In this document: positions 1 through 64,000 of the stretch, piece by piece
Layout: the number at the start of each line of letters is the position of its first letter
Numbering within the stretch: position 1 is the first letter of the stretch
DNA from: an uncultured Prevotellaceae bacterium
GTDB lineage: Bacteria > Bacteroidota > Bacteroidia > Bacteroidales > Bacteroidaceae
Direction: 5' to 3'
Assembly (NCBI GenBank): GCA_902779455.1
Contig: CACZBS010000005.1
Span: 124,001 to 188,000 of the forward strand
Length of the DNA stretch: 64,000 nt
The notes under the pieces: model-generated
The model's database searches: none
Told to the model about the DNA's origin: nothing
Seen by the model: only the letters and a program-made list of their open reading frames with translations
Made by a program: the position numbers and the translations under genes

Positions 1-1
1 C

Positions 2-757
2 ACCGTGACGTTCTATAACGCCATCGCCAACAACGGCCGCATGATGCGCCCCCGATTCGTCAAGCGCATCGAGAAGGACGGCGAGGTGATCCTCGAGACG
101 CAGCCCGAGGTCATCAAGGAGCAGATAGCCAAGCCCTCGTCGATCGCGACGATGCAGACCATCCTGCGCCACGTCGTCAGCCAGGGACTGGGGCGCAAGG
201 CCGGCAGCCATTCGTTCCAGGTCAGCGGCAAGACGGGCACGGCCCAGGTGTCGCAGGGCGGCGCCGGCTATCGCTCGGGGCAGATGTGGTACTGGCTGTC
301 GTTCTGCGGCTATTTCCCCAGCGATGCGCCCCGCTATTCGTGCATCGTCTGCCTGAAGAAGCCCGGACTGCCCGCCTCGGGCGGCGGCATGGCCGGTGCC
401 GTCTTCCATCACATCTCGGAGGGCGTCATGGCCAAGAACCTGAAGCTCAGCGTCGAGGATGCCCGCGACTCGCTCTCCTCGTTCACCCCCGACGTGAAGC
501 AGGGCAACCGCCGCGCCACTGACTACGTGCTCCGTGAGTTGGGCGTCAAGGGCAGCGAGGCGACGCTCTTGCAAGCCGAGCAGCCAGAGAAGGGCGTGCC
601 CAACCTCGTCGGCATGGGTGCGCGCGACGCCGTCTACACGCTTGAGCGTCATGGTCTGCGGGCTCATCTGTCGGGCACGGGTCGCGTGCGCCATCAGAGC
701 ATGGCGCCCGGCAGCCCGGTCGTGAAGGGTGCCACCTGCGATCTCGCGCTGGAGTGA
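2..757 (+). CDS. ftsI: Penicillin-binding protein (FtsI/PBP3 type), C-terminal part
   Basis: The reading frame enters from the left edge, so only the C-terminal 251 residues or so are visible. They include the KTGTAQ motif of the transpeptidase active site (about residue 76 of the visible part), then a C-terminal PASTA-like domain beginning VPNLVGM that runs to the stop. The family cross-links septal peptidoglycan in the periplasm. Position directly before murE, first in the dcw order, supports FtsI rather than another class B PBP. The catalytic serine and membrane anchor lie outside the window. A C-terminal PASTA domain on this protein is familiar in Bacteroidetes. Confidence 0.93.
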   Translation, partial: TVTFYNAIANNGRMMRPRFVKRIEKDGEVILETQPEVIKEQIAKPSSIATMQTILRHVVSQGLGRKAGSHSFQVSGKTGTAQVSQGGAGYRSGQMWYWLSFCGYFPSDAPRYSCIVCLKKPGLPASGGGMAGAVFHHISEGVMAKNLKLSVEDARDSLSSFTPDVKQGNRRATDYVLRELGVKGSEATLLQAEQPEKGVPNLVGMGARDAVYTLERHGLRAHLSGTGRVRHQSMAPGSPVVKGATCDLALE

Positions 758-760
758 TCA

Positions 761-836
761 TCCCGAAGTTCGGAATATCGAAATATCGAAATATCGGAAT
801 ATCGTAATAACGAAATATCGTTATATCGAATCTTGA
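761..836. repeat. AT-rich word-repeat spacer before murE (cgaaatat theme)
   Basis: About ten imperfect copies of an 8-nt word of the type cgaaatat or cggaatat follow the ftsI stop and end about 28 nt before murE. The same vocabulary recurs before mraY (2319-2394) and ddl (61373-61412). It is the AT-rich member of the themed repeats seen throughout the window. Confidence 0.7.
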
Positions 837-863
837 AAAAAGAGAATAAAAGAACAAAACAAT

Positions 864-2318
864 ATGAAACTGAGTGAAATCATCAAGAATGTGGCGGTGA
901 AGACCATCGTGGGCCCGGCGGATGTCGACATCAACGACGTCGACATCGACTCGCGACGCGTGGCCGCTGGCCATCTCTTCGTGGCCATCAAGGGCACGCA
1001 GACCGACGGCCATCAGTATATCGGCAAAGCCATTGAGCAGGGGGCGGCCGCCGTCCTGTGCGAGGAGCTGCCCGAGGAGCGGACGGAGGGCGTCACCTTC
1101 GTGCAGGTGGACTCGACGGAGGCTGCCGTCGGCCCCGTGGCTACGGCCTTCCAGGGCTATCCCTCGGAGCAGCTGAAGCTGGTCGGCGTCACCGGCACCA
1201 ACGGCAAGACCACCATCGCCACCTTATTATATAATATGTTCCGCCGGCTGGGCTATCGCTGCGGACTGCTCTCCACCGTCTGCAACTACATCGAGGACGA
1301 GGCCGTGCCCGCCTCGCACACCACGCCTGACCCCATCGAACTCAACCGCCTGCTGCGCCGCATGGTCGACGCCGGCTGCCAGTATGTGTTCATGGAGTGC
1401 TCCAGCCACGCCATCGCCCAGCAGCGCATCGGCGGGCTCCGCTTTGCCGGCGGCATCTTCACCAACCTGACCCGCGACCACCTGGACTATCATAAGACGG
1501 TCGAGAACTATCGCAACGCCAAGAAGGCCTTCTTCGACATGCTGCCCAAGGGCTCGTTTGCCATCACTAACGCCGACGACAAGAACGGCCTGTTCATGGT
1601 GCAGAACACACGGGCCAAGGTGAAGACCTACTCCGTGCGCCAGATGGCCGACTTCCGCGCCCGCATCGTCGAGTGCCACTTCGAGGGCATGTATCTCGAG
1701 ATCGACGGTCGCGAGGTGGGCGTGCAGTTCATCGGAAAGTTCAACGTGTCGAATCTGCTGGCCGTCTATGGCGCCGCCGTCATGCTGGGCCAGCAGCCTG
1801 AGGACGTGCTCGTCGTCATGAGCACCTTGCACAGCGTGGCCGGACGCCTGGAGCCCATCCATTCGCCTGAAGGATTCACGGCCGTCGTCGACTATGCCCA
1901 CACGCCCGACGCCCTCGAGAATGTGCTCAAGGCTATCCATGAGGTGCTCGACGGCAAGGAGGGCAAGATCATCACCGTCTGCGGCGCAGGCGGCAACCGC
2001 GACAAGGGCAAGCGCCCCCTGATGGCCCAGGAGGCCGTGCGCCAGAGCGACCGCGTCATCATCACCAGCGACAACCCGCGCTTCGAGGAGCCGCAGGACA
2101 TCATCAACGACATGCTCGCCGGTCTCAATGCGCAGCAGATGAAGAAGGTCGTCGCAATCGTCGACCGCCGCGAGGCCATCCGCACCGCCTGCATGATGGC
2201 CCAGAAGGGCGACGTCATCCTCATTGCCGGCAAGGGCCATGAGGACTATCAGGAGATCAAAGGCGTGAAGCATCACTTCGACGACCGCGAGGTGGTGCGC
2301 GAAATCTTCGCGCAATGA
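864..2318 (+). CDS. murE: UDP-MurNAc-tripeptide synthetase (Mur ligase E)
   Basis: 484 aa, the usual length for MurE. The ATP-binding GTNGKTT motif is at residues 111-117. The substrate-selecting DNPR motif at residues 403-406 is the signature of enzymes that add meso-diaminopimelate rather than lysine, so this cytosolic ligase should add meso-DAP to UDP-MurNAc-L-Ala-D-Glu. The start is the first ATG after an A-rich leader. It lies between ftsI and mraY in the dcw cluster. There are separate themed spacers on both sides, which is unusual in a cluster whose other junctions overlap. Confidence 0.97.
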
Positions 2319-2394
2319 ATGACATCGAAATAACGAAATCCCGGAATCCCGGAATCTCGGAGTAACGAAATCTCGGAATAACGTTATAACGAAA
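2319..2394. repeat. AT-rich word-repeat spacer before mraY
   Basis: Repeats of cgaaataacg-, cggaatcc- and cggaatctcgg-type words fill the murE-mraY gap. They include the palindrome ataacgttat at about 2382-2391, also present in the pre-ddl spacer. No gene or promoter motif is visible. Confidence 0.68.
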
Positions 2395-2405
2395 AAAAGG
2401 AAACA

Positions 2406-3683
2406 ATGCTATATTATCTCTTCCGATTCTTAGAGCAATTCAACATCCCGGGCGCACACCTCTGGAGCTACATCTCGTTCCGGGCGCTGCTGGCCCTCAT
2501 CCTGTCGCTCATCATCTCTGCATGGTTCGGCGAATACTTCATCAAGTGGATGCGCCGCCGCAAGATCTTCGAGACCGAGCGCGACCCCTCCATCGACCCC
2601 TTCGGCGTCGAGAAGAAGGGCGTGCCCACCATGGGCGGCATCATCATCATCGTCTCCATCCTGGTGCCCGTGCTGTTGCTGGGGCGCATGCGCAATGTCT
2701 ACCTGTTGCTCATGATCGCCACCACCGTCTGGCTCGGATTCCTGGGATTCCTCGACGACTACATCAAGATCTTCCGCCGCAACAAGGAGGGCCTGAAGGG
2801 AAAATACAAGATCGTGGGCCAGGTTTCCATCGGTTTCATCGTCGGACTGACGCTTTGGCTCAGTCCGGACGTGGTGATGCGTGAGAACATCTCCTACACC
2901 TCGCAGCCCAACCAGACCGAGGTCGTCGTGAAGCATGAGCAGGAGGCCCACAAGTCGCTGAAGACCACCGTGCCCTTCTTCAAGCATCACAACCTGAGCT
3001 ACTCGGAGATCATGTCGTTCGTGGGCCGCCATAAGGTGGCTGCCGGATGGGTGCTCTTCGTGCTGATGACCATCCTCGTCGTTACGGCTGTCTCGAACGG
3101 CGCCAACCTCAACGACGGCATGGACGGCATGGCCGCCGGCAACTCGGCCATCATCGGCGTGGCGCTGGGCATACTGGCCTACGTGTCGAGCCACATCGGC
3201 TATGCCAGCTACTTCGACATCATGTACATCCCCCACAGCGAGGAGCTCGTCGTGTTCCTCTCGGCCTTCGTCGGGGCCATGATCGGCTTCCTCTGGTATA
3301 ACGCCTATCCGGCCCAGATCTTCATGGGCGACACGGGGTCGCTCGCCGTCGGAGGCATCATCGGCGTCTGTGCCATCATCATCCACAAGGAACTGCTGCT
3401 GCCCATCCTCTGCGGCATCTTCTTCGTCGAGAGCCTGAGCGTCATCATCCAGACGCAGTGGTTCAAGTGGATGAAGCGCAAGGGACAGCGCGTGCGCGTC
3501 TTCCGGGCCACGCCCATCCACGACAACTTCCGCCGCCTCGACTCGCAGCTCGACCCCACGTCGCGCTACATCCTGAAGGGCTGGCCCCACCGCCCCTTCC
3601 ATGAGTCGAAGATCACGATCCGCTTCTGGATCACCACCATTATATTAGCAGCAATCACCATTATAACATTGAAGATACGATGA
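2406..3683 (+). CDS. mraY: Phospho-MurNAc-pentapeptide transferase
   Basis: 425 aa polytopic membrane enzyme that transfers phospho-MurNAc-pentapeptide to undecaprenyl phosphate, forming lipid I. Visible family motifs: the DDY catalytic pair at residues 117-119, a LNDGMDG loop near residue 236 and a GDTGS motif near 311. It is about 60 residues longer than typical MraY because of a hydrophilic stretch at about residues 160-210; Bacteroidetes MraY proteins commonly carry such an insertion (from memory). The last four bases (ATGA) overlap the murD start, implying translational coupling. Confidence 0.97.
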   Translation: MLYYLFRFLEQFNIPGAHLWSYISFRALLALILSLIISAWFGEYFIKWMRRRKIFETERDPSIDPFGVEKKGVPTMGGIIIIVSILVPVLLLGRMRNVYLLLMIATTVWLGFLGFLDDYIKIFRRNKEGLKGKYKIVGQVSIGFIVGLTLWLSPDVVMRENISYTSQPNQTEVVVKHEQEAHKSLKTTVPFFKHHNLSYSEIMSFVGRHKVAAGWVLFVLMTILVVTAVSNGANLNDGMDGMAAGNSAIIGVALGILAYVSSHIGYASYFDIMYIPHSEELVVFLSAFVGAMIGFLWYNAYPAQIFMGDTGSLAVGGIIGVCAIIIHKELLLPILCGIFFVESLSVIIQTQWFKWMKRKGQRVRVFRATPIHDNFRRLDSQLDPTSRYILKGWPHRPFHESKITIRFWITTIILAAITIITLKIR

Positions 3684-5011
3684 AGAGAATAGTCATACTG
3701 GGCGCCGGTGAGAGTGGCGCCGGAGCAGCCGTGCTGGCCAAGAAGGAGGGCTTCGACGTGTTCGTGAGCGACATGTCGAAGATTGCCCCTCGCTATAAGG
3801 AGATGCTCGATGAGCGCCATATCCTCTGGGAGGAGGGACAACACACGGAGGACCTCATCCTCACGGCCGACGAGATCGTCAAGTCGCCCGGCATACCCGA
3901 CACGGCACCCATGGTCAGCAAGGCCATCAAGGCCGGCATACCCATCATCAGCGAGATCGAGTTCGCCGGACGCTACACCACGTCGAAGATGGTCTGCATC
4001 ACCGGCTCCAACGGCAAGACGACGACGACCTCGCTCATCTACCACATCTTCCGTGCCGCTGGCTACGACGCCGGCCTGGCTGGCAACATCGGGCGCTCGC
4101 TGGCCCTGCAGGTGGCTGAGGATCCGCACGAGTACTACATCATCGAGCTGTCGTCATTCCAGCTCGACAACATGTACGACTTCCGTGCCAACATCGCCGT
4201 GCTGCTCAACATCACGCCCGACCATCTCGACCGCTACGACTTCAAGATGCAGAACTACGTCGACGCCAAGATGCGCATCCTGCAGAACCAGACCCACGAC
4301 GACGCCTTCATCTACTGGAACGACGATCCGATCATCAAGCGCGAACTGGAGAAGTATGACATCAAGGCTGTCCAGTATCCCTTCTCTGAGCTGAAAGAGC
4401 GAGGCTCCATCGGCTACATCGAGCAGGGACAGTATGTCATTGAGAAGCCCGAGCCGTTCAACATGGAGCAGGAGTCGCTCAGCCTGACCGGCCGTCACAA
4501 CATCTACAACTCGCTGGCCGCCGGCATCGCTTCGCGCGTGGCTGGCATCAAGAGCGACGTCATCCGCCAGAGCCTGAGCGACTTCCCCGGCGTGGAGCAT
4601 CGGCTGGAGCGCGTGGCCACCGTGCGGGGCGTCCACTATGTCAACGACTCAAAGGCAACGAACGTCGACGCCTGCTGGTATGCCCTCGACTCGATGAAGA
4701 CGCCGGTGGTGCTCATTGTCGGCGGTAAGGACAAGGGCAACGACTACGACCCCATCAAGCCGCTGATGCGCGAGAAGTGCCGGGCCGTGGTCTACCTGGG
4801 AGCCGACAACGCTAAGCTGCATGCCAACTTCGACAGCCTCGGCCTGCCCGTCCGCGACACCCACTCGATGGCCGACTGCGTCAAGGCCTGCTATGAGCTG
4901 GCCGAGCCCGGCGACACGGTGCTGCTGTCGCCCTGCTGCGCCTCCTTCGACCTCTTCAAGAACATGGAGGATCGCGGCGAACAATTCAAGACGTTAGTAA
5001 GAAATCTCTAA
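3680..5011 (+). CDS. murD: UDP-MurNAc-L-alanine:D-glutamate ligase
   Basis: 443 aa cytosolic Mur ligase that adds D-glutamate to UDP-MurNAc-L-Ala. The N-terminal nucleotide-like fold starts MKRIVILGAGESG and the ATP-binding GSNGKTT is at residues 109-115. The start overlaps the mraY stop by four bases, and ftsW follows after 21 nt. Order and length are canonical. Confidence 0.97.
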   Translation: MKRIVILGAGESGAGAAVLAKKEGFDVFVSDMSKIAPRYKEMLDERHILWEEGQHTEDLILTADEIVKSPGIPDTAPMVSKAIKAGIPIISEIEFAGRYTTSKMVCITGSNGKTTTTSLIYHIFRAAGYDAGLAGNIGRSLALQVAEDPHEYYIIELSSFQLDNMYDFRANIAVLLNITPDHLDRYDFKMQNYVDAKMRILQNQTHDDAFIYWNDDPIIKRELEKYDIKAVQYPFSELKERGSIGYIEQGQYVIEKPEPFNMEQESLSLTGRHNIYNSLAAGIASRVAGIKSDVIRQSLSDFPGVEHRLERVATVRGVHYVNDSKATNVDACWYALDSMKTPVVLIVGGKDKGNDYDPIKPLMREKCRAVVYLGADNAKLHANFDSLGLPVRDTHSMADCVKACYELAEPGDTVLLSPCCASFDLFKNMEDRGEQFKTLVRNL

Positions 5012-5032
5012 ACCATATCAGAGCGACGCGCA

Positions 5033-6289
5033 ATGAAAATAGCCAATCTCTTCAAAGGCGACAAGGCCATCTGGGCAGTCTTTCTGTTCCTCTGCCTGAT
5101 CAGCATCGTCGAGGTCTTTTCGGCCTCGAGCACGCTGACCTATAAGACGCAGAACTACCTACGGCCGCTCATCTACCACTCGGGCACCATCCTGGTGGGC
5201 GTCGTCGTGGCCATCATCACGCTCAACATTCCCTGCCGCTACTTCAAGCTCATCACCCCCGTGATGCTCTTCGTCACCTATGCCACGCTGCTCGGCGTGC
5301 TCATCTGGGGACAGAGCATCAACGGTGCCAACCGCGTCATCCAGCTGCCAGGCTTCACCTTCCAACCTTCGGAGCTGGCCAAGGGCACGATGGTGCTGGC
5401 GACGGCGCAGATATTGAGTGCCATGCAGCGGCCCGACGGCAGCGGAGCCGACCCGAAGGCGATGAAGTATGTGCTCGTCGTCACCGTCCCGGCCGTCTTG
5501 CTCATTGCCATCGAAAACCTCTCGACGGGCGTGCTGCTCTTCGGCGTGATCTACATCATGATGTTCATCGGCCGCGTGCCGACCATCCAGATGGGCAAGC
5601 TGACCGGTGTGCTCGTCCTGCTGGCCGGCCTGTTCATGGCCCTCGTGTTCTCCATGGCCAGCCTCGACAAGGAGGGCCAGGAGATCGACGCTGCCCAGCA
5701 GGAGGGCGTCGAGCTGGTGGTTCAGTCCAAGAACGAGGACAAGAGCGCCTTCGAGAAGATCACCCATCGCTTCTGGACATGGAAGAACCGACTGACTAAA
5801 CGCTCTACCACCAAGGGCGTCAGCCCCGAGGACTACGACATCAAGGGCAACTACCAGGTGGCCCACGCCAACTTCGCCATCGCCTCGTCGAACATCATCG
5901 GCAAGGGTCCCGGCAACTCCGTCGAGCGCGACTACCTGCCGCAGGCCTTCAGCGACTTCATCTTCGCCATCATCATCGAGGAGATGGGACTCATCGGCGC
6001 CATCGCCGTCGTCCTGCTCTACGTCATCCTGCTCTTCCGCGTGGCCCGCATCGCCGGGCGCTGCGAGAACAACTTCCCGGCCTTCCTCATCATGGGCCTG
6101 GCCCTGCTGCTCGTCTGCCAGGCCGTCATCAACATGATGGTGGCCACCGACTTCGGCATCGTCACCGGCCAGCCCCTGCCGCTCGTCTCGAAGGGCGGCA
6201 CGTCGACCATCGTCAACTGCGCCTACATCGGGGCCATCCTCAGCGTCAGCCGCAGTGCAAAGAAAACCTTAACAAAATCAGCGATATGA
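5033..6289 (+). CDS. ftsW: Septal peptidoglycan glycosyltransferase / SEDS protein
   Basis: 418 aa SEDS-family membrane protein that polymerises lipid II at the septum with its partner FtsI. Several hydrophobic segments are visible, and the family signatures FQPSELAK (about residues 111-118) and GQPLPLVSKGGTS (about 379-391) are present. A charged extracytoplasmic loop at about residues 210-265 (rich in K, E, D) separates the two halves. The last four bases overlap the murG start. Confidence 0.96.
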   Translation: MKIANLFKGDKAIWAVFLFLCLISIVEVFSASSTLTYKTQNYLRPLIYHSGTILVGVVVAIITLNIPCRYFKLITPVMLFVTYATLLGVLIWGQSINGANRVIQLPGFTFQPSELAKGTMVLATAQILSAMQRPDGSGADPKAMKYVLVVTVPAVLLIAIENLSTGVLLFGVIYIMMFIGRVPTIQMGKLTGVLVLLAGLFMALVFSMASLDKEGQEIDAAQQEGVELVVQSKNEDKSAFEKITHRFWTWKNRLTKRSTTKGVSPEDYDIKGNYQVAHANFAIASSNIIGKGPGNSVERDYLPQAFSDFIFAIIIEEMGLIGAIAVVLLYVILLFRVARIAGRCENNFPAFLIMGLALLLVCQAVINMMVATDFGIVTGQPLPLVSKGGTSTIVNCAYIGAILSVSRSAKKTLTKSAI

Positions 6290-7398
6290 GTAATCTTAGA
6301 ATCGTCATCAGCGGCGGCGGCACGGGCGGCCATATCTTCCCGGCCGTATCCATTGCCAACGCCATTCGCGAAATAGAGCCCGACGCCAAGATCCTGTTCG
6401 TCGGCGCCAACGGACGTATGGAGATGCAGCGCGTGCCTCAGGCCGGCTACGAGATCAAGGGCCTGCCCATCCGCGGATTCCTCCGCCCGCTGTGGAAACC
6501 CGGCAACATCGGCGTGGCCCTCGACTACCTCAAGAGCAAGCGCATGGCCAAGAAGATCCTGCAGGAGTTCCGACCCCAGGTGGCAGTCGGCGTCGGCGGC
6601 TATGCCAGCAGTGCAGCCCTCGGGGCAGCCAACGCCATGGGCATCCCCACCTTGCTGCAAGAGCAGAACAGCTATGCCGGTCTGGCCAACAAGCAGCTGG
6701 CCGGCAAGGCCGCCAAGATCTGCGTGGCCTATGAGGGCATGGAGCGCTTCTTCCCCAAGGAGAAGATCATGCTCACGGGCAATCCCGTCCGCCAGTCGCT
6801 GCTCGACTCGAAGATCACCCGCGAGGAGGCCTTGCGCTCCTTCGGACTGGCAGCCGACAAGAAGACGGTGCTGCTCGTCGGCGGCAGCCTTGGCGCTCGC
6901 ACCATCAACGAGAGTGTGCTCCGTCATCTCGACATGATTGCCGCCCATCCCGAGCTGCAGTTCATCCTGCAGACCGGCAAATACTACAGCCAGCAGATTG
7001 CCGACGAGCTCCGCGCTAAGGGACAGCCAGCCAACCTGAAAGTCACGGACTTCATCAGCGACATGGCCGCCGCCTATCGCGCCGCCGACCTCGTCGTCAG
7101 CCGTGCCGGCGCCAGCAGCATCTCGGAGTTCTGCCTCATCGGCAAGCCCGTCATCCTCGTGCCCAGTCCCAACGTGGCCGAGGACCATCAGACCAAGAAC
7201 GCCATGGCGCTCGTCAACCGCGGCGCGGCCCTCTATGCCAAGGACAGCGAGGCCCCCGACGTCGTCATCCGTCTGGCCATCGAGACCGTGACCGACGACG
7301 ACGCCCTGCGCTCGCTCAGCGCCAATATCCTGAAGATGGCGCTGCCCGACTCGGCCCGCATTATCGCCCAGGAAGTCATTAAATTAGCAAAACAATAA
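6286..7398 (+). CDS. murG: UDP-GlcNAc:lipid I N-acetylglucosaminyltransferase
   Basis: 370 aa peripheral membrane GT-B enzyme that converts lipid I to lipid II. The N-terminal glycine-rich motif GGGTGGHIFPA is at residues 10-20. The C-terminal half carries a nucleotide-sugar site with SRAGASSISE and a PNVAEDHQ segment. It starts at an ATGA overlap with ftsW and is followed by murC after 8 nt. Confidence 0.97.
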   Translation: MSNLRIVISGGGTGGHIFPAVSIANAIREIEPDAKILFVGANGRMEMQRVPQAGYEIKGLPIRGFLRPLWKPGNIGVALDYLKSKRMAKKILQEFRPQVAVGVGGYASSAALGAANAMGIPTLLQEQNSYAGLANKQLAGKAAKICVAYEGMERFFPKEKIMLTGNPVRQSLLDSKITREEALRSFGLAADKKTVLLVGGSLGARTINESVLRHLDMIAAHPELQFILQTGKYYSQQIADELRAKGQPANLKVTDFISDMAAAYRAADLVVSRAGASSISEFCLIGKPVILVPSPNVAEDHQTKNAMALVNRGAALYAKDSEAPDVVIRLAIETVTDDDALRSLSANILKMALPDSARIIAQEVIKLAKQ

Positions 7399-7406
7399 CC
7401 GAAAGA

Positions 7407-8798
7407 ATGGAAGCAAAGAATATACGAGCAGTCTACTTCATCGGAGCTGGTGGCATCGGCATGAGCGCCATCGCCCGCTACTTCATCAGCCGTGGCCTCG
7501 TCGTGGCTGGCTACGACAAGACCCCCACCGAGCTCACCCGCCGGCTGGAGAAGGAAGGCATGCTCATCCACTACGAGGAGAACATCGACGAGATACCCCA
7601 TACGTGCAAGAACCCCAACCAGTGTCTGGTGGTCTATACCCCGGCCGTGCCCGACACGCATAAGGAGCTCGTCTACTTCCGCGAGAACGGCTTCGAGGTG
7701 CAGAAGCGAGCTCAGGTGCTCGGCATCCTCACCCGCCAGATGAAGGCGCTCTGCGTGGCCGGCACGCATGGCAAGACGACGACCAGCTCGATGTGTGCCC
7801 ACCTGATGCACCAGAGCCATCTGGACTGCAACGCCTTCCTCGGTGGCATCACCAAGAACTACGGCACCAACTACATCCTCTCGCCGCAGTCAGACTTCGT
7901 GGTCATCGAGGCCGACGAGTTCGACCGTTCGTTCCACTGGCTGACCCCGTGGATGACCGTCATCACCGCCACCGACCCTGACCACCTCGACATCTACGGC
8001 ACCAAGGAGGCCTATCTCGAGTCGTTCCGCCACTACACCGAGCTCATCCAGCCCGGCGGCACGCTCATCATCCACCGCGGACTCGAGATGCAGGAGCACC
8101 TGCAGCCCGGCGTCCACCGCTACGACTATGCCCTCGACGAGGGCGACTTCCACGCCGAGAACATCCGCATCGACAACGGCGAGATCACGTTCGACTTCAT
8201 CTCGCCCATCGAGAGCATCAAGAACATCGAGCTCGGACAGCCCGTGCCCATCAACATCGAGAACGGCATCGCCGCCATGGCCATGGCCCAGCTGGCCGGA
8301 TGCACGGCCGAGGAGCTGCGCATCGGCATGATGACCTTCGGGGGCGTCGACCGCCGCTTCGACTTCAAGATCAAGACCCCCGAGCTGGTGTTCCTCAGCG
8401 ACTATGCCCACCATCCGATGGAGATCTACCAGAGTGCGCGCAGCATCCGGCAGCTCTATCGCAACCGCCACATCACGGCCATCTTCCAGCCCCACCTCTA
8501 CACCCGCACCCGCGACTTCTACCCCGAGTTTGCCCGTGCGCTCAGCCAGCTCGACGAGGTCATCCTGACCGAGATCTATCCCGCCCGCGAACAGCCCATC
8601 GAGGGCGTCACGTCGCAGCTCATCTACGACCGGCTGGCCCCTGGGGTGGAGAAGCAGATCATCCGCAAGGACGACGTGTTGAACCTGGTCAAGTCGCGCT
8701 CCTTCGACGTGCTCATCGTTCTCGGTGCCGGCGACCTCGACGCCCTGGTGCCCCAGATGACAAGCATACTTAAGGGAAAAGTGAAGAGTGAAAAGTGA
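7407..8798 (+). CDS. murC: UDP-MurNAc:L-alanine ligase
   Basis: 463 aa Mur ligase that adds L-alanine to UDP-MurNAc. FIGAGGIGMSAIA is at residues 11-23 and the ATP-binding GTHGKTT at 119-125; the H in that loop is typical of MurC. The final five residues (VKSEK) and the stop are encoded by the first copies of a gtgaagagtgaaa repeat that continues past the gene. The natural C-terminus has probably been replaced by repeat-derived codons. Confidence 0.96.
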   Translation: MEAKNIRAVYFIGAGGIGMSAIARYFISRGLVVAGYDKTPTELTRRLEKEGMLIHYEENIDEIPHTCKNPNQCLVVYTPAVPDTHKELVYFRENGFEVQKRAQVLGILTRQMKALCVAGTHGKTTTSSMCAHLMHQSHLDCNAFLGGITKNYGTNYILSPQSDFVVIEADEFDRSFHWLTPWMTVITATDPDHLDIYGTKEAYLESFRHYTELIQPGGTLIIHRGLEMQEHLQPGVHRYDYALDEGDFHAENIRIDNGEITFDFISPIESIKNIELGQPVPINIENGIAAMAMAQLAGCTAEELRIGMMTFGGVDRRFDFKIKTPELVFLSDYAHHPMEIYQSARSIRQLYRNRHITAIFQPHLYTRTRDFYPEFARALSQLDEVILTEIYPAREQPIEGVTSQLIYDRLAPGVEKQIIRKDDVLNLVKSRSFDVLIVLGAGDLDALVPQMTSILKGKVKSEK

Positions 8799-8830
8799 AT
8801 AATTTGCTGCCGCTACAGAACTGTTGGCGA
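8778..8830. repeat. Single arm of the gtgaagagtgaa-theme element
   Basis: The arm begins inside the last codons of murC, with copies of agtgaa(g/a) words followed by aatttgctgccgc. The same arm and inner core (aatttgctaccgc) form the inverted repeats around the S23-type gene at 38407 and the mini-element at 58342. Only one arm is recognisable here, so it may be a decayed or one-ended copy. Confidence 0.7.
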
Positions 8831-8852
8831 CAACCATTAAACTAACGACAAG

Positions 8853-9590
8853 ATGAATTGGAAAAAGGCATTGCTCATCTTAGCCGACGTGGTGCTCGGT
8901 GCCTATCTGGTGGTAGCCGTGACGGCCTTCAACAAGCCTGAGGATGCCGCCATGGTATGCCAGCAAGTGCGCATCACCATTGCGGGCGACGTGGCTGAGG
9001 GATTCCTCACCACGGCCGACGTGGAGCGCATGCTCAAGGCCGACCACATCGACCCGCGCGGTCTCGCCCTCGGACAGATCAATACGCGCCAGATTGAGGA
9101 GCACCTCCAGGCGAAGGCCCTCATCGAGGAGGCCCAGTGCTACACCACCCAGAACGGCAATGTCTGCATCAACATCCGGCAGCGCACGCCCGTGGTCCGC
9201 GTCATGGCTCAGAACGGCGACGACTACTACGTCGACAACAACGGCCAGCCGCTGCCGCGCTCCAGCTACACCGCCAACCTGATGGTGGCTACGGGCTACA
9301 TCACGCCCCGCTATGCCGAGCAGCGCCTGGCCCCCATGGCCAACCTCATCCTCAAGGACGAGTTCTGGCGCTCGCAGGTCGTCCAGCTCAACATCCTGCG
9401 CGACGGCTCCGTAGAGCTCGTCCCCCGCGTGGGCGACCACATCGTCTATCTGGGCCAGCCGACCGGCCTCACCCGCAAGCTCTCGCGCCTGCGCAAGTTC
9501 TATCTCTACGGACTCAGCCAGGCCGGATGGAACAAGTATTCGCGCATCAGCGTCGAGTTCGACAACCAGATCATCTGTAAAAGGAGGTGA
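8853..9590 (+). CDS. ftsQ: Cell division protein FtsQ
   Basis: 245 aa bitopic protein with a short cytoplasmic N-terminus, one hydrophobic helix (about residues 5-27) and a periplasmic part with POTRA/FtsQ character. FtsQ is a divisome scaffold linking early and late proteins. Sequence conservation in this family is low, and the assignment rests largely on position between murC and ftsA, topology and length. Confidence 0.9.
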   Translation: MNWKKALLILADVVLGAYLVVAVTAFNKPEDAAMVCQQVRITIAGDVAEGFLTTADVERMLKADHIDPRGLALGQINTRQIEEHLQAKALIEEAQCYTTQNGNVCINIRQRTPVVRVMAQNGDDYYVDNNGQPLPRSSYTANLMVATGYITPRYAEQRLAPMANLILKDEFWRSQVVQLNILRDGSVELVPRVGDHIVYLGQPTGLTRKLSRLRKFYLYGLSQAGWNKYSRISVEFDNQIICKRR

Positions 9591-9601
9591 ATGGAGAAAG
9601 T

Positions 9602-9744
9602 AGGAAGGTTGATGGGTTGCCTTTCGGCAAGGACAAAGGAGTAAGGTGGAAGGTTGATGGGTGCGCTATCCGTTAAACCATCAACCATTAACCTTCAACC
9701 TCGGCAAAGCCGACACATCGTCCTTCAACCCTCATCCTTCAACC
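9602..9744. repeat. Gene-less inverted element, ggttgaagg theme
   Basis: The left arm (9602-9663) has copies of ggaaggttgatggg. The right arm (9676-9744) has their complements and the phrase cctcggcaaagccgacacatc. Almost the same phrase occurs in the right arm of the S23-gene element at 31948-31968. No gene lies inside. It fills the ftsQ-ftsA gap. Confidence 0.8.
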
Positions 9745-9777
9745 TTTGAAGTAGGTAAAACGTAAAAATTAAGATAT

Positions 9778-11235
9778 ATGGCAACAGAACAGAAGGACTT
9801 TATCGTGGCAATAGAGCTCGGCTCATCGAAGGTGACGGGCATTGCCGGACAGAAGAAACCCGACGGCAGCATCTCCGTGCTCGCCATGGTCAGGGAGGAT
9901 TCTTCGTCGTTCATCCGCAAGGGTGTGGTTTACAACATCGACAAGACGGCCCTCTGCCTGCAGGGCATCGTCAAGAAGCTCGAGGCCCAGCTCAAGCAGC
10001 GCATCACCAGAGTCTTCGTCGGCGTCGGCGGACAGTCGATCCGCTCGGTGCGCAATACGCTGGTCAAGGAACTGCCTGCCGACACCATCATCACGCAGGA
10101 GATGGTCGTCGAACTGATGGACGCCAACTGGAACCTCGACTATCCCGACCAGAAGATTCTCGACGTGGCCGAACAGGAATACCGCGTCGACCAGAACCTG
10201 CAGATGGACCCCGTCGGCATCCGGGCCTCGCGGCTGGAGGGCAACTTCCTCAACATCCTTGAGCGCAAGTCGTTCTTCCAGAACCTCAACAAGTGTTTCG
10301 AAGTGGCCGGCATCAAGGTGGCCGACATGTATCTCGCCCCGCTGGTGCTCGCCAACGCCGTGCTCACCGAGACCGAGAAGCGCTCCGGCTGCGCACTCGT
10401 CGACATCGGTGCCGACACGACGACCGTCTCCGTCTTCTCGAAGAACGTGCTGCGCCATCTGGCCGTCATACCCCTCGGCTCCAACAACGTCACCAAGGAC
10501 ATCGCCTCGCTCCAGATGGAGGAGAGCGACGCCGAGCAGATGAAGCTCAAGCACGCCTCGGCCTACACCGAGAACAGCGAGATCGACATCAACCTCAAGT
10601 ATAGCATCGACCTGGGCCGCCAGGTGGAGTCGTCGCGATTCATCGAGATCGTCGAGGGCCGCATGGAGGAGATCATCGAGAACGTGCGCTATCAGATTCC
10701 CACGGAATACTACGACAAGCTCTTGGGCGGCATCATCATCACTGGCGGCGGCGCCAACATGCGCAACATCGAGAAAGCCTTCGCCACCTACACCCACATC
10801 GACAAGATCCGCGTGGCCAAGTTCGTGACCATGTCGATCAACTCGGGCAACGAGCAGATCAAGAGCCACAACGCCATGTACAACACCGTGCTCGGACTGC
10901 TGGCCAAGGGCGACATGAACTGCGCCGGACCCGTCATCAACCAGAACGGCGACCTCTTTGCCGACGACGGGGACGACAAGCCCGCCACCGCTGCCGACAA
11001 CCGCAAGCCCCGCCAGGCTCACGAGACCGAGCAGGGCGTCATCCGCACGGCCGAGGAGGAAGCCCGTGCCGAGGAGGAAGCCCGCCTGAAGCGTGAGGAA
11101 GAGGAGCGCCTGCTTCGCGAGGAGGAGGAGCGCCGCCGCGAGGAGGAGCGCCGTCAGAAGAAGGAGAACTCGTGGTTCAACCGTTTCAAGAAGAAGCTGG
11201 GCGACATCGGCAAGGAAATGATTTCTGAAGAATAA
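9778..11235 (+). CDS. ftsA: Cell division protein FtsA
   Basis: 485 aa actin-fold ATPase that tethers FtsZ to the membrane. The N-terminus FIVAIELGSSKVTG is the phosphate-1 motif and VDIGADTTTVSVF (around residue 207) the phosphate-2 motif. It is longer than classical FtsA (about 420 aa). Residues about 422-462 form an almost uninterrupted run of E, R and A, predicted as a long charged helix. The last 20 residues (WFNRFKKKLGDIGKEMI) look like the amphipathic membrane-targeting helix. The linker therefore seems to extend the membrane anchor away from the body. Confidence 0.96.
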   Translation: MATEQKDFIVAIELGSSKVTGIAGQKKPDGSISVLAMVREDSSSFIRKGVVYNIDKTALCLQGIVKKLEAQLKQRITRVFVGVGGQSIRSVRNTLVKELPADTIITQEMVVELMDANWNLDYPDQKILDVAEQEYRVDQNLQMDPVGIRASRLEGNFLNILERKSFFQNLNKCFEVAGIKVADMYLAPLVLANAVLTETEKRSGCALVDIGADTTTVSVFSKNVLRHLAVIPLGSNNVTKDIASLQMEESDAEQMKLKHASAYTENSEIDINLKYSIDLGRQVESSRFIEIVEGRMEEIIENVRYQIPTEYYDKLLGGIIITGGGANMRNIEKAFATYTHIDKIRVAKFVTMSINSGNEQIKSHNAMYNTVLGLLAKGDMNCAGPVINQNGDLFADDGDDKPATAADNRKPRQAHETEQGVIRTAEEEARAEEEARLKREEEERLLREEEERRREEERRQKKENSWFNRFKKKLGDIGKEMISEE

Positions 11236-11295
11236 TCCCCCCTCTCTCAACGGCTCAACGACCAATTTCCCAAACGACCAAACAACTAAGCAACA

Positions 11296-12624
11296 ATGGA
11301 AAAAGTAGATATCCTCGACTTCGGAGCTCCCGAAGAGAAGCACAGCATCATCAAGGTCATCGGCGTCGGAGGCGGCGGTGGCAACGCTGTCAACCACATG
11401 TATAAGGAAGGCATCCACGACGTCACCTTCGTCGTCTGCAACACCGACAACCAGGCCCTCAACGACTCGCCCGTGCCCGTCAAGCTGCAGCTCGGCCACG
11501 AGGGCCTCGGCGCCGGCAACCGTCCGGCCCGCGCCCGCGCCGCCGCCGAGGAGAGCCTCGACGAGATCAAGAACATGCTCTCCGACGGCACGCGCATGGC
11601 CTTCATCACTGCTGGCATGGGCGGCGGCACCGGCACCGGCGCTGCCCCCGTCATCGCCCAGGTGTCCAAGGAGATGGGCATCCTGACCGTCGGCATCGTC
11701 ACCATCCCCTTCCGCTTCGAGGGCAACAAGAAGATCGACCAGGCCCTCGACGGCGTCGAGGAGATGCATAAGCACGTCGACGCACTGCTCGTCATCAACA
11801 ACGAGCGGCTGCGCGAGATCTATCCTGACCTCTCCTTCCTCGATGCCTTCGGCAAGGCCGACGACACGCTCTCCGTCGCCGCCAAGTCGATCGCCGAGAT
11901 CATCACCCTGCACGGCAAGATGAACCTCGACTTCAACGACGTCAAGACCGTGCTGCAGGACGGCGGCGTGGCCATCATGTCGACAGGCTACGGCGAAGGC
12001 GAGGACCGCGTCAAGAAAGCCATCGACGACGCCCTCAATTCGCCCCTCTTGAACGACAACGACATCTTCAACTCGAAGAAGATCCTGCTCAACCTCTCCT
12101 TCTCGCACGAGGAGGGCGGCAAGGACAACTTCATGATGGACGAGATGACCTACGTCCACGAGTTCATGGATAAGTTCGGCTCCGACTTCGAGATCAAGTG
12201 GGGCGTCGCCGTCGATCCCTCGCTCGGCAAGAAGGTCAAGGTCACCATCCTCGCCACTGGCTTCGGCATGCAGGACGTCGACGGCATGGAGGAGCGCATG
12301 CAGCGCCAGCAGACCACCCGCGAGGAGCAGGACCGCCTGGCCGAGGAGCAGGAGCGCGCCGCCAAGCGCGAGGAGCGTCGCGGCCACTTCTACGGCGACA
12401 GCGAGACGAAGCGCCGCTACAAGCGCCGTCCAAACATCTACATCTTCGCACCAGAGGACCTCGATAACGACGACGTCATCTCGGCCGTAGAGCAGACGCC
12501 CACCTACAAGCGCACCCGCGAGGTGCTCGCCTCGATCGGCAACCCGCAGCCCGTCCCGCAGTCGGCCCAGCGTCCGGACAGCGCCCAGCAGGACGTCGCC
12601 CAGGGCGTCATCAGCTTCGTCTGA
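11296..12624 (+). CDS. ftsZ: Cell division GTPase FtsZ
   Basis: 442 aa tubulin homologue that forms the Z-ring. The tubulin signature GGGTGTG lies at about residues 109-115 and the T7 catalytic loop NLDFNDV at about 210-216. An R/E/Q-rich linker at about 333-375 follows the GTPase core. The conserved C-terminal binding segment is probably the DDVISAVEQTPTYKRTR region, followed by about 35 more residues ending in ISFV, so the usual C-terminal peptide is not quite at the end. It is the last gene of the dcw run and is followed by a hairpin terminator. Confidence 0.97.
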   Translation: MEKVDILDFGAPEEKHSIIKVIGVGGGGGNAVNHMYKEGIHDVTFVVCNTDNQALNDSPVPVKLQLGHEGLGAGNRPARARAAAEESLDEIKNMLSDGTRMAFITAGMGGGTGTGAAPVIAQVSKEMGILTVGIVTIPFRFEGNKKIDQALDGVEEMHKHVDALLVINNERLREIYPDLSFLDAFGKADDTLSVAAKSIAEIITLHGKMNLDFNDVKTVLQDGGVAIMSTGYGEGEDRVKKAIDDALNSPLLNDNDIFNSKKILLNLSFSHEEGGKDNFMMDEMTYVHEFMDKFGSDFEIKWGVAVDPSLGKKVKVTILATGFGMQDVDGMEERMQRQQTTREEQDRLAEEQERAAKREERRGHFYGDSETKRRYKRRPNIYIFAPEDLDNDDVISAVEQTPTYKRTREVLASIGNPQPVPQSAQRPDSAQQDVAQGVISFV

Positions 12625-12666
12625 AACTCGGAATTTCCTTTACAAACTAACACTCCTTTATAGGAA

Positions 12667-12702
12667 AAGCGGTGCTTCTCACTCCGAGAAGTGCCGCTTT
12701 TT
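12667..12702 (+). terminator. Rho-independent terminator after ftsZ
   Basis: A 14-bp stem (12667-12680 with 12686-12699, two G-T pairs) with a 5-nt loop runs into a T tract. It ends the dcw transcript. Its arms use the aagcggc/gaagcgg vocabulary of the themed hairpins at 40072, 49625 and 54255. Confidence 0.8.
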
Positions 12703-12760
12703 GACTCGAGAAGCGGTCCTTTTTGAATCGAAAAGCACCGCTTCTTTTCTGATGGTATGT
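12703..12760. repeat. Continuation of gaagcgg-theme hairpins in the ftsZ-ligase gap
   Basis: Further copies of gagaagcggtcc and gaaaagcaccgcttc follow the terminator. The rest of this 343-bp gap (12761-12903) shows no gene or clear repeat until the promoter at 12904. Confidence 0.6.
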
Positions 12761-12903
12761 AATGTGACTGGAAATCAACGACTTGTGTTTTCTTTACGTT
12801 TATATCGAATAATTCTTTACAATCAAAAGCCCTCCTAAGCCTCCCATACGCACCTCTCAACGACCGCCTCGGCAGCCTATGTCGACACTTTTTCCCTGAT
12901 TTA

Positions 12904-12935
12904 TTTGCAATTCCCGCATTTTTTGTTTAATTTTG
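12904..12935 (+). promoter_or_regulatory. Bacteroidetes-type promoter for the acyl-CoA ligase
   Basis: The -33 box TTTG is at 12904-12907, followed by a 20-nt spacer and the -7 box TAATTTTG at 12928-12935. The start codon is 33 nt downstream of the -7 box. Confidence 0.75.
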
Positions 12936-12967
12936 CAGCAAATAAGGATTAACAGGGAGGGAAAATT

Positions 12968-14782
12968 ATGCAGATCAACAGCCATCTATCACGACTCATC
13001 TACGATGTGGCCGACCACTGGGGCGACCGCGAAGCGCTTATCTACAAGGATTATGGCCGTGGCAACACGCAATGGCACTCGATGTCGTGGCGCCAGTTTC
13101 TGGAGAAGGTGAAGCAGACGTCGAACGCCATGCTCAACATGGGCGTCGGTGTGCAGGAGAACGTGGGCGTCTTCTCGCAGAACTCGGTGGAATATCTGTT
13201 CACCGACTTCGGCGCATGGGGCATCCGCGCCGTCACCATCCCGTTCTATGCGACGAGCTCCGAGCAGCAGATCCAGTATATGGTCAACGACGCCCACATC
13301 CGCTTCCTCTTCGTCGGCGAGCAGGAGCAGTACGACAAGGCCCGCCGCATCTTCACCACCTGCCACTCGCTGCAGAAGATCATCGTCTTCGACCCGGCCG
13401 TCGTCATCCCCAAGGGCGACCCGACGGCCATGTCGTTTGCCGACTTCCTCAAGCTGGGCGAGGGGCTGCCCCGACAGAGCGAGGTGGAGGCGCGCCAGCA
13501 GGCCGCCACGATGGACGACACGGCCAACATCCTCTACACCAGCGGCACGACGGGCGACTCCAAGGGCGTCATCCTCTCGATGGGCCAATACCACGCCGCC
13601 TTCGAGGCCAACGGCAAGTGCGTGCCCGTGACCGAGGACGACCGCGTGCTCAACTTCCTGCCCTTCACCCATGTGTTTGAGAAGGGCTGGAAGATCCTGT
13701 GCATCACCGTCGGCGCCCGCCTCATCGTCAACACCTATCCGCAGGAGGTGCAGCAGACGATGCGCGAGACCCACCCGACGTGCATGTCGAGCGTGCCCCG
13801 CTTCTGGGAGAAGGTCTACATGGGCGTGATGGAGAAGATCGAGTCGAGCGGCCCCGTGCAGCGCAAGCTCTTCCGCCATGCCCTGACCGTCGGCCGCCGC
13901 CACAACATCGAATACCTGGCGCTGGGCAAGCGGCCCCCGCTGGCCCTCCATCTGGAATATGAAGCCCTGAACAAGACCGTCTTCTCGCTCGTCCGCAAGG
14001 AGCTGGGACTGGAGAATGCCCACTTCTTCCCCACGGCCGGCGCCACCGTCTCGCCACACGTCGAGGAGTTCGTCCACGCCATCGGCATCAACATGATTGT
14101 CGGCTACGGACTGACAGAGTCGCTCGCCACCGTCTCCTGCGACCACCTGGGCAAGCCCTTCACCGTCGGCAGCGTAGGCCACCCCATCGACAGCATCTCC
14201 GTGCGCATCAGCGACGAGGGCGAGATCCTGCTGAAGGGTCCCACCATCACCCGCGGCTACTATCAGCGCGACGAGATCACCCGCCAGTCGTTCACCGACG
14301 ACGGCTACTTCCGCACGGGCGACTCGGGCTACATGATGAACGGCGAGCTCTTCCTCAAAGAGCGCATCAAGGACCTCTTCAAGACCTCCAACGGCAAGTA
14401 TATCGCCCCGCAGATGGTCGAGTCGAAGCTGCTGGTCGACAAGTACATCGACCAGGTGGCCGTCATCGCCGACCAGCGCAAGTTCGTCTCCGCACTCATC
14501 GTGCCCGAGTATCATCTGCTCGAGGAATATGCCCGCGAACACGACATCGCCTTCGAAGGCCGCGAGGACCTCTGCCGCAACAAGCAGATCATCGCGATGC
14601 TCAAGGACCGCATCGACACGCTGCAGCAGCAGCTGGCCCCCTACGAGCAGATCAAGCGCTTCACGCTCCTGCCCCAGGGCTTCTCGCTCGAGCGCGGCGA
14701 ACTGACCAACACGCTGAAGATCAAGCGCCGCGTGCTCAACGAGAACTACCGGAAGGAAATCGACGCGATGTACGAAGAGTAG
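12968..14782 (+). CDS. Long-chain acyl-CoA synthetase (AMP-binding)
   Basis: 604 aa ANL-superfamily enzyme. The AMP-binding loop YTSGTTGDSKGV is at about residues 190-201, YGLTES near 379 and an RTGDSG motif near 455. Length and motifs match FadD15/long-chain fatty acid:CoA ligases, which activate fatty acids with ATP and CoA in the cytoplasm. It has its own promoter and stands alone between the dcw cluster and a GH31 gene. Exact chain-length preference cannot be read from sequence. Confidence 0.9.
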   Translation: MQINSHLSRLIYDVADHWGDREALIYKDYGRGNTQWHSMSWRQFLEKVKQTSNAMLNMGVGVQENVGVFSQNSVEYLFTDFGAWGIRAVTIPFYATSSEQQIQYMVNDAHIRFLFVGEQEQYDKARRIFTTCHSLQKIIVFDPAVVIPKGDPTAMSFADFLKLGEGLPRQSEVEARQQAATMDDTANILYTSGTTGDSKGVILSMGQYHAAFEANGKCVPVTEDDRVLNFLPFTHVFEKGWKILCITVGARLIVNTYPQEVQQTMRETHPTCMSSVPRFWEKVYMGVMEKIESSGPVQRKLFRHALTVGRRHNIEYLALGKRPPLALHLEYEALNKTVFSLVRKELGLENAHFFPTAGATVSPHVEEFVHAIGINMIVGYGLTESLATVSCDHLGKPFTVGSVGHPIDSISVRISDEGEILLKGPTITRGYYQRDEITRQSFTDDGYFRTGDSGYMMNGELFLKERIKDLFKTSNGKYIAPQMVESKLLVDKYIDQVAVIADQRKFVSALIVPEYHLLEEYAREHDIAFEGREDLCRNKQIIAMLKDRIDTLQQQLAPYEQIKRFTLLPQGFSLERGELTNTLKIKRRVLNENYRKEIDAMYEE

Positions 14783-14815
14783 TGACTTTATAGAAATTGG
14801 GGGCGAATGAGTAAA

Positions 14816-15016
14816 GTTACAGACCCCACCCCCGACCCCTCCCCTTCTTGCGTCCCTTCGGTAGCAAGCGTCCTTCGGCCGAGTGGAAGGGAGGGGAGTA
14901 GCCTCCCCAGACCCCTCCGAAGGAGGGGAGTTGGCTGGCGCGCTGCCCGACGGGGATGACGGCGCTAGCCGCTCCCCGCCCCTGCAAGGGGAGGGGTCGG
15001 GGGTGGGGTCTCTAAC
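14816..15016. repeat. GC-rich inverted element (accccaccccc theme), copy 1
   Basis: Outer arms gttacagaccccaccccc and its near complement enclose inverted copies of acccctcccctt and ggaggggag words, with some internal rearrangement. The same unit occurs at 32823-32944 and 40204-40364. Here and at 40204 the accccaccccc end is outermost. No gene is inside. Confidence 0.85.
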
Positions 15017-15052
15017 TTCTTCTACAACCGAGAACAATCAAAAAAACAATAT

Positions 15053-17464
15053 ATGACACGCAAAGTACTACTGACAGCCCTGCTATGCCTGACAATGAGC
15101 ATGGCTGACGCAGCCCCCGTACAGCTGAAGGCTGGGACGACGGAGGTGAGCATCGAATTCTTCACGCCCCGGACGGTGCGCGTGGTGAAGCATCCTGCTG
15201 GTTATGACTATGAGAAGCGCAGCCTCGTCGTAATCACCCGCCCCGACGACGTGAAGGTCACCCGCAAGGGCAACACGGTGAGCAGCGATGTGCTCACGGT
15301 GAAGATGGACCCGCGGACGGGAGCTTTAACTTTCTCCGCCAAGGGGAAAACACTATTAAGGGAGAAGGGCGCCCCCACCTTTGAGCCGCGCACCGCCGGC
15401 CCCGATGCGGGCAAGTTCCGCGTGACGCAGACCTTTACGCTCGACAAGGATGAGGCTATCTACGGCTTAGGAACCCTGCAGAACGGGCGGATGAACCGCC
15501 GCGGCGAGCACAAGCTGATGGAGCAGTCGAACCTGGAGGACTTCCAGAACGTGCTGCAGTCAATCAAAGGCTGGAGCCTCTTCTGGGACAACTATTCGCG
15601 CACGCAGTTCGACGACGATGTCGCCGCGGGCATGTCGTTCTCCAGCGAGGTGGGCCAGTGCGTCGACTATTATTTCATGTACGGAGGATCGGTCGACGGC
15701 AACATCGCCCTGATGCGCCAGCTGTCGGGCGACGTGCCGATGTTCCCCTTGTGGACCTACGGCTACTGGCAGTCGAAGGAGCGCTATAAGAGTGCCAGGG
15801 AACTGCTCTCCGTTGTCGATAAGTACCGCGAGCTCCGTGTGCCCCTCGACGGCATCATCCAGGACTGGCAGTACTGGGGCTCGAACTATCTGTGGAACGC
15901 CATGGACTTCCTCACCGAGGACTTTGCCGACGGCAAGGGAATGATCGACAAGGTGCACCAGCGACATGCCCACTTCATGATCAGCATCTGGGCCAGTTTC
16001 GGTCCCAAGACCAAGGCTTACAGGCAGTTAGATGAGCGTGGACTGCTCTTCGATTTCGAGACATGGCCGCAGAGCGGGCTCACCTTCTGGCCTCCGCGCA
16101 TGGACTATCCCTCTGGCGTCCGTGTCTATGACGCTTTCTCACCCGTGGCCCGCGACATCTACTGGCAAAACCTGAAACATCTCTACTACCTGGGCACCGA
16201 CGCCTGGTGGATGGACTCCACCGACCCGGACTTCTTCAACCCGCAGGACAGCGACTACGACCATAAGGCCGGCACGGAGGGCGGCACGTGGCGCTCGCTG
16301 CGCAATGCCTTCCCGCTGGAGACGGTCAAGGGCGTCTACGGGAATCAGCGGCAGGCCGGGACTGACAAGCGCGTCTTCATCATGACCCGCTCTGCCTTTG
16401 CCGGACAGCAGCACTATGGCTCGGGGATGTGGAGCGGCGACGTGGCCTCGTCGTGGGATATGCTGCGCAAGCAGGTGCCCGCCGGACTGAGCTACTCGAT
16501 GACGGGATGCCCCAATTTCAACACCGACATCGGCGGCTTCTTCTGTGGCGCCTACAACACCCGTGGCGGCGGCTCGGCCCCGCAGAATCCGCAATATCAG
16601 GAGCTCTACGTGCGCTGGATGCAGTACGGGCTGTTCTGCCCCGTCTTCCGCAGCCACGGTGCCGACGCCCCGCGCGAGATATGGCAGTTCGGTCGGAAAG
16701 GCGAGCCTGTCTACGATGCCATCGAACGGATGATCCGCCTGCGCTATCGGCTTATTCCTTATCTTTACAGCACGGCCTGGCAGGTGACCAGCAACAACGA
16801 GAGCTACCTTCGCCCGCTGTTCAGCGACTTTGCCGCCGACCGCCGCACGTGGGACATGACCGACGAGTTCCTCTTCGGCCGCAGCATCCTGGCCGCCCCT
16901 ATCCTTGAGCCGCAGTACACGCAGGAACAGGTTATCCGCGAAGACGCCATGAGCGGCTGGAATCACAAAACTGTGGGCGACGGTTCAGCCGTCGCCACCC
17001 CCGACTTCACCCAGACCGTAACCACGACGAAATACTTGCCCAAGGGCACCCTCTGGTACGACTTCTGGACTGGCACGTCCTATCGGGGCGGACAGGACGT
17101 GACGCTGACGACCCAGCTCGACCGCGTGCCGATGTTCGTCCGGGCAGGCAGCATCCTGCCCCTCGGGCCTGAGATGCAATACACGGGTGAGACACCTTGG
17201 GACAACCTCGAACTGCGCGTCTATCCGGGCGCCGACGGCTCGTTCGCGCTCTATGAGGACGAGGGCGACGGCTATGCCTACGAGCAGGGCGTCTATGCCA
17301 CCATCCCGATGCGATGGGACGACCGCACCCGCACGCTGACCATCGGCCAGCGCCAGGGCAGCTATCCCGGCATGCTCCAACAACGGCGTTTCACGGTGGT
17401 CCTGCCCGACGGCTCCTCCACGACCGTCGACTACGCAGGCGAGCCTGTCAATGTGAGCTTCTGA
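15053..17464 (+). CDS. Secreted glycoside hydrolase family 31 (alpha-xylosidase/alpha-glucosidase type)
   Basis: 803 aa with an N-terminal signal peptide ending about ADAAP. The GH31 TIM barrel shows the nucleophile in WWMDSTDPDF (Asp388) and the proposed acid/base in WSGDVASSW (Asp463). A C-terminal beta-sandwich region follows (about residues 640-803). It should release alpha-linked glucose or xylose from oligosaccharides in the periplasm. Family GH31 from Bacteroidetes includes xyloglucan alpha-xylosidases, but no SusCD genes lie nearby, so the substrate is open. Confidence 0.93.
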   Translation: MTRKVLLTALLCLTMSMADAAPVQLKAGTTEVSIEFFTPRTVRVVKHPAGYDYEKRSLVVITRPDDVKVTRKGNTVSSDVLTVKMDPRTGALTFSAKGKTLLREKGAPTFEPRTAGPDAGKFRVTQTFTLDKDEAIYGLGTLQNGRMNRRGEHKLMEQSNLEDFQNVLQSIKGWSLFWDNYSRTQFDDDVAAGMSFSSEVGQCVDYYFMYGGSVDGNIALMRQLSGDVPMFPLWTYGYWQSKERYKSARELLSVVDKYRELRVPLDGIIQDWQYWGSNYLWNAMDFLTEDFADGKGMIDKVHQRHAHFMISIWASFGPKTKAYRQLDERGLLFDFETWPQSGLTFWPPRMDYPSGVRVYDAFSPVARDIYWQNLKHLYYLGTDAWWMDSTDPDFFNPQDSDYDHKAGTEGGTWRSLRNAFPLETVKGVYGNQRQAGTDKRVFIMTRSAFAGQQHYGSGMWSGDVASSWDMLRKQVPAGLSYSMTGCPNFNTDIGGFFCGAYNTRGGGSAPQNPQYQELYVRWMQYGLFCPVFRSHGADAPREIWQFGRKGEPVYDAIERMIRLRYRLIPYLYSTAWQVTSNNESYLRPLFSDFAADRRTWDMTDEFLFGRSILAAPILEPQYTQEQVIREDAMSGWNHKTVGDGSAVATPDFTQTVTTTKYLPKGTLWYDFWTGTSYRGGQDVTLTTQLDRVPMFVRAGSILPLGPEMQYTGETPWDNLELRVYPGADGSFALYEDEGDGYAYEQGVYATIPMRWDDRTRTLTIGQRQGSYPGMLQQRRFTVVLPDGSSTTVDYAGEPVNVSF

Positions 17465-17518
17465 GCAGCGTCAAAATAATCATAATACGGCTGAAAAGCT
17501 AAAAAAGCGGGCGAATTG

Positions 17519-17550
17519 TTTGGCAGTTCGTCCGCTTATTTGTAACTTTG
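17519..17550 (+). promoter_or_regulatory. Promoter abutting the prfB start codon
   Basis: The -33 box TTTG (17519-17522), a 20-nt spacer and the -7 box TAACTTTG (17543-17550). Only four bases separate the box from the prfB ATG, so the expected transcription start falls on or beside the start codon. Confidence 0.8.
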
Positions 17551-17554
17551 CACC

Positions 17555-18676
17555 ATGATAACGCAAGACCAGTTAAAAGACATTTTGGACAGGACGGAGA
17601 AATTGCACCGATATCTCCGCATCGACGAGAAACAGATGGAATATGAGGAGGAGGAACTGCGCACGCAGGCCCCCGACTTCTGGGACGACCCCAAGCGGGC
17701 CGAGGAACAGATGAAGAAGGTGAAGTCCATCAAGCGATGGATTGACGGCTATAACGACTGCCGGCTGAAGGCAGACGAGCTGCAACTGGCCTTCGATTTC
17801 TATAAGGACGAGATGGTCACTGAGGAGGAGGTCGACCGCGACTACGAGCAGGCCGTCAAGGCCATCGAGGACCTCGAGCTGATGAACATGTTGCGCCAGA
17901 AGGAGGACCCGATGGACTGTGTGCTGAAGATCAACAGCGGTGCGGGCGGCACGGAGGCCCAGGACTGGGCGCAGATGCTCATGCGAATGTATATGCGCTG
18001 GGCTGAGGCTCACGGCTACAAGGTCACCATCTCGAACATCCTCGAGGGCGACGACGCCGGCATCAAGAGCGTCACCATGCAGATCGAGGGCGGCGAGTAT
18101 GCCTACGGCTACCTGAAGTCGGAGAACGGCGTCCACCGTCTGGTGCGTGTCTCGCCCTACAATGCCCAGGGCAAGCGCATGACGTCGTTCGCCAGCGTCT
18201 TCGTCACGCCCCTCGTCGACGACACTATCGAGGTCTACGTCGATCCCGCCAAGCTCTCATGGGACACGTTCCGCTCCTCGGGTGCTGGCGGCCAGAACGT
18301 CAACAAGGTGGAGTCGGGTGTCCGCCTGCGCTACTGGTACACCGACCCTGACACGGGCGAGGAGGAAGAGATCCTCATCGAGAACACCGAGACGCGCGAC
18401 CAGCCTAAGAACAAGGAGCGCGCGCTGAAGCTGCTCAAGTCGCAGCTCTACGACCGCGCCATGAAGAAGCGCCTTGAGGCCCAGGCCAAGATTGAGGCCG
18501 GCAAGAAGAAGATCGAGTGGGGTAGCCAGATCCGCTCGTACGTCTTCGACGACAAGCGCGTCAAGGATCACCGCACGAACTATCAGACCTCCGACGTCGA
18601 CGGCGTGATGAACGGCAAGCTCGACGGATTCATCAAGGCCTACCTCATGGAGTTTCCCTCTGAGAGTGATGAATGA
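17555..18676 (+). CDS. prfB: Peptide chain release factor 2
   Basis: 373 aa class I release factor for UGA/UAA. The GGQ catalytic motif is at residues 245-247 in SSGAGGQNVNK. The stop-recognition tripeptide position reads S200-P201-Y202, not the usual SPF. The gene is one uninterrupted frame: at the place where many bacteria have the programmed +1 frameshift (after the RGYL-like sequence, here HRYLR at residues 19-23) there is no in-frame TGA. The downstream 51-aa gene and CYTH gene may be cotranscribed. Confidence 0.96.
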   Translation: MITQDQLKDILDRTEKLHRYLRIDEKQMEYEEEELRTQAPDFWDDPKRAEEQMKKVKSIKRWIDGYNDCRLKADELQLAFDFYKDEMVTEEEVDRDYEQAVKAIEDLELMNMLRQKEDPMDCVLKINSGAGGTEAQDWAQMLMRMYMRWAEAHGYKVTISNILEGDDAGIKSVTMQIEGGEYAYGYLKSENGVHRLVRVSPYNAQGKRMTSFASVFVTPLVDDTIEVYVDPAKLSWDTFRSSGAGGQNVNKVESGVRLRYWYTDPDTGEEEEILIENTETRDQPKNKERALKLLKSQLYDRAMKKRLEAQAKIEAGKKKIEWGSQIRSYVFDDKRVKDHRTNYQTSDVDGVMNGKLDGFIKAYLMEFPSESDE

Positions 18677-18718
18677 TAAGTGGCAAATCATAAATTATAA
18701 TTTATAATTATTTATCAC

Positions 18719-18874
18719 ATGGCAAAGAAAGACGAAAAACATCTCAGTGCTAAGCAGAAGGCTTACGAGAAGAAACAAGAGGCCCAGGGCCGCAAAGTGG
18801 TGAACTGGATTTTCGGCGCACTCATCGTCGCCGCACTGTGCTACCTCATGTGGGTGGCCACCATGATGGGCTAA
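18719..18874 (+). CDS. Small single-helix membrane protein (51 aa), unknown function
   Basis: ATG-initiated frame of 51 codons in the 200-nt gap between prfB and the CYTH gene. The N-terminal half is highly charged (AKKDEKHLSAKQKAYEKKQE). The C-terminal half is one hydrophobic segment of about 22 residues (WIFGALIVAALCYLMWV) ending MMG. Third-base composition matches the neighbours, an AT-rich leader precedes it, and the next gene starts 5 nt after its stop, so it is probably real and in the prfB transcript. I do not recognise the family. Confidence 0.72.
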   Translation: MAKKDEKHLSAKQKAYEKKQEAQGRKVVNWIFGALIVAALCYLMWVATMMG

Positions 18875-18879
18875 GACGC

Positions 18880-19368
18880 ATGAGCGGAATGGAAATCGAG
18901 CGGAAGTTCCTGGTGCGCGATGCTAGTTTCAAGCAGATGGCGCATCGGAGCTATCGCATCCGTCAGGGCTACCTCTGCAGCGGAGGCGGACGGCCGTCGG
19001 TACGCGTCCGCCGACGCGACGACCAGGCTTTCCTCACCATCAAGGGTCCCTCAATGGACGGCGGACTGAGCCGCTATGAGTTCGAGAAGGAAATCACGCT
19101 CGACGAGGCCGACCACCTCTTCCAACTCTGTGAGGCGGGCATCATTGACAAGCGGCGCTATCTTGTCGACTACGAGGGCCACACCTTCGAGGTGGATGAG
19201 TTCTACGGCGATAACGAGGGCTTGGTGATGGCCGAGGTGGAACTGAAATCAACGGAAGAGGACGCAAAAATCCCCGATTTCATCGGAATTGAGGTGACGG
19301 GCGACCGCCGCTTCTATAACTCTCGCCTTCGCCTGTTCCCTTACAAAATGTGGAAGGATGCGCCTTAG
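18880..19368 (+). CDS. CYTH-domain protein (triphosphate tunnel metalloenzyme family)
   Basis: 162 aa with the diagnostic EIERKFLV motif at residues 5-12, preceded by MSGM; a start at the second Met (18889) is equally possible. Charged residues typical of the tunnel occur in RVRRRDDQAFLTIKG and EFEKEITLDEADHLF. Members hydrolyse or cyclise triphosphate compounds such as tripolyphosphate, with a divalent metal. The substrate is not predictable here. Its stop codon overlaps the stop of the convergent VanZ-like gene by two bases. Confidence 0.88.
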   Translation: MSGMEIERKFLVRDASFKQMAHRSYRIRQGYLCSGGGRPSVRVRRRDDQAFLTIKGPSMDGGLSRYEFEKEITLDEADHLFQLCEAGIIDKRRYLVDYEGHTFEVDEFYGDNEGLVMAEVELKSTEEDAKIPDFIGIEVTGDRRFYNSRLRLFPYKMWKDAP

Positions 19369-19754
19369 TGCTCCTTCCACATTATTTTTTTCATCATCAT
19401 CCCAATGCCTGCGCCAAGCAGGACGCCGACGGCGTCGGCCACGAAGTCGAGCCACTCGCCCGAGCGCCCGACGTAGGGCTGCACCATCTCAATCACGCCG
19501 CCAAGCACAATCATGCCAATAATTGCGTAGAGCCATATCTTCGGCCAGTTCATCCGCTGATGGCAGCGCAGATATTCCCACCACATCACCGCGCATGAGC
19601 CGCCATACATGACGAAGTGGGTCCACTTGTCGATGAAGGCGACGTCGTCGAGCGGCGTCTCAGGGATATCGATGACCAGCGACAGGTAGACGATGAGGGC
19701 CAGACAGAGCAGAGTCAGGGGGAATTTCCTTAATAAATAGCGTGCTATTTTCAT
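19365..19754 (-). CDS. VanZ-like membrane protein
   Basis: 129 aa when started at the ATG at 19754, 20 nt downstream of a strong -7 box; longer upstream extensions are unlikely because they cross the promoter. Four hydrophobic segments are visible, with DKWTHFVMYGG and a GRSGEWLDFVADAVGVLLG segment typical of VanZ-like proteins. The family is named after a teicoplanin-resistance accessory protein, but most members have unknown roles. Confidence 0.82.
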   Translation of the reverse strand: MKIARYLLRKFPLTLLCLALIVYLSLVIDIPETPLDDVAFIDKWTHFVMYGGSCAVMWWEYLRCHQRMNWPKIWLYAIIGMIVLGGVIEMVQPYVGRSGEWLDFVADAVGVLLGAGIGMMMKKIMWKEH

Positions 19755-19770
19755 ATTTCGTTTCAATTTG

Positions 19771-19802
19771 GTTGCAAAGTTAAGAATAATTTTATAATTT
19801 TG
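19771..19802 (+). promoter_or_regulatory. Promoter for the sodium-dependent transporter
   Basis: The -7 box TAATTTTG is at 19795-19802 with GTTG 20 nt upstream (19771-19774). The two divergent promoters share about 28 bp, so RNA polymerase can probably occupy only one at a time. Confidence 0.68.
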
Positions 19803-19806
19803 CAAG
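19775..19806 (-). promoter_or_regulatory. Promoter for the VanZ-like gene
   Basis: The -7 box TAACTTTG reads on the minus strand at 19782-19775, with a weak CTTG -33 at 19806-19803. It interleaves with the divergent transporter promoter. Confidence 0.65.
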
Positions 19807-19830
19807 CGAAATTCTAATATTCTCGAGAAT

Positions 19831-21189
19831 ATGAAACAGACGAAACGCGCAAACTTCGGCAGCCGCCTCGGCATCATCCTCGCCACGGCCGGCTCGGCAG
19901 TGGGGTTAGGCAATGTGTGGCGATTCCCATATATGACGGGCCAGAACGGCGGTGCCGTCTTTATCCTTATTTATATAGGGTGCGTGCTTTTGCTGGGCAT
20001 CCCCTGCATGCTCAATGAGTTTATCATCGGGCGGCGGGCTCAGACCAACATGGTGCGGGCCTATTCGAGCCTGTCGAACGGCGGACCGTGGCGGCTGATC
20101 GGCCTGCTGGGCGTGCTGACCGGATTCCTCATCACGAGCTATTATGCCGTCGTCTCTGGCTGGTGCCTGCAGTATGTCTATGCGTCGCTGGCTGGCAAAC
20201 TCAAGGGCGACCCGCAATACATCCAGCAGTTCTTCACCGACTTCAGCCAGAATCCGTGGAAGCCGATCGTGTGGATGCTCATTTTCTTCCTCATCACCCA
20301 CTTCATCATCGTGCGCGGTGTCGAGAAAGGCATCGAGCGCGCCTCGAAGCTGATGATGCCGACCCTCTTCGTCCTCTTGCTCATCATTGTCGTGGCCTCG
20401 TGCATGCTGCCCGGGGCCGGCAAGGGCATCAGCTTCCTCTTCTCGCCCGACTGGAGCAAACTCAACGGCGAGGTGTTCCTCGGAGCCATGGGCCAGGCCT
20501 TCTATTCGCTCTCCGTGGGCATGGGGTGCCTCTGCACCTACGCCAGCTATTTCAGCCGCGACACCCACCTCGTCCACTCTGCCTCGCAGATAGCCGTCAT
20601 CGACTGCGTCGTCGCCATCCTGGCCGGCCTCATGATCTTTCCTGCGGCCTTCTCCGTCGGCGTCAGTCCCGACAGCGGCGCCTCGCTCGTCTTCATCACC
20701 CTGCCCAATGTCTTCCAGCAGGCTTTCGGGTCCATGCCGATCGTAGGCTACGTGGTGGGCCTCCTCTTCTATGCCCTCCTCTCCCTTGCGGCCCTGACGT
20801 CGCTCATGTCGCTCCATGAGGTCAGCACGGCCTTCTTCCATGAGGAGCTCCATATCTCGCGGCGGGCCGGGGCATGGATCGTCACGTCCTGCTGTGCCGT
20901 CATCGGCGCCTTCTGCAGCCTGTCCTTGGGCGATGTCCATATCGAGCTGTTTGGCAAGTCGCTCTTCGATCTATTCGACTTTGTCACTGGCCAGTTGTTC
21001 CTGCCCATCGGCGGGTTCCTGACCTGCATCTTCCTCGGTTGGTTTGTGCCTAAACATATCATCCATGAGGAGTTCACCAACCACGGACGGCTGCGCGGTC
21101 GCCTCTTCGGCATCTATCTCTTTGCCGTGCGGTTCGTCTGTCCCGTGGGCATCCTGCTTATCTTCCTCAATCAGTTGGGAGTGATATGA
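19831..21189 (+). CDS. Sodium-dependent neurotransmitter:sodium symporter family transporter
   Basis: 452 aa with about 11-12 hydrophobic segments. The N-terminal signature SAVGLGNVWRFPY contains the unwound TM1 region that binds sodium and substrate in LeuT-like proteins. It should import an amino acid or related amine with Na+; specificity is not readable. Its last four bases (ATGA) overlap the start of the helix-hairpin-helix gene. Confidence 0.92.
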   Translation: MKQTKRANFGSRLGIILATAGSAVGLGNVWRFPYMTGQNGGAVFILIYIGCVLLLGIPCMLNEFIIGRRAQTNMVRAYSSLSNGGPWRLIGLLGVLTGFLITSYYAVVSGWCLQYVYASLAGKLKGDPQYIQQFFTDFSQNPWKPIVWMLIFFLITHFIIVRGVEKGIERASKLMMPTLFVLLLIIVVASCMLPGAGKGISFLFSPDWSKLNGEVFLGAMGQAFYSLSVGMGCLCTYASYFSRDTHLVHSASQIAVIDCVVAILAGLMIFPAAFSVGVSPDSGASLVFITLPNVFQQAFGSMPIVGYVVGLLFYALLSLAALTSLMSLHEVSTAFFHEELHISRRAGAWIVTSCCAVIGAFCSLSLGDVHIELFGKSLFDLFDFVTGQLFLPIGGFLTCIFLGWFVPKHIIHEEFTNHGRLRGRLFGIYLFAVRFVCPVGILLIFLNQLGVI

Positions 21190-22121
21190 CGTGGCGCGAT
21201 CTGGTCTATCTGAACAAGAGCGACCGCCAGGTGCTGCTCGCACTCCTCGTCGTGGGCGTCATTGCCCTTGCTGCCTTTTTCTTTGCCGGCGGCAAGGACG
21301 ATGCGGCAAAGGACCGCTTCGATGCCGTCGAAGTGCCCCTTCAGCATGGTCAAAGGACCGCTTCGTCCGCACCGAAGTACTACTACGTCGAGGGCCGTCG
21401 CGTGGAGCGCTTCGCCTTCGACCCCAATACGGCCGACTCCACCCAGCTGCTCCGCCTCGGCCTGCAGCCCTGGCAGGTGCGCAACATCTATAAATACCGT
21501 GCTGCGGGCGGCATCTATCGCGAGAAGGCCGACTTCTCCAATCTCTACGGGCTCACCGTCAAGCAGTATCGCGAGCTGGAGCCATACATTCAGATTTCGC
21601 CCGACTATCTGCCCGCCTCGACCCTCCGTCTCCCTCGCCAGCACGCACGTTCAGAGGCCTCGCCCTCGTCTGGCGTCGCCGATACTGCCCATAAAGTGGC
21701 TCCCGTCGTCTATTCGCCAAAGATAAAGGCCGGCGAGACCGTCGACCTCAATGCCCTCGACACGACTGTCTATAAGACCGTCCCCGGCATTGGCAGCTTC
21801 TTTGCCCGACGCATCCTCGACTATGGTCGCCGCCTGGGTGGTTATACCTCTGTCGACCAGCTGCGCGAGATCGATGATTTCCCGATGGAATCGGCGATTT
21901 TCTTCGTCGTTTCTGCAAAAATCGAGCCCTCGCTCAAGATCAACCGACTCTCGCTCAACGACCTCAAGCGCCATCCCTACATCAATTATTATATGGCCCG
22001 CGCCATCGTCGACTACCGTCGTCAGCAAGGGCCCATCCACGACCTCCACGACCTGTCCCTCCTCCCCGAGTTCCCCGAGGACATCATCGCCCGCCTGCGC
22101 CCCTACGTCTCCTACGAATAA
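21186..22121 (+). CDS. Membrane-anchored helix-hairpin-helix protein (ComEA-like)
   Basis: 311 aa. One transmembrane helix (about residues 19-36) is followed by helix-hairpin-helix regions: DPNTADSTQLLRLGL (about 81-95), DLNALDTTVYKTVPGIG (about 188-204), and a third near KHPYI/AIVDYR. HhH domains bind DNA non-specifically, and ComEA-type proteins help DNA uptake, but that role is not shown here. Residues about 37-58 are encoded by a segment (21297-21364) carrying the aaggaccgcttcg word repeat, so a themed repeat appears to have been absorbed into the linker. Confidence 0.82.
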   Translation: MTWRDLVYLNKSDRQVLLALLVVGVIALAAFFFAGGKDDAAKDRFDAVEVPLQHGQRTASSAPKYYYVEGRRVERFAFDPNTADSTQLLRLGLQPWQVRNIYKYRAAGGIYREKADFSNLYGLTVKQYRELEPYIQISPDYLPASTLRLPRQHARSEASPSSGVADTAHKVAPVVYSPKIKAGETVDLNALDTTVYKTVPGIGSFFARRILDYGRRLGGYTSVDQLREIDDFPMESAIFFVVSAKIEPSLKINRLSLNDLKRHPYINYYMARAIVDYRRQQGPIHDLHDLSLLPEFPEDIIARLRPYVSYE

Positions 22122-22184
22122 ATCTGAATGCGCGCAGTTTCGGCCCATCTTGCTCCACTCGTTCCTAATCCCTTTGGCATATAA

Positions 22185-22222
22185 AAAAAGCGACAACCGA
22201 AGAACTTCGATTGTCGCTTTTT
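22185..22222. terminator. Hairpin at the left end of the tRNA-Pro island
   Basis: A 12-bp arm (aaaaagcgacaa with ttgtcgcttttt) plus four inner pairs, with A and T tails on both sides, works in either direction. It probably ended both the HhH transcript and, before island insertion, the tRNA-Pro transcript. Confidence 0.72.
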
Positions 22223-22224
22223 GG

Positions 22225-22236
22225 GTCGGGATGAGG
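22225..22236. mobile_element. Left attachment site (attL), copy of the tRNA-Pro 3' end
   Basis: The 12-bp sequence gtcgggatgagg is identical, in the same orientation, to 25591-25602, the 3' end of tRNA-Pro. The integrase gene starts 340 bp to the right. This is the arrangement expected when a tyrosine recombinase integrates into a tRNA 3' end. Confidence 0.75.
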
Positions 22237-22365
22237 TGCCGACTTTGTATTATATCGCAATATACCAAAATTGATAATTATCTACTTAACACTCTAAATT
22301 TCAATAGTTTAACAAACTAATCAATATAGGTATAAGTATAAATCAATAATGCTATATAAAAAATT

Positions 22366-22390
22366 AACCGCCAAAAACCCGCCAAAAAAT
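22366..22390. repeat. Candidate integrase arm-type sites, left end
   Basis: aaccgccaaaaac is followed at once by a second ccgccaaaaaa. The 13-bp form recurs at 25503-25515 near the right end in the same orientation. Function is inferred from position. Confidence 0.5.
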
Positions 22391-22391
22391 A

Positions 22392-22423
22392 TTTGGGTAT
22401 TTGCGGTAATTTTCTTACCTTTG
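22392..22423 (+). promoter_or_regulatory. Integrase promoter
   Basis: TTTG at 22392-22395, 20-nt spacer, TACCTTTG at 22416-22423. The leader to the integrase ATG is about 145 nt, with no other gene visible in it. Confidence 0.65.
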
Positions 22424-22573
22424 CACCCGACTTAAGCGTTTCATAATGTTAATGATCTCTTTATTTTCCTGCAAAGGTAGGGATTTCCTGTGAGATAAAC
22501 AAACAATTAAAAGAAAAATGATATTGCACAAGTTGAATTAAGGTTATCAAGTAAGGTTCAGAAAGAAACGGGT

Positions 22574-23860
22574 ATGAGTGAAATCTTGATTCGTTTCTTC
22601 CTGGGGAGAAAGTTCATCGTAAGAGCTAAAAGCCACATCTTTGTCTCGCCTGAATACTTTGAATACAATATTATAGATACGTTTGAAAGTAACCGGGATG
22701 TAGATGTGTCAAGTGATTGGTTGCAACTTGTGTGCGACAAATTCTCCAATCCTGACAAGTTCCTCATTAAGAAGGAAGGACAAAAATCTTTTTATGAACT
22801 CGCTGAAGAGTATATTGCTAAGCGGAAGATATCCTATTCACATGCCAAAGTTTTCAGGGTGTTGATGCGAGAGGTGGCCCGATTTGAGGGCTTTATTCGT
22901 GCCACAGAACCAACTCGTCAGAAATTTGTATTCAATATAGACACAGTTTGCAGAGAAGACATTGAAACCTTTATAGAGTACCTACGCCATGAATACAGTT
23001 TATCCAAAGAACACCCTGATTTATATAAGAAGTTGCTTACAGTGTATCCGGCCAGTGTTACAAAAGGTAATTGTAAGCTGGAGGACAGGGGCGAAAACAC
23101 TGTTATCAAAGGCGCCAAGCGTTTGAAATCACTGTTCATGTGGTTCTATGAAGAGGGCTTTACAAAGAATCGTCCTTTCGATGGTATCAACATCGGCACG
23201 GAGAAAGTTGGTACACCTTATTATATTACTATAGACGAAAGAAACATCATTGCTGAGACAGATCTGGCTGCAGCCTATGATAAGATGACGGATGAGGAAC
23301 GAAAGGGAATAAGTAAGCTTCACCTTCCTGAGTATGGCGTCCAGAGAGACATTTTCATTTTCCAGTGCTTTGTTGGTTGTAGGGTGGGCGACCTTTTAAA
23401 ACTTAGGCCAGGGAATATCGTTGATGGGATTCTCGTCTACACACCTCACAAAACTAAAGACAACGGTGAACAGGCTGTGCAGGCCCGTATACCACTTCAT
23501 CCCAAAGCAATGGAGTTGGTGAAGAAATATGAAGGTGTTAGTGCGCAAGGACTGTTGTTCCCATTTATTAGCGCACAAAAATACAATGACTCTATCAAAA
23601 AGATATTCAAGTTGGCGGGAATAACGCGAAACGTCATCATTCGTAATGCGAAAACGGGTGAGGACGAACTGGTCCCCATTGACACTGTAGCATCTTCGCA
23701 CCTTGCACGACGTACATTCATCGGCAATGCGTATTTCAAGGTAAGTGACCCAAACTTGATAGGTCGCATGAGTGGCCATGTTGATGGAAGCCTAGCATTC
23801 AAGCGATACAGAAACATCGAGGACGAAACGCTGAAAAGTGTTATTGATTTGATTGGCTAA
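22574..23860 (+). CDS. Tyrosine recombinase / site-specific integrase
   Basis: 428 aa. The catalytic set is complete: Arg270 in GCRVGDLLKL, His376-x-x-Arg379 in HLARRTF, His402 in SGHVDGS and nucleophile Tyr412 in KRYRNIE. The N-terminal part (about 60-190) is the SAM-like core-binding region. Codon use is AT-rich, unlike the neighbouring host genes. It likely integrates the island at tRNA-Pro. It resembles the phage-integrase family proteins of Bacteroidetes integrative elements. Confidence 0.93.
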   Translation: MSEILIRFFLGRKFIVRAKSHIFVSPEYFEYNIIDTFESNRDVDVSSDWLQLVCDKFSNPDKFLIKKEGQKSFYELAEEYIAKRKISYSHAKVFRVLMREVARFEGFIRATEPTRQKFVFNIDTVCREDIETFIEYLRHEYSLSKEHPDLYKKLLTVYPASVTKGNCKLEDRGENTVIKGAKRLKSLFMWFYEEGFTKNRPFDGINIGTEKVGTPYYITIDERNIIAETDLAAAYDKMTDEERKGISKLHLPEYGVQRDIFIFQCFVGCRVGDLLKLRPGNIVDGILVYTPHKTKDNGEQAVQARIPLHPKAMELVKKYEGVSAQGLLFPFISAQKYNDSIKKIFKLAGITRNVIIRNAKTGEDELVPIDTVASSHLARRTFIGNAYFKVSDPNLIGRMSGHVDGSLAFKRYRNIEDETLKSVIDLIG

Positions 23861-23930
23861 TAGATATTGTTAGAATTATAAAGTAGAAATATTATAAAGT
23901 AGAAATATATTCTTAATTATATCTAAAAGA

Positions 23931-23962
23931 TTTGGTTAGATAGCCAAATTAACCTAACTTTG
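23931..23962 (+). promoter_or_regulatory. Promoter of the island ATPase gene
   Basis: TTTG at 23931-23934, 20-nt spacer, TAACTTTG at 23955-23962. The start codon follows after 20 nt. Confidence 0.75.
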
Positions 23963-23982
23963 CGCAATAAAAATCGCAAAAT

Positions 23983-25374
23983 ATGGAGTTTGTTGATAGA
24001 AAGAAAGAGTTTGCAAGATTGCAGACGGCATTGCAGAGAGAGAAACCTCAGTTTATCGCAGTATATGGGCGCAGGCGTATCGGAAAGTCTACACTGATTA
24101 AAAAAGTGATGGACTTTAGCCGTGGTGACATCTATTTCCTGGCAGATAAGACCTCAGAGCCAAGTCAGCGGCAGTTGTTCTCTACTACGGTAGATATGAG
24201 CATCGAAGGCTTCAGCATGGCCACCTATCCTACATGGGAGTCGCTTTTCGTCAGTCTTAACAGATCAGTAGACCATCGTATCACCGTGTGCCTTGATGAA
24301 TTTCCTTATCTCGTTAAGAGTTGTCCGGCTCTACCTTCAATCCTCCAGAAACTGCTTGATGACAAGAAGTTAAAGTTTGATTTGATTATCTGCGGTTCAT
24401 CACAGCAGATGATGCAAGGCTTTGTCCTCGATAGTAAAGAACCTCTTTATGGTCGTGCTGACGAAATCATGAAAATGCAACCCATAGCCCCAAGCTTTAT
24501 CAGTCAGGCACTTCGCTGTGATGCTGAACAGGCTGTGCGAGAGTATGCAGTTTGGGGGGGCGTTCCAAGATATTGGGTATTGCGCGAGAATTATGACAGC
24601 CTTCATGATGCTATCGAGAACTTATTGCTGACATCAGAAGGGACGCTATATGATGAACCGTCTAAGTTGTTATACGATGAAATGCGCGATACGGTACAAG
24701 CATCATCCATTCTATCGTTCATCGGTAATGGTGCTAATAAACTGTCAGAGATAGCTTCGCGTGCAGAAAAGCAGGCCACAGATATTACGCCGCAGTTATC
24801 GAGGCTGAAAGAACTGGGGTTTATCAATAAGGAGATTCCTTTTGGTGAAAGCGAGAAGAAAAGCAAAAAAGGACTATATCATATTTCCGACCCATTGCTA
24901 CGGTTCCATTATCGATATGTCCTACCATATCGCTCACTCATAGAACTGGGCAACAGCCAAGCTGTCTTGAAAGTGCTGACGAAGACGGAGAATGATTATA
25001 CCAGCCAAGCTTGGGAGGAGTTGTGTAGGAATTACATTAGTACTCATGGGTTCAATGACATCATGTATCGGATGGCATCTCGCTGGTGGGGCAGTTACTA
25101 CAACGAGGAAAAGAACCAATATCTTCCTGTGGAATTGGATGTCGTTGCAGAGTCATTTGATGGCAAACATCTTTTCCTGGGTGAATGCAAGTGGCAGAAT
25201 GGAAGCCAATCTATCGATGCTAAGGAAGAGCTTGAAAGGCTCCAGACGATTGCAAAAGGCTTACCATTTACAAAGGATCACGAGATACATTATGGTCTGT
25301 TCTTGCGGGAGGTTCCCAAACATCCAGAAGTTACCAAGATTTATTATCCGAACGACGTGTTAGCGAAGGTGTAG
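23983..25374 (+). CDS. AAA ATPase with C-terminal DUF234-like nuclease-type domain
   Basis: 463 aa. Walker A GRRRIGKST is at residues 29-37 and a Walker B-like VCLDEFPYL at about 99-107, near the N-terminus MEFVDRKKEFARL typical of the archaeal-type ATPase family. The C-terminal portion has ELDVVAES and GECKW (about residues 376-405), which resemble a PD-(D/E)XK fold with E-x-K. Such ATPases are frequent in Bacteroidetes genomes with no settled role. It is the only cargo of the island, so a defence or maintenance role is possible but unproven. Confidence 0.8.
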   Translation: MEFVDRKKEFARLQTALQREKPQFIAVYGRRRIGKSTLIKKVMDFSRGDIYFLADKTSEPSQRQLFSTTVDMSIEGFSMATYPTWESLFVSLNRSVDHRITVCLDEFPYLVKSCPALPSILQKLLDDKKLKFDLIICGSSQQMMQGFVLDSKEPLYGRADEIMKMQPIAPSFISQALRCDAEQAVREYAVWGGVPRYWVLRENYDSLHDAIENLLLTSEGTLYDEPSKLLYDEMRDTVQASSILSFIGNGANKLSEIASRAEKQATDITPQLSRLKELGFINKEIPFGESEKKSKKGLYHISDPLLRFHYRYVLPYRSLIELGNSQAVLKVLTKTENDYTSQAWEELCRNYISTHGFNDIMYRMASRWWGSYYNEEKNQYLPVELDVVAESFDGKHLFLGECKWQNGSQSIDAKEELERLQTIAKGLPFTKDHEIHYGLFLREVPKHPEVTKIYYPNDVLAKV

Positions 25375-25408
25375 TGGTTAACGTCCAGCAATTGCAATAA
25401 ATATATTC

Positions 25409-25443
25409 AGCCACGAAAAGATATTTTACCCTTTTTCGTGGCT
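25409..25443 (+). terminator. Hairpin after the ATPase gene
   Basis: The arms agccacgaaaa and tttttcgtggct pair around a 12-nt loop, about 35 nt after the ATPase stop. It is a plausible terminator, although the T run lies within the stem. Confidence 0.55.
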
Positions 25444-25502
25444 CCTGTATTCGCCATTTGACTCGCCGTAAAAACGAATGTGTCTGGTTTTCAGCAGAAA
25501 AT

Positions 25503-25515
25503 AACCGCCAAAAAC
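25503..25515. repeat. Candidate integrase arm site, right end
   Basis: Identical 13-mer to 22366-22378 in the same orientation, 76 bp inside the right boundary of the island. Confidence 0.5.
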
Positions 25516-25540
25516 ACAATAACAATTCTGCTTAAAAATA

Positions 25541-25572
25541 AGAAAGTGGTTGAAAATCAACCACTTTCTTTG
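25541..25572. terminator. Hairpin at the right end of the island, downstream of tRNA-Pro
   Basis: 12-bp stem (agaaagtggttg with caaccactttct) and a short loop. On the minus strand it lies 20 nt past the tRNA-Pro 3' end, so the island appears to bring a replacement terminator for the tRNA it interrupts. Confidence 0.65.
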
Positions 25573-25591
25573 TTTTCCGACTTTGTGATTG

Positions 25592-25664
25592 TCGGGATGA
25601 GGCGACTCGAACGCCCGACCCCTACGTCCCGAACGTAGTGCGCTACCAACTGCGCTACATCCCG
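25592..25664 (-). tRNA. tRNA-Pro (anticodon CGG)
   Basis: A 73-nt cloverleaf reads on the minus strand: 7-bp acceptor CGGGATG/CATCCCG, D arm with AGTTGGTA loop and 4-bp GCGC stem, anticodon stem CTACG/CGTAG with loop TTCGGGA (anticodon CGG), T arm GGGCG-TTCGAGT-CGCCT and discriminator A. CCA is not encoded. The 3' end is the attachment site of the adjoining island. Confidence 0.95.
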
Positions 25665-25684
25665 CCTTTGCTCGTAAGCGGGTG

Positions 25685-25716
25685 CAAAGTTACAACTTTT
25701 TTGTGGAACGCGCAAA
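25685..25716 (-). promoter_or_regulatory. tRNA-Pro promoter
   Basis: On the minus strand, TTTG at 25716-25713, a 20-nt spacer and TAACTTTG at 25692-25685; the tRNA begins about 20 nt downstream. Confidence 0.75.
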
Positions 25717-25735
25717 TTTTTCCTTAAAAACTTTT

Positions 25736-27847
25736 CTATTGTTGTTTCTGGAACTGCTTGAGGATGTCGCAACGCGAGACGTATGGGCTCAGGCTGGCGC
25801 TGTTCTGGCGGGCAAAGTCGCTGAGTCGCTTCATGGCGGCATATTCCTCAGTCTCCTTCATCGGGATGGCGACGAAGTCGTTCTTCGCGTCGCTCCACTT
25901 ATACTCATGCCAGTTGTCGTAGGGAGCATAGGCCAGGGCGAAGACGGCGCGCTCGCGCAGGGCGTAGTCGCTGGCCTTGGCTGCCTCCTCGAGCAGCTCG
26001 CGGGCCCGCACGACAAAGGCTGGCTTGGGCTCGTCGGCTGAGCAGTAGCTGCTCTTGCCGTATTCTGTGAGATACCACGCGTCGCCGTAGAGCGAGGCCT
26101 GATAGTAGCGCACGGCCAGCTCATAGGCCTGCCGCTGGCGTTCGGCGCCCTTGGCCTTGTCGTAAGCTTGCTCGGCCGCCATCATCTCGCGGGCAAAGTC
26201 GAGCTTCTGGTTGGTGGCGGGCCAAGCGCTGCCTGGGCGCTGCAGCTCCTCCTTGATCCACTGTCGGCGGATCCATGGCTCGGTGGTGTAGTTGCGCTGT
26301 GCCATGAAGGGCGCGATGTTCATCTGGTGGACGAAGTCGAGCGACACCTGGCTGAGGTGGTCGATGGCCTTCTGCCACTGGCCCTCGCGCAGGTATTTCG
26401 TTCCGACAATCTCGTGCAGGAACTCAGCGTTGTGGGCAATGTGGCTCGTGAGCCATTTGCCGAGAGCCGACGACGCGGCGTCCTTACGCGTGACGAACTG
26501 CAGGTAGCGCTCGGCGTCGGCCGTTGATGCGGAGTCGATGAGCACGAAGAACTCCGTCGAGTAGTCGTCGTTCCAGTCGTAGCCCCCGAGGTCTTCGTTG
26601 GCGTAGCGCTTCTCGTAGAACCGCTCGGCCATCTCCGACTTGGCGGCCATGAGGGCGATGCTGAACTCGGGCTGGCCGCTGTTCATGTAGCGGTCGACGA
26701 GCACCTGATGCACCAGACGGTCGTAGACGTGCGTGTAGTGGTTGTCGTAGTAGTCCTCGGGGGCGCGCATGGCGTCGGCCTGCTGCTCAACCCACGCGAG
26801 CTCCTGGGCGATGAAGTCGTCGTCGGCCTCGCTGGCCGTGATGTAGAGGCGCAGCACGCGGGCGTTGTCCATCGTGCGCTCCGAGCCCTTCAGCTTCATG
26901 GCCTCGGCGATGGCCTTCGAGGCTTTCTTCTGGTCGCCGAAGAGGTATTCGAGCCAGGCCTCGAGCGACTTCCACAGTGCGGGCTCGCTCGTCTTTTCGT
27001 CCTTGACCGCACGGCGTGCCAGCTCGCGCATCCGCTCGCACTCCTCCTTCTCGATGTTGCGGATGAAGAGCTTGCCGGGCCAGTTGCACTCCTCGAGCCC
27101 GTCGACGGCCTCCTGCGCGTTGTTGGCGAAGTCCTGCAGGAGGAAGGGCATGGCGGGCGAGTCGGGGTTCATGTTGTACTCGCGCTCGATGTCGTCGGCC
27201 GACCGTTTGTCGTAATAATAGGTGTTGAGGCTGGCCGCGTCGCCCTGCTCGACGAAGATCTGCGTGGCCTCGTCTGTTCGGCCCGTCTTGAGCAGTGCGC
27301 CGGCATAGATGTTGCGCATCATGTCGCGATAGACGCTCTCGATGAGCTTGCTGCCCGTCTGCTCAAAGAAACTGACGTTGGCCTCGTGCTGGCCCAGCAG
27401 CATGTTGCAGCGCATCAGGAGCAGGGCGTGCTGGCTGCGCAGGCGGCTGTCGAGCTTCGACATGGCGTAGTCGCGAAGGCCCTCGAGGGCACTGCGACGG
27501 CTGTCGAGCTCCTCCCTCGTGGGATAGTCCCACGACTCGCACTCCGTGTCGCGGGCGATGTTGAGATAGGTGTCGAGATGCTCCAGATAGCTCACCATGA
27601 GCTGGTCGCCCTTGCGGCGTGCGGCGTCCATGATGGCGTCGGCCTCAAACCAGAAGAGGCGATCCTGCTGTCCGAGGTAGACGCGCCAGTTGTCGAGCGT
27701 CTGCTCGTTGACGCGCTGGGCGAAGTCGCCCTCGCGTACGACGCTGAAGAGATACCAGTTGTGTGTTGGCGGTATGGCGCAGGCCATGGCCTCGGCTATG
27801 GCGGCCAGCAGGAGCAGGTTAATCGTGATAAATCGTTTCATAGTCAT
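25736..27847 (-). CDS. Exported helical-repeat protein, unknown function
   Basis: 703 aa (or 701 from the second Met at 27841). The N-terminal signal sequence is KRFITINLLLLAAIAEAMA. The rest is rich in A, L, E, W and Y with the spacing of TPR-like helical hairpins, but no clean catalytic motif is seen. The 5' end overlaps the end of the upstream lipoprotein gene, so the two are probably cotranscribed and functionally linked. I do not recognise a named family. Confidence 0.8.
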   Translation of the reverse strand: MTMKRFITINLLLLAAIAEAMACAIPPTHNWYLFSVVREGDFAQRVNEQTLDNWRVYLGQQDRLFWFEADAIMDAARRKGDQLMVSYLEHLDTYLNIARDTECESWDYPTREELDSRRSALEGLRDYAMSKLDSRLRSQHALLLMRCNMLLGQHEANVSFFEQTGSKLIESVYRDMMRNIYAGALLKTGRTDEATQIFVEQGDAASLNTYYYDKRSADDIEREYNMNPDSPAMPFLLQDFANNAQEAVDGLEECNWPGKLFIRNIEKEECERMRELARRAVKDEKTSEPALWKSLEAWLEYLFGDQKKASKAIAEAMKLKGSERTMDNARVLRLYITASEADDDFIAQELAWVEQQADAMRAPEDYYDNHYTHVYDRLVHQVLVDRYMNSGQPEFSIALMAAKSEMAERFYEKRYANEDLGGYDWNDDYSTEFFVLIDSASTADAERYLQFVTRKDAASSALGKWLTSHIAHNAEFLHEIVGTKYLREGQWQKAIDHLSQVSLDFVHQMNIAPFMAQRNYTTEPWIRRQWIKEELQRPGSAWPATNQKLDFAREMMAAEQAYDKAKGAERQRQAYELAVRYYQASLYGDAWYLTEYGKSSYCSADEPKPAFVVRARELLEEAAKASDYALRERAVFALAYAPYDNWHEYKWSDAKNDFVAIPMKETEEYAAMKRLSDFARQNSASLSPYVSRCDILKQFQKQQ

Positions 27848-28715
27848 CGGCGGTATAACGGTTGATATTCTGGGTTGACAGGTGGTAGGTCAGGATGAGC
27901 TGCGTGAGGTCGGGGCGGCGGGCCTCGACGGCCTTCTTCACGTCGAGGATGGTCTGCAGGTCGGCCTCATGGTCGATGGTGACGCCATGGACGACGCGTC
28001 GCCACTGGAACACGGGGTAGGCCGTGGCCAGCGGCAGCTCGTAGTCAGCTAGGTACTTCACGTAGGGCTTCACGTCGCGCAGGTCGAGGATGGGGTTGCG
28101 CTCCTCGAAGCGCTCGGGTGCGCCCGTGTTATAAAGCATCAGCACGCCGTAGTCGACGGGCGGGGCCGGCATCTGCAGCTGATGGAGGCGGATGGTGGCC
28201 GAGAGGCGAATGTCGTGCTGCTGGCAGATCTGTCGCATGTCGCTGAGCAGGGCGTAGAACGTCTCGCGGCTGCGCTCCGTCCAGTCGCAGTCGATCTGGA
28301 TCTCGCGGACGTCGCCCAGGCCGTTGGTGGCGTTCATCTGCAGGATGCGGCTGACGATGCGGCGCGGCAGACTGTCCACCTCGTTGCCCCTTAGGCAGTT
28401 CTCAGTGATGAACACCGTGGGCACGAGCTCCACGGAGTCAGGCAGCTGCAGGCTGTCGCCGAACGTGATCGTGGCGTTGGGCATGGGCACGTCGGCGCCG
28501 CCCAGCACGACGTCGAAGTAGCGGCAGTAGATGCGGCTGACGTGGTGGTCGGACATGAAGCCGCGCTCTGTGGAGTCGAGCTGCAGGCTGGTGCGCCAGT
28601 AGTAGACGGCGTTGCCCCGTACGGGCATCTCGCGCCATGGTGCCTGCTTCTCCGTGCAGGCCACGGCCGTGACGGCGAGCACGGCCATGAAGAACAATCT
28701 CATAATCTTGAACAT
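27819..28715 (-). CDS. Lipoprotein of unknown function, possible TIM-barrel (DUF3142-like)
   Basis: 298 aa. A lipobox (VTAVAC, Cys about residue 20) follows a short hydrophobic segment. The body has beta-alpha features such as VREIQIDCDWTERSRETFY and IRLSATIRLHQL, which recall proteins where an unknown-function barrel measures out a quoted residue set; DUF3142 is my best guess from memory. It overlaps the following gene by 29 bases. Confidence 0.7.
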   Translation of the reverse strand: MFKIMRLFFMAVLAVTAVACTEKQAPWREMPVRGNAVYYWRTSLQLDSTERGFMSDHHVSRIYCRYFDVVLGGADVPMPNATITFGDSLQLPDSVELVPTVFITENCLRGNEVDSLPRRIVSRILQMNATNGLGDVREIQIDCDWTERSRETFYALLSDMRQICQQHDIRLSATIRLHQLQMPAPPVDYGVLMLYNTGAPERFEERNPILDLRDVKPYVKYLADYELPLATAYPVFQWRRVVHGVTIDHEADLQTILDVKKAVEARRPDLTQLILTYHLSTQNINRYTADDYETIYHD

Positions 28716-28748
28716 AGTGTAATTTTTTTTGTTTATTTTTTGGAGGAG

Positions 28749-28864
28749 GGAGTTTAGGAGTTTGGGAGTATAGGAGTTTAGACGATAGTCTGATGGCTGC
28801 CATCTATGGATTTAAACTAACGTCTATACTCCTAAACTCCTATACTCCCATACTCCTAAACTCC
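28749..28864. repeat. Inverted element, gagtttaggagt theme
   Basis: The left arm (28749-28784) repeats ggagtttaggag/gggagtatagg. The right arm (28821-28864) carries the complements (actcctaaactcc). A 36-nt centre contains no gene. It lies between the murF stop and the lipoprotein start and has no relative elsewhere in the window. Confidence 0.82.
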
Positions 28865-28878
28865 TTATTCATAATCCC

Positions 28879-30213
28879 TCACAGCAGCGGGGGCAGTTCA
28901 TAGAGCCGCATGCTGTTGCTGCCCTTGATGAGGATGAGTCGGCCCTCGGGCTGTTCCTGGGCGATGGCCGCTTTCACGTCGTCGACGCTGTCGAAGTGGC
29001 GGAAGTGGTTGTCAGTCTTGGCAAACTCCTGTCCTACGAGCCATACGTCGCTCAGGTCCTCCATCGTCTCGATGTAGTTGACGACGCCCTGGTGCTCCTC
29101 CTGGCTGGTGGGGCCCAGCTCGCGCATGTCGCCCAGGATGAGCATCTTGCGCTGTGCGGGAATCTGCGAGAAGTTCTCCAGTGCGGCCTGCATCGACGAG
29201 GGGTTGGCGTTGTAGGCGTCGACGATGAGGCGGTTGCGCTCCGTCTCGGTCAGCTGCGAGCGGTTGTTGGTCGGGTGGTATTCCTCGAGGGCCTGGCAGA
29301 TCATCTTGCGGTCGACGCCGAAGTTGATGCCCACGGCGATGGCGGCCAGCGCGTTGTAGATGTTGTAGGCGCCGACGAGCTGCGTCTGCACCTTATGCCA
29401 CTTCTGCGAGGCGCCCTCCTGCTCGAGCTCCATCAGCGGCTTGCGCCAGCGGAAACGCAGGTAGACCCCTCCCTCCATCACTTCGCCCGAGATGCACGAA
29501 TACTGCTTCTCGGGGTCAGTGGAGTAGGGGGTGCACCACAGGTCGTCTGTCAGCATGTCGACCAGCTCGTCGCTGTCCGCATTGATGAAGACGAGGCCGT
29601 CCTGGCGCGAGCGCAGGTAGTCGTAGAGCTCGCCCTTCGTGCGGCAGACGCCCTCGAAGGAGCCGAAGCCCTGCAGGTGGGCGCGCCCCACGTTGGTGAT
29701 CAGTCCGCACGTCGGCTCGGCCGTCTCGGCCAGGGTCTTGATGTCGCCGGGATGGCTGGCCCCCATCTCGATGATGGCGATCTCGTGTTCGGGGCGCAGG
29801 CGCAGCAGCGTCTTGGGCACGCCCACGTCGTTGTTCAGGTTGCCCTCCGTGGCCAGCACGTTGTATTTCTTCGAGAGCACGGCGCGGATGAGCTCCTTCG
29901 TCGTCGTCTTGCCGTTGGTGCCGGTGATGCCGATGACGGGGATGTTGAACTGGCGGCGGTGCTCGCGGGCGATGTCCTTAAACGTCTGTAGCGTGTCGTC
30001 GACGAGGATGCAGCGCGCGTCGGAAGCCGCCACGGCCGCGTCGTCGACGATGGCCAGGGCGCAGCCCTTCGCCAGGGCCTGTGTGGCAAAGCGGTTGCCG
30101 TCGAACTTGTCGCCCTTGAGGGCCAGGAAGATAGAGCCTTCGGGGCATTCGCGCGAGTCGGTCGTGATCGTCGGATGCTGGCGGTAGAGCTCGTAGAGTT
30201 GCTTGATGTCCAT
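28879..30213 (-). CDS. murF: UDP-MurNAc-tripeptide:D-Ala-D-Ala ligase
   Basis: 444 aa Mur ligase that completes the UDP-MurNAc-pentapeptide in the cytoplasm. ATP-binding GTNGKTT is at residues 98-104. It sits outside the dcw cluster, as is common in Bacteroidetes. It has its own promoter at 30349-30380, and the roughly 130-nt leader contains a 66-bp palindrome (30272-30337) and a conserved block shared with the leader of the small lipoprotein gene at 36272. Confidence 0.96.
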   Translation of the reverse strand: MDIKQLYELYRQHPTITTDSRECPEGSIFLALKGDKFDGNRFATQALAKGCALAIVDDAAVAASDARCILVDDTLQTFKDIAREHRRQFNIPVIGITGTNGKTTTKELIRAVLSKKYNVLATEGNLNNDVGVPKTLLRLRPEHEIAIIEMGASHPGDIKTLAETAEPTCGLITNVGRAHLQGFGSFEGVCRTKGELYDYLRSRQDGLVFINADSDELVDMLTDDLWCTPYSTDPEKQYSCISGEVMEGGVYLRFRWRKPLMELEQEGASQKWHKVQTQLVGAYNIYNALAAIAVGINFGVDRKMICQALEEYHPTNNRSQLTETERNRLIVDAYNANPSSMQAALENFSQIPAQRKMLILGDMRELGPTSQEEHQGVVNYIETMEDLSDVWLVGQEFAKTDNHFRHFDSVDDVKAAIAQEQPEGRLILIKGSNSMRLYELPPLL

Positions 30214-30225
30214 AACAGATGATTG

Positions 30226-30337
30226 CTAATTTACCTTCTATATAACTAATGGTTATTACGCCGCTTTGCAGTAGGAGGCGACGTGTCCCACGTCGCAATC
30301 CAGCGGCTTGCTGCGACGTGAGACACGTCGCCTCCTA
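30226..30337 (-). repeat. Palindromic leader element of murF (aggaggcgacgtg theme)
   Basis: The 26-bp arms 30272-30297 and 30312-30337 are inverted copies of taggaggcgacgtgt-. On the minus strand they are followed by ctgcaaagcgg and accattagttatatagaa. The same palindrome plus both blocks occurs at 36164-36265 before another gene. Confidence 0.85.
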
Positions 30338-30348
30338 ATAATTCGCTG

Positions 30349-30380
30349 CAAAGTTACGCCTTATTTCTGGTTCGGGCAAA
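30349..30380 (-). promoter_or_regulatory. murF promoter
   Basis: Minus-strand TTTG at 30380-30377, 20-nt spacer, TAACTTTG at 30356-30349. The palindromic element begins about 11 nt inside the transcript. Confidence 0.75.
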
Positions 30381-30453
30381 TAAAAACTCATAAAAGTTCT
30401 GCATAAAACGGCGGGAAAGCCGCCTGACAACTATTTTCACGTCGTGGTTTATT

Positions 30454-30514
30454 ATTTTCAAGCCTTGAAAATATATTTCCAAGCCATGAAAATCTATTTT
30501 CAAGCCTTGAAAAT
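30454..30514. repeat. Train of three short palindromes (tttcaagccttgaaa)
   Basis: Three successive 17-19-bp palindromes of the form ttttcaagccttgaaaa, the middle one degenerate, occupy the murF-folP gap. Each could form a small hairpin. The rest of this gap (30381-30453 and 30515-30630) shows nothing recognisable. Confidence 0.75.
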
Positions 30515-30630
30515 AGTTTTCGGGCGTTTTTTGTCGACAAATCGCCGGCCGAAATCTGCATTTGCTCCGATTTGACCCTTAAATTTGAAAAAAATACCGC
30601 CGGCAGACGGATTGTGTCGCGAAGATTTTG

Positions 30631-30638
30631 TAACTTTG
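30631..30638 (+). promoter_or_regulatory. -7 box close to the folP start codon
   Basis: TAACTTTG ends 8 nt before the folP ATG. A -33 box is weak. The transcript should carry at most a few leader bases. Confidence 0.6.
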
Positions 30639-30646
30639 TCCGCTGT

Positions 30647-31435
30647 ATGGACTACACATTGAACATCCGGGGCCGACTGCTGGACCTCAGCGAGCCCCTC
30701 GTCATGGGCATCCTCAACGCCACGCCCGACTCCTTCTTCGCCTCCAGCCGACAGCTGACGGAGGCCGACATCGCGCGCCGCGCCAACCAAATCATCGCGG
30801 AGGGCGGACGCATCATCGACGTGGGAGCCTGCTCCACCCGGCCGGGCTCCGAACCCGTCAGCGAGGCGGACGAGGCGGAGCGCCTCAGGCGCGCCCTCAC
30901 CGTCGTGCGGCGCGAGCAGCCCGACGCCGTCGTCTCCGTCGACACGTTCCGCCCCGACGTGGCCCGCATGGCCGTCGAGGAGCTGGGGGCCGACATCGTC
31001 AACGACGTCAGCGAGGGCTCGGAAGCCATGTTCCGGATGGTCAGCCGCCTGCGCGTGCCTTACGTCATGATGTCCGTGCAGCCCGACCTGCGCCAGACGC
31101 TCCTCGTCTTCGCCCGCAAGGTGCAGCAGCTGCGCTCCATGGGCCAGAAGGACATCATCCTCGACCCCGGCTTCGGCTTCGGCAAGACGCTCGAGGAGAA
31201 CTATCGCCTCATGGCCGCACTGGAGCGCCTCGAGGTCATGGGCCTCCCCCTGCTCGTCGGCGTCTCGCGTAAGTCGATGATATACAAGCTATTGAATTCG
31301 ACGCCCGATGACTGTCTCAATGGTACAACGGTGCTCAACACCATCGCCCTGATGAAAGGCGCCTCAATTCTCCGCGTCCACGATGTCGCTCCTGCCTGCG
31401 AGGCAGTCAGGATATGGAGGAAGGTTGAAGGTTGA
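30647..31435 (+). CDS. folP: Dihydropteroate synthase
   Basis: 262 aa from the ATG at 30647; upstream in-frame codons cross the promoter box and are not used. The family signature GILNATPDSFF is at residues 21-31, then DVGACSTRPGS near 64 and a DPGFGFGK motif near 175. It condenses p-aminobenzoate with the pterin pyrophosphate in folate synthesis. The last residues (KVEG) and the stop are read from the first copies of the ggttgaagg repeat. cdaA lies downstream, a frequent Bacteroidetes pairing, but here an S23-gene element separates them. Confidence 0.94.
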   Translation: MDYTLNIRGRLLDLSEPLVMGILNATPDSFFASSRQLTEADIARRANQIIAEGGRIIDVGACSTRPGSEPVSEADEAERLRRALTVVRREQPDAVVSVDTFRPDVARMAVEELGADIVNDVSEGSEAMFRMVSRLRVPYVMMSVQPDLRQTLLVFARKVQQLRSMGQKDIILDPGFGFGKTLEENYRLMAALERLEVMGLPLLVGVSRKSMIYKLLNSTPDDCLNGTTVLNTIALMKGASILRVHDVAPACEAVRIWRKVEG

Positions 31436-31997
31436 AGGAGGATGTGTGCGCTTCGCGCAGGTTGAAGGTGGAGGGTTGAAGGTGGAGGGTTGAAGGTGGA
31501 GGGTTGAAGGAGGCGGAAACATTAATCATCTAAAATATATAAATATTACAATGAGTGATTTTGGCGATGTAATGCAGGACAAGTGCTTGAATTTTGCGAT
31601 TCGAGTGGTCAATCTGTGTCAGTTTCTCAACGACGAAAAGAAAGAGTTCAAAATCGCTGACCAGCTCTATCGCAGTGGAACCAGCATTGGCGCGAACTAT
31701 GCCGAGGCCCAGTGCGCCATCAGCCATAACGACTTCATCGCCAAGGTGTATATCTCGCTAAAGGAGTGCAACGAATCCCTCTACTGGCTCCAACTGCTAC
31801 ATAAAACCGGGAAACTGACCAAGCAGCAGTTTGAATCAATCTATGCCGACGCTGAAGAACTGAAGCGAATGCTCATCTCAATCACGAAGTCAGCACGCCA
31901 AAAGGCTTCTTCCGTCAGCCCCTAATCCTTCAACCCTCAACCTTCAACCTCGGCGAAGCCGATACATCAACCTTCAACCCTCATCCCTCAACCCTTA
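31418..31997. mobile_element. S23-gene element A (ggttgaagg theme)
   Basis: The left arm (31418-31513) is built of ggttgaagg/ggagggttgaagg words with a small gcgcttcgcgc hairpin. The right arm (31928-31997) has the complements with the matching cggcgaagccg hairpin. A four-helix-bundle gene lies between. The left arm begins within folP. A gene-less relative is at 9602-9744. I interpret it as an inserted element; transposition is not shown. Confidence 0.75.
31551..31925 (+). CDS. S23/IVP-type four-helix-bundle protein (copy A)
   Basis: 124 aa, all-helical, with the family signature RSGTSIGANYAEA (about residues 42-54), DFIAKVYISLKE and NESLYWL. The family was first found encoded by intervening sequences in 23S rRNA genes and is related in fold to the Avd protein of diversity-generating retroelements, which binds nucleic acid. 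Here it is not in an rRNA gene but within inverted word repeats between folP and cdaA. Three divergent paralogues with the same arrangement are at 38407, 55183 and 62489. Confidence 0.88.
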   Translation: MSDFGDVMQDKCLNFAIRVVNLCQFLNDEKKEFKIADQLYRSGTSIGANYAEAQCAISHNDFIAKVYISLKECNESLYWLQLLHKTGKLTKQQFESIYADAEELKRMLISITKSARQKASSVSP

Positions 31998-32001
31998 AAC
32001 T

Positions 32002-32778
32002 ATGATTAGTTTTGGCATAAAAGACTTCATCGATATCCTGCTGGTGGCCATGATGCTCTACTACATTTACCGGCTGATGCGCGAGACCCGCTCGCTCAAC
32101 ATCTTCGTGGGCATCATGATCTTCATCGTCGTATGGATCTTCATGTCGCAGGTGCTCGAGATGCGCCTCATGGGCACCATCCTCGACAAGCTCGTCTCCG
32201 TCGGCGCCATCGCCCTCATCATCCTCTTCCAGGAGGACATCCGCCGGTTCCTATATAATATAGGTACGCGACAGGGCGTCAGCCGCATGATCCACTTCTT
32301 CGTGCCGCAGCGCCTGGGCAACGTCAGCCGCGAGCAGCTCAAGCGCGACATCATGCCCGTCGTCATGGCCTGCATGTCGATGTCGAAGCAGAAGGTCGGC
32401 GCCCTCATCGTCTGGGAGCGGTCGCAGAGCCTGCAGGACATCGTGGCCACGGGCGACGTCGTCGACGCGGCCATCAACCAGCGGCTCATCGAGAACATCT
32501 TCTTCAAGAACTCGCCCCTGCACGACGGCGCCATGATCATCCACGACCACCGCATCCGCGCCGCCGGCTGCATCCTCCCCGTCAGCCACGACCTAAGCAT
32601 CCCCAAGGAGCTGGGCCTGCGCCATCGCGCCGCCCTCGGCATGAGCCAGGAGAGCGACGCCCTCTGCATCATCGTCTCCGAGGAGACGGGCGCCATCAGC
32701 GTCGCCCGCGGCGGCGACTTCCGCCTGCGCCTCTCAGCCGAGGAGCTCGAGTCGGTGCTGACTGAGGAGCTGAGCTGA
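32002..32778 (+). CDS. cdaA: Membrane diadenylate cyclase (CdaA/DacA type)
   Basis: 258 aa. Three N-terminal transmembrane helices (first 80 residues or so) are followed by the DAC domain with the DGA motif at residues 175-177 and RHR at 207-209, both needed to make c-di-AMP from two ATP. c-di-AMP controls osmotic and cell-wall homeostasis in other bacteria. The folP neighbour is typical. The start follows directly after the right arm of element A, so its 5' leader now comes from the repeat. Confidence 0.94.
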   Translation: MISFGIKDFIDILLVAMMLYYIYRLMRETRSLNIFVGIMIFIVVWIFMSQVLEMRLMGTILDKLVSVGAIALIILFQEDIRRFLYNIGTRQGVSRMIHFFVPQRLGNVSREQLKRDIMPVVMACMSMSKQKVGALIVWERSQSLQDIVATGDVVDAAINQRLIENIFFKNSPLHDGAMIIHDHRIRAAGCILPVSHDLSIPKELGLRHRAALGMSQESDALCIIVSEETGAISVARGGDFRLRLSAEELESVLTEELS

Positions 32779-32822
32779 GAGCACGCCACTTTAAATAAGC
32801 ATTCACATGACAGGAATGACGG

Positions 32823-32944
32823 CGCAGCTGCTCCCCTCCCTTCAAGGGGAGGGGCCGGGGGTGGGGTCTCTATATTCTTTACGCGGAGTTAGTTAGAGAC
32901 CCCACCCCCAACCCCTCCCCTTGAAGGGAGGGGAGCGGCTGGCG
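32823..32944. repeat. GC-rich inverted element (accccaccccc theme), copy 2, inverted arrangement
   Basis: The same unit as 14816 and 40204, but the order is reversed: the gctcccctccc end is outside and ggggtggggtctct faces the centre. Arms of about 47 bp flank a 25-nt centre without a gene. Confidence 0.83.
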
Positions 32945-32995
32945 CACTGTTCGCTGGCGGCACAAGACTGTATAAAGCTGGACCCAATAACAGAA

Positions 32996-33032
32996 ATGTT
33001 CACCAGTTGGTGTAACACCAGTCGGTGAACAT
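32996..33032. repeat. 37-bp palindrome (ttcacc...ggtgaa), copy 1
   Basis: atgttcaccagttggtgt pairs with acaccagtcggtgaacat. The second copy lies 90 bp downstream. In this 351-bp gap between cdaA and the HNH gene no gene is seen. Confidence 0.75.
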
Positions 33033-33085
33033 CCTTGTTCGTCTTCTACGGCGCTGTATGTCAGCCTCTTAAGCGAATTATGAAA

Positions 33086-33122
33086 ATGTTCACCGGTTGG
33101 TGTCACACCAGTCGGTGAACAT
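33086..33122 (+). terminator. 37-bp palindrome, copy 2, followed by T tract
   Basis: Nearly identical to 32996-33032, and on the + strand followed by atcatttttt, so it can end transcripts from cdaA. It lies 8 bp from the stop of the convergent HNH gene. Confidence 0.65.
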
Positions 33123-33129
33123 CATTTTT

Positions 33130-34302
33130 TTATCTGTTTCCTTTCGCCCTGTTGTGAGTCTTGCAGAGCATCTGGCAGTTGTCGATGGTCGTCGGGCCGC
33201 CATGGCTCCAGGCCGCCACGTGGTCGGCATCCATGTCCTTGAGGTCCCAGATGCGGGTGTGGTTGGCATCGTGGCCGACGGCGCAGAGCGGACAGTTGCT
33301 CTCGCCATGGGCTTTTGCCGCGGCCGTCTGGCGGGCATAGACAGCCTTCTTCGTGGGCTCGTCGAAGACGCGGACATTCAGCAACTTCGTGTTCTGACAG
33401 CCGTCGAGGATGTACTCATAGATGCCCCGTTTGTCCTTGACGTAGAAACTCTCGTAGAGCTCGCGCACCTTCTCTGCCACTTCAGTCGGGTTGTAGGGCT
33501 TCTGATGGAACCGCTCGTAGAGCTCGCCCCACCGGAGTCCGCACATCTCGCGCTCGGGCGTGAAGTCAAAGACGGCCGTGATCCAGTCGATGACAGAGGT
33601 GAAGTAGGCCTTCAGCTCATTGATGTCAGTGTCGAAGCGGTGGGCAGCCATATAGTCCTCAGTGTGGCCGCGGCTCACCCAGTCGAGCGCTGCCGCGAGG
33701 AAGTCCTGACGCTTGGCCGTGCCAGGTATGAAGCAGCTCCACTTGTTGATGTTCGTATTGTTGGAATTGGAGAACTCCTCCTTGGCCCGGCTGACAAACG
33801 GCCCGCTGTAGACGGCGTTGAGCGTCTCCTGTTGGTTGAGCGGGATGCCCACGATGTTGATCGTGCGAAACCAGTCCTTGATTTCCTTCTCCGTGCCTTC
33901 ACAGACGTAGATGAGCAGCCGGGTGTTCAGAAACGCCTCCTGCTCGTCAGGGTTCAGGGCCGAGAAGTACCAGGGGCGGCCGTCAGCGTCAATCCATGCG
34001 AACTTCTCAGTGATGAAGCGGCCCAGGGATGTGATGCGCTGCTGGCCGTCGAGCACCTCGTAGCGGTCGTCGCCCACCTTCGAGAAGTAGAGCAGTCCCA
34101 AGGGATAGCCGTTGCGCACGGACCTGATCACGTCCAATTCCTTCTTCCCGCCGTTCTCCGCATAGAGGTAGTGGCGCTGAAACTCCGGCTGGATGGTCAG
34201 CCGTCCCGAAAGGCCGTAAAGTCCTTTCCCTTCGTATTCGTTATACTGGAATCCCTTGCAGATGTCGCCAATGGTCCATGTGGTTACTAATGTTGGTGTC
34301 AT
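33130..34302 (-). CDS. DUF262 (GmrS/ParB-like) protein with C-terminal HNH nuclease
   Basis: 390 aa. The N-terminal DUF262 domain has the DGQQR motif (residues 85-89), a nucleotide-dependent motif seen in GmrSD-type and related defence nucleases. The C-terminus holds an HNH finger: CPLC at 337-340, DADHVAAW with His361, Asn375 and a second Cys380/His383 pair. It starts within the last four bases of the methylase gene, so the two are translationally coupled. The likely role is DNA cleavage controlled by methylation, a restriction-like system, by inference. Confidence 0.86.
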   Translation of the reverse strand: MTPTLVTTWTIGDICKGFQYNEYEGKGLYGLSGRLTIQPEFQRHYLYAENGGKKELDVIRSVRNGYPLGLLYFSKVGDDRYEVLDGQQRITSLGRFITEKFAWIDADGRPWYFSALNPDEQEAFLNTRLLIYVCEGTEKEIKDWFRTINIVGIPLNQQETLNAVYSGPFVSRAKEEFSNSNNTNINKWSCFIPGTAKRQDFLAAALDWVSRGHTEDYMAAHRFDTDINELKAYFTSVIDWITAVFDFTPEREMCGLRWGELYERFHQKPYNPTEVAEKVRELYESFYVKDKRGIYEYILDGCQNTKLLNVRVFDEPTKKAVYARQTAAAKAHGESNCPLCAVGHDANHTRIWDLKDMDADHVAAWSHGGPTTIDNCQMLCKTHNRAKGNR

Positions 34303-35435
34303 AGCGGTTGTTGTTTTTTGCGGATAAGAATTCGTTTATATCCTTTTATAAGTTCTCCATCATGAAAAGCTACCCATGTGGCATTTAAGTCATTGGCTGT
34401 TGAGTACTCTTCATTTGTGTATTTTTTTGTCCTCGATGCAGACCAACGTTCGGTTGTATCTATTATATCAAATTGCTCTGGGCAAAACCTGTCCAAAAAA
34501 GTAATAGGAACGCCCATTGTGCCATTATAGTCTGATGGAATGCTATCAACATAAGGGACTTCGATGGCGTCGAAATTATCGTAGTGAAGATATCCTAATT
34601 TTTGTATCTCTTTATGCTTACTAAATCTGAGATTATCGGCCATTGTCATTAACTGTAATGGACGATGTCGTCTACCATGTTCAAGATTAGTATACCAACA
34701 GGAATTACCAAGTCTTGTAAAATCCCCAATATACCCTAATTTAGCTGCTTTAGCCTTGTCTTTAGGATCTACGAGGGTGCCTTTAGGTACACCAAATACC
34801 ATATCAGTAGCAAAGCCTGTTGCCCCTAGCCACAATGAATTAGATTTTATCAAGGCAAATAACTCTTTATAAGTAATAGCGTTTGAATTACCAATTATGA
34901 GCATCTTTTTATTCTTTTCGCATATCCAAGCGATAAACTCCCTGAACAACGAGAAGGGTGGGTTAGTCACGATGATATCCGCTTCGTCGCGCAGTTGGCA
35001 AACCTCACGGCTGCGGAAGTCGCCATCGCCTTCGAGATAGTGCCACTCGAGGTCGTCGATGTCGATCCGTCCGTTGCCGTTGGTGTCGCGTGTCAGTTCG
35101 AATATCTTGCCCTTGATGCGCGTCTTGTCCATGTCATACCAAGGGCTCGCGGTCTCGAAGAGGGTGGGCTGGTAGTTCTTGTACTTCTTGCTCTCTACGG
35201 CATAGCTCGTAGAGATGAGCCTGCGCAGACCGAGCCGCTCGAAGTTCTGCGCGAAAAAACGCGTGAAATTGCTCCACTCGGGGTCGTCGCAGGGCAGCAG
35301 CACCGTCTTGTCGCGAAACGTGTCGGGGTTGTACTCCAGATAAGCGTTCACCTCCTTCTGGATGTCGGCATACTGCGTATAGAACTCATCGTTCTTTGCC
35401 GCTTTCGCAGCGCCGAGGTTCGTGTTATTGGCCAT
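34299..35435 (-). CDS. EcoRI-family adenine-specific DNA methyltransferase
   Basis: 378 aa. The catalytic NPPF motif is at residues 158-161 in IIVTNPPFSLFREFI. The N-terminus (KNDEFYTQYADIQKEV, and LPCDDPEWSNF at 47-57) is characteristic of the M.EcoRI family. An EF-hand-like loop DTNGNGRIDIDDLE occupies residues 117-130. The first half of the gene has host-like GC content, while the part after the NPPF codons (about 34310-34920) is strongly AT-rich, pointing to replacement of the C-terminal, presumably target-recognition, half. It is coupled to the DUF262-HNH gene. Confidence 0.88.
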   Translation of the reverse strand: MANNTNLGAAKAAKNDEFYTQYADIQKEVNAYLEYNPDTFRDKTVLLPCDDPEWSNFTRFFAQNFERLGLRRLISTSYAVESKKYKNYQPTLFETASPWYDMDKTRIKGKIFELTRDTNGNGRIDIDDLEWHYLEGDGDFRSREVCQLRDEADIIVTNPPFSLFREFIAWICEKNKKMLIIGNSNAITYKELFALIKSNSLWLGATGFATDMVFGVPKGTLVDPKDKAKAAKLGYIGDFTRLGNSCWYTNLEHGRRHRPLQLMTMADNLRFSKHKEIQKLGYLHYDNFDAIEVPYVDSIPSDYNGTMGVPITFLDRFCPEQFDIIDTTERWSASRTKKYTNEEYSTANDLNATWVAFHDGELIKGYKRILIRKKQQPL

Positions 35436-35521
35436 ACGTTATGCACTTTGTGCGAATGCTTATCTTCGGAGGTGTAGGCTATAGCAAGAGCATAAAGAAA
35501 GCATGAACGATATTCTCATCC

Positions 35522-35643
35522 ACACTTCTCGGCTCTAGCACATGCCTAACAATCCAGATAAGTCACGCCCATGCTTAACGCATAGGCGCTTGCAACTTAT
35601 TCTTCGGATTGAATTCTTTTGAATGTGCTAGATTCAGAAGTGT
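35522..35643. ncRNA. Long nested hairpin upstream of the methylase (candidate structured RNA)
   Basis: Successive arms pair in order over 122 nt: acacttct/agaagtgt, ctagcacat/atgtgctag, aatcc/ggatt, ataagt/acttat and gcccatgc/gcataggc around a 5-nt loop. On the minus strand it would lie in the methylase leader, about 87 nt before the start. It might be a regulatory leader, a free-standing RNA or a palindromic element. I do not recognise a known family. Confidence 0.5.
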
Positions 35644-35760
35644 CCCGAATAACAGCAAACGCTTGTTATATTTCCACAAAGATTGCACCGCCTCCCTTCG
35701 CTCAGGGCTTCAAGCCTTTTGTGGCAAGCGTCGTCTACGACGATTGGCAGTACTTGGCCG

Positions 35761-35768
35761 CAAAATTA
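35761..35768 (-). promoter_or_regulatory. Possible -7 box for the methylase operon
   Basis: TAATTTTG on the minus strand, 326 nt before the methylase ATG. A matching -33 box is not clear. Confidence 0.4.
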
Positions 35769-35873
35769 CAAATAAATTTTGAATTTCGCTTCCAGAAGAA
35801 GAAAAAAATGAGAAAATGTAGGAACATTGGTTTCCCGTCATTCACGACATTTGTGCTTTGGGGAAAATAAATC

Positions 35874-36077
35874 CAATGTGGTGATAAGTTCCCGACAGCA
35901 TTCAACGCCCCCCTGCCCCCCTCTAATCTTAGAGGGGGAGTTAGATAGCGTGCATGCCGCTCACAGCCGCAGGTGTCACTGCGATCATCTATTCCTGCGG
36001 TGGTATCCAACTCCCCCTCTAAGATTAGAGGGGGGCAGGGGGGCGTTGAATGCTGTCGGGCATTTATCACCATATTG
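35874..36077. mobile_element. 204-bp long-inverted-repeat element (MITE-like)
   Basis: Arms of about 70 bp (35874-35943 and 36005-36077) are inverted with only a few mismatches, centred on the cccccctgcccccctctaat phrase. The 60-bp centre holds no gene. A direct repeat aaaataaatcc lies just outside each end (35864-35874 and 36080-36090), as expected of a target-site duplication. Confidence 0.75.
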
Positions 36078-36122
36078 ATAAAATAAATCCTATCTGTAAA
36101 TCACTTTTTTCGAGACGTTTGA

Positions 36123-36152
36123 TTTGCATTCGGGAAATTATTACTACCTTTG
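36123..36152 (+). promoter_or_regulatory. Promoter of the small lipoprotein gene at 36272
   Basis: TTTG at 36123-36126 and TACCTTTG at 36145-36152 with an 18-nt spacer. The palindromic leader element starts 11 nt downstream. Confidence 0.65.
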
Positions 36153-36163
36153 CAGCGCACAAG

Positions 36164-36265
36164 TAGGAGGCGACGTGTCTCACGTCGCATCAAACTGCTG
36201 GATTGCGACGTGAGACACGTCGCCTCCTACTGCAAAGCGGAGAAAAAACCATTAGTTATATAGAA
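36164..36265 (+). repeat. Palindromic leader element, second copy (aggaggcgacgtg theme)
   Basis: The 26-bp arms 36164-36189 and 36204-36229 are followed by ctgcaaagcgg and accattagttatatagaa, the same blocks and order as in the murF leader. The next codons are the lipoprotein start. Confidence 0.85.
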
Positions 36266-36271
36266 ACGGCT

Positions 36272-36718
36272 ATGAGAATCGTGCGCTATATATGGTTGAT
36301 CGTGACGGTGCTGCTGCTTGGATGCAGCAGGACGGGCGACGGCGTGGCCCTGCTGACGGCGACGGCCGACAGGGGCCTGGGCGTGACGGTTCTCGCCGAC
36401 GGGCAGCGCCCGGAGCCGGCGACGGGCTGCATCAACGGCCGGCGGTCAGCGGCCGTGCCGCCTGTGGCCACGCTGAGCGATGCCACGCAGGGCTATCGCC
36501 TCTCGACGACTCGGCCGCAGCGCGTGGTGCCGTCGCAGGTGGCCAAGAGCCCGCGCACACTGGGCAAGACGGGCGGTTCGGGCCAGAGCCGGCTGGCGTG
36601 CCCGCAGTATTCACGCTTTAAGACCTTTGGCGGCTGGCACTGCCGTATGGGCTCGCCGTTCCGCCCTTTCGTCTCGCGCTTCTACTATATCATAGCGCTG
36701 AGGCGAATCCTTTGTTAG
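36272..36718 (+). CDS. Small putative lipoprotein, unknown function
   Basis: 148 aa from the ATG at 36272. It begins with a hydrophobic segment ending in a lipobox (LIVTVLLLGC, Cys about residue 18). The rest is low in recognisable structure and rich in R, S, T and G, and the C-terminus is aromatic and basic. The frame may be real given the promoter and signal, but the body resembles no family I know. Confidence 0.5.
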   Translation: MRIVRYIWLIVTVLLLGCSRTGDGVALLTATADRGLGVTVLADGQRPEPATGCINGRRSAAVPPVATLSDATQGYRLSTTRPQRVVPSQVAKSPRTLGKTGGSGQSRLACPQYSRFKTFGGWHCRMGSPFRPFVSRFYYIIALRRILC

Positions 36719-36786
36719 ACGATGTTGATGCCCACGGCTTTATCAGAAATCAACATACGTCAAACAAAACAATATTTATTATCATT

Positions 36787-37182
36787 ATGTCAAATATCAA
36801 GAATCTGGAGATGGCTGAGGCCGTCGCCAACTGTCAACATATTGTCGTCAAGAAATCACTGTTCAGCCATAAGGTCGTCTATCAGCCCACGGGCAGCGAC
36901 GTGGAAGTCATCGTCAACGAGTATTCGCAGGCCGAGGGCGACCGCCTGGAGCGCCTGATGCACCTGCCCCTCGACAAGATGGCCGCTGAGCTGAAGCAGA
37001 ACGGACGGCCCAAGTCGACGGCCGTGGGGCCGCTGCGCATGGAGGCCCTCCGTTCGAAGGACGGGCAGTTCTGCGCCGTCCAGCTGTTCCGCTTCGGCGA
37101 CTTCAAGTATCATGCCGTCAGCGAGTGGATCTCGTCGGAGGGCAGCGACGCCGCCGTGCTGGCCGAGGTGATTGACCGCTGA
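36787..37182 (+). CDS. Conserved-looking small cytosolic protein, unknown function
   Basis: 131 aa from the ATG at 36787 (MSNIKNLEMAEAV...). The composition is that of a soluble alpha/beta protein, with VIVNEYSQAEGDRLERLM and QLFRFGDFKYHAVSEW segments. Codon use matches the neighbours. A strong terminator follows. No family is recognised. Confidence 0.68.
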   Translation: MSNIKNLEMAEAVANCQHIVVKKSLFSHKVVYQPTGSDVEVIVNEYSQAEGDRLERLMHLPLDKMAAELKQNGRPKSTAVGPLRMEALRSKDGQFCAVQLFRFGDFKYHAVSEWISSEGSDAAVLAEVIDR

Positions 37183-37269
37183 CCGCCCGACGAATGGAAG
37201 ATGCAATCCTGCCGCTACGTGTTTGTGTTCAACCTTAGTGTAGGGCGGTGCAATGCCAAAAATACATTA

Positions 37270-37308
37270 AAATATCCGAATAGTGACGTCTGTTCGGATA
37301 TTTTTTTG
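37270..37308 (+). terminator. Terminator before pta
   Basis: The arms atatccgaa and ttcggatat pair around a 12-nt loop and run straight into seven T. The pta -7 box begins at the end of the T run. Confidence 0.82.
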
Positions 37309-37316
37309 TAATTTTG
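37309..37316 (+). promoter_or_regulatory. pta -7 promoter box
   Basis: TAATTTTG, overlapping the terminator T tract; the -33 box is poor (ttcg). The start codon is 39 nt downstream. Confidence 0.6.
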
Positions 37317-37354
37317 CACGCATATTATCTTTTAACATTATTATAAAACAAACT

Positions 37355-38365
37355 ATGGGTTTAATTGAACAAATCATTGCGCGTGCGAAGTCGAACAAGC
37401 AGCGCATCGTGCTCCCCGAAGCTGAGGAGGAGCGCACACTGACGGCAGCCGACCGCGTGCTGGCCGACGACGTGGCCGACCTGATCCTGATCGGCAATCC
37501 TGAGAAGGTACATGCATTGGCAAAAGAGAAGGGCCTGACCCACATCGACAAGGCCACACTCATCGACCCCGAGAACTACGAGCGGAGCGAGGAGATGGCC
37601 CAGCTGCTGCAGAAGCTGCGCGAGAAGAAGGGCATGACCATCGAGAAGGCTCGCGAGCTGGTGAAGGACCCGCTCTACCTGGGTTGCATGATCATCAAGA
37701 CGGAGGGTGCCGACGGTCAGATCTCTGGTGCCCTGTCGACGACGGGCGAGACGCTGCGTCCCGCCCTGCAGATCATCAAGTGTGCCCCCGGCATCACGTG
37801 CGTCAGCGGCGCCATGCTGATGATCACCAACAAGCCGGAGTACGGTGAGAACGGCGTGCTCGTCGTGGGCGACGTGGCCGTGACGCCCATGCCCGATGCC
37901 AACCAGCTGTCGCAGATTGCCGTGTGCACGGCTCAGACGGCCCGTTCGGTGGCCGGCTTTGAGGATCCGCGCGTAGCCATGCTGAGCTTCTCGACGAAGG
38001 GATCGGCCACGCACGAGGTGGTCGACAAGGTCATTGAGGCCACCCGTCTGGCCCATGAGCTCGACCCCGAGCTGAAGATCGACGGCGAGCTGCAGGCCGA
38101 CGCCGCCCTCGTGCCCGCCGTGGGCAAGAAGAAGGCCCCGGGCAGCGCCATCGCCGGCCAGGCCAACGTGCTCGTATTCCCCAACCTCGAGGTGGGCAAC
38201 ATCGCCTATAAGCTCGTCCAGCGTCTGGGCGACGCCATCGCCGTAGGTCCCATCCTGCAGGGCATCGCCCGTCCCGTCAACGACCTCTCGCGCGGCTGCT
38301 CCGTCGACGACATCTACTACCTCGTCGCCATCACCGCCTGCCAGGCCATGGACGCTAAAAAGTAA
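37355..38365 (+). CDS. pta: Phosphate acetyltransferase
   Basis: 336 aa from the ATG at 37355 (MGLIEQIIARAKSNKQ), the normal length for the short, single-domain Pta. It converts acetyl-CoA and phosphate to acetyl phosphate. Motifs include GSATHEVV and the C-terminal PGSAIAGQANVLVFPNLEVG. The upstream in-frame extension contains the promoter and is excluded. It is paired with ackA, but an S23-gene element is inserted between the two. Confidence 0.95.
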   Translation: MGLIEQIIARAKSNKQRIVLPEAEEERTLTAADRVLADDVADLILIGNPEKVHALAKEKGLTHIDKATLIDPENYERSEEMAQLLQKLREKKGMTIEKARELVKDPLYLGCMIIKTEGADGQISGALSTTGETLRPALQIIKCAPGITCVSGAMLMITNKPEYGENGVLVVGDVAVTPMPDANQLSQIAVCTAQTARSVAGFEDPRVAMLSFSTKGSATHEVVDKVIEATRLAHELDPELKIDGELQADAALVPAVGKKKAPGSAIAGQANVLVFPNLEVGNIAYKLVQRLGDAIAVGPILQGIARPVNDLSRGCSVDDIYYLVAITACQAMDAKK

Positions 38366-38856
38366 GTGAAGAGTGAAAAGTGAAGAGTGAAGAATTTGCT
38401 ACCGCGATGACACATTATAACAGAGAAGGCGGTCCGCTTCATATTAAGAGTTACGCGTTTGCTGTGCGAATAGTTAAGATGTTTCTGCATCTTTCCGGAA
38501 ACGATTGGAAGTTGCAGACCATCTATAAGCAAGTGCTGCGCTCGGGGACGTCTATCTCTGCAAATGTGCATGAGTCGGAATTTGCGCAAAGTCCTTCTGA
38601 TTTCGCTTCGAAGCTTCATATAGCTCTTAAGGAGGCCAACGAAACGATGAATTGGCTCAATTTGCTGCGCGATACGGGCTTTATTGATGAAAAAGCCTTT
38701 GAGAGTATGACAAATGATTGTAGCGAACTCATTGCCTTGTTGGTCTCATCAATTAAAACAATAAAACATAATAACCAATTAAATCATTAGAGTGGAGAGT
38801 GAGGATTGATGGATGGCGGTAGCAAATTCTTCACTCTTCACTCTTCACTCTTCACT
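38365..38856. mobile_element. S23-gene element B (gtgaagagtgaa theme) between pta and ackA
   Basis: The left arm 38365-38405 and right arm 38816-38856 are 41-bp inverted copies with a single mismatch. They consist of agtgaag words ending in the core aatttgctaccgc. A four-helix-bundle gene lies between. The left arm starts at the last base of the pta stop codon. Related gene-less arms are at 8778 and 58342. Confidence 0.85.
38407..38790 (+). CDS. S23/IVP-type four-helix-bundle protein (copy B)
   Basis: 127 aa from the ATG two bases inside the left arm; a GTG at 38380 within the arm is less likely. Signature RSGTSISANVHESE (about residues 45-58), then DFASKLHIALKEANETMNWL. It is AT-rich compared with pta and ackA. 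Same family as copies A, C and D, but with a diverged N-terminus. The likely role is nucleic-acid binding, by analogy to Avd. Confidence 0.88.
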   Translation: MTHYNREGGPLHIKSYAFAVRIVKMFLHLSGNDWKLQTIYKQVLRSGTSISANVHESEFAQSPSDFASKLHIALKEANETMNWLNLLRDTGFIDEKAFESMTNDCSELIALLVSSIKTIKHNNQLNH

Positions 38857-38864
38857 TAATTAAG

Positions 38865-40055
38865 ATGAAGATATTAGTTTTGAATTGTGGTTCGTCCTCT
38901 ATCAAGTATGCACTGTACAACATGGACGACCGCTCGGTGATGACCTCGGGCGGCGCTGAGCGCGTCGGCATGGAGGGCGCCTTCGTGAAGGTCAAGCTGG
39001 CCAACGGCGAGAAGAAGCAGATCATGCACGACATCCCTGAGCACACCGAGGGCGTGAAGTTCATCTTCTCACTGCTCACCGACCCCGAGATCGGCGTCAT
39101 CAAGAGCCTCGACGAGATCGACGCCGTCGGCCACCGCATGGTGCACGGCGGCGAGAAGTTCAACAAGTCGGTGGTGCTGACGCAGGAGGTGCTCGACGTC
39201 TTCGAGCAGTGCATCGACCTGGCCCCGCTGCACAACCCCGCCAACCTGAAGGGTGTGCACGCCGTCAGCGAGCTGATGCCCGGCCTGCCCCAGGTGGGCG
39301 TGTTCGACACCGCCTTCCATCAGACGATGCCCGCCAAGGCCTACATGTATGCCATCCCCTATAACCTCTACAAGCAGTACGGCGTGCGCCGCTATGGCTT
39401 CCATGGTACGAGCCACCGCTACGTCTCGGCCCGCGTCTGCGAGTTCCTCGACGTCAACCCCAAGGGCAAGCGCATCATCACCTGCCACATCGGCAATGGC
39501 GGCTCCATCGCTGCCGTCGTCGACGGCCAGTGCGTCGACACGACGATGGGCCTGACGCCGCTGGAGGGCCTCATGATGGGCACCCGCTCGGGCGACATCG
39601 ACGGCGGCGCCATCACCTTCCTCGAGAAGAAGCTCGACCTCGACGCCGACGGCATGTCGAACCTGCTGAACAAGCAGAGCGGCGTGCTCGGCATCACGGG
39701 TGAGTCGAGCGACATGCGCGACGTGGAGAGCGCTGCCCAGGCCGGCAACGAGCGTGCCCGCCTGGCCCTCGACATGTATTTCTATCGCATCAAGAAGTAC
39801 ATCGGTGCCTACGCTGCCGCCATGGGTGGCGTCGACATCATCGTCTTCACCGCCGGCGTGGGCGAGAATCAGGTCGGCATGCGCCGCGAGGTGTGCGAGG
39901 GCCTGGAGTTCCTCGGCGTGAAGATCGACGACGAGAAGAACAAGGTGCGTGGCGAGGAAGCCGTCATCTCGACTGACGACTCGCGCGTGAAGGTCTGCGT
40001 CATCCCCACCGACGAGGAGCTGATGATAGCCACCGACACGATGAACCTGCTCTGA
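38865..40055 (+). CDS. ackA: Acetate kinase
   Basis: 396 aa, the usual length. The N-terminus MKILVLNCGSSSIKY is the phosphate-binding motif of the ASKHA fold. It makes ATP and acetate from acetyl phosphate produced by Pta. It starts 8 nt after the right arm of element B. Confidence 0.97.
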   Translation: MKILVLNCGSSSIKYALYNMDDRSVMTSGGAERVGMEGAFVKVKLANGEKKQIMHDIPEHTEGVKFIFSLLTDPEIGVIKSLDEIDAVGHRMVHGGEKFNKSVVLTQEVLDVFEQCIDLAPLHNPANLKGVHAVSELMPGLPQVGVFDTAFHQTMPAKAYMYAIPYNLYKQYGVRRYGFHGTSHRYVSARVCEFLDVNPKGKRIITCHIGNGGSIAAVVDGQCVDTTMGLTPLEGLMMGTRSGDIDGGAITFLEKKLDLDADGMSNLLNKQSGVLGITGESSDMRDVESAAQAGNERARLALDMYFYRIKKYIGAYAAAMGGVDIIVFTAGVGENQVGMRREVCEGLEFLGVKIDDEKNKVRGEEAVISTDDSRVKVCVIPTDEELMIATDTMNLL

Positions 40056-40071
40056 ATACTACTCAATAATC

Positions 40072-40106
40072 AAAGTGCCGCTTCTTCTATCGAGAAGCGG
40101 CACTTT
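40072..40106 (+). terminator. Terminator after ackA (gaagcgg theme)
   Basis: A perfect 14-bp stem (aaagtgccgcttct with agaagcggcacttt) and 7-nt loop, 16 nt after the stop. Further copies of gcggcacttctc and ggaccgcttcg follow up to about 40160. Confidence 0.72.
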
Positions 40107-40203
40107 ATGCCCCTCAAAGCGGCACTTCTCTCATGACGAAGGACCGCTTCGCTGAACGAGAATCCCCCCCTTGATAGTCGTGGAATTAAATTTGGATTTT
40201 ATA

Positions 40204-40364
40204 GTTACAGACCCCACCCCCAACCCCTCCCCTTGAAGGGAGGGGAGTAGCTGCGCCGTCATTCCCCATCGGACAGTGCGCCAGCCAACTCCTCCCCTTC
40301 GGGGAGGTCGGGAGGGGTTACTCCCCTCCCTTCAAGGGGAGGGGTTGGGGGTGGGGTCTGTAAC
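40204..40364. repeat. GC-rich inverted element (accccaccccc theme), copy 3
   Basis: Outer arms gttacagaccccaccccc and complement, each followed by aacccctccccttgaaggg units. The centre carries gccagccaactcc and similar words also found in copy 1. There is no gene. With the ackA terminator it fills most of this 354-bp gap; no promoter motif is seen for the following gene. Confidence 0.86.
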
Positions 40365-40409
40365 TATAATATCCAAGTTGTTTTTGCAAAACCAAACAGA
40401 AGTTGAGAT

Positions 40410-43400
40410 ATGAAGCCAAAGTTTTCGAGATGCGCTTGCGCCCGATTGTTTTTTGTCATGAGCATGCTGCTGGCGGGACTGACCGTCGCCCAGGCTCAGG
40501 AGAACTATACCAGCTACGTGGCTGGCGCGGCCGGCGATGATGCCCAATACTGGTCGATTACCACCGAGGGGCACAACGGCGTGCTCGTCTGCGACACGTG
40601 GTCAGTGCGCGGCGGCACCGACGGCACCCACATGACGCCGCCCTTCATGGAGGTGACCACCGACGCGCAGCGCACGCCCCTGGCCGACATGCAGATCCGC
40701 CACCAGCCGATCACGGGCCTGCCGCAGGGGCAGTATAGCCTGACGATGCGCATCCGCTGCTACGACGAGAGTGCGCAGCGGCTGCCCAGCGGCGCCACGG
40801 CGACGGCCAACGGCGTGACGGTCAGCGCCCACGACGGCGCCCTGACGGGCATCTACAATGGTCAGCAGTACACCTATAAGGTGGTCGAGCTGTCATTCCC
40901 AGTCGGCGACGACGGACGTCTCGACTTCGGCATCAACATCGAGAACGCCAACTTCAACTGGGTGGCATGGAAGGACGTCACCCTCATCCGCACCGACGGG
41001 CCGCTCGTCAGCGGCGACTACGTCGTGCGCCATCGCCAGACCGGCGTCTACTTCGACGCTGGCGCCACGTGGGGCACGCAGCTTGTCGGCGGCCAGCACC
41101 CCCGCCTGGTCAGCCTTGAGTCCATCGGCAACGACATGTTCTACATCCGCATGGGCTTCGACCACTATGGCTCGCCTGGCGGACTGAAGATTGTCGACGG
41201 TGCCGCTTGGGTCGACGAGGCCGCGACGCCATGGCTCATCAGCCGCTCCGCCGACGGATGCTATACCATCCAGTCGGCCAACGAGGGCACTTATCTCGGC
41301 TACTACGACGGCGAGCGCCTCGTGGACGTCAGCCTGACCGACCCTGCCGACGAGGCCGCCCAGTGGGAGATCATCTCGCGTCGACAGATGCTCGACCGCC
41401 TCATCGCCGCCAACCCGCAGTCGACCGCCGACGCCACCTTCCTCATCTCCGACGCCCGCTACGACCGCAATGCCTACAGCGACGCCTGGATCTTCGACAC
41501 CTCTAACCATAACATCAGCGGCGAGGATGGTGCGTGGTACGGCGAGGGCAACTACTGCGCCGAGTCGTGGAACACGTCGTTCAACGTCTATCAGCGCCTG
41601 GAGAACATCCCCAACGGCCGCTATCGCCTCCGCGTCCAGGGACTCTATCGCTATAATTACACCTGGGACAACGTCAACACGGCGGCCCTCGAGGCACATG
41701 AGGGCGGCTTCGAGCAGCTCTATGCCAAGCTCTATGCCAACGACGTCGAGACGCCCCTGCAGAGCATCGCCGACGAGCGCGACCGCATCGCCGAGCTGGG
41801 CATCCAGGTCAGCAGCGACCCCAACGGCGGCGGCATGCCTTACTCCATGGCCGACGCCTCCCACTGCTTCTCGGCCGGACTCTATGCCGACAACGAACTG
41901 GAGGTCAGCGTCACCAACCATCAGCTGACCATCGGCCTGCGCAAATACGATCAGGACGGCTGCGACTGGACCATCTGGGACAACTTCGAGCTCGAGATGC
42001 TCCAGGCCGGCGACAACTCCGACTATAACTACGGCGAGCAGCCCAAGGACACGACGGACTATAGCGACGTCACGCCCGACCACCCGATGGACATGACCAG
42101 CCGCATCCAGAACGCCGACTGCGAGTCGTCGTCAGGATGGCGCGGCAACCCGACTTATGGCGGCGATTGGGAGAACCGCAACGCCGAGAGGTGGTTTGCC
42201 GAGTTCGATGTCTATCAGGAGCTCAAGGGCCTGCCCGACGGTTGGTATCGGCTGACGGCACAGGGTTTCTATCGCTACGGCGACTGGAAGGAGCAGCAGG
42301 ACCTGACCTACAACGGCTGGGGCGAGATGCGCGACGAGAACGTGGCCAACAACGTCTATGCCATGGCCACCGTGCCCTGGGCCGTCATCAGCCGCCGCAT
42401 CGGCCAGGAGAAACTCTACGCCATGCTCTATGCCAACGAGGCTGAGACGCCGCTGCCCTCCATCTTCGACTTTGCCCATGACGAGCAGCTGCACTACGAC
42501 GACGTCGAGACCGAGTTCGGCTGGATTCCCAACACCATGTCGGCCGCCTCGCGCGCCTTCACCGACGGCGAATATCCCGTCGAGCTAACCGTCTACGTCC
42601 ACGACGGCACGCTGCGCCTCGGCGTGCGCAAGTCGCTCGGCTATAAGAACGACTGGGCCATCTGGGACAACTTCCACCTTTATTATTTAGGCAATCAGGC
42701 GCCTGACAATTCCCGCGCGGAGTCGATTGCCATCACTGCCGACGGCGGGCAGCGACTCGATGTCGGCGAGACGCTGCAGCTCAGCGCCGTCGTCAGCCCC
42801 GCCCTCGATGGCTATACGCCCGTCAGCTGGGCCACGCGCAACTCCGCCGTCGCCATGGTGTCGCCCCAGGGTGTGGTCACGGCCATGACCCCCGGCCGCA
42901 CCACGATCGAGGCCTCGCTCTACTGCCTTGACCGCGCACTCGGCACCATCGACATCGAGGTCTGCGACCCGACGGGCTCGCCACGCGACATCATCATCAA
43001 CGAAATCCAGGTCGCGAACGTCGACATGTTCCTCGACCCCTCGCATAACTATGGCGGCTACGTCGAGCTCTACAACCCGACCGACAAGTCGATACCCCTC
43101 GACGGCCTTTGGCTCAGCATCGACCCCGCCAACCCGATGCAGAAACAGCTGACCCGCGCCAATGGCTACGTCAAGGCCCACGGCTATGCCCTGCTCTGGT
43201 TCGACCACGCCCAGGACTGCCCCACGCAGCATCCCGACCGCTTGGACATGGACGGCGGCATGGTCAGCCTCAGCGATGCCTCGGGCCAGCTCATCGCCAG
43301 CCAGACCTTCCCGCCGGCCGTGACCCGCACGTCGTATGCCCGCCTGACCGACGGTGCCAACGCGTGGGCCATTACATCGTATCCCACGCCTGGCCGCAGC

Positions 43401-46400
43401 AACGCCGAGAGCCGCGAGTATCTCTCGGCCACGGCCTACGAGCGCCTCGCCATGCCCGAGGTGAGCCATGAGTCGCAGCTGTTCACGTCGGACTTCACCC
43501 TCGAGGTCACCATTCCCCAAGGGGCCAAGCTGTTCTACACCCGCGACGGCTCCACGCCCGTGGCCTACGCCTCGCCGATGTCCGCCAGCGGGCGCCTCAC
43601 CGTCAACAAGACCACCGTGCTGCGCCTGCTGCTCGTCCAGGACGGCCTGCTTAACAGCCCCGTGAAGACCCTCACGTTCATCAAGTCCGACCGCGACTAC
43701 ACGCTGCCCGTGCTCTCCATCGTCTCCGACCAGGCCAACTTCTACGACGACGAGATCGGCGTCTTCGTCACGGGCGTCAACGGCAAGCCCGGCAGCGGCC
43801 AGAGCTTCCGTTGCAACTGGAACATGGAGTGGGACCGCCCCGTCGCCTTCAACTATTTCACTCCCGCTGGCGACGAGCGCTACGACCAGGAGGCCTCGCT
43901 CGAGCGCTTCGGCGGATGGAGCCGCGCCTACTATCCCTACAACTTCAAGCTCAAGGCCCAGAAGCAATATGAGGGCCTGAACTACATCGGCCATCAGTTC
44001 TTCCCCAAGAAGGACTACCTCAAGCACAAGACGCTGCAGGTGCGCAACGGCGGCAACGACCTGCTCTGCCGCATCAAGGACGTGGCCGTGCAGCAGATCA
44101 TCATGACCACCAACTTCCACCTCGACTGTCAGGACTACCGAGCCGTCCACACCTTCGTCAACGGCTCCTACCTCGGCATGCTCAACATCCGCGAGCCGAG
44201 CAACAAGCACTTCGGAGTGGCCAACTACGGACTCGACACCGACCTGATGGACGCCATGGAGCTCGGGGGCGGCGTCGGCGTGACGGCCGGCAATGCCGAC
44301 GCGTTCTGGCAGTGGTACAACCTGGCCTATTCGGCCTTCGACGACGAGACCTACCGCCAGATCGGCGAGCTGGTCGACATCGACGAGTTCATCAACTACA
44401 TGGTGGCCGAGACCTACCTCGGCGGCGACGACTGGCCCGGCAACAACTGCAAGGCCTTCAAGGGCCAGGACGGCAAGTTCCACATCGTCTTCTTCGACGT
44501 CGACCAGGCCTTCCGCTACGACAGCAACGCCCTGCGCCACATGACCGACAACAGCGGCTGCCCCCTGGTGCGGATCTTCCTCAACATGCTCAACAACGAC
44601 AAGTTCCGCAAGCAGTTCGTCGACACCTATTGCCTCTTCGACGGCAGCATCTTCACCACCGACCGCAGCCATGAGATCATCGACCGCATCGCGGCCGAGA
44701 TGGACCCCGCGCTGGCTCTCGAAGGCCTGTCGACCGAGCCCACCGCCGGCTACATGAAGCAGGTGCTCACCGACGAGCGCCGCGAGAAGATGATCCGCTC
44801 GCTGCGCAACTGGGCCTATGTCCGGCTGACCGACGACGGCAGCCACGTGGCTCTCCAGAGCAACGTCGAGGGCGTGGCCCTGCGCGTCAATGGCATCGAG
44901 GTGCCCACGGGACGCTTCGACGGCACCCTCTTCGCCCCCACCGTCCTGACGGCCGTGGCCCCCGAGGGCTATCAGTTCCGTGGCTGGCAGGATGCTGACG
45001 GCATCGTCTACAGCGAGGACGAGACCTACGACATCTCCGACATGGGCGACATCTTCCTCACCGCCGTCTATGAGCCGTTGCCCGGCGACAGGGAGCAGCT
45101 GGCCGACCTCCACATGCCGCTCAAGGTCAACGAGGTGAGCGCCGGCAACACCGTCTTCGTCAACGAGCAGTTCAAGAAGAACGACTGGATAGAGCTCTAT
45201 AACCCCACCGACACCGACCTCGACGCCGCCGGCCTCTACCTGAGCGACGATCCCGACCAGCCGATGAAGTATCAGGTGCCGCAGACCGACGGACTCATCA
45301 ACACCATCGTGCCCGCCGGCGGCCACCTCGTCCTCTGGGCCGACAAGCTGGAGAGCGTCAGCCAGCTCCACACGGGCTTCAAGCTCGGCAACAACGACGG
45401 CGAGGTGGTGCTCCTGACGAGCAGCGACGCCTTCGTGGCCAACAACCCGGCCTACTTCAACCGTCATCCCGGCATGCGGGCCTTCGTCGACGGCCTGGTC
45501 TATACGGCCCATCGTGGCGACCAGACCGTAGGGCGCTATCCTGACGGCGGCCGACAGTTCTACAGCATGTGGCGACCCACCATCGACCGCCGCAACACGC
45601 TCCTGCCGTCCGATCAGCTTGTCGGCGAGGATCAGTCGTGGATGATTCCCCAGACGGAGTCGTTCACGCTCAACCTGGCTGAGGGCTGGAACTGGGTGTC
45701 GCATCTCTTGGACGAGCCCATCAGCCGCGACGACCTCTCGGCCCATGCCCAGCGCATCGTGGGCTTCGACAGCGAGGCCTATCGCGATGCCAACCGCGGC
45801 CTCGTCGGCTCGCTCAGCCGGCTCGAGGCGGGCCAGCTCTACAAGGTGCAGATGTCGCAGGCCGATGTCTTCACCGCCGACGCCCCCCTCTGCGACAGCC
45901 AGATGCCCATCGCCCTGAACCCCGGCTGGAACTGGATCGGCTATACCGCCAACGGCACGCAGACGCTCAGTAGCGCCCTGGCCGGCAACCTGCTCGACAA
46001 CGGCGACGTCGTGATGGGTCAGGACGGCTTCTCGACCTATCGCAACGGCTCGTGGACCGGCACCCTCTCGACCGTCGAGACGGGCAAGGGCTACCTCTTC
46101 AAGACAACGAAGACCAAGACGCTCCGCTTCAGTGAGCCCGTCGTCCAGGTGCGCATGCGCCGCCGCAACCTATCTGCTCTCAGCTCACAGCTCTCCGTCC
46201 TCAAGACGGCCTATCCCAACCAGATGGGCGTCATCGCCCAGCTCAGCGTCGACGGCCGCTACGTGACTGATCCCGACCGCTATGTCGTCCAGGCCTACAG
46301 CGGCGATGAGCTCCGCGGCCAGGCCCAGTGGGCCGACGACCTGCTGTGGCTCTCGGTCTACGGCAACGGCGGCGAGGCGGTCAGCTATCGCGTCGTCGAC

Positions 46401-46667
46401 CAGTACGACGGCTCCGTCTACGTGGCCAGCGAGACGAGCGTCTTCGCCTCGGACCTGTTCGGCACCGTCGACGAGCCCTTCCTGCTGTCGCTGACCACCG
46501 GGCTGCTGCCCACGTCGGTGCCCGCGGTCGGCAGTGCTGCGCTGGCCGTCAGCCAATACTACGACCTGCAGGGCCGTCCGGTCGGTGCCCACACCGTGGC
46601 GCTGCCTGCCGGCGTCTATGTAGCCAAGATGAGCGACGGCTCCTATCGTAAGATTCACATTCAGTAA
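40410..46667 (+). CDS. Giant secreted CotH-kinase-type protein with LTD and Big domains
   Basis: 2085 aa. Signal peptide about residues 1-30. Then carbohydrate-binding-like sandwiches (about 30-760, including two related segments with WDNFELEM and WDNFHLYY), a Big_2-like domain (about 770-850), a lamin-tail domain (about 860-990), a chitobiase C-terminal-like segment with YTRDGSTP (about 1030-1095), a CotH kinase-like region (about 1100-1465, GMLNIREPSNKHFG and FFDVDQAFRYD), a second lamin-tail domain (about 1570-1720), NLAEGWNWVS-type modules (about 1750-1910) and a C-terminal YYDLQGRPV...GVYV tail typical of T9SS/Por sorting in Prevotella. Likely surface-exposed. Substrate unknown. Confidence 0.88.
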   Translation: MKPKFSRCACARLFFVMSMLLAGLTVAQAQENYTSYVAGAAGDDAQYWSITTEGHNGVLVCDTWSVRGGTDGTHMTPPFMEVTTDAQRTPLADMQIRHQPITGLPQGQYSLTMRIRCYDESAQRLPSGATATANGVTVSAHDGALTGIYNGQQYTYKVVELSFPVGDDGRLDFGINIENANFNWVAWKDVTLIRTDGPLVSGDYVVRHRQTGVYFDAGATWGTQLVGGQHPRLVSLESIGNDMFYIRMGFDHYGSPGGLKIVDGAAWVDEAATPWLISRSADGCYTIQSANEGTYLGYYDGERLVDVSLTDPADEAAQWEIISRRQMLDRLIAANPQSTADATFLISDARYDRNAYSDAWIFDTSNHNISGEDGAWYGEGNYCAESWNTSFNVYQRLENIPNGRYRLRVQGLYRYNYTWDNVNTAALEAHEGGFEQLYAKLYANDVETPLQSIADERDRIAELGIQVSSDPNGGGMPYSMADASHCFSAGLYADNELEVSVTNHQLTIGLRKYDQDGCDWTIWDNFELEMLQAGDNSDYNYGEQPKDTTDYSDVTPDHPMDMTSRIQNADCESSSGWRGNPTYGGDWENRNAERWFAEFDVYQELKGLPDGWYRLTAQGFYRYGDWKEQQDLTYNGWGEMRDENVANNVYAMATVPWAVISRRIGQEKLYAMLYANEAETPLPSIFDFAHDEQLHYDDVETEFGWIPNTMSAASRAFTDGEYPVELTVYVHDGTLRLGVRKSLGYKNDWAIWDNFHLYYLGNQAPDNSRAESIAITADGGQRLDVGETLQLSAVVSPALDGYTPVSWATRNSAVAMVSPQGVVTAMTPGRTTIEASLYCLDRALGTIDIEVCDPTGSPRDIIINEIQVANVDMFLDPSHNYGGYVELYNPTDKSIPLDGLWLSIDPANPMQKQLTRANGYVKAHGYALLWFDHAQDCPTQHPDRLDMDGGMVSLSDASGQLIASQTFPPAVTRTSYARLTDGANAWAITSYPTPGRSNAESREYLSATAYERLAMPEVSHESQLFTSDFTLEVTIPQGAKLFYTRDGSTPVAYASPMSASGRLTVNKTTVLRLLLVQDGLLNSPVKTLTFIKSDRDYTLPVLSIVSDQANFYDDEIGVFVTGVNGKPGSGQSFRCNWNMEWDRPVAFNYFTPAGDERYDQEASLERFGGWSRAYYPYNFKLKAQKQYEGLNYIGHQFFPKKDYLKHKTLQVRNGGNDLLCRIKDVAVQQIIMTTNFHLDCQDYRAVHTFVNGSYLGMLNIREPSNKHFGVANYGLDTDLMDAMELGGGVGVTAGNADAFWQWYNLAYSAFDDETYRQIGELVDIDEFINYMVAETYLGGDDWPGNNCKAFKGQDGKFHIVFFDVDQAFRYDSNALRHMTDNSGCPLVRIFLNMLNNDKFRKQFVDTYCLFDGSIFTTDRSHEIIDRIAAEMDPALALEGLSTEPTAGYMKQVLTDERREKMIRSLRNWAYVRLTDDGSHVALQSNVEGVALRVNGIEVPTGRFDGTLFAPTVLTAVAPEGYQFRGWQDADGIVYSEDETYDISDMGDIFLTAVYEPLPGDREQLADLHMPLKVNEVSAGNTVFVNEQFKKNDWIELYNPTDTDLDAAGLYLSDDPDQPMKYQVPQTDGLINTIVPAGGHLVLWADKLESVSQLHTGFKLGNNDGEVVLLTSSDAFVANNPAYFNRHPGMRAFVDGLVYTAHRGDQTVGRYPDGGRQFYSMWRPTIDRRNTLLPSDQLVGEDQSWMIPQTESFTLNLAEGWNWVSHLLDEPISRDDLSAHAQRIVGFDSEAYRDANRGLVGSLSRLEAGQLYKVQMSQADVFTADAPLCDSQMPIALNPGWNWIGYTANGTQTLSSALAGNLLDNGDVVMGQDGFSTYRNGSWTGTLSTVETGKGYLFKTTKTKTLRFSEPVVQVRMRRRNLSALSSQLSVLKTAYPNQMGVIAQLSVDGRYVTDPDRYVVQAYSGDELRGQAQWADDLLWLSVYGNGGEAVSYRVVDQYDGSVYVASETSVFASDLFGTVDEPFLLSLTTGLLPTSVPAVGSAALAVSQYYDLQGRPVGAHTVALPAGVYVAKMSDGSYRKIHIQ

Positions 46668-46680
46668 GCCAGATGCTATA

Positions 46681-48309
46681 ATGAAGAAAACGTTTCTAAG
46701 CCTGATTTTCAGTCTTGCCCTCGTCGCCACGGCGCCGGCCCAGGGTCTTGTGGATATCCGCTTCAACGGCTCGACGGTCACGGTCGACATCCCGGCGACC
46801 GTCGTCGGCGTCAGCCACACGGTCCAGGGGGCCGACGTCGTTATCAACTCGACGACCGTCGACACCGAATACACCTATCACGTCAGCGGCACGTCGAACA
46901 ACGGCTCGCTCACCATCAACGGACAGTATAAGCTCACCCTCCAGCTCGACGGACTCTCGCTGACCAACTCGCACGGCGGGGCGGCCATTGACGTGGAGTG
47001 TGGCAAGCGCATCGCCGTGGAGCTTATGGACGGCACGGTCACCACGCTCTCCGACATCGCCACCGGCAGCCAGAAGGCGGCCCTCTACTTCAAGGGCCAT
47101 CCCGAGTTCCGCGGCGGCGGCACGCTCAACGTCACCGGCCGGATGAAGCATGCCATCGCGGCCAAGGAGTACATCGAGCTCAAGCCCTCGCTCGGCACCA
47201 TCAACATCCTCGGCGCCGCGGGCGACGGCATCCACTGCGGTCGCGGCGTGCAGGACCCTGAGAAGAACTACTTCCTCATGCGGGGTGGCTCGGTCAATAT
47301 CTGGGATGCAGCCGACGAGGGCATCGACGCCGACGACTACGGGGCCGTGCGCATCCTCGACGGCGGCGTCAGCATCACCGTCGGCGACGGCGCCACGGGC
47401 ATCAAGGCCGACAGCACGCTCAGCGTCATGGGCGGACTGCTCAACATCCGCGTTGCCGGGCGCGATGCCACCGGCATCCTCTCGCGCTACGCCACGACCA
47501 TCAGCGGCGGCCGCCTCGACCTCAGCGTCGAGGGCGACGGCTCGAAGGGCATCAAGACGAAGAACAACACCGACGCCGACGCCACCGTGCGCGACGGCGG
47601 ACGGCTCACGATCAGCGGCGGCCGACTAAAGGTCACGGCCTCGGGCGGCACGATCGTCGATGAGGCCACGGGCGACACCGACCGCTGCATGGCCGTCAGC
47701 ACCGATGCCGACCTGCTGCAGACGGGCGGCGACGTCGCCATCAGCGTGCAGGGTCTTGAGGCCGCCAGCCACAACGCCAAGGGCGCTGAGCAGCATCTGG
47801 GCGGCACGTGGCAGCTGAGCCGCCAGCCCTGGGTGGTCGACGCCCGCAGCTCCCACTACGACATGACGCTCTTCGTCCGTCTCGTCGTCGACGGACAGCC
47901 CGTCAGCGACTACTCGCAGCTGGCCGTCGGCGCCTTCGTCGGCGACCAGTGTACGGGCTGTGCCGACCTCTCCGCAGCGCCCGACTATGCCATCCTGCGC
48001 GTCCGCAACAGCTCACAGCTCGCCACGCCCGTCAGCTTCCGCCTCTACGACTACGCTACGTCCAACGAGCATGCCCTCGTGCCCGCCCAGCCCGTCAGCT
48101 TCGCCGCGGACGCCGTCGTCGGCACCCCGTCGGAGCCCTTCGTGCTTTCCGTGACCACGGGGAACGAGGGCATAGCCGACGTTCGCGTCTCCTCGGCCGC
48201 CGACAGCCCTCGCTACGACCTGCAGGGCCGTCGCCTCGCTCCGTCGGCCACCCATCCTGGCGTCTACGTCAGCAACCATCGTAAGCTGATCCGCAACCCC
48301 AGACACTGA
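46681..48309 (+). CDS. Secreted Cthe_2159/DUF4353-type beta-helix carbohydrate-binding protein
   Basis: 542 aa. Signal peptide LSLIFSLALVATAPA. Residues about 50-360 match the family that binds acidic polysaccharides through a beta-helix: repeated segments such as GKRIAVELMDGTVTTLSD, KAALYFKG, LGAAGDGIHCG and DEGIDADDYG. The C-terminus has a YDLQGRRLA tail like that of the preceding giant protein, so both are probably exported by the same route. It starts 13 nt after the CotH-type gene, an evident operon. DUF4353 proteins often accompany CotH proteins. Confidence 0.85.
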   Translation: MKKTFLSLIFSLALVATAPAQGLVDIRFNGSTVTVDIPATVVGVSHTVQGADVVINSTTVDTEYTYHVSGTSNNGSLTINGQYKLTLQLDGLSLTNSHGGAAIDVECGKRIAVELMDGTVTTLSDIATGSQKAALYFKGHPEFRGGGTLNVTGRMKHAIAAKEYIELKPSLGTINILGAAGDGIHCGRGVQDPEKNYFLMRGGSVNIWDAADEGIDADDYGAVRILDGGVSITVGDGATGIKADSTLSVMGGLLNIRVAGRDATGILSRYATTISGGRLDLSVEGDGSKGIKTKNNTDADATVRDGGRLTISGGRLKVTASGGTIVDEATGDTDRCMAVSTDADLLQTGGDVAISVQGLEAASHNAKGAEQHLGGTWQLSRQPWVVDARSSHYDMTLFVRLVVDGQPVSDYSQLAVGAFVGDQCTGCADLSAAPDYAILRVRNSSQLATPVSFRLYDYATSNEHALVPAQPVSFAADAVVGTPSEPFVLSVTTGNEGIADVRVSSAADSPRYDLQGRRLAPSATHPGVYVSNHRKLIRNPRH

Positions 48310-48314
48310 CCATG

Positions 48315-48695
48315 TGATACAAGAAGACTACGAAATACGGTTTTCTCTTTCAAACCACGAATTGAACGAATTAAACGAATTTCATGACTCGGCAGAATTC
48401 GTCTGATTCGTGGTTCGAGACAGAGGAAGACATCGCGGATAGAATTCGATTAATTCGTGATCGAAAAAGAAACAATGGAAAAGTTTAATCACTAATCATA
48501 TGATACAAGAAGGCTACGAAATACGGTTTTCTCTTTCAAACCACGAATTGAACGAATTAAACGATTTTCATGACTCGGCAGAATTCGTTTAATTCGTGGC
48601 CGATACATAGGAAGGCATCGCGGAAAGAATTCGCTTAATTCGTTTTATTCGTGGTAGAAAAAGAAACAGTGGAAAAGTTTAATCACTAATAATAT
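48315..48695. repeat. 186-bp tandem duplication with gaattcgtttaattcgtgg theme
   Basis: Copy 1 (48315-48500) and copy 2 (48501-about 48690) match over their full length apart from small changes and an 8-bp indel. Each copy contains inverted words ccacgaattgaacgaatt and aattcgt-attcgtgg and ends ggaaaagtttaatcactaat just before the next unit. The second copy leads into the phosphatase ATG. No gene lies inside. Confidence 0.9.
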
Positions 48696-48706
48696 AATAA
48701 GAAGCA

Positions 48707-49558
48707 ATGAAGAAGTTTGTCTTAATGGCTGCAGCCGCCATGATGGCTGCCATGAGTGCGTATGCACAGGAAGACACCGTGGAACCCTACATCCAGCTCA
48801 GCGAGATGCCTCGTCTGATCGACATCATGCCCGCACCGCCCGCCTTTGACAGTCCCGAGTTTGCCAACGACGTCGTGCGCTATGGTTGGGGCAAGCAGCA
48901 GCGGCAGGACGCCGACCGCGTCGCACTGGCCATCGCCGATGCCGAGTGGGACGACCATGCCAAGCTCTTCCTCCAGTGGAAGGATGCCTTCGGACTGGCC
49001 GTCAACGAGACGGAGACGCCTGAGATATGGAAACTCATGGAGACCAGCCTCGCCACAACCGACCCCATGCGCAAGGAGACCAAGGCCTACTATCATCGCC
49101 AGCGCCCCTTCGAGCGCTTCGACGACACGATGCCCTCGCACGAGGAGGACGAGCTGCGCGGCGAGGGCAGCTATCCCTCGGGCCACAGCCTCCGCGGATG
49201 GACCATCTCGCTGCTCCTGGCCCAGATAGCCCCCGAGCGCGCCACCCAGATCTTCAGCCGCGGCTGGGACTACTGCAACAGCCGCGTCATCCTCGGCGCC
49301 CACTGGCAGAGCGACGTCGACGCCAGCCGCACCGCCGCCAGCGTCGGCTTCTGCGCCCTGCAGAGCAGCGACGCCTTCGTCGCCCAGATGAAGAAGGCTC
49401 AGCAGGAGTATAAGGAGAAGATTGGCCAGACCGTCGGCGTGAGCGCGGCCCCCGTCGTCGAGCATCCCGCCACGCAGGCCTACCGCCTCGACGGCACCCC
49501 CGCCACCGACGAGAGCCGCGGCGTCGTCATCGAGCAGGGCCAGAAGGTCGTCAGGTGA
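48707..49558 (+). CDS. Secreted PAP2/class A acid phosphatase-like phosphatase
   Basis: 283 aa with a signal peptide ending AYAQ. The complete phosphatase signature is present: K126-(x6)-R133-P134, PSGH at 157-160 and S192-R193-(x5)-H199-(x3)-D203. Class A non-specific acid phosphatases act in the periplasm on organic phosphomonoesters. It follows the CotH pair but has its own duplicated leader. Confidence 0.93.
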   Translation: MKKFVLMAAAAMMAAMSAYAQEDTVEPYIQLSEMPRLIDIMPAPPAFDSPEFANDVVRYGWGKQQRQDADRVALAIADAEWDDHAKLFLQWKDAFGLAVNETETPEIWKLMETSLATTDPMRKETKAYYHRQRPFERFDDTMPSHEEDELRGEGSYPSGHSLRGWTISLLLAQIAPERATQIFSRGWDYCNSRVILGAHWQSDVDASRTAASVGFCALQSSDAFVAQMKKAQQEYKEKIGQTVGVSAAPVVEHPATQAYRLDGTPATDESRGVVIEQGQKVVR

Positions 49559-49624
49559 TTCCCCCCCGTCCGTCAGCACCATAGTGCCCCCTGAGCACCT
49601 CCCCCTGACGGCATCAAAAACAGC

Positions 49625-49682
49625 GAAACGGCGCTTTTCGATGGTAATATACCCCTATATTACCTTCGAAAAGCGCCGTTTC
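49625..49682. terminator. Very long hairpin after the phosphatase gene
   Basis: A 27-bp stem with one mismatch and a CCCC loop (gaaacggcgcttttcga with its complement outside, ggtaatata/tatattacc inside). It can stop transcription from both sides, between convergent genes. A half copy lies at about 50496-50524. Confidence 0.82.
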
Positions 49683-49734
49683 TTCGTTTCAGCCCTGCCG
49701 GTTTGCCACCGTAGAACGTCCACTTTATGATGGC

Positions 49735-50097
49735 CTAATCTGGGAACAGATCATTTAGGAAGAACGAGATGGCCTTACCCAAAGAGGGAATGTCCTCTTT
49801 CAGTATGTTAAACACAGCTTCTGCATCAATCTGGAAGTAGCGGTGAGCAATGATTTCCCTTACACCCATGAGGCCTCTCCAGTCAATTTCAGGATAGGTT
49901 GGCAGCAATTCCTTGTTTGTCAGTTTATCAAGATTCTTAATGCTTTCACCGATAGCCATAATCACCATGCAGGCTGCATCAAGTTTCTCCATCCCCAGAG
50001 GAGACGATATGAAGTCGTCGGCAGAGCTTACTGAAGCAGTGCGCTCTTGCAGGGTCGTAATAGCACGCGCTATGTTCGTCAGGGTCTCTTAGACCAT
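49735..50097 (-). pseudogene. HepT-like HEPN toxin gene with a nonsense codon
   Basis: The open frame encodes a HEPN/HepT-like protein: ETLTNIARAITTLQERT at the N-terminus, then MEKLDAACMVIMAIGESIKN and the catalytic R-x4-H-x-Y in REIIAHRYF. The only ATG positioned for full length (50097) is followed by GTC and then TAA at 50091-50089. The next ATG, at 49992, would remove about 32 residues including the first helix. Either the toxin is inactivated by a nonsense mutation, or translation uses a rare start such as CTG at 50082. The partner MntA gene is intact just upstream. Confidence 0.72.
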
Positions 50098-50107
50098 TGC
50101 CAGATTT

Positions 50108-50401
50108 TCAGAAGACCCGTATTCCATACTTGACGATCTGTTGCTTAAATACGGGAGGAAGAGTGTCGTGCATCCGAACGACGTCGACATTGCAGCCCAG
50201 CAAGTCCTCAAGGTAGACTTTCACACCGGCTTGCTTGAACAGGTTCGGAGTCATTTCTACGCAGACGTCCACATCGCTGCCCTCCTTTTGGTCGCCCCTT
50301 GCGAGGGAACCAAAAAGCATCAGCGAACGCACACCGTACTTCTCACTAAGATATGCCTTCGTCGTCTTCAGCTTGTCGATACATTCTTCTCTGTCTGTCA
50401 T
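50108..50401 (-). CDS. mntA: MNT-type nucleotidyltransferase antitoxin (MntA)
   Basis: 97 aa. The minimal nucleotidyltransferase motif GS-(x10)-D-x-D is at Gly31-Ser32 and Asp43/Asp45 (LFGSLARGDQKEGSDVDV). In HepT/MntA modules this protein adds AMP units to the HEPN RNase and neutralises it. It precedes the hepT-like frame with a 10-nt gap. Confidence 0.88.
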   Translation of the reverse strand: MTDREECIDKLKTTKAYLSEKYGVRSLMLFGSLARGDQKEGSDVDVCVEMTPNLFKQAGVKVYLEDLLGCNVDVVRMHDTLPPVFKQQIVKYGIRVF

Positions 50402-50427
50402 CGCGATGATGATAATCGTTATGTCTG

Positions 50428-50458
50428 CAAATTTACGATTATTATCTTAATGCACAAA
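50428..50458 (-). promoter_or_regulatory. Promoter of the mntA-hepT module
   Basis: Minus-strand TTTG (50458-50455) and TAAATTTG (50435-50428) with a 19-nt spacer. Confidence 0.62.
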
Positions 50459-50499
50459 ATTTTTGCCCCTCTTTTTTGTCGTTTCACGGATTCATACCC

Positions 50500-50736
50500 C
50501 TATATGACCTTCGAAAAGCGCCGATTTGCCCTCGGAGATTCGTCGGTAGGCATAGACAGCCCGTACTTCTCGTGGAGGCGGCGGAGGGTGTCGCGGCTGA
50601 CGATCTTGGCCACCTTCCCCTTGCCGTCCTGCCCTGTCTGGTCGTCGCTGCTGCCACAGGCAGCCAGGATGGTGGTGCTGCACAGCGTGAGTATGACGGT
50701 CAGCAGACTGAGCTGTCTCCTGATCCGTTCTGTCAT
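50500..50736 (-). CDS. Small lipoprotein, unknown function
   Basis: 78 aa from the ATG at 50736 (a start at 50757 is possible and almost leaderless). Signal with lipobox ILAAC followed by GSSDDQTGQDGKGK, typical of a surface lipoprotein. The mature part is short and basic. The last codons (RRFSKVI and stop) are read from a half copy of the hairpin repeat at 49625. The -7 box lies at 50766-50773. Confidence 0.65.
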   Translation of the reverse strand: MTERIRRQLSLLTVILTLCSTTILAACGSSDDQTGQDGKGKVAKIVSRDTLRRLHEKYGLSMPTDESPRANRRFSKVI

Positions 50737-50765
50737 TTCTTTGGTCTGATGTTTCATAACGGGGA

Positions 50766-50773
50766 CAAAATTA
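50766..50773 (-). promoter_or_regulatory. -7 box of the small lipoprotein gene
   Basis: TAATTTTG on the minus strand, 9 nt before the alternative ATG at 50757. Confidence 0.5.
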
Positions 50774-50829
50774 CTCATTATATTTCAATTGGCCGCAAGA
50801 AATGGCATTATTTTAGCTTATAGATGAAG

Positions 50830-50908
50830 GCTTGCAGGTCTGACCAGACTCCCCTCCTTGGAAAGATCTGACCTTTCCAAGGAGGGGAGTAAAGTCAGGC
50901 CTGCAAGC
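50830..50908. repeat. 79-bp palindrome after the BspA-like gene
   Basis: The 36-bp arms gcttgcaggtctgacc... and complement carry ctcccctccttggaaag on the inside around a 7-nt loop. It starts 5 nt past the BspA-like stop on the minus strand and may act as its terminator, though no T tract follows. Confidence 0.8.
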
Positions 50909-50913
50909 GAGTT

Positions 50914-53900
50914 TTATTCCCTTTCGAGGATCTTGTCGACGAGCTTCGTCACGTCGGCGATAGTCACGCGGCCGTCGCAGTTCACGTCGCCATCATTAGT
51001 CTTCTCAGCTTCCACAATATCCTTGAAGTATCCGCCATCTTCAAGCGTCTTCCATCCTGCGCTAAGATATGCCTCTTTCGCTCCTCTTGGTACGATAAGT
51101 ACGCAATTGGCTATTTCAGGCAGAGTTTCAGAATTCTGTCTAAAGAAGTATGTTTTGAATGTGATAGGTTCACGACGTTCCATCACCAATGAGTCTAATA
51201 TGTTGTTAAAGAATGAGAGAGTTCCAATAGACGACACCGTTTCTGGAATAATCACCTTTGTCAATCCTGTACTGTAGAAAGCCTGATTATAGATATTTGT
51301 CACTCCCTTAGGTATAACGCTATTCTTGCATCCATACAACAGGGTGGCTGAATTTTGTCCTTTCTTAATAATTGCAGAGCAGTTATTGCGTGAGTCGTAG
51401 GTCTGGTTTTCTTCATCTACCGCAATATTAGCGAGCTTCTTACAAGAAGTAAAGATATTTGCACCACCTCCGTATGTAATACTATCCACATTTTTGGGAA
51501 TGAAGATGTTTTTAATTGCAGTAAAAGCGAAGGCATGGTAACCGATAGTTGTCAGACTTTCAGGCAAATCAATTTGTTCCAAATATATACAATCGTAAAA
51601 AGACCTCTCACCGATGGTAGTCACACCTTCAGGTATTCTAATACTCCTAATGGTTGTATTACGAAATGCGTCATTATCAATAACTGTAATATTTGGTGGT
51701 AATACAATGCTCTTAAGACTATCGTTATAGAATGCATATCTTTCCACAGTTGTCAGGCCTGTGAAAAATTGGAATTCATCAAAAGACGTAATAGACTTTT
51801 TCAGATCCCTGAACACAGACTGACTGGTTTCGGCGTCAATTAATGTTGTCACTGCCGCCGCCTCTTCATAACTGAGTTCCCCGTCACCGTTCGTGTCCCA
51901 GTTCTCTACGCAGATAGCCTTTACCGCCGCGTCGGCAAACTCGATGATGTCATTCGTCTGCTCGAAGATCAGAGTCCAGACGGACGACTGTCGGCAATGC
52001 TCCGTATTCTGGTCGAAGCTATAAGCATACTGATTGTTGTAATTAACTGGTATGAAATCGTCTGTCACGTCTACGCCGTCGCGATATGCCGTGAACTTCT
52101 CACCGGGCACCTTGTCGACGTATAAACTAGCATAAGTGCAGTCATCGCTGTTGTAATCCGGGAGGGTGATCGTCGTTGTTCCAATCTCAATATCCGGGTC
52201 ATAGTCATCGTAGTTCTCCTCGTAGTTCAAGGAAACTCTTCCTGTTCCGCCATATCGGGCGAAGGTCTGTGTGTTGGTGTCGGACGCTCCATTGTCTAAA
52301 TCCACGAATACCACATAATCGTCGCTGCTCCATTCTATATAATCCTGAAAGGCATCCACGATGAACGAATAGCTGCCGTCGGCGTTCTGCGTCATCGAAA
52401 CATCCTCTTCCATCGTCAGTTGCGGTGTCCCGGTATCAGAATCATAGGTATAGCGGCCTATCATGAAGTTCCTCACCGTTCCCCCTGGCTGGGGCCTCAC
52501 ATTCACTTCGAACCCCCAGTATTCGCCATCGCCGTCGGGCGACATTGTGGGCAATGGTATGGTGACGTCTGTGACTGCGTTTCGACATATTACTTCTTTA
52601 GTATAGTACCAGGTCTCACCGTCCCAATCCCACATGCCAGTGAGCTCCACGTCGCCCTCGCCTGTTCTTATCACTTTCACGACGGGAATGCTCTCAGGCT
52701 TAGGGGGTATCTCGGTATACCACTCGTAGGTGACACTCTGTTGCACGTTGAGTTCATTGTAGTAGGCATAGTGGATGTCGCCCCGCGTCAGGTTGCTCAG
52801 CGTCACTTCTACGCCATTGCGCTTCAAGTGCGGGATGTAGTTGTTGTTGCCATAAACATAGACCGTGGCATAGTTGCCGCCGGCAAACAGACCGTCGGTC
52901 GTCTGTCCGTTGGTGGTCGAGTACATGAAAGGAATTGTGTTCGTAGCCCCCGCATCGGCAAAGCTCGTCTTGTCGCCAAGGTCCGTGACGAATACCATGC
53001 CATGGGTCTGGTTATTAAGCACACACTCCCATGTGGCTATCGACGGGAAACTGACGTCTAAGACCACATCGCCTTGCACCGTTATCTGGCAAAAGGCAAT
53101 GTTATAGTGCGGAGTCATTGGGTACTCCAGGCCGTTAACGATTACGTGTGGCTCAACCTTGTTGTGATTGTAGTCGGCTACCACCAGATAACGCTGGAAC
53201 TTGTTAACCTCAAACTGCCCTGCGCTCGACATATCAACAGGGGTGAGGTAGTCCAAATTGTAGTCGGCATCGGAGAAGGATTCGTAATCGCCAAGGCTGT
53301 ACAACGCTACATTTGCATTTATATCCACCGGACTAAATGCCAGATTCAAAGTCAGGGTCTGTTTAACTGGCCGATAGTTGACAGAGTGGAACTGATTCCA
53401 CGGAGCATTGCGCTTCAGTTCAGCTATCTGGCTCTCTGTTTTGTCGGCAAGGTAAACATCTACCCATCCGACTGAATTCTTGAAATACTCCGAGTAATCT
53501 CCGTCGAAAGGATAGCTGTAGCCTTCAAAAATAAGAGTGGTAAAGCCTGTCATTCCAGACCAAAAGTTCACTGGAGAGTCCCATAAGTTTACATCACCTT
53601 TGAATGTGAGGCTTCCCACGTTCTGCACGTCAGAGTAAACTGTACTGGCACTGCCAAAACCTCTGACGTAATAAGTGTGGTTGCCATAAGTTACAGCCTC
53701 GGGGATGGTGGCAAAACCGATGGTAGGCGTAACCTTCTGGATGGTGGCGTAATATGACTCCATCCATTTCCCACCATAACCATTGGAGTAATAGGAATAG
53801 TAGAGATTATAAATCGCAGCATTATCCTGGGTTGTTCCCATAGATTGCACTGTCTGCCCAAAGGCTGTACCTGTCCATCCCGCCAAGAGCAAGACGAGCA

Positions 53901-53931
53901 ATAATAGTTTTTTGACTAACTTTTTCATCAT
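50914..53931 (-). CDS. Secreted BspA-like leucine-rich-repeat protein with C-terminal dockerin-like segment
   Basis: 1005 aa. A signal peptide (LLLLVLLLAGWTGTAFG) is followed by a long beta-rich region (about 30-650). A segment resembling an EF-hand (DTNGDGELSYEEA, about 680-692) comes next, then LRR_5/BspA-type repeats from about 690 to 940 (motifs such as IRSIRIPEGVTTIGERSFY and LTTIGYHAFA). The C-terminus DVNCDGRVTIADVTKLVDKIL is dockerin-like. Such proteins are surface adhesins in oral and gut Bacteroidetes. The start may be the first or second Met of MMKK. Confidence 0.88.
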   Translation of the reverse strand: MMKKLVKKLLLLVLLLAGWTGTAFGQTVQSMGTTQDNAAIYNLYYSYYSNGYGGKWMESYYATIQKVTPTIGFATIPEAVTYGNHTYYVRGFGSASTVYSDVQNVGSLTFKGDVNLWDSPVNFWSGMTGFTTLIFEGYSYPFDGDYSEYFKNSVGWVDVYLADKTESQIAELKRNAPWNQFHSVNYRPVKQTLTLNLAFSPVDINANVALYSLGDYESFSDADYNLDYLTPVDMSSAGQFEVNKFQRYLVVADYNHNKVEPHVIVNGLEYPMTPHYNIAFCQITVQGDVVLDVSFPSIATWECVLNNQTHGMVFVTDLGDKTSFADAGATNTIPFMYSTTNGQTTDGLFAGGNYATVYVYGNNNYIPHLKRNGVEVTLSNLTRGDIHYAYYNELNVQQSVTYEWYTEIPPKPESIPVVKVIRTGEGDVELTGMWDWDGETWYYTKEVICRNAVTDVTIPLPTMSPDGDGEYWGFEVNVRPQPGGTVRNFMIGRYTYDSDTGTPQLTMEEDVSMTQNADGSYSFIVDAFQDYIEWSSDDYVVFVDLDNGASDTNTQTFARYGGTGRVSLNYEENYDDYDPDIEIGTTTITLPDYNSDDCTYASLYVDKVPGEKFTAYRDGVDVTDDFIPVNYNNQYAYSFDQNTEHCRQSSVWTLIFEQTNDIIEFADAAVKAICVENWDTNGDGELSYEEAAAVTTLIDAETSQSVFRDLKKSITSFDEFQFFTGLTTVERYAFYNDSLKSIVLPPNITVIDNDAFRNTTIRSIRIPEGVTTIGERSFYDCIYLEQIDLPESLTTIGYHAFAFTAIKNIFIPKNVDSITYGGGANIFTSCKKLANIAVDEENQTYDSRNNCSAIIKKGQNSATLLYGCKNSVIPKGVTNIYNQAFYSTGLTKVIIPETVSSIGTLSFFNNILDSLVMERREPITFKTYFFRQNSETLPEIANCVLIVPRGAKEAYLSAGWKTLEDGGYFKDIVEAEKTNDGDVNCDGRVTIADVTKLVDKILERE

Positions 53932-54038
53932 GGTTCTAGGTTTTTGTTTGTTTAGTGGCCGCCTCAGTCCGTGGCGGCGGATGGTGGATTTAGTCGTATC
54001 GTCTGGCGCCTGATGGCCAGCATGAGAGGGCTTCCCGG

Positions 54039-54059
54039 GCTCTTTCGTCAGGAAAGAGC
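54039..54059 (-). promoter_or_regulatory. Leader hairpin of the BspA-like gene
   Basis: gctctttc pairs with gaaagagc around a 5-nt loop, within the roughly 145-nt 5' leader between the promoter and the start codon. Confidence 0.5.
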
Positions 54060-54080
54060 ACGCAATGTCTGATTTTTCCG

Positions 54081-54112
54081 CAAATATAGGAAATTATTCT
54101 TATACTACCAAA
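54081..54112 (-). promoter_or_regulatory. Promoter of the BspA-like gene
   Basis: Minus-strand TTTG at 54112-54109, a 20-nt spacer and TATATTTG at 54088-54081. The leader is unusually long for this window. Confidence 0.72.
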
Positions 54113-54254
54113 CTTTTAAGAGGAAAAGTGTGCCTGCCTCGTGCAATTCCTGTCTGGCGTGAATAAGGATGCAGGGATGATGCAATGTATTGATATACAG
54201 TTTGTTGTGTATATCGGGCGTCGTGGCCTGTCGCGATGATGACTGCTCTGACGG

Positions 54255-54345
54255 CGAAGTCCCCCTTTGAGGACGTCAAAGGGGCACTTCGCGTGGGTCA
54301 AAGGGGCGCTTTGCGGTGGCCAAAGGGCCGCTTTGTTTCTGCCAG
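54255..54345. repeat. Word-repeat block (caaaggggcgcttt theme)
   Basis: Alternating-orientation copies of gaagtccccctttg, caaaggggcacttcg, caaaggggcgctttg and caaagggccgctttg. It is related in vocabulary to the gaagcgg hairpins and lies past the lpxH stop. No gene is seen in the 54113-54363 gap. Confidence 0.65.
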
Positions 54346-54363
54346 CGGGCAGGTGGGCGTGGG

Positions 54364-55128
54364 TCAGAGCTGGCTCTCGCCCTCGATGTACTGCGACATG
54401 AAGAGGTGCTCGCCGTCCCAGACGACGTAGGAGAAGTGCGAGATCCAGTCGCCGAGGATGATGACGCGGGCCTTGCGCGTCAGCTGCAGGTCGACCTCGA
54501 TGTGGCGGTGGCCATAGATGAAGCAGTCGACGTTGGAGTGATACTGGATGTACTTCTTCGTATATAATATAAGGTGCTCGCGGTCCTCGCCCATGTAGGG
54601 GGGCTCCTCGCCGCCAGGGCGCTTCATGCGCGAGTGCTTGGCCCAGGTGTGGCCGAACCAGACGCCCCAGCGGGGATGGACGGCGGCGAAGAGGCGCTGG
54701 CAGATGCGGTTGTGGAACATGGCGCGTATGACCTTGAACTTCGGGTCGGGGTCGCCCAGCCCGTCGCCGTGGGCCAGATAGAAGATGCGGCCGTAGAGCT
54801 CCGTGGTCAGCGGCTGGCGGTGGATGATGACGCCGCACTCGCGCTCCAGGTAGTCGAAGGCCCAGATGTCGTGGTTGCCCGTGAAGTAGTGCACCTCGAC
54901 GCCCATGTCTGTCAGCTCGGAGATCTTGCCGAGGAAGCGCGTGTAGCCCTTAGGCACCACGTATTTATATTCGAACCAGAAGTCGAACATGTCGCCCAGC
55001 AGATAGACGGCAGCCGCCTTCGTCTTGATGGAGTCGAGGAAGCGTACGAGTCGCCGCTCCTGCATCCGCTTGTGCTCGAGTGCCCAGGATCCGAGGTGGG
55101 CGTCGCTCAAAAAGTAAATATTTTTCAT
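54364..55128 (-). CDS. lpxH: UDP-2,3-diacylglucosamine pyrophosphatase
   Basis: 254 aa calcineurin-like metallophosphoesterase. Metal-binding motifs are in order: D9-A-H11, GDMFD (45-49), GNHD (84-87), a later HGDGLGD and GHRH near residue 210. LpxH cleaves UDP-diacylglucosamine to lipid X in lipid A synthesis. Length and motif spacing fit LpxH. The start codon abuts the left arm of element C. Confidence 0.9.
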   Translation of the reverse strand: MKNIYFLSDAHLGSWALEHKRMQERRLVRFLDSIKTKAAAVYLLGDMFDFWFEYKYVVPKGYTRFLGKISELTDMGVEVHYFTGNHDIWAFDYLERECGVIIHRQPLTTELYGRIFYLAHGDGLGDPDPKFKVIRAMFHNRICQRLFAAVHPRWGVWFGHTWAKHSRMKRPGGEEPPYMGEDREHLILYTKKYIQYHSNVDCFIYGHRHIEVDLQLTRKARVIILGDWISHFSYVVWDGEHLFMSQYIEGESQL

Positions 55129-55608
55129 AACTGAGAACTGAGAATTGAGAACTGAGAGGTATGATTAGACCTTGCGACATGTCTATGTCGTGTACCTCCT
55201 TTTAAGAGTCTTGATGGAGCTGACAAGAATCTTGACCAACTCATCAGCGTCTTGGTAGATGGACTGAAATTCTTTTTCATTTAAATATCCTCCTTCATGT
55301 AAGTTTTTAATCCAGAACAAAGTCTCGTCAGCTTCTTTTAAGGCAATACTTAATTTGTGGATGAAGTCGGCTGTGCTTTGGGCATTCCGGCTCTCGGTTA
55401 CGTTTGCTCCGATGCTTGTCCCGCTTCGTAATATTTGTTTTGAGATGACGAACTCTTGCTTTTGAGACGTGAGGTATTTGTACATCTTGACTATTCTGCC
55501 TGCGAAGGCCTCGGCCTTGTCCAGTAGAATGCTGCGTTCTCTTTTCATCTTTGATTCAGTGCTAATGTCTAATCATACCTCTCAGTTCTCAACTCTCAGT
55601 TCTCAACT
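55129..55608. mobile_element. S23-gene element C (ctgagaactgaga theme)
   Basis: The 42-bp arms 55129-55170 and 55567-55608 are inverted copies with about three mismatches. They are made of aactgag/gaattgag words and end in the inner core tatgattagac. A minus-strand four-helix-bundle gene lies between. The right arm overlaps the stop codon of the MIP18-family gene. Confidence 0.85.
55183..55548 (-). CDS. S23/IVP-type four-helix-bundle protein (copy C)
   Basis: 121 aa, all-helical. Signature RSGTSIGANVTESR (about residues 42-55), then DFIHKLSIALKEADETLFWI. It is closest to copy D in length and motifs, and its element shares the inner core tctaatcata with D. AT-rich compared with lpxH. Possible nucleic-acid binding, by analogy. 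Confidence 0.9.
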   Translation of the reverse strand: MKRERSILLDKAEAFAGRIVKMYKYLTSQKQEFVISKQILRSGTSIGANVTESRNAQSTADFIHKLSIALKEADETLFWIKNLHEGGYLNEKEFQSIYQDADELVKILVSSIKTLKRRYTT

Positions 55609-55928
55609 CACTCGAATCCCAGCTCCACGCGGGCTTCTTCGCTCATCATGCTTTGGTCCCAGGCGGGTTCGAAGACGAGATTGACGTTGGCAGACTTGAT
55701 GCCGTCGAGACCCTCGAGCTTGGTGCGCACGTCCTCGAGGATGAAGTCGGCGGCGGGGCAGTTGGGGGCGGTGAAGGTCATGTCAATGTCTACGGCGGCG
55801 TCGTCCTTGACGTCGATGCGGTAGATCATGCCGAGGTCATAGATGTTGACGGGAATCTCAGGGTCGTAGACCGTCTTGAGCACATCGACGATGCGCTCCT
55901 CGAGTGTTGTTTTCTGTTCTTGAGTCAT
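55608..55928 (-). CDS. MIP18/SufT-family (DUF59) metal-sulfur cluster protein
   Basis: 106 aa. The DUF59 core shows VYDPEIPVNIYDLGMIY and FTAPNCPAADFILEDV with the conserved cysteine (Cys about 58). Members such as SufT/PaaD help mature iron-sulfur proteins. Its own promoter is at 55952-55982. The stop codon merges with the right arm of element C. Confidence 0.9.
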   Translation of the reverse strand: MTQEQKTTLEERIVDVLKTVYDPEIPVNIYDLGMIYRIDVKDDAAVDIDMTFTAPNCPAADFILEDVRTKLEGLDGIKSANVNLVFEPAWDQSMMSEEARVELGFE

Positions 55929-55951
55929 TATCTTTGCGTTTTATGTGCTTG

Positions 55952-55982
55952 CAAAGATAATGTAATTTTGGCAAACGGCAAA
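55952..55982 (-). promoter_or_regulatory. Promoter of the MIP18-family gene
   Basis: Minus-strand TTTG at 55982-55979, a 19-nt spacer and TATCTTTG at 55959-55952; start codon 24 nt on. Confidence 0.65.
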
Positions 55983-55991
55983 ATAAAACGC

Positions 55992-56681
55992 CTACAATTT
56001 GCCCTGTTCGTGGTAGGAGTAGTAGCGGCCGTCGGCGACGATGACGTGGTCCATGAGCCGCAGCCGCATGACGTCGCAGGCCTGATGGATGGTGTGTGTC
56101 AGCGCGTCGTCCTGGCGGCTGGGGGTGATGTTGCCGCTGGGGTGGTTGTGGCAGACGATGAGTAGCGTGGCGTTCGACAGGACGGCCTCGCGGATGATGA
56201 TGCGCACGTCGACCGTCACCTCCGAGATGCCGCCGTGGGCTATCCTGACCTGCTTGATGAGGCGCTGGTCCTGGTTGAGGTAGAGCACCCAGAACTCCTC
56301 TACGTCGAGGTCCTGCATCTGCGGGTGCATGTGGTTGTAGACGCGTGTGGCCGTCGACAGCTGGGGGCGCTCCTCGGGCGTCTCCATCTGGCGGCGCTTG
56401 CCCAGCTCGCAGGCTGCGAGGATGGTGATGGCCTTGGCCTCGCCGATGCCGTTGTATTGGCATAGGTCGTGGATGGACAGCTTGCCCAGCGTGTTGAGGC
56501 TCCCCCGGCAGTCGTTGAGCACGCGCTTCATCAGGTCGACGGCGCTCTCCTTCGTCGAGCCTGAGCCGATGAGGATGGCCAGCAGCTCGGCGCTGCTGAG
56601 TGCCTGAGCCCCCAGCCGCTCCAGCTTCTCGCGTGGGCGGTCCTCCTCGGCCCAGTTGGCTATGGTCAGCTTGTCGCTCAT
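55992..56681 (-). CDS. radC: RadC-family JAMM/MPN protein
   Basis: 229 aa. An N-terminal helix-hairpin-helix region (around QYNGIGEAKA, residues 75-84) is followed by a JAMM metalloprotease-like domain with H178-N-H180-PSG and Asp191. The name refers to an early repair phenotype; the function is unsettled. Start overlaps the ORF6N stop by four bases. Confidence 0.93.
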   Translation of the reverse strand: MSDKLTIANWAEEDRPREKLERLGAQALSSAELLAILIGSGSTKESAVDLMKRVLNDCRGSLNTLGKLSIHDLCQYNGIGEAKAITILAACELGKRRQMETPEERPQLSTATRVYNHMHPQMQDLDVEEFWVLYLNQDQRLIKQVRIAHGGISEVTVDVRIIIREAVLSNATLLIVCHNHPSGNITPSRQDDALTHTIHQACDVMRLRLMDHVIVADGRYYSYHEQGKL

Positions 56682-57256
56682 TTCTTGTTGTTGGGTTGTA
56701 GGAATCCGATAGGTCTTCGCTCGCTTGACTTTCGCTCGACTTGTAGTTCGGCCAGAGCCTGATTGATCAGCTCCAGCTGCATCCGGTTCTCTTCGTTGAT
56801 GTCGTTCTGGTCAGACAATATTTCTTCTATATAGTCCTTGATTCCCTGCATCTCGCGCTTCAGTTCCTTGATGTCGTCAGTGTTGGTGGGCAGTGCGGCT
56901 GCGATGCGCCTGAATTCGACGAAAGCCCTCATGATGCCTCGGTTGATCTCGATGGCAGTCCTGGAGCGGAGCACGGAACTGAGCATGGCCACACCCAGTT
57001 CGGTGAAAGCATAAGGCAGCTTACGCGTGCCACCCCAACTTGATGTCACAAATTGTGATGTCAAGTTTTCTTCGGCTTCATCTCTTGTCAGTTGGAACAT
57101 GAAATCTTCACCTTCGAAGCGTTCCTTGTTCCTCTTGACTGCTTGGTTCAGGGCCCTTGTTTCCACGCCATATAAGATAGCGAGGTCGAAGTCGAGCATC
57201 ACGCGCTGGCCACGAATGAAGTGGATTTTCTGGTAGATTGGTTCAAGCTCGTTCAT
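56678..57256 (-). CDS. ORF6N-domain protein
   Basis: 192 aa. The ORF6N domain (IRGQRVMLDFDLAILYGV, about residues 14-31, through AMLSSVLRSRTAIEINRGIMRAF) is a DNA-binding domain frequent in phage and bacterial genomes. A C-terminal coiled-coil-like stretch follows (about 120-170). Lower GC than radC, to which it is translationally coupled. A recent or phage-related origin is possible. Confidence 0.88.
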   Translation of the reverse strand: MNELEPIYQKIHFIRGQRVMLDFDLAILYGVETRALNQAVKRNKERFEGEDFMFQLTRDEAEENLTSQFVTSSWGGTRKLPYAFTELGVAMLSSVLRSRTAIEINRGIMRAFVEFRRIAAALPTNTDDIKELKREMQGIKDYIEEILSDQNDINEENRMQLELINQALAELQVERKSSERRPIGFLQPNNKK

Positions 57257-57261
57257 GAATG

Positions 57262-58314
57262 CTATTTATAGAAGTTCTTCTCAAATGCCTGGAATTCGTC
57301 CTTCCCCAGCACGCAGCGCTTCCACCACGACTCGATGAAGCCGAGCCCGTAGCCCATGAGCTGCGTGAAGGCGGCGGGGACGCTGAGCAGTCCGACGCGC
57401 AGGCTCTTGTTCTTCAACGACGAGTCGACGAAGATGACACCACTATATAATAAGATGGGCAGCCAGGGGGTGAGGCAGAGCCAGCGCCACTCGTCGTTGT
57501 CGACGTAGTACATCAGCAGGCGGCCTGTGGCGGAGATGAGCACGAGGGCGATGACGCCGAGGGTGAAGACGGTGGGCAGCAGGTGGACGAGCTTCATCGT
57601 GCCGGGGTGGCGCTTCTCGAGGTTGATGCGTGCGATGCCGCTGTTGTAGACCTGCCGGAAGAACTTCTTCAGGTCGGTGCGCCGCTTGTGCCACACCCAT
57701 GCCTCGGGCAGCAGGGCGGTCTTGTAGCCGGCCTCGACGATGCGATAGGAGAAGTCGATGTCCTCGCCGAATCGCATCTTCGAGAATCCGCCCAGCTCAC
57801 GGTAGACGTCGCGCCGTATGCCCATGTTGAACGAGCGGGGGTAGAACTTGTCGAGCTTCTTGCCCTTGCCGCCGCGGATGCCGCCCGTGGTGAAGAACGA
57901 GGTCATGGCGTAGGAGATGGCTTTCTGCACGGGCGTGAAGTCAGGGTGGGCAGCGTCAGGGCCGCCCCAGGCGGCGATCTCCGATGTGGAAGATGAAAGA
58001 TGCAGTCTTTCGCTTACGGCAGCAAGATAGCCGTCGGGCAGCACCACGTCGGAGTCGAGCACGATGAGCCACTGGCCCCGGGCCCGCTCGGCGCCGTAGT
58101 TGCGGCTCTGGCCCGGGCCGCTGTTGGGCTTCATGAAATATTTCAGGTCGAGCCGGTCCTGATATTTTCGACAGACGTCTTCGCAGGGGGTCTGCGAGCC
58201 GTCCTCGACAATGATGACTTCAAAATCTTTCTCCTCTTGAGCGCAGAGGCTCTGGAGCAGTTCGTCGACCTCGTCGGGCCGATTGTAGACGGGCACTATG
58301 ATGGAATACTTCAT
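57262..58314 (-). CDS. Family 2 glycosyltransferase with C-terminal membrane segments
   Basis: 350 aa. GT-A domain with SIIVPVYNRPDEVDELL at the N-terminus, a DSD-like motif in LIVLDSDVVLPDG (around residue 93) and ED near 187. Hydrophobic segments occupy about 250-330. Such enzymes use nucleotide sugars for cell-surface glycans. Its partner substrate cannot be named. Confidence 0.88.
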   Translation of the reverse strand: MKYSIIVPVYNRPDEVDELLQSLCAQEEKDFEVIIVEDGSQTPCEDVCRKYQDRLDLKYFMKPNSGPGQSRNYGAERARGQWLIVLDSDVVLPDGYLAAVSERLHLSSSTSEIAAWGGPDAAHPDFTPVQKAISYAMTSFFTTGGIRGGKGKKLDKFYPRSFNMGIRRDVYRELGGFSKMRFGEDIDFSYRIVEAGYKTALLPEAWVWHKRRTDLKKFFRQVYNSGIARINLEKRHPGTMKLVHLLPTVFTLGVIALVLISATGRLLMYYVDNDEWRWLCLTPWLPILLYSGVIFVDSSLKNKSLRVGLLSVPAAFTQLMGYGLGFIESWWKRCVLGKDEFQAFEKNFYK

Positions 58315-58341
58315 GCGGTCAATAGGCTCTGGTTGTTAATA

Positions 58342-58418
58342 GAAAAAAGTGAAGAATCGGCCCCCGCCGCTGATGGCATGGCGGTAGCAAATTCTTCACT
58401 TGTCACTTTTACTTTTTT
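58342..58418. repeat. Gene-less mini-element, gtgaagaat theme
   Basis: The left arm 58342-58357 and right arm 58391-58418 are inverted, and the inner side of the right arm reads gcggtagcaaattcttcact as in element B. It lies between efp and the glycosyltransferase gene. Confidence 0.78.
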
Positions 58419-58428
58419 CCCTCTGCTT

Positions 58429-58995
58429 TTACTCCTTGGCGCGGGCCAGGTAGCTTCCGTCGCGGGTGTCGACCTGGATGAGGTCGCCCTCGTTGATGAA
58501 CAGGGGCACGCGAACCTCGACGCCAGTCTCCAGCGTGGCGGGCTTCAGCGTGTTCGTGGCGGTGTCGCCCTTGATGCCGGGCTCCGAGTGGGTGACGCGC
58601 AGGATGGTCTTCACGGGCATCTCGGCGTAGAGGATGGTGCCGTCGGTCGTGTCGGTGACCACGTCGACGATGTCGCTCTCCTTCATGTACTCATGGCCGA
58701 TGACGAGGTCGTTGGCGATGGGAATCTGCTCGAAGGTCTCCTGGTTCATGAAGATGCGGCCTTCCTGGTCCTCATAGAGGTACTGGTAGGGACGGCGCTC
58801 GATGATGACGTCCTCGAGCTTCTCGCCGATGTTGTAGCGGCGCTCCAGCACGCGGCCGTCGCTGACGTTCTTCAACTTGATGTTCATGATGGTGTTGCCC
58901 TTGCCCGGCTTGCGGTGCTGGAAGTCGATGCACACCCAAATGGCGCCGTCCATGCGAATGGCGGTGCCTTTCTTGATGTCTTGTGAGTTAATCAT
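58429..58995 (-). CDS. efp: Elongation factor P
   Basis: 188 aa, three beta-barrel domains. The tip loop reads HRKPGKGNT, with Lys32 at the position that is post-translationally modified in many bacteria. The C-terminal segment has the family IQVDTRDGSYLARAKE end. It relieves ribosome stalling at polyproline. A minus-strand TACCTTTG at 59051-59044 is its -7 box. Confidence 0.96.
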   Translation of the reverse strand: MINSQDIKKGTAIRMDGAIWVCIDFQHRKPGKGNTIMNIKLKNVSDGRVLERRYNIGEKLEDVIIERRPYQYLYEDQEGRIFMNQETFEQIPIANDLVIGHEYMKESDIVDVVTDTTDGTILYAEMPVKTILRVTHSEPGIKGDTATNTLKPATLETGVEVRVPLFINEGDLIQVDTRDGSYLARAKE

Positions 58996-59043
58996 AAATG
59001 AATTTTATATATAATAATATTGAAAAAGGCGCTTTTGCGCTGC

Positions 59044-59051
59044 AAAGGTAC
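59044..59051 (-). promoter_or_regulatory. efp -7 promoter box
   Basis: TACCTTTG on the minus strand, about 50 nt before the start codon; no clear -33 match. Confidence 0.55.
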
Positions 59052-59124
59052 GCATTTTTCCGAAAAAAACATAAAATATTTAGCTAAATTTCTCAGTTTT
59101 CTTGCTTATTTAAAAAGATTTGTG

Positions 59125-59132
59125 TAATTTTG
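59125..59132 (+). promoter_or_regulatory. rpmH -7 promoter box
   Basis: TAATTTTG, 44 nt before the rpmH ATG, with a TTG about 20 nt upstream. Confidence 0.6.
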
Positions 59133-59176
59133 CAGCCCGAAACGCTTGAATAAACTCAAATAAAAGTGATATAACG

Positions 59177-59332
59177 ATGAAAAGAACATTTCAGCCCCAC
59201 AATCGCCGCCGCGTGAACAAGCATGGTTTCCGCGAGCGCATGGCCACCAAGAATGGCCGTCGCGTCCTGGCTGCTCGCCGCGCCAAGGGTCGCAAGAAGT
59301 TGACCGTTTCCGACGAGAACCACGGAAAGTAA
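59177..59332 (+). CDS. rpmH: 50S ribosomal protein L34
   Basis: 51 aa, too short for common ORF cut-offs. The sequence starts [18 protein letters not shown], followed by [20 protein letters not shown], the unmistakable L34 pattern. Not beside dnaA/rnpA here; it is divergent from efp. A strong terminator follows. Confidence 0.98.
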
Positions 59333-59353
59333 TTTCCTCCGCGTCACGACGAA

Positions 59354-59402
59354 GGACTGGCGGACGGATGCCGAAAGGCGCCTGTCCGCCAGTCCTTTTT
59401 TT
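59354..59402 (+). terminator. Rho-independent terminator after rpmH
   Basis: An 18-bp-class stem beginning ggactggcggac and ending gtccgccagtcc, followed by seven T. Strong and directional. Confidence 0.88.
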
Positions 59403-59443
59403 GTCGGCGTGCGTGCAGGATTATTTCGGCGTCGCAAAACGCT

Positions 59444-59505
59444 ATTTCAGCGCCGCTGAAATATCATTCAGCGCCGCTGCGATATATTTCAGCGCCGCTG
59501 AAATA
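59444..59505. repeat. Train of palindromes (atttcagcgccgctgaaat)
   Basis: Three copies of the 19-bp palindrome type, the middle one degenerate, in the rpmH-PASTA gap. The design parallels the train at 30454. Confidence 0.75.
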
Positions 59506-59577
59506 GTTTTATGCTCAAAAAGCGGCCCCTTTGAACATTTATTTGCGCAAACCTGCCGCGGCTTCATTTTTTTTTTG

Positions 59578-59585
59578 TAATTTTG
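59578..59585 (+). promoter_or_regulatory. -7 box for the PASTA-rluD transcript
   Basis: TAATTTTG, 25 nt before the start at 59610; preceded by a T-rich stretch without a clear -33 box. Confidence 0.55.
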
Positions 59586-59609
59586 CCGAACATACAGAAG
59601 CAGAACGCA

Positions 59610-60275
59610 ATGAACGTGAAAGAATTCAAACGGAAAATAACGTCGTCGCTCATCTGGGGCAACCTGCTGGCCATGGCGCTCGTCGTCGTCGCATTGTTCC
59701 TCGGGCTGCGCTGGTGGCTGGCCGTCTATACGCACCACGGCGAAAGCGTCGAGGTGCCCGACGTCTACGGCATGGACCTCTCTACGGCCCAGGAGCGGCT
59801 GAAGGCCGAGGGCCTGTCGCTGCTCGTCACTGACTCCGCCTACAGCAAGAAGCTGCCGGCGGGCAGCGTGATGCTGCAGCAGCCGGTGAAGGGCGCGCGG
59901 GTGAAGGAGGGCCGCGTGGTCTACGTGACGATCAACTCGACGACCCTCTCGAAGCTGGCCATACCTGACCTGATCGACAACAGCTCCTTCCGCGAGGCAC
60001 GCGCCAAGCTGCAGGCCATGGGCTTCCGCGTGGGCGAGCCGCGCCTCATCGAGGGCGAGAAAGACTGGGTCTACGGCATTCAGCACGAGGGCCACAACCT
60101 GATAGCGGGCGACATGGTGGCCCGCGAGGCCCTGCTGACGCTCGTCATCGGCAGCGGCTACTCAACAGAGAAGGAGGACCTGATGACCGACAGCCTCGTG
60201 CTGAGCGGATTCATGAGCTCGGGCGTGGAGGCCGACGAGGTGGACGACTTCCTGGAAGTAACGGATGAGGAATGA
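59610..60275 (+). CDS. Membrane-anchored PASTA-domain protein
   Basis: 221 aa from the ATG at 59610. A short N-terminus, one transmembrane helix (about residues 12-33) and then PASTA repeats beginning VEVPDVYGMDLSTAQERL (about 46-63), with a second IPDLIDNSSFREAR, and a third weaker copy. PASTA domains bind peptidoglycan or beta-lactam-like ligands. It overlaps the RluD-type gene start by four bases. Confidence 0.88.
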   Translation: MNVKEFKRKITSSLIWGNLLAMALVVVALFLGLRWWLAVYTHHGESVEVPDVYGMDLSTAQERLKAEGLSLLVTDSAYSKKLPAGSVMLQQPVKGARVKEGRVVYVTINSTTLSKLAIPDLIDNSSFREARAKLQAMGFRVGEPRLIEGEKDWVYGIQHEGHNLIAGDMVAREALLTLVIGSGYSTEKEDLMTDSLVLSGFMSSGVEADEVDDFLEVTDEE

Positions 60276-61372
60276 TGAACATGACTGACGACGAACTGTT
60301 CGACGACGAGCTGGAACTGCTCGACGACGGCGCTGACCCGCAGGCGGGCGACGACGACGCGCAGACGCTCTATGAGCACCTGCGACTGGAGGTCGACCGC
60401 GGACAGGTGCCACTGCGCATTGACAAGTACCTGGCCGAGCACACACAGCACTCCTCGCGCAACCGCATCCAGCAGGCGGCCGACGCCGGATTCCTCTTTG
60501 TCAACGACCGCCCCGTCAAGAGCAACTATAAGGTGCGGGCTGGCGACGTCATCACGCTGATGCTCGATAGGCCGCACTACGACTCGACCATCGTGCCCGA
60601 GGAGATGCCCCTCGACGTGCGCTATGAGGACGACCAGCTCATGGTGGTCTACAAGCCCGCAGGCCTCGTCGTCCATCCCGGCTGTGGCAATTTCCACGGC
60701 ACGCTCGTCCATGCCGTCGCATGGCACCTGCGCAATCTGCCTACTTATGACCCCAACGACCCGCAGGTGGGACTTGTCCATCGCATTGACAAGGACACCA
60801 GCGGACTGCTCGTCGTTGCCAAGACGCCCGAGGCGAAGTCGTCGCTCGGCAAGCAGTTCTTCAATCACGACACACATCGCTCCTACGTGGCCCTCGTCTG
60901 GGGCAACATCACCGACGACGAGGGTCGCATCGAGGGCAACATCGGCCGCGACCAGCGCGACCGCCTGCGCATGGCGGTTTATCCGCCAGGCTCCGACATC
61001 GGCAAGCCCGCCGTCACCCACTATCGCGTGCTGGAGCGCTATGGCTACACCACGCTCGTGGAATGTCGGCTCGAGACGGGCCGCACCCATCAGATCCGCG
61101 CCCACATGACCCACATCGGCCATCCCCTCTTCGCCGACGAGCGCTACGGGGGCTGCGAGATACGCCGCGGCGAGCGCACCGCCTCCTATAAGGCCTACAT
61201 CCAGAACTGTTTTAAGCTATGTCCGCGCCAGGCGCTCCACGCCCAGACGCTGGGCTTCCGCCATCCCTCGACAGGCCAGCAGATGGACTTCACCAGCCCC
61301 CTGCCCGACGACATGCAGGCCCTCATCGACAAGTGGCGCAAGCTGACCCGCAATAACGATTCAGGGGAATGA
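60272..61372 (+). CDS. RluD-family 23S rRNA pseudouridine synthase
   Basis: 366 aa. An acidic N-terminal extension (first 30 residues or so, MTDDELFDDELELLDDG) precedes the S4 domain (about 45-100) and the catalytic domain with HRIDKDTSG, nucleophile Asp173. Sites modified in rRNA are not predictable from the sequence alone. The start may be the first, second or third Met. Confidence 0.92.
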   Translation: MMNMTDDELFDDELELLDDGADPQAGDDDAQTLYEHLRLEVDRGQVPLRIDKYLAEHTQHSSRNRIQQAADAGFLFVNDRPVKSNYKVRAGDVITLMLDRPHYDSTIVPEEMPLDVRYEDDQLMVVYKPAGLVVHPGCGNFHGTLVHAVAWHLRNLPTYDPNDPQVGLVHRIDKDTSGLLVVAKTPEAKSSLGKQFFNHDTHRSYVALVWGNITDDEGRIEGNIGRDQRDRLRMAVYPPGSDIGKPAVTHYRVLERYGYTTLVECRLETGRTHQIRAHMTHIGHPLFADERYGGCEIRRGERTASYKAYIQNCFKLCPRQALHAQTLGFRHPSTGQQMDFTSPLPDDMQALIDKWRKLTRNNDSGE

Positions 61373-61412
61373 CGAAAATGCCGAAATAACGTTATCACGA
61401 AATAACGAAAAA
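61373..61412. repeat. AT-rich word-repeat spacer before ddl
   Basis: cgaaataacg-type words, including ataacgttat, the same palindrome as before mraY. Same theme as 761-836. Confidence 0.62.
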
Positions 61413-61439
61413 ATAGAATAATAAAAATAAAGAACAAAA

Positions 61440-62441
61440 ATGAAACCCGCAAAACGCACCATTGCCATCGTCTGCGGTGGCGACTCCTCCGAGCACGACG
61501 TCTCGCTCCGTTCCGCTCAGGGCCTCTACGGCTTCTTCGACAAAGACCGCTACAACGTATACATCGTCGACGTCAAAGGCACCAGCTGGCAGGTCGAACT
61601 GCCCGACGGCACCCTGACGCCCATCGACAAGAACGACTTCTCGTTCCGCATGAACGGACGGCGCCGATTCTTCGACTATGCCTACATCACCATCCACGGC
61701 ACACCCGGCGAGAACGGCATCCTGCAGGGATACTTCGACCTGCTGCACCTGCCTTACTCGACCAGCGGCGTGCTCGTCGAGGCCATGACCTTCGACAAGT
61801 TCGTGCTCAACCAATACCTCCGCGGATTCGGCGTCCGCGTGGCTGAGAGCATCCTCGTGCGCCGCGGCCAGGAGCAGCAGCTCGACGAGCAGAAGGTACT
61901 CGAGACCATCGGCATGCCCTGCTTCGTCAAACCCGCCAACGACGGCTCGTCGTTCGGCGTGTCGAAGGTGAAGAACATCGACAAGCTGGCCCCCGCCCTG
62001 CGCATCGCCATGATGGAGAGCGACGAGGTGATGATCGAGTCGTTCCTCGACGGCACGGAGATCACCGTCGGCTGCTATAAGACGAAGGACAAGTCGGTCG
62101 TCTTCCCCGTCACCGAGGTGGTCACGAAGAACGAGTTCTTCGACTACGACGCCAAGTACAACGGACAGGTCGACGAGATCACGCCCGCCCGCATCCCCGC
62201 CGAGCTGGCCAAGCGCGCCCAGGACCTCACGTCGGCCATCTACGACATCCTCCACTGCAACGGCATCATCCGCATCGACTACATCATCACCCGTGGCGAC
62301 GACGGCCACGACAAGCTCAACATGCTCGAAGTGAACACCACGCCCGGCATGACCCCCACCAGCTTCATACCCCAGCAGGTGCGCGCCGCCGGCCTGTCGA
62401 TGACCGACGTGCTGACTGACATCGTGGAGAACCAGTTTTAG
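61440..62441 (+). CDS. ddl: D-alanine:D-alanine ligase
   Basis: 333 aa ATP-grasp ligase that makes D-Ala-D-Ala for MurF. The N-terminal CGGDSSEHDVSLRSA (about residues 12-26) and a C-terminal EVNTTPGMTPTSF are diagnostic. Preceded by the same AT-rich spacer theme as murE and mraY, and its stop codon runs into the left arm of element D. Confidence 0.96.
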   Translation: MKPAKRTIAIVCGGDSSEHDVSLRSAQGLYGFFDKDRYNVYIVDVKGTSWQVELPDGTLTPIDKNDFSFRMNGRRRFFDYAYITIHGTPGENGILQGYFDLLHLPYSTSGVLVEAMTFDKFVLNQYLRGFGVRVAESILVRRGQEQQLDEQKVLETIGMPCFVKPANDGSSFGVSKVKNIDKLAPALRIAMMESDEVMIESFLDGTEITVGCYKTKDKSVVFPVTEVVTKNEFFDYDAKYNGQVDEITPARIPAELAKRAQDLTSAIYDILHCNGIIRIDYIITRGDDGHDKLNMLEVNTTPGMTPTSFIPQQVRAAGLSMTDVLTDIVENQF

Positions 62442-62904
62442 TGAATAGTTTACAGTGAATAGTGAATAGTTATGATTACCTTCTGCCTATGAAGCGGCCT
62501 GATAGTCCATTGCAGAGAAAGTCTGAAGCCTATTCTGGAAGAATAGTACGTCTGTATCGCTATTTGCTGAATACTAAGAAAGAAACGGTCATGGCCAAGC
62601 AGATTTATCGGAGTGGAACCAGCATTGGGGCTAATATTGCTGAAAGTCGGTACGCGCAAAGTGGGCCAGACTTTATCAGTAAGTTGAGTATTGCCCTGAA
62701 AGAGGCAGGTGAGACGGAGTATTGGTTGGGATGCATTTATTCATCTGGACTGATAGATGAAAAGGGGTATGAGTCAATGCTCTCGGACAATACTGAAATC
62801 ATGAAGATGCTTACGGCTTCGATTAATACAATGAAGAAAAAATTAGGGATATAATAGATTCGGGACCAAGTCTAATCATAACTATTCACTATTCACTGTT
62901 CACT
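62440..62904. mobile_element. S23-gene element D (gtgaatagtgaatagt theme)
   Basis: The left arm (62440-62478) and right arm (62873-62904) are inverted copies of gtgaatagt words with the inner core tatgatta / taatcata. Element C has the same core. The left arm begins in the ddl stop codon. A four-helix-bundle gene lies inside. Confidence 0.85.
62489..62854 (+). CDS. S23/IVP-type four-helix-bundle protein (copy D)
   Basis: 121 aa from the ATG at 62489; a GTG at 62462 within the arm is less likely. Signature RSGTSIGANIAESRYAQS (about residues 40-57), then DFISKLSIALKEAGETEYWL. Closest to copy C. It shares the AT-rich composition of the other copies. Confidence 0.9.
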   Translation: MKRPDSPLQRKSEAYSGRIVRLYRYLLNTKKETVMAKQIYRSGTSIGANIAESRYAQSGPDFISKLSIALKEAGETEYWLGCIYSSGLIDEKGYESMLSDNTEIMKMLTASINTMKKKLGI

Positions 62905-62914
62905 GAAAACTAAA

Positions 62915-64000
62915 ATGACAGAGTTTGACGACATCCGGCCATACGAGCCGCAGGAGATGAAGGAGGCATTCGGCGAACTGCTTGCCGACCGACATTTTAA
63001 TGCCGTGATGAAAGGGCTGGCGCCGTGGCTGCCAAAGGGCGTGCGCAACGGGCTGCTGCGACTGGCCTTCACGGGCGTCAGGACGCCGCTCGACTTCCAG
63101 AAGCGCTTCATGAAGCCCTTGGTGAACTACATCATCCGCAAACATTCCGACGGCTGCACATTCGACGACGCCGCGTTGCCTGCGGACAAGAGCCAGCGCT
63201 ATACGTTCGTCTCGAACCATCGCGACATCGTCCTCGACTCGGCCTTCCTCGACGTCATGCTCGTCGAGGCCGGCTATCCGACGACCGTCGAGATCGGCAT
63301 TGGCAACAACCTGCTCATCTATCCCTGGATCGAGCGGCTGGTGCGCATGAACAAGGCGTTCATCGTGCGCCGCGGCCTCTCACTGCGCGAGACTCTCGAG
63401 GCCAGCCAGCACATGAGCCGCTATATCCACCATGCCGTCACCCGCAAGCACGAGAACATATGGCTGGCGCAGCGTGAGGGCCGTGCCAAGGACTCGAGCG
63501 ACCACACCCAGGAGGCCGTGCTCAAGATGCTGGCCATGGGGGGCGACCTCAGTGAGCTGAACATCGTGCCGCTGACCATCAGCTACGAGTATGACCCCTG
63601 CGACTACCTGAAGGCGCAGGAGTTCCAGCAGAAACGCGACAATCCGGCCTTCAAGAAGAGCAAGCAGGACGACCTCGACAACATGCGCACGGGCATCCTG
63701 GGCTATAAGGGCCGCGTGGCCTACCGCTGCTCTGCCCCCGTCAACACATGGCTCGGCGAGCTGAAGGACCTGCCCAAGAACGAGTTCTACAGCGCCCTGG
63801 CACAGCGCATCGACCGCGCCATCCATCGCGCCTACGTGCTCTATCCCGGCAACTACGTGGCGGCCGACCTCCTGAGCGGCACCGACGACTTTGCCGACCG
63901 CTACACTCTCGCCGACCGCCAGCGCTTCGAGGCCTACCTGCAGCAGCAGCTCGACAAGATCACGCTGCCCGGGAAGGACGAGCCTTTCCTCCGCGAGCGC
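62915..64000 (+). CDS. Acyltransferase (PlsC/GPAT-like), partial at the right edge
   Basis: At least 362 residues; the frame is open to the window end. A lipid acyltransferase-like region has SNHRDIVLD (His102) and QREGRAKDS (around residue 188), the two blocks equivalent to the NHxxxxD and EGTR motifs. The spacing after the His is five, not four, before the Asp at 108. Such proteins acylate glycerol-phosphate or lysophospholipids at the membrane; the substrate is not assignable. Confidence 0.85.
   Translation, partial: MTEFDDIRPYEPQEMKEAFGELLADRHFNAVMKGLAPWLPKGVRNGLLRLAFTGVRTPLDFQKRFMKPLVNYIIRKHSDGCTFDDAALPADKSQRYTFVSNHRDIVLDSAFLDVMLVEAGYPTTVEIGIGNNLLIYPWIERLVRMNKAFIVRRGLSLRETLEASQHMSRYIHHAVTRKHENIWLAQREGRAKDSSDHTQEAVLKMLAMGGDLSELNIVPLTISYEYDPCDYLKAQEFQQKRDNPAFKKSKQDDLDNMRTGILGYKGRVAYRCSAPVNTWLGELKDLPKNEFYSALAQRIDRAIHRAYVLYPGNYVAADLLSGTDDFADRYTLADRQRFEAYLQQQLDKITLPGKDEPFLRER

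Follow-up and report, generated by a model that had tools for sequence, protein, structure and literature searches.

Four genes for S23-type four-helix-bundle proteins lie in a window of 64,000 nucleotides (the whole stretch of DNA that was analysed, from contig C5 of an uncultured Prevotellaceae genome, G000), each between inverted repeats made of short words. The question raised by this locus is what kind of element joins such a gene to such ends, and whether and how it moves. To our knowledge, no function has been established for the S23 proteins of rRNA intervening sequences (IVSs), and we know of no catalytic motif in S23.

The preliminary description had claimed four S23-type genes with a common RSGTSI[GS]AN signature, and this was borne out: the signature is present in the translations of all four ORFs, which matched the PF05635 profile with E values of 8.2e-22 to 2.3e-26 and also matched TIGR02436, above the curated cut-offs (Table 1). 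The nearest solved structure for the element 1 protein was 2rld, with five chains (E 3.6e-32). All four genes are intergenic, located between protein genes, and none lies within a 23S rRNA; the sole Rfam match within the window was a tRNA. S23 is evidently under purifying selection, as judged from a median omega of 0.07 (11 of 55 pairs usable; dS saturated).

Table 1 Features of the window, with positions counted from its first letter.
Feature	Position	Strand	Description
Remnant of outer arms	18662..18716	+	G041 has a 466-nt S23 insert at the same place
Gene-less mini-element	28749..28864	.	inverted GGAGTTTA arms, 50-nt spacer
Element 1, 5' arm	31426..31482	+	word TTGAAGG, GCGCTTCGCGC mini-hairpin; includes stop codon of upstream gene
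Element 1, S23 ORF (124 aa)	31551..31925	+	signature, PF05635, TIGR02436
Element 1, 3' arm	31927..31983	+	words as reverse complement
Element 2, 5' arm	38363..38405	+	four GTGAAGA-type words, inner ATTTGCTACCGC; begins at pta stop codon
Element 2, S23 ORF (127 aa from ATG)	38407..38790	+	signature, PF05635, TIGR02436
Element 2, 3' arm	38816..38858	+	terminates a few nt upstream of ackA
Gene-less inverted word element, GxxExxY type	48354..48655	.	ACGAATTAA words
Element 3, 3' arm (ORF sense)	55132..55170	-	adjoins lpxH-like start codon
Element 3, S23 ORF (121 aa)	55183..55548	-	signature, PF05635, TIGR02436
Element 3, 5' arm (ORF sense)	55567..55605	-	TGAGAAC words, inner GGTATGATTAGAC
Single arm motif, element 2 family	58381..58400 (C5:182381-182400)	-	AGTGAAGAATTTGCTACCGC; motif search
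Element 4, 5' arm	62452..62478	+	GTGAATA words, inner TTATGATTA; just past ddl stop codon
Element 4, S23 ORF (121 aa from ATG)	62489..62854	+	signature, PF05635, TIGR02436
Element 4, 3' arm	62873..62899	+	inverted partner of 62452..62478

Arm limits and arm scores were taken from the best ungapped inverted match between the flanks, which gave arms of 57, 43, 39, and 27 nt each for elements 1 to 4 (scores 30, 40, 36, and 27). Inverted repeats of 31-95 bp had been claimed; the bracketing itself held, but with best ungapped arms of 27-57 nt, and the upper figure of 95 is defensible because in element 1 the complete array of 5' words covers about 95 nt (31418-31512). Each pair of arms does have its own word, as had also been stated, but a word is not always unique to one element: the element 2 word with its inner ATTTGCTnCCGC motif is common to another S23 element and to many arms genome-wide. 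For S23 arms in general, median length was 35 nt (62 arms), and autocorrelation peaked at lags 7 (62 arms) and 14 (35 arms).

Such arms were found at S23 genes well beyond the window. An arm score of at least 20 was reached at 9 of 12 S23 loci in the same genome, 15 of 28 in the genus, 17 of 29 in the family, and 3 of 29 in the phylum, and a score of at least 15 at 9/12, 23/28, 23/29, and 14/29, respectively, the loci from family searches being the best-scoring matches among many and no random sample. Flanks swapped between genomes scored at least 20 in 0.5% of 9,362 pairs and at least 15 in 1.5%; swaps within the same genome gave 1.4% and 3.6%, and ordinary ORFs of the same genome (a sample of about 0.39 Mb) gave 0/263 and 3/263, where flanks reached 330 nt outward from each end of an ordinary ORF and 400 nt outward from the profile core of an S23 gene. 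S23 genes without clear flanking repeats, which would speak against the reading first proposed, do occur, but as a minority: 29 of 98 loci scored below 15, and 3 of the 12 genes in G000 (L010-L012) are without clear arms. Among records labelled outside Bacteroidota, mostly MAGs, 6 of the 12 analysed scored at least 15, and on cyanobacterial plasmids 4 of 6 S23 genes carry heptamer words as inverted arms with scores of at least 17. Left out were L026 from the arm-score count, L150 (short), L168, and L169, and L184 and L190 from the records outside Bacteroidota.

Word similarity tracked S23 identity (Mantel r 0.35, 0 of 2000 permutations, for those 97 loci among 179 whose arms scored at least 16), phylogeny being ignored here as in all our statistical tests. 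When two clades were examined separately (26 of 30 loci; L339, L345, L352, and L353 left out), the left arm matched the right arm of its own element better than any other in 10/12 and 14/14 elements, and arm identity was 0.97 and 0.93 within elements versus 0.77 and 0.64 between elements. The left and right arms evidently evolve together, and recognition of the arms by the S23 protein would be consistent with the co-variation of arms and gene.

Comparison with relatives revealed that sites are gained, lost, or refilled. Between G000 and its sister genome G041, 4 of the 9 S23 sites compared differed. Among the closest 30 of 263 matching genomes (L272 left out), the pta-ackA gap was occupied, depending on the species, by an S23 cassette, a GxxExxY-nuclease cassette, or a remnant, or was empty. 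Two S23 clades with similar ends occupy 6 and 7 different gaps, and at these new sites the words were clade-specific, not site-specific. No clean target duplication was seen in the few site pairs read, which proved to be remnants or replacements. The claimed MITE-like mobility is well supported by presence/absence, by replacement, by like ends at unrelated sites, and by the gene-less copies described below, and a lack of presence/absence variation, which had been named as counter-evidence, was not what we found. As judged from these comparisons, gene and arms behave as one cassette with locus-specific paired arms that is present, absent, or replaced from genome to genome.

The same ends also occur without a gene. 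Ends of the element 2 family numbered 91 in G000 (0 for the reversed control), with 44 in 22 close inverted gene-less pairs, 2 pairs around S23, and 43 single or tandem ends; a second end motif had 19 copies (control 0). In the 21 gene-less pairs read in context, loops measured 13-114 nt. A first impression that the loops were all unrelated was overturned, since some proved homologous to each other (0 of 300 shuffles, in a test of 15 loops of 18-25 nt, 14 from G000 and 1 from G041, shorter and longer ones excluded), and 1 of 4 loops comparable between the sister genomes was inverted. In this family, seven gene-less pairs could be matched up between G000 and G041, and all were at the same place, six of the seven G041 stretches having been chosen because they bore the motif, and only L374 was a gene-less pair clearly in G041 yet absent from G000. 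The word of the mini-element at 28749 is that of an S23 element on contig C22 (L001), and G041 lacks the mini-element there; the GxxExxY-type element at 48354 stands there in two copies, as against one in G041. Sequence comparison thus points firmly to many copies of one end pair, with some loops copied and one inverted.

Among 30 related S23 loci, the inner motif lay on both sides in 16, on one side in 4, and on neither in 10. It was found in 20 of 28 genomes with cognate S23 versus 34 of 122 without (Fisher 4e-5, kinship ignored; the 115-bit threshold for the cognate clade was set after the list had been seen, and G000 is counted among the 28). The motif was absent from 8 of the 28 genomes carrying the cognate clade, and many copies without a close S23 were found in G034 (51) and G240 (24).

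These results bear on whether the arms might be unrelated slippage repeats, equalised by template switching, where S23 merely lands. Slippage comes easily to tandem heptamers, arm identity would follow from quasi-palindrome correction, and cyanobacterial STRRs, which are tandem heptamers in intergenic DNA, resemble the S23 arms. However, the flanks of ordinary ORFs are without such arms, when the gene reaches a new site the arms go with it and often keep their inner motif, and gene-less pairs have inner motifs and in some cases loops in common, so that we consider this explanation very improbable.

The elements had also been called IVS-like, and their anatomy agrees: the IVS of Coxiella (428 nt) has an S23p ORF and a 28-bp terminal stem and involves RNase III (PMC4990558, in the sections available to us), and here too an S23 ORF lies between complementary ends. 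Unlike that of an rRNA IVS, the site is intergenic, the ends consist of repeated words, and gene-less relatives share the same ends. The RNA-level mode, in which the arms would pair in operon mRNA, RNase III would cut, S23 would bind RNA, and the element would spread by way of RNA or cDNA, found no support and seems unlikely. S23 was sense to both neighbours in 144 of 168 genes (background 124/275; loci without two called neighbours left out of 179), as such a mode would have it, and strong folds were predicted for both elements that were folded, element 2 and element 4 (z -10.0 and -4.9), which are expected anyway because perfect arms alone would give them. Against it, arm mismatches in 97 elements comprised 65 G-U and 82 A-C, with no G-U excess (p 0.19) and thus no indication that RNA pairing is selected for, a negative result that lowers this reading. 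Moreover, the inverted loop points to DNA, G000 has no PF00078 reverse transcriptase match, and gene-less hairpins are located between convergent genes no less often than in operons: the neighbours of 21 gene-less pairs (L355 left out) were 11 convergent, 8 co-directional, and 2 divergent, rough counts because a simple longest-ORF caller was used and several neighbour distances exceeded 500 nt.

The search for a copying enzyme gave 0 matches in G000 (a MAG 93% complete) for both reverse transcriptase (PF00078) and Y1_Tnp (PF01797) at E<=0.001, and these two were rejected as hidden partners; in 60 genomes of the genus, reverse transcriptase was found in 22 and Y1 transposase in 34. The gene-bearing relatives read had only S23 inside their ends and no transposase. 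S23 could instead be a passenger or maintenance protein, with a DDE transposase or another recombinase moving cassettes and hairpins in trans. Non-autonomous families elsewhere, such as REPINs, rely on a transposase in trans, and our transposase search of G000 covered the Y1 type only. However, the coupling of S23 and arms recurs with other words in distant genomes (across the phylum, outside Bacteroidota, and on cyanobacterial plasmids), and any transposase common to them would need to keep pace with each change of word. Copy number, too, goes with cognate S23. We regard such help in trans as decidedly unlikely.

The reading that we favour, and hold to be reasonably probable, is that S23 cassettes and hairpins form a REPIN/MITE-like repeat system with S23 as the partner gene. 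The mobile cassette would consist of an S23 gene and the arm on either side of it, inverted arrays of tandem 7(-8)-mers, and would settle beside stop codons in intergenic gaps. The same ends also make gene-less hairpins (arm, loop, inverted arm) and single and tandem ends, a layout like that of a REPIN/MITE population and its partner gene, except that S23, a four-helix bundle, takes the place of a RAYT transposase. An S23 ring may bind DNA at the words that its own family repeats, and may assist enzymes of host replication or recombination in extruding, copying, or repairing the hairpins; this model still lacks the copying enzyme, since we know of no catalytic motif in S23. Template switching from one arm to the other would hold the pair alike while allowing the word to drift. 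The gene would persist mainly where read-through transcription expresses S23, hence its sense orientation.

REPINs have inverted ends, a short, highly diverse spacer, and single-end remnants, and are commoner where the cognate gene is present (PMC8049555, in the sections available to us). The S23 families likewise have inverted end pairs in many copies, short diverse spacers, single ends, and a copy number associated with the cognate gene; they differ in that Y1_Tnp has no match in G000, the partner is a PF05635 four-helix bundle located inside the ends, in different gaps and with several families per genome, and the ends are tandem 7-mers whose word changes between families. With MITEs they share short gene-less inverted-repeat units at many sites, with ends common to a gene-bearing relative, except that the gene-bearing relatives read have no transposase and target duplication was not seen. 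Avd of diversity-generating retroelements is a structural relative of PF05635 (PMC10053308, in the part available to us), but G000 has no reverse transcriptase match.

A bolder extension is possible, though doubtful: S23 may be the founder of transposase-free mobile repeats across phyla, in which a ring reads the words and hairpins are copied by host template switching. About one tandem 7-mer would then correspond to each ring subunit (35-nt median arm; five chains in 2rld), and words would be free to change provided that the protein and its two arms changed in step. GxxExxY (PD-(D/E)XK) cassettes with words of about 9 nt would be a second, parallel class, a word length that rests on reading the words because autocorrelation at 9 was weak (+0.03; 4 of 16 arms) compared with the clear period of the S23 arms. 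The long-unexplained STRR heptamers would be remains of such repeats. The TAACTGA repeats of Beggiatoaceae, Cyanobacteria, and Bacteroidetes are likewise tandem heptamers in intergenic DNA, as are the words in the S23 arms of cyanobacterial plasmids. Unlike these inverted arms, the TAACTGA repeats are for the most part presented as direct repeats that may act in regulation, and 's23' and 'helix bundle' each have 0 occurrences in the text available to us (PMC4679880).

Ralph and McClelland proposed in 1993 that the IVS ORF serves mobility (as reported in the available sections of PMC4990558), and this idea is now directly testable. The S23 families would represent a REPIN-like population maintained with a non-transposase partner, and they offer a possible origin for the heptamer repeats of bacterial intergenic DNA.

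All four window ORFs matched S23 four-helix-bundle profiles, and the ORFs and their inverted arms lay at the positions given in the preliminary description. The solved structure nearest to the S23 protein of element 1 was 2rld (five chains). Each of the four cassettes (an S23 gene with two inverted arms of tandem 7-mer words) occupies a gap between two co-oriented genes (4/4), with the left arm starting at or close to the upstream stop codon. Mini-hairpins were seen within some arms, in the window and at loci L008 and L285.

Features of the window, with neighbouring genes as we take them to be from their protein sequences (G000, source genome; G041, sister genome)
Feature	Window position	Presumed neighbours	Observation
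Element 1, S23 cassette	ORF at 31551	folP, then dacA-like gene	
Element 2, S23 cassette	ORF at 38407	pta, then ackA	G041: GxxExxY (TIGR04256, PF13366) cassette and arm remnant
Element 3, S23 cassette	ORF at 55183	DUF59-like gene, then lpxH	G041: different S23 with a different word
Element 4, S23 cassette	ORF at 62489	ddl, then acyltransferase-like gene	
ORF6N-domain gene (PF10543)	56678-57256		G041: S23 cassette at the same place
Outer arm remnants	18.68 kb		G041: S23 cassette
Gene-less pair	28749-28864		Word of the S23 element on contig C22; absent at this place in G041
Mini-hairpin, GCGCTTCGCGC / GGCGAAGCC type	31447-31460		
G/C-rich palindromic family (CCCCACCCCCGACCCCTCCCC...)	14814-15018; 32825-32941; 40192-40376		Polymorphic between G000 and G041
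Hairpins around GTAGGAGGCGACGTGTCTCACGTCGCA	30272-30337; 36162-36231		
MntA-like nucleotidyltransferase (Polbeta/NTP_transf_2)	50108-50401		Score just short of the MntA cut-off in NCBIfam; may be the antitoxin in a HEPN/MNT pair

The arm test compared each upstream flank with the reverse complement of the downstream flank, using cut-offs of 20 and 15. G000 (a 3.70 Mb MAG, 93% complete) contains 12 PF05635 matches, and clear arms are absent at three of them. Inverted word-repeats flanked S23 genes beyond the window as well: scores of at least 20 were reached at 9/12 loci of the source genome, 15/28 of the genus, 17/29 of the family, and 3/29 of the phylum, and scores of at least 15 at 9, 23, 23, and 14 loci, respectively (69/98 in all). 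Flanks swapped between loci reached at least 20 and at least 15 in 0.5% and 1.5% of 9,362 different-genome pairs and in 1.4% and 3.6% of 138 same-genome pairs; for ordinary ORFs from about 0.39 Mb of G000, the counts were 0/263 and 3/263. Among loci from named genomes, mostly Bacteroidota (80 taken, 78 analysed), 40/78 scored at least 15 and 14/78 at least 20, versus 2.35% and 0.45% of 6,004 swaps; six of the 12 analysed records labelled outside Bacteroidota, mostly MAGs, scored at least 15. A plasmid survey returned 27 matching records, mostly cyanobacterial; when six cyanobacterial loci were read, four scored at least 17, with arm words including AGGGAAC, GGGAAAA, and TTAGCTG, a fifth 15, and the remaining one 10. 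Cyanobacterial heptamer arrays are already known to contain small mobile repeats. Autocorrelation of S23 arms revealed periodicity at lags 7 and 14; the best period among 54 arms scoring at least 18 was 7 in 31 and 8 in 13, and C made up 9% of the 5' arm at this score.

The word-repeat arms belong to the cassette, not to the insertion site. Between genomes, word similarity rose with S23 identity (Mantel r 0.35, 0/2,000 permutations): most pairs at least 60% identical had words in common (60% of 109, 83% of 24, and 2/2 pairs), versus about 1% of pairs below 40%. Plain descent of one unit can explain this correlation. Two S23 clades, 74-84% and 49-61% identical to element 2, carry inverted arms of GTGAAGA-, ATGAAGA-, or GTGAAAA-type words; judged from the downstream flank, the first lies in six different gaps and the second in seven, with pta-ackA the sole gap common to both. 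The inner motif TTTGCTnCCGC (at most one mismatch) was present on both sides at 16/30 loci, on one side at 4/30, and on neither at 10/30. The two arms of one element agree at 0.97 and 0.93 in the two clades, and left arms compared across elements within a clade at 0.77 and 0.64; for seven pta-ackA elements, agreement was 0.97 within versus 0.74 between elements. The two arms thus change together.

Alignment with relatives revealed the presence/absence variation expected of mobile units: 4/9 compared S23 sites (pta-ackA, lpxH, the ORF6N gene, and 18.68 kb) differ between G000 and G041, whose alignments are mostly 95-98% identical, and the ddl gap is empty in another genome, G028. The same S23 gene was found at 5/9 sites (folP-dacA, ddl, L003, L007, and L008), with a differing left flank at L008. 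The pta-ackA gap, readable in 29 of the closest 30 genus genomes, held S23 in four, GxxExxY in 11 (one broken), other inverted repeats in seven, deletion remnants, judged by eye, in two, and a short 17-54 nt spacer in five; all 15 S23 and GxxExxY frames were in sense orientation. Inverted repeats resembling the CCCCACCCCCGACCCCTCCCC... palindromes fill this gap in several relatives. Copies of the GTAGGAGGCGACGTGTCTCACGTCGCA hairpin at C5:117207 and 154237 of G000 have no G041 counterpart.

GxxExxY (PD-(D/E)XK) cassettes (L043, L140-L167, L257-L283) are an alternative to S23 cassettes in the pta-ackA gap. GxxExxY genes of the genus also lie within inverted words, 19/27 scoring at least 15 and 15/27 at least 20 (1.0% and 0 of 702 swaps). 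Their words, ACGAATTAA or TTAGAATAA, are about 9 nt long by reading, a period that autocorrelation supports weakly.

G000 has 91 copies of AGTGAARAATTTGCTDCCGC, the element-2 end motif (47 forward and 44 reverse, versus 0 for the control), as two pairs around S23, 22 other close inverted pairs with start-to-start distances of 33-134 nt, and 43 single or tandem ends. Loops of the 21 gene-less pairs read in context ranged from 13 to 114 nt, and 13 loops fell within 18-25 nt. When 15 loops of the 18-25 nt type were compared, four from different sites were clearly homologous (scores 14, 12, 10, and 8; the first- and third-rank scores were matched in 0/300 shuffles), and most had no clear relative; some hairpins, at least, were therefore copied as units. 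One loop is inverted between the sister genomes at the same site (L354 vs L379), and three other comparable loops are not. One G041 hairpin of this family (L374) is absent at that place in G000; seven others are common to both, six of them from G041 stretches picked by motif presence. A second end motif has 19 copies in G000 (control 0), nine with element-3-type endings and 10 with those of the S23 at the G041 lpxH site.

Across the genus, the element-2 motif is present in 54/150 genomes: 20/28 with a cognate S23 versus 34/122 without, and at least 10 copies were found in 15/28 versus 10/122, a comparison that ignores kinship, counts G000 among the 28, and uses a threshold (at least 115 bits) set after the list was seen. 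Two genomes without a close S23 are motif-rich (G034, 51 copies; G240, 24).

The hairpins share their layout, two inverted ends around a short, diverse spacer, with REPINs, which are reported to be duplicated by a partner, RAYT (PMC8049555). The RAYT system differs in having a partner transposase; at E 0.001, neither Y1_Tnp, the only transposase profile searched, nor the reverse transcriptase profile matched in G000. Among the matches listed, titles and abstract openings of open-licence PMC articles did not connect inverted word repeats or gene-less hairpins with S23 genes; such a link may already be described elsewhere.

Purifying selection on S23 is strong, with a median omega of 0.07 over the 11 unsaturated of 55 pairs. 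In 144/168 cases the S23 gene has the orientation of both neighbours, and in 5/168 it is antisense to both; the corresponding counts for 275 background ORF triplets sampled from G000 were 124 and 43. By rough ORF calls, gene-less pairs were convergent in 11 cases, co-directional in eight, and divergent in two; since they are not tied to operons, S23 orientation is best explained by a need for read-through expression. G-U mismatches between arms did not outnumber A-C ones (65 vs 82, p 0.19), so selection for RNA pairing is not indicated, although both elements folded as RNA gave strong structures. We infer that S23 probably recognises the arms at the DNA level, and that host enzymes may copy or repair the hairpins.
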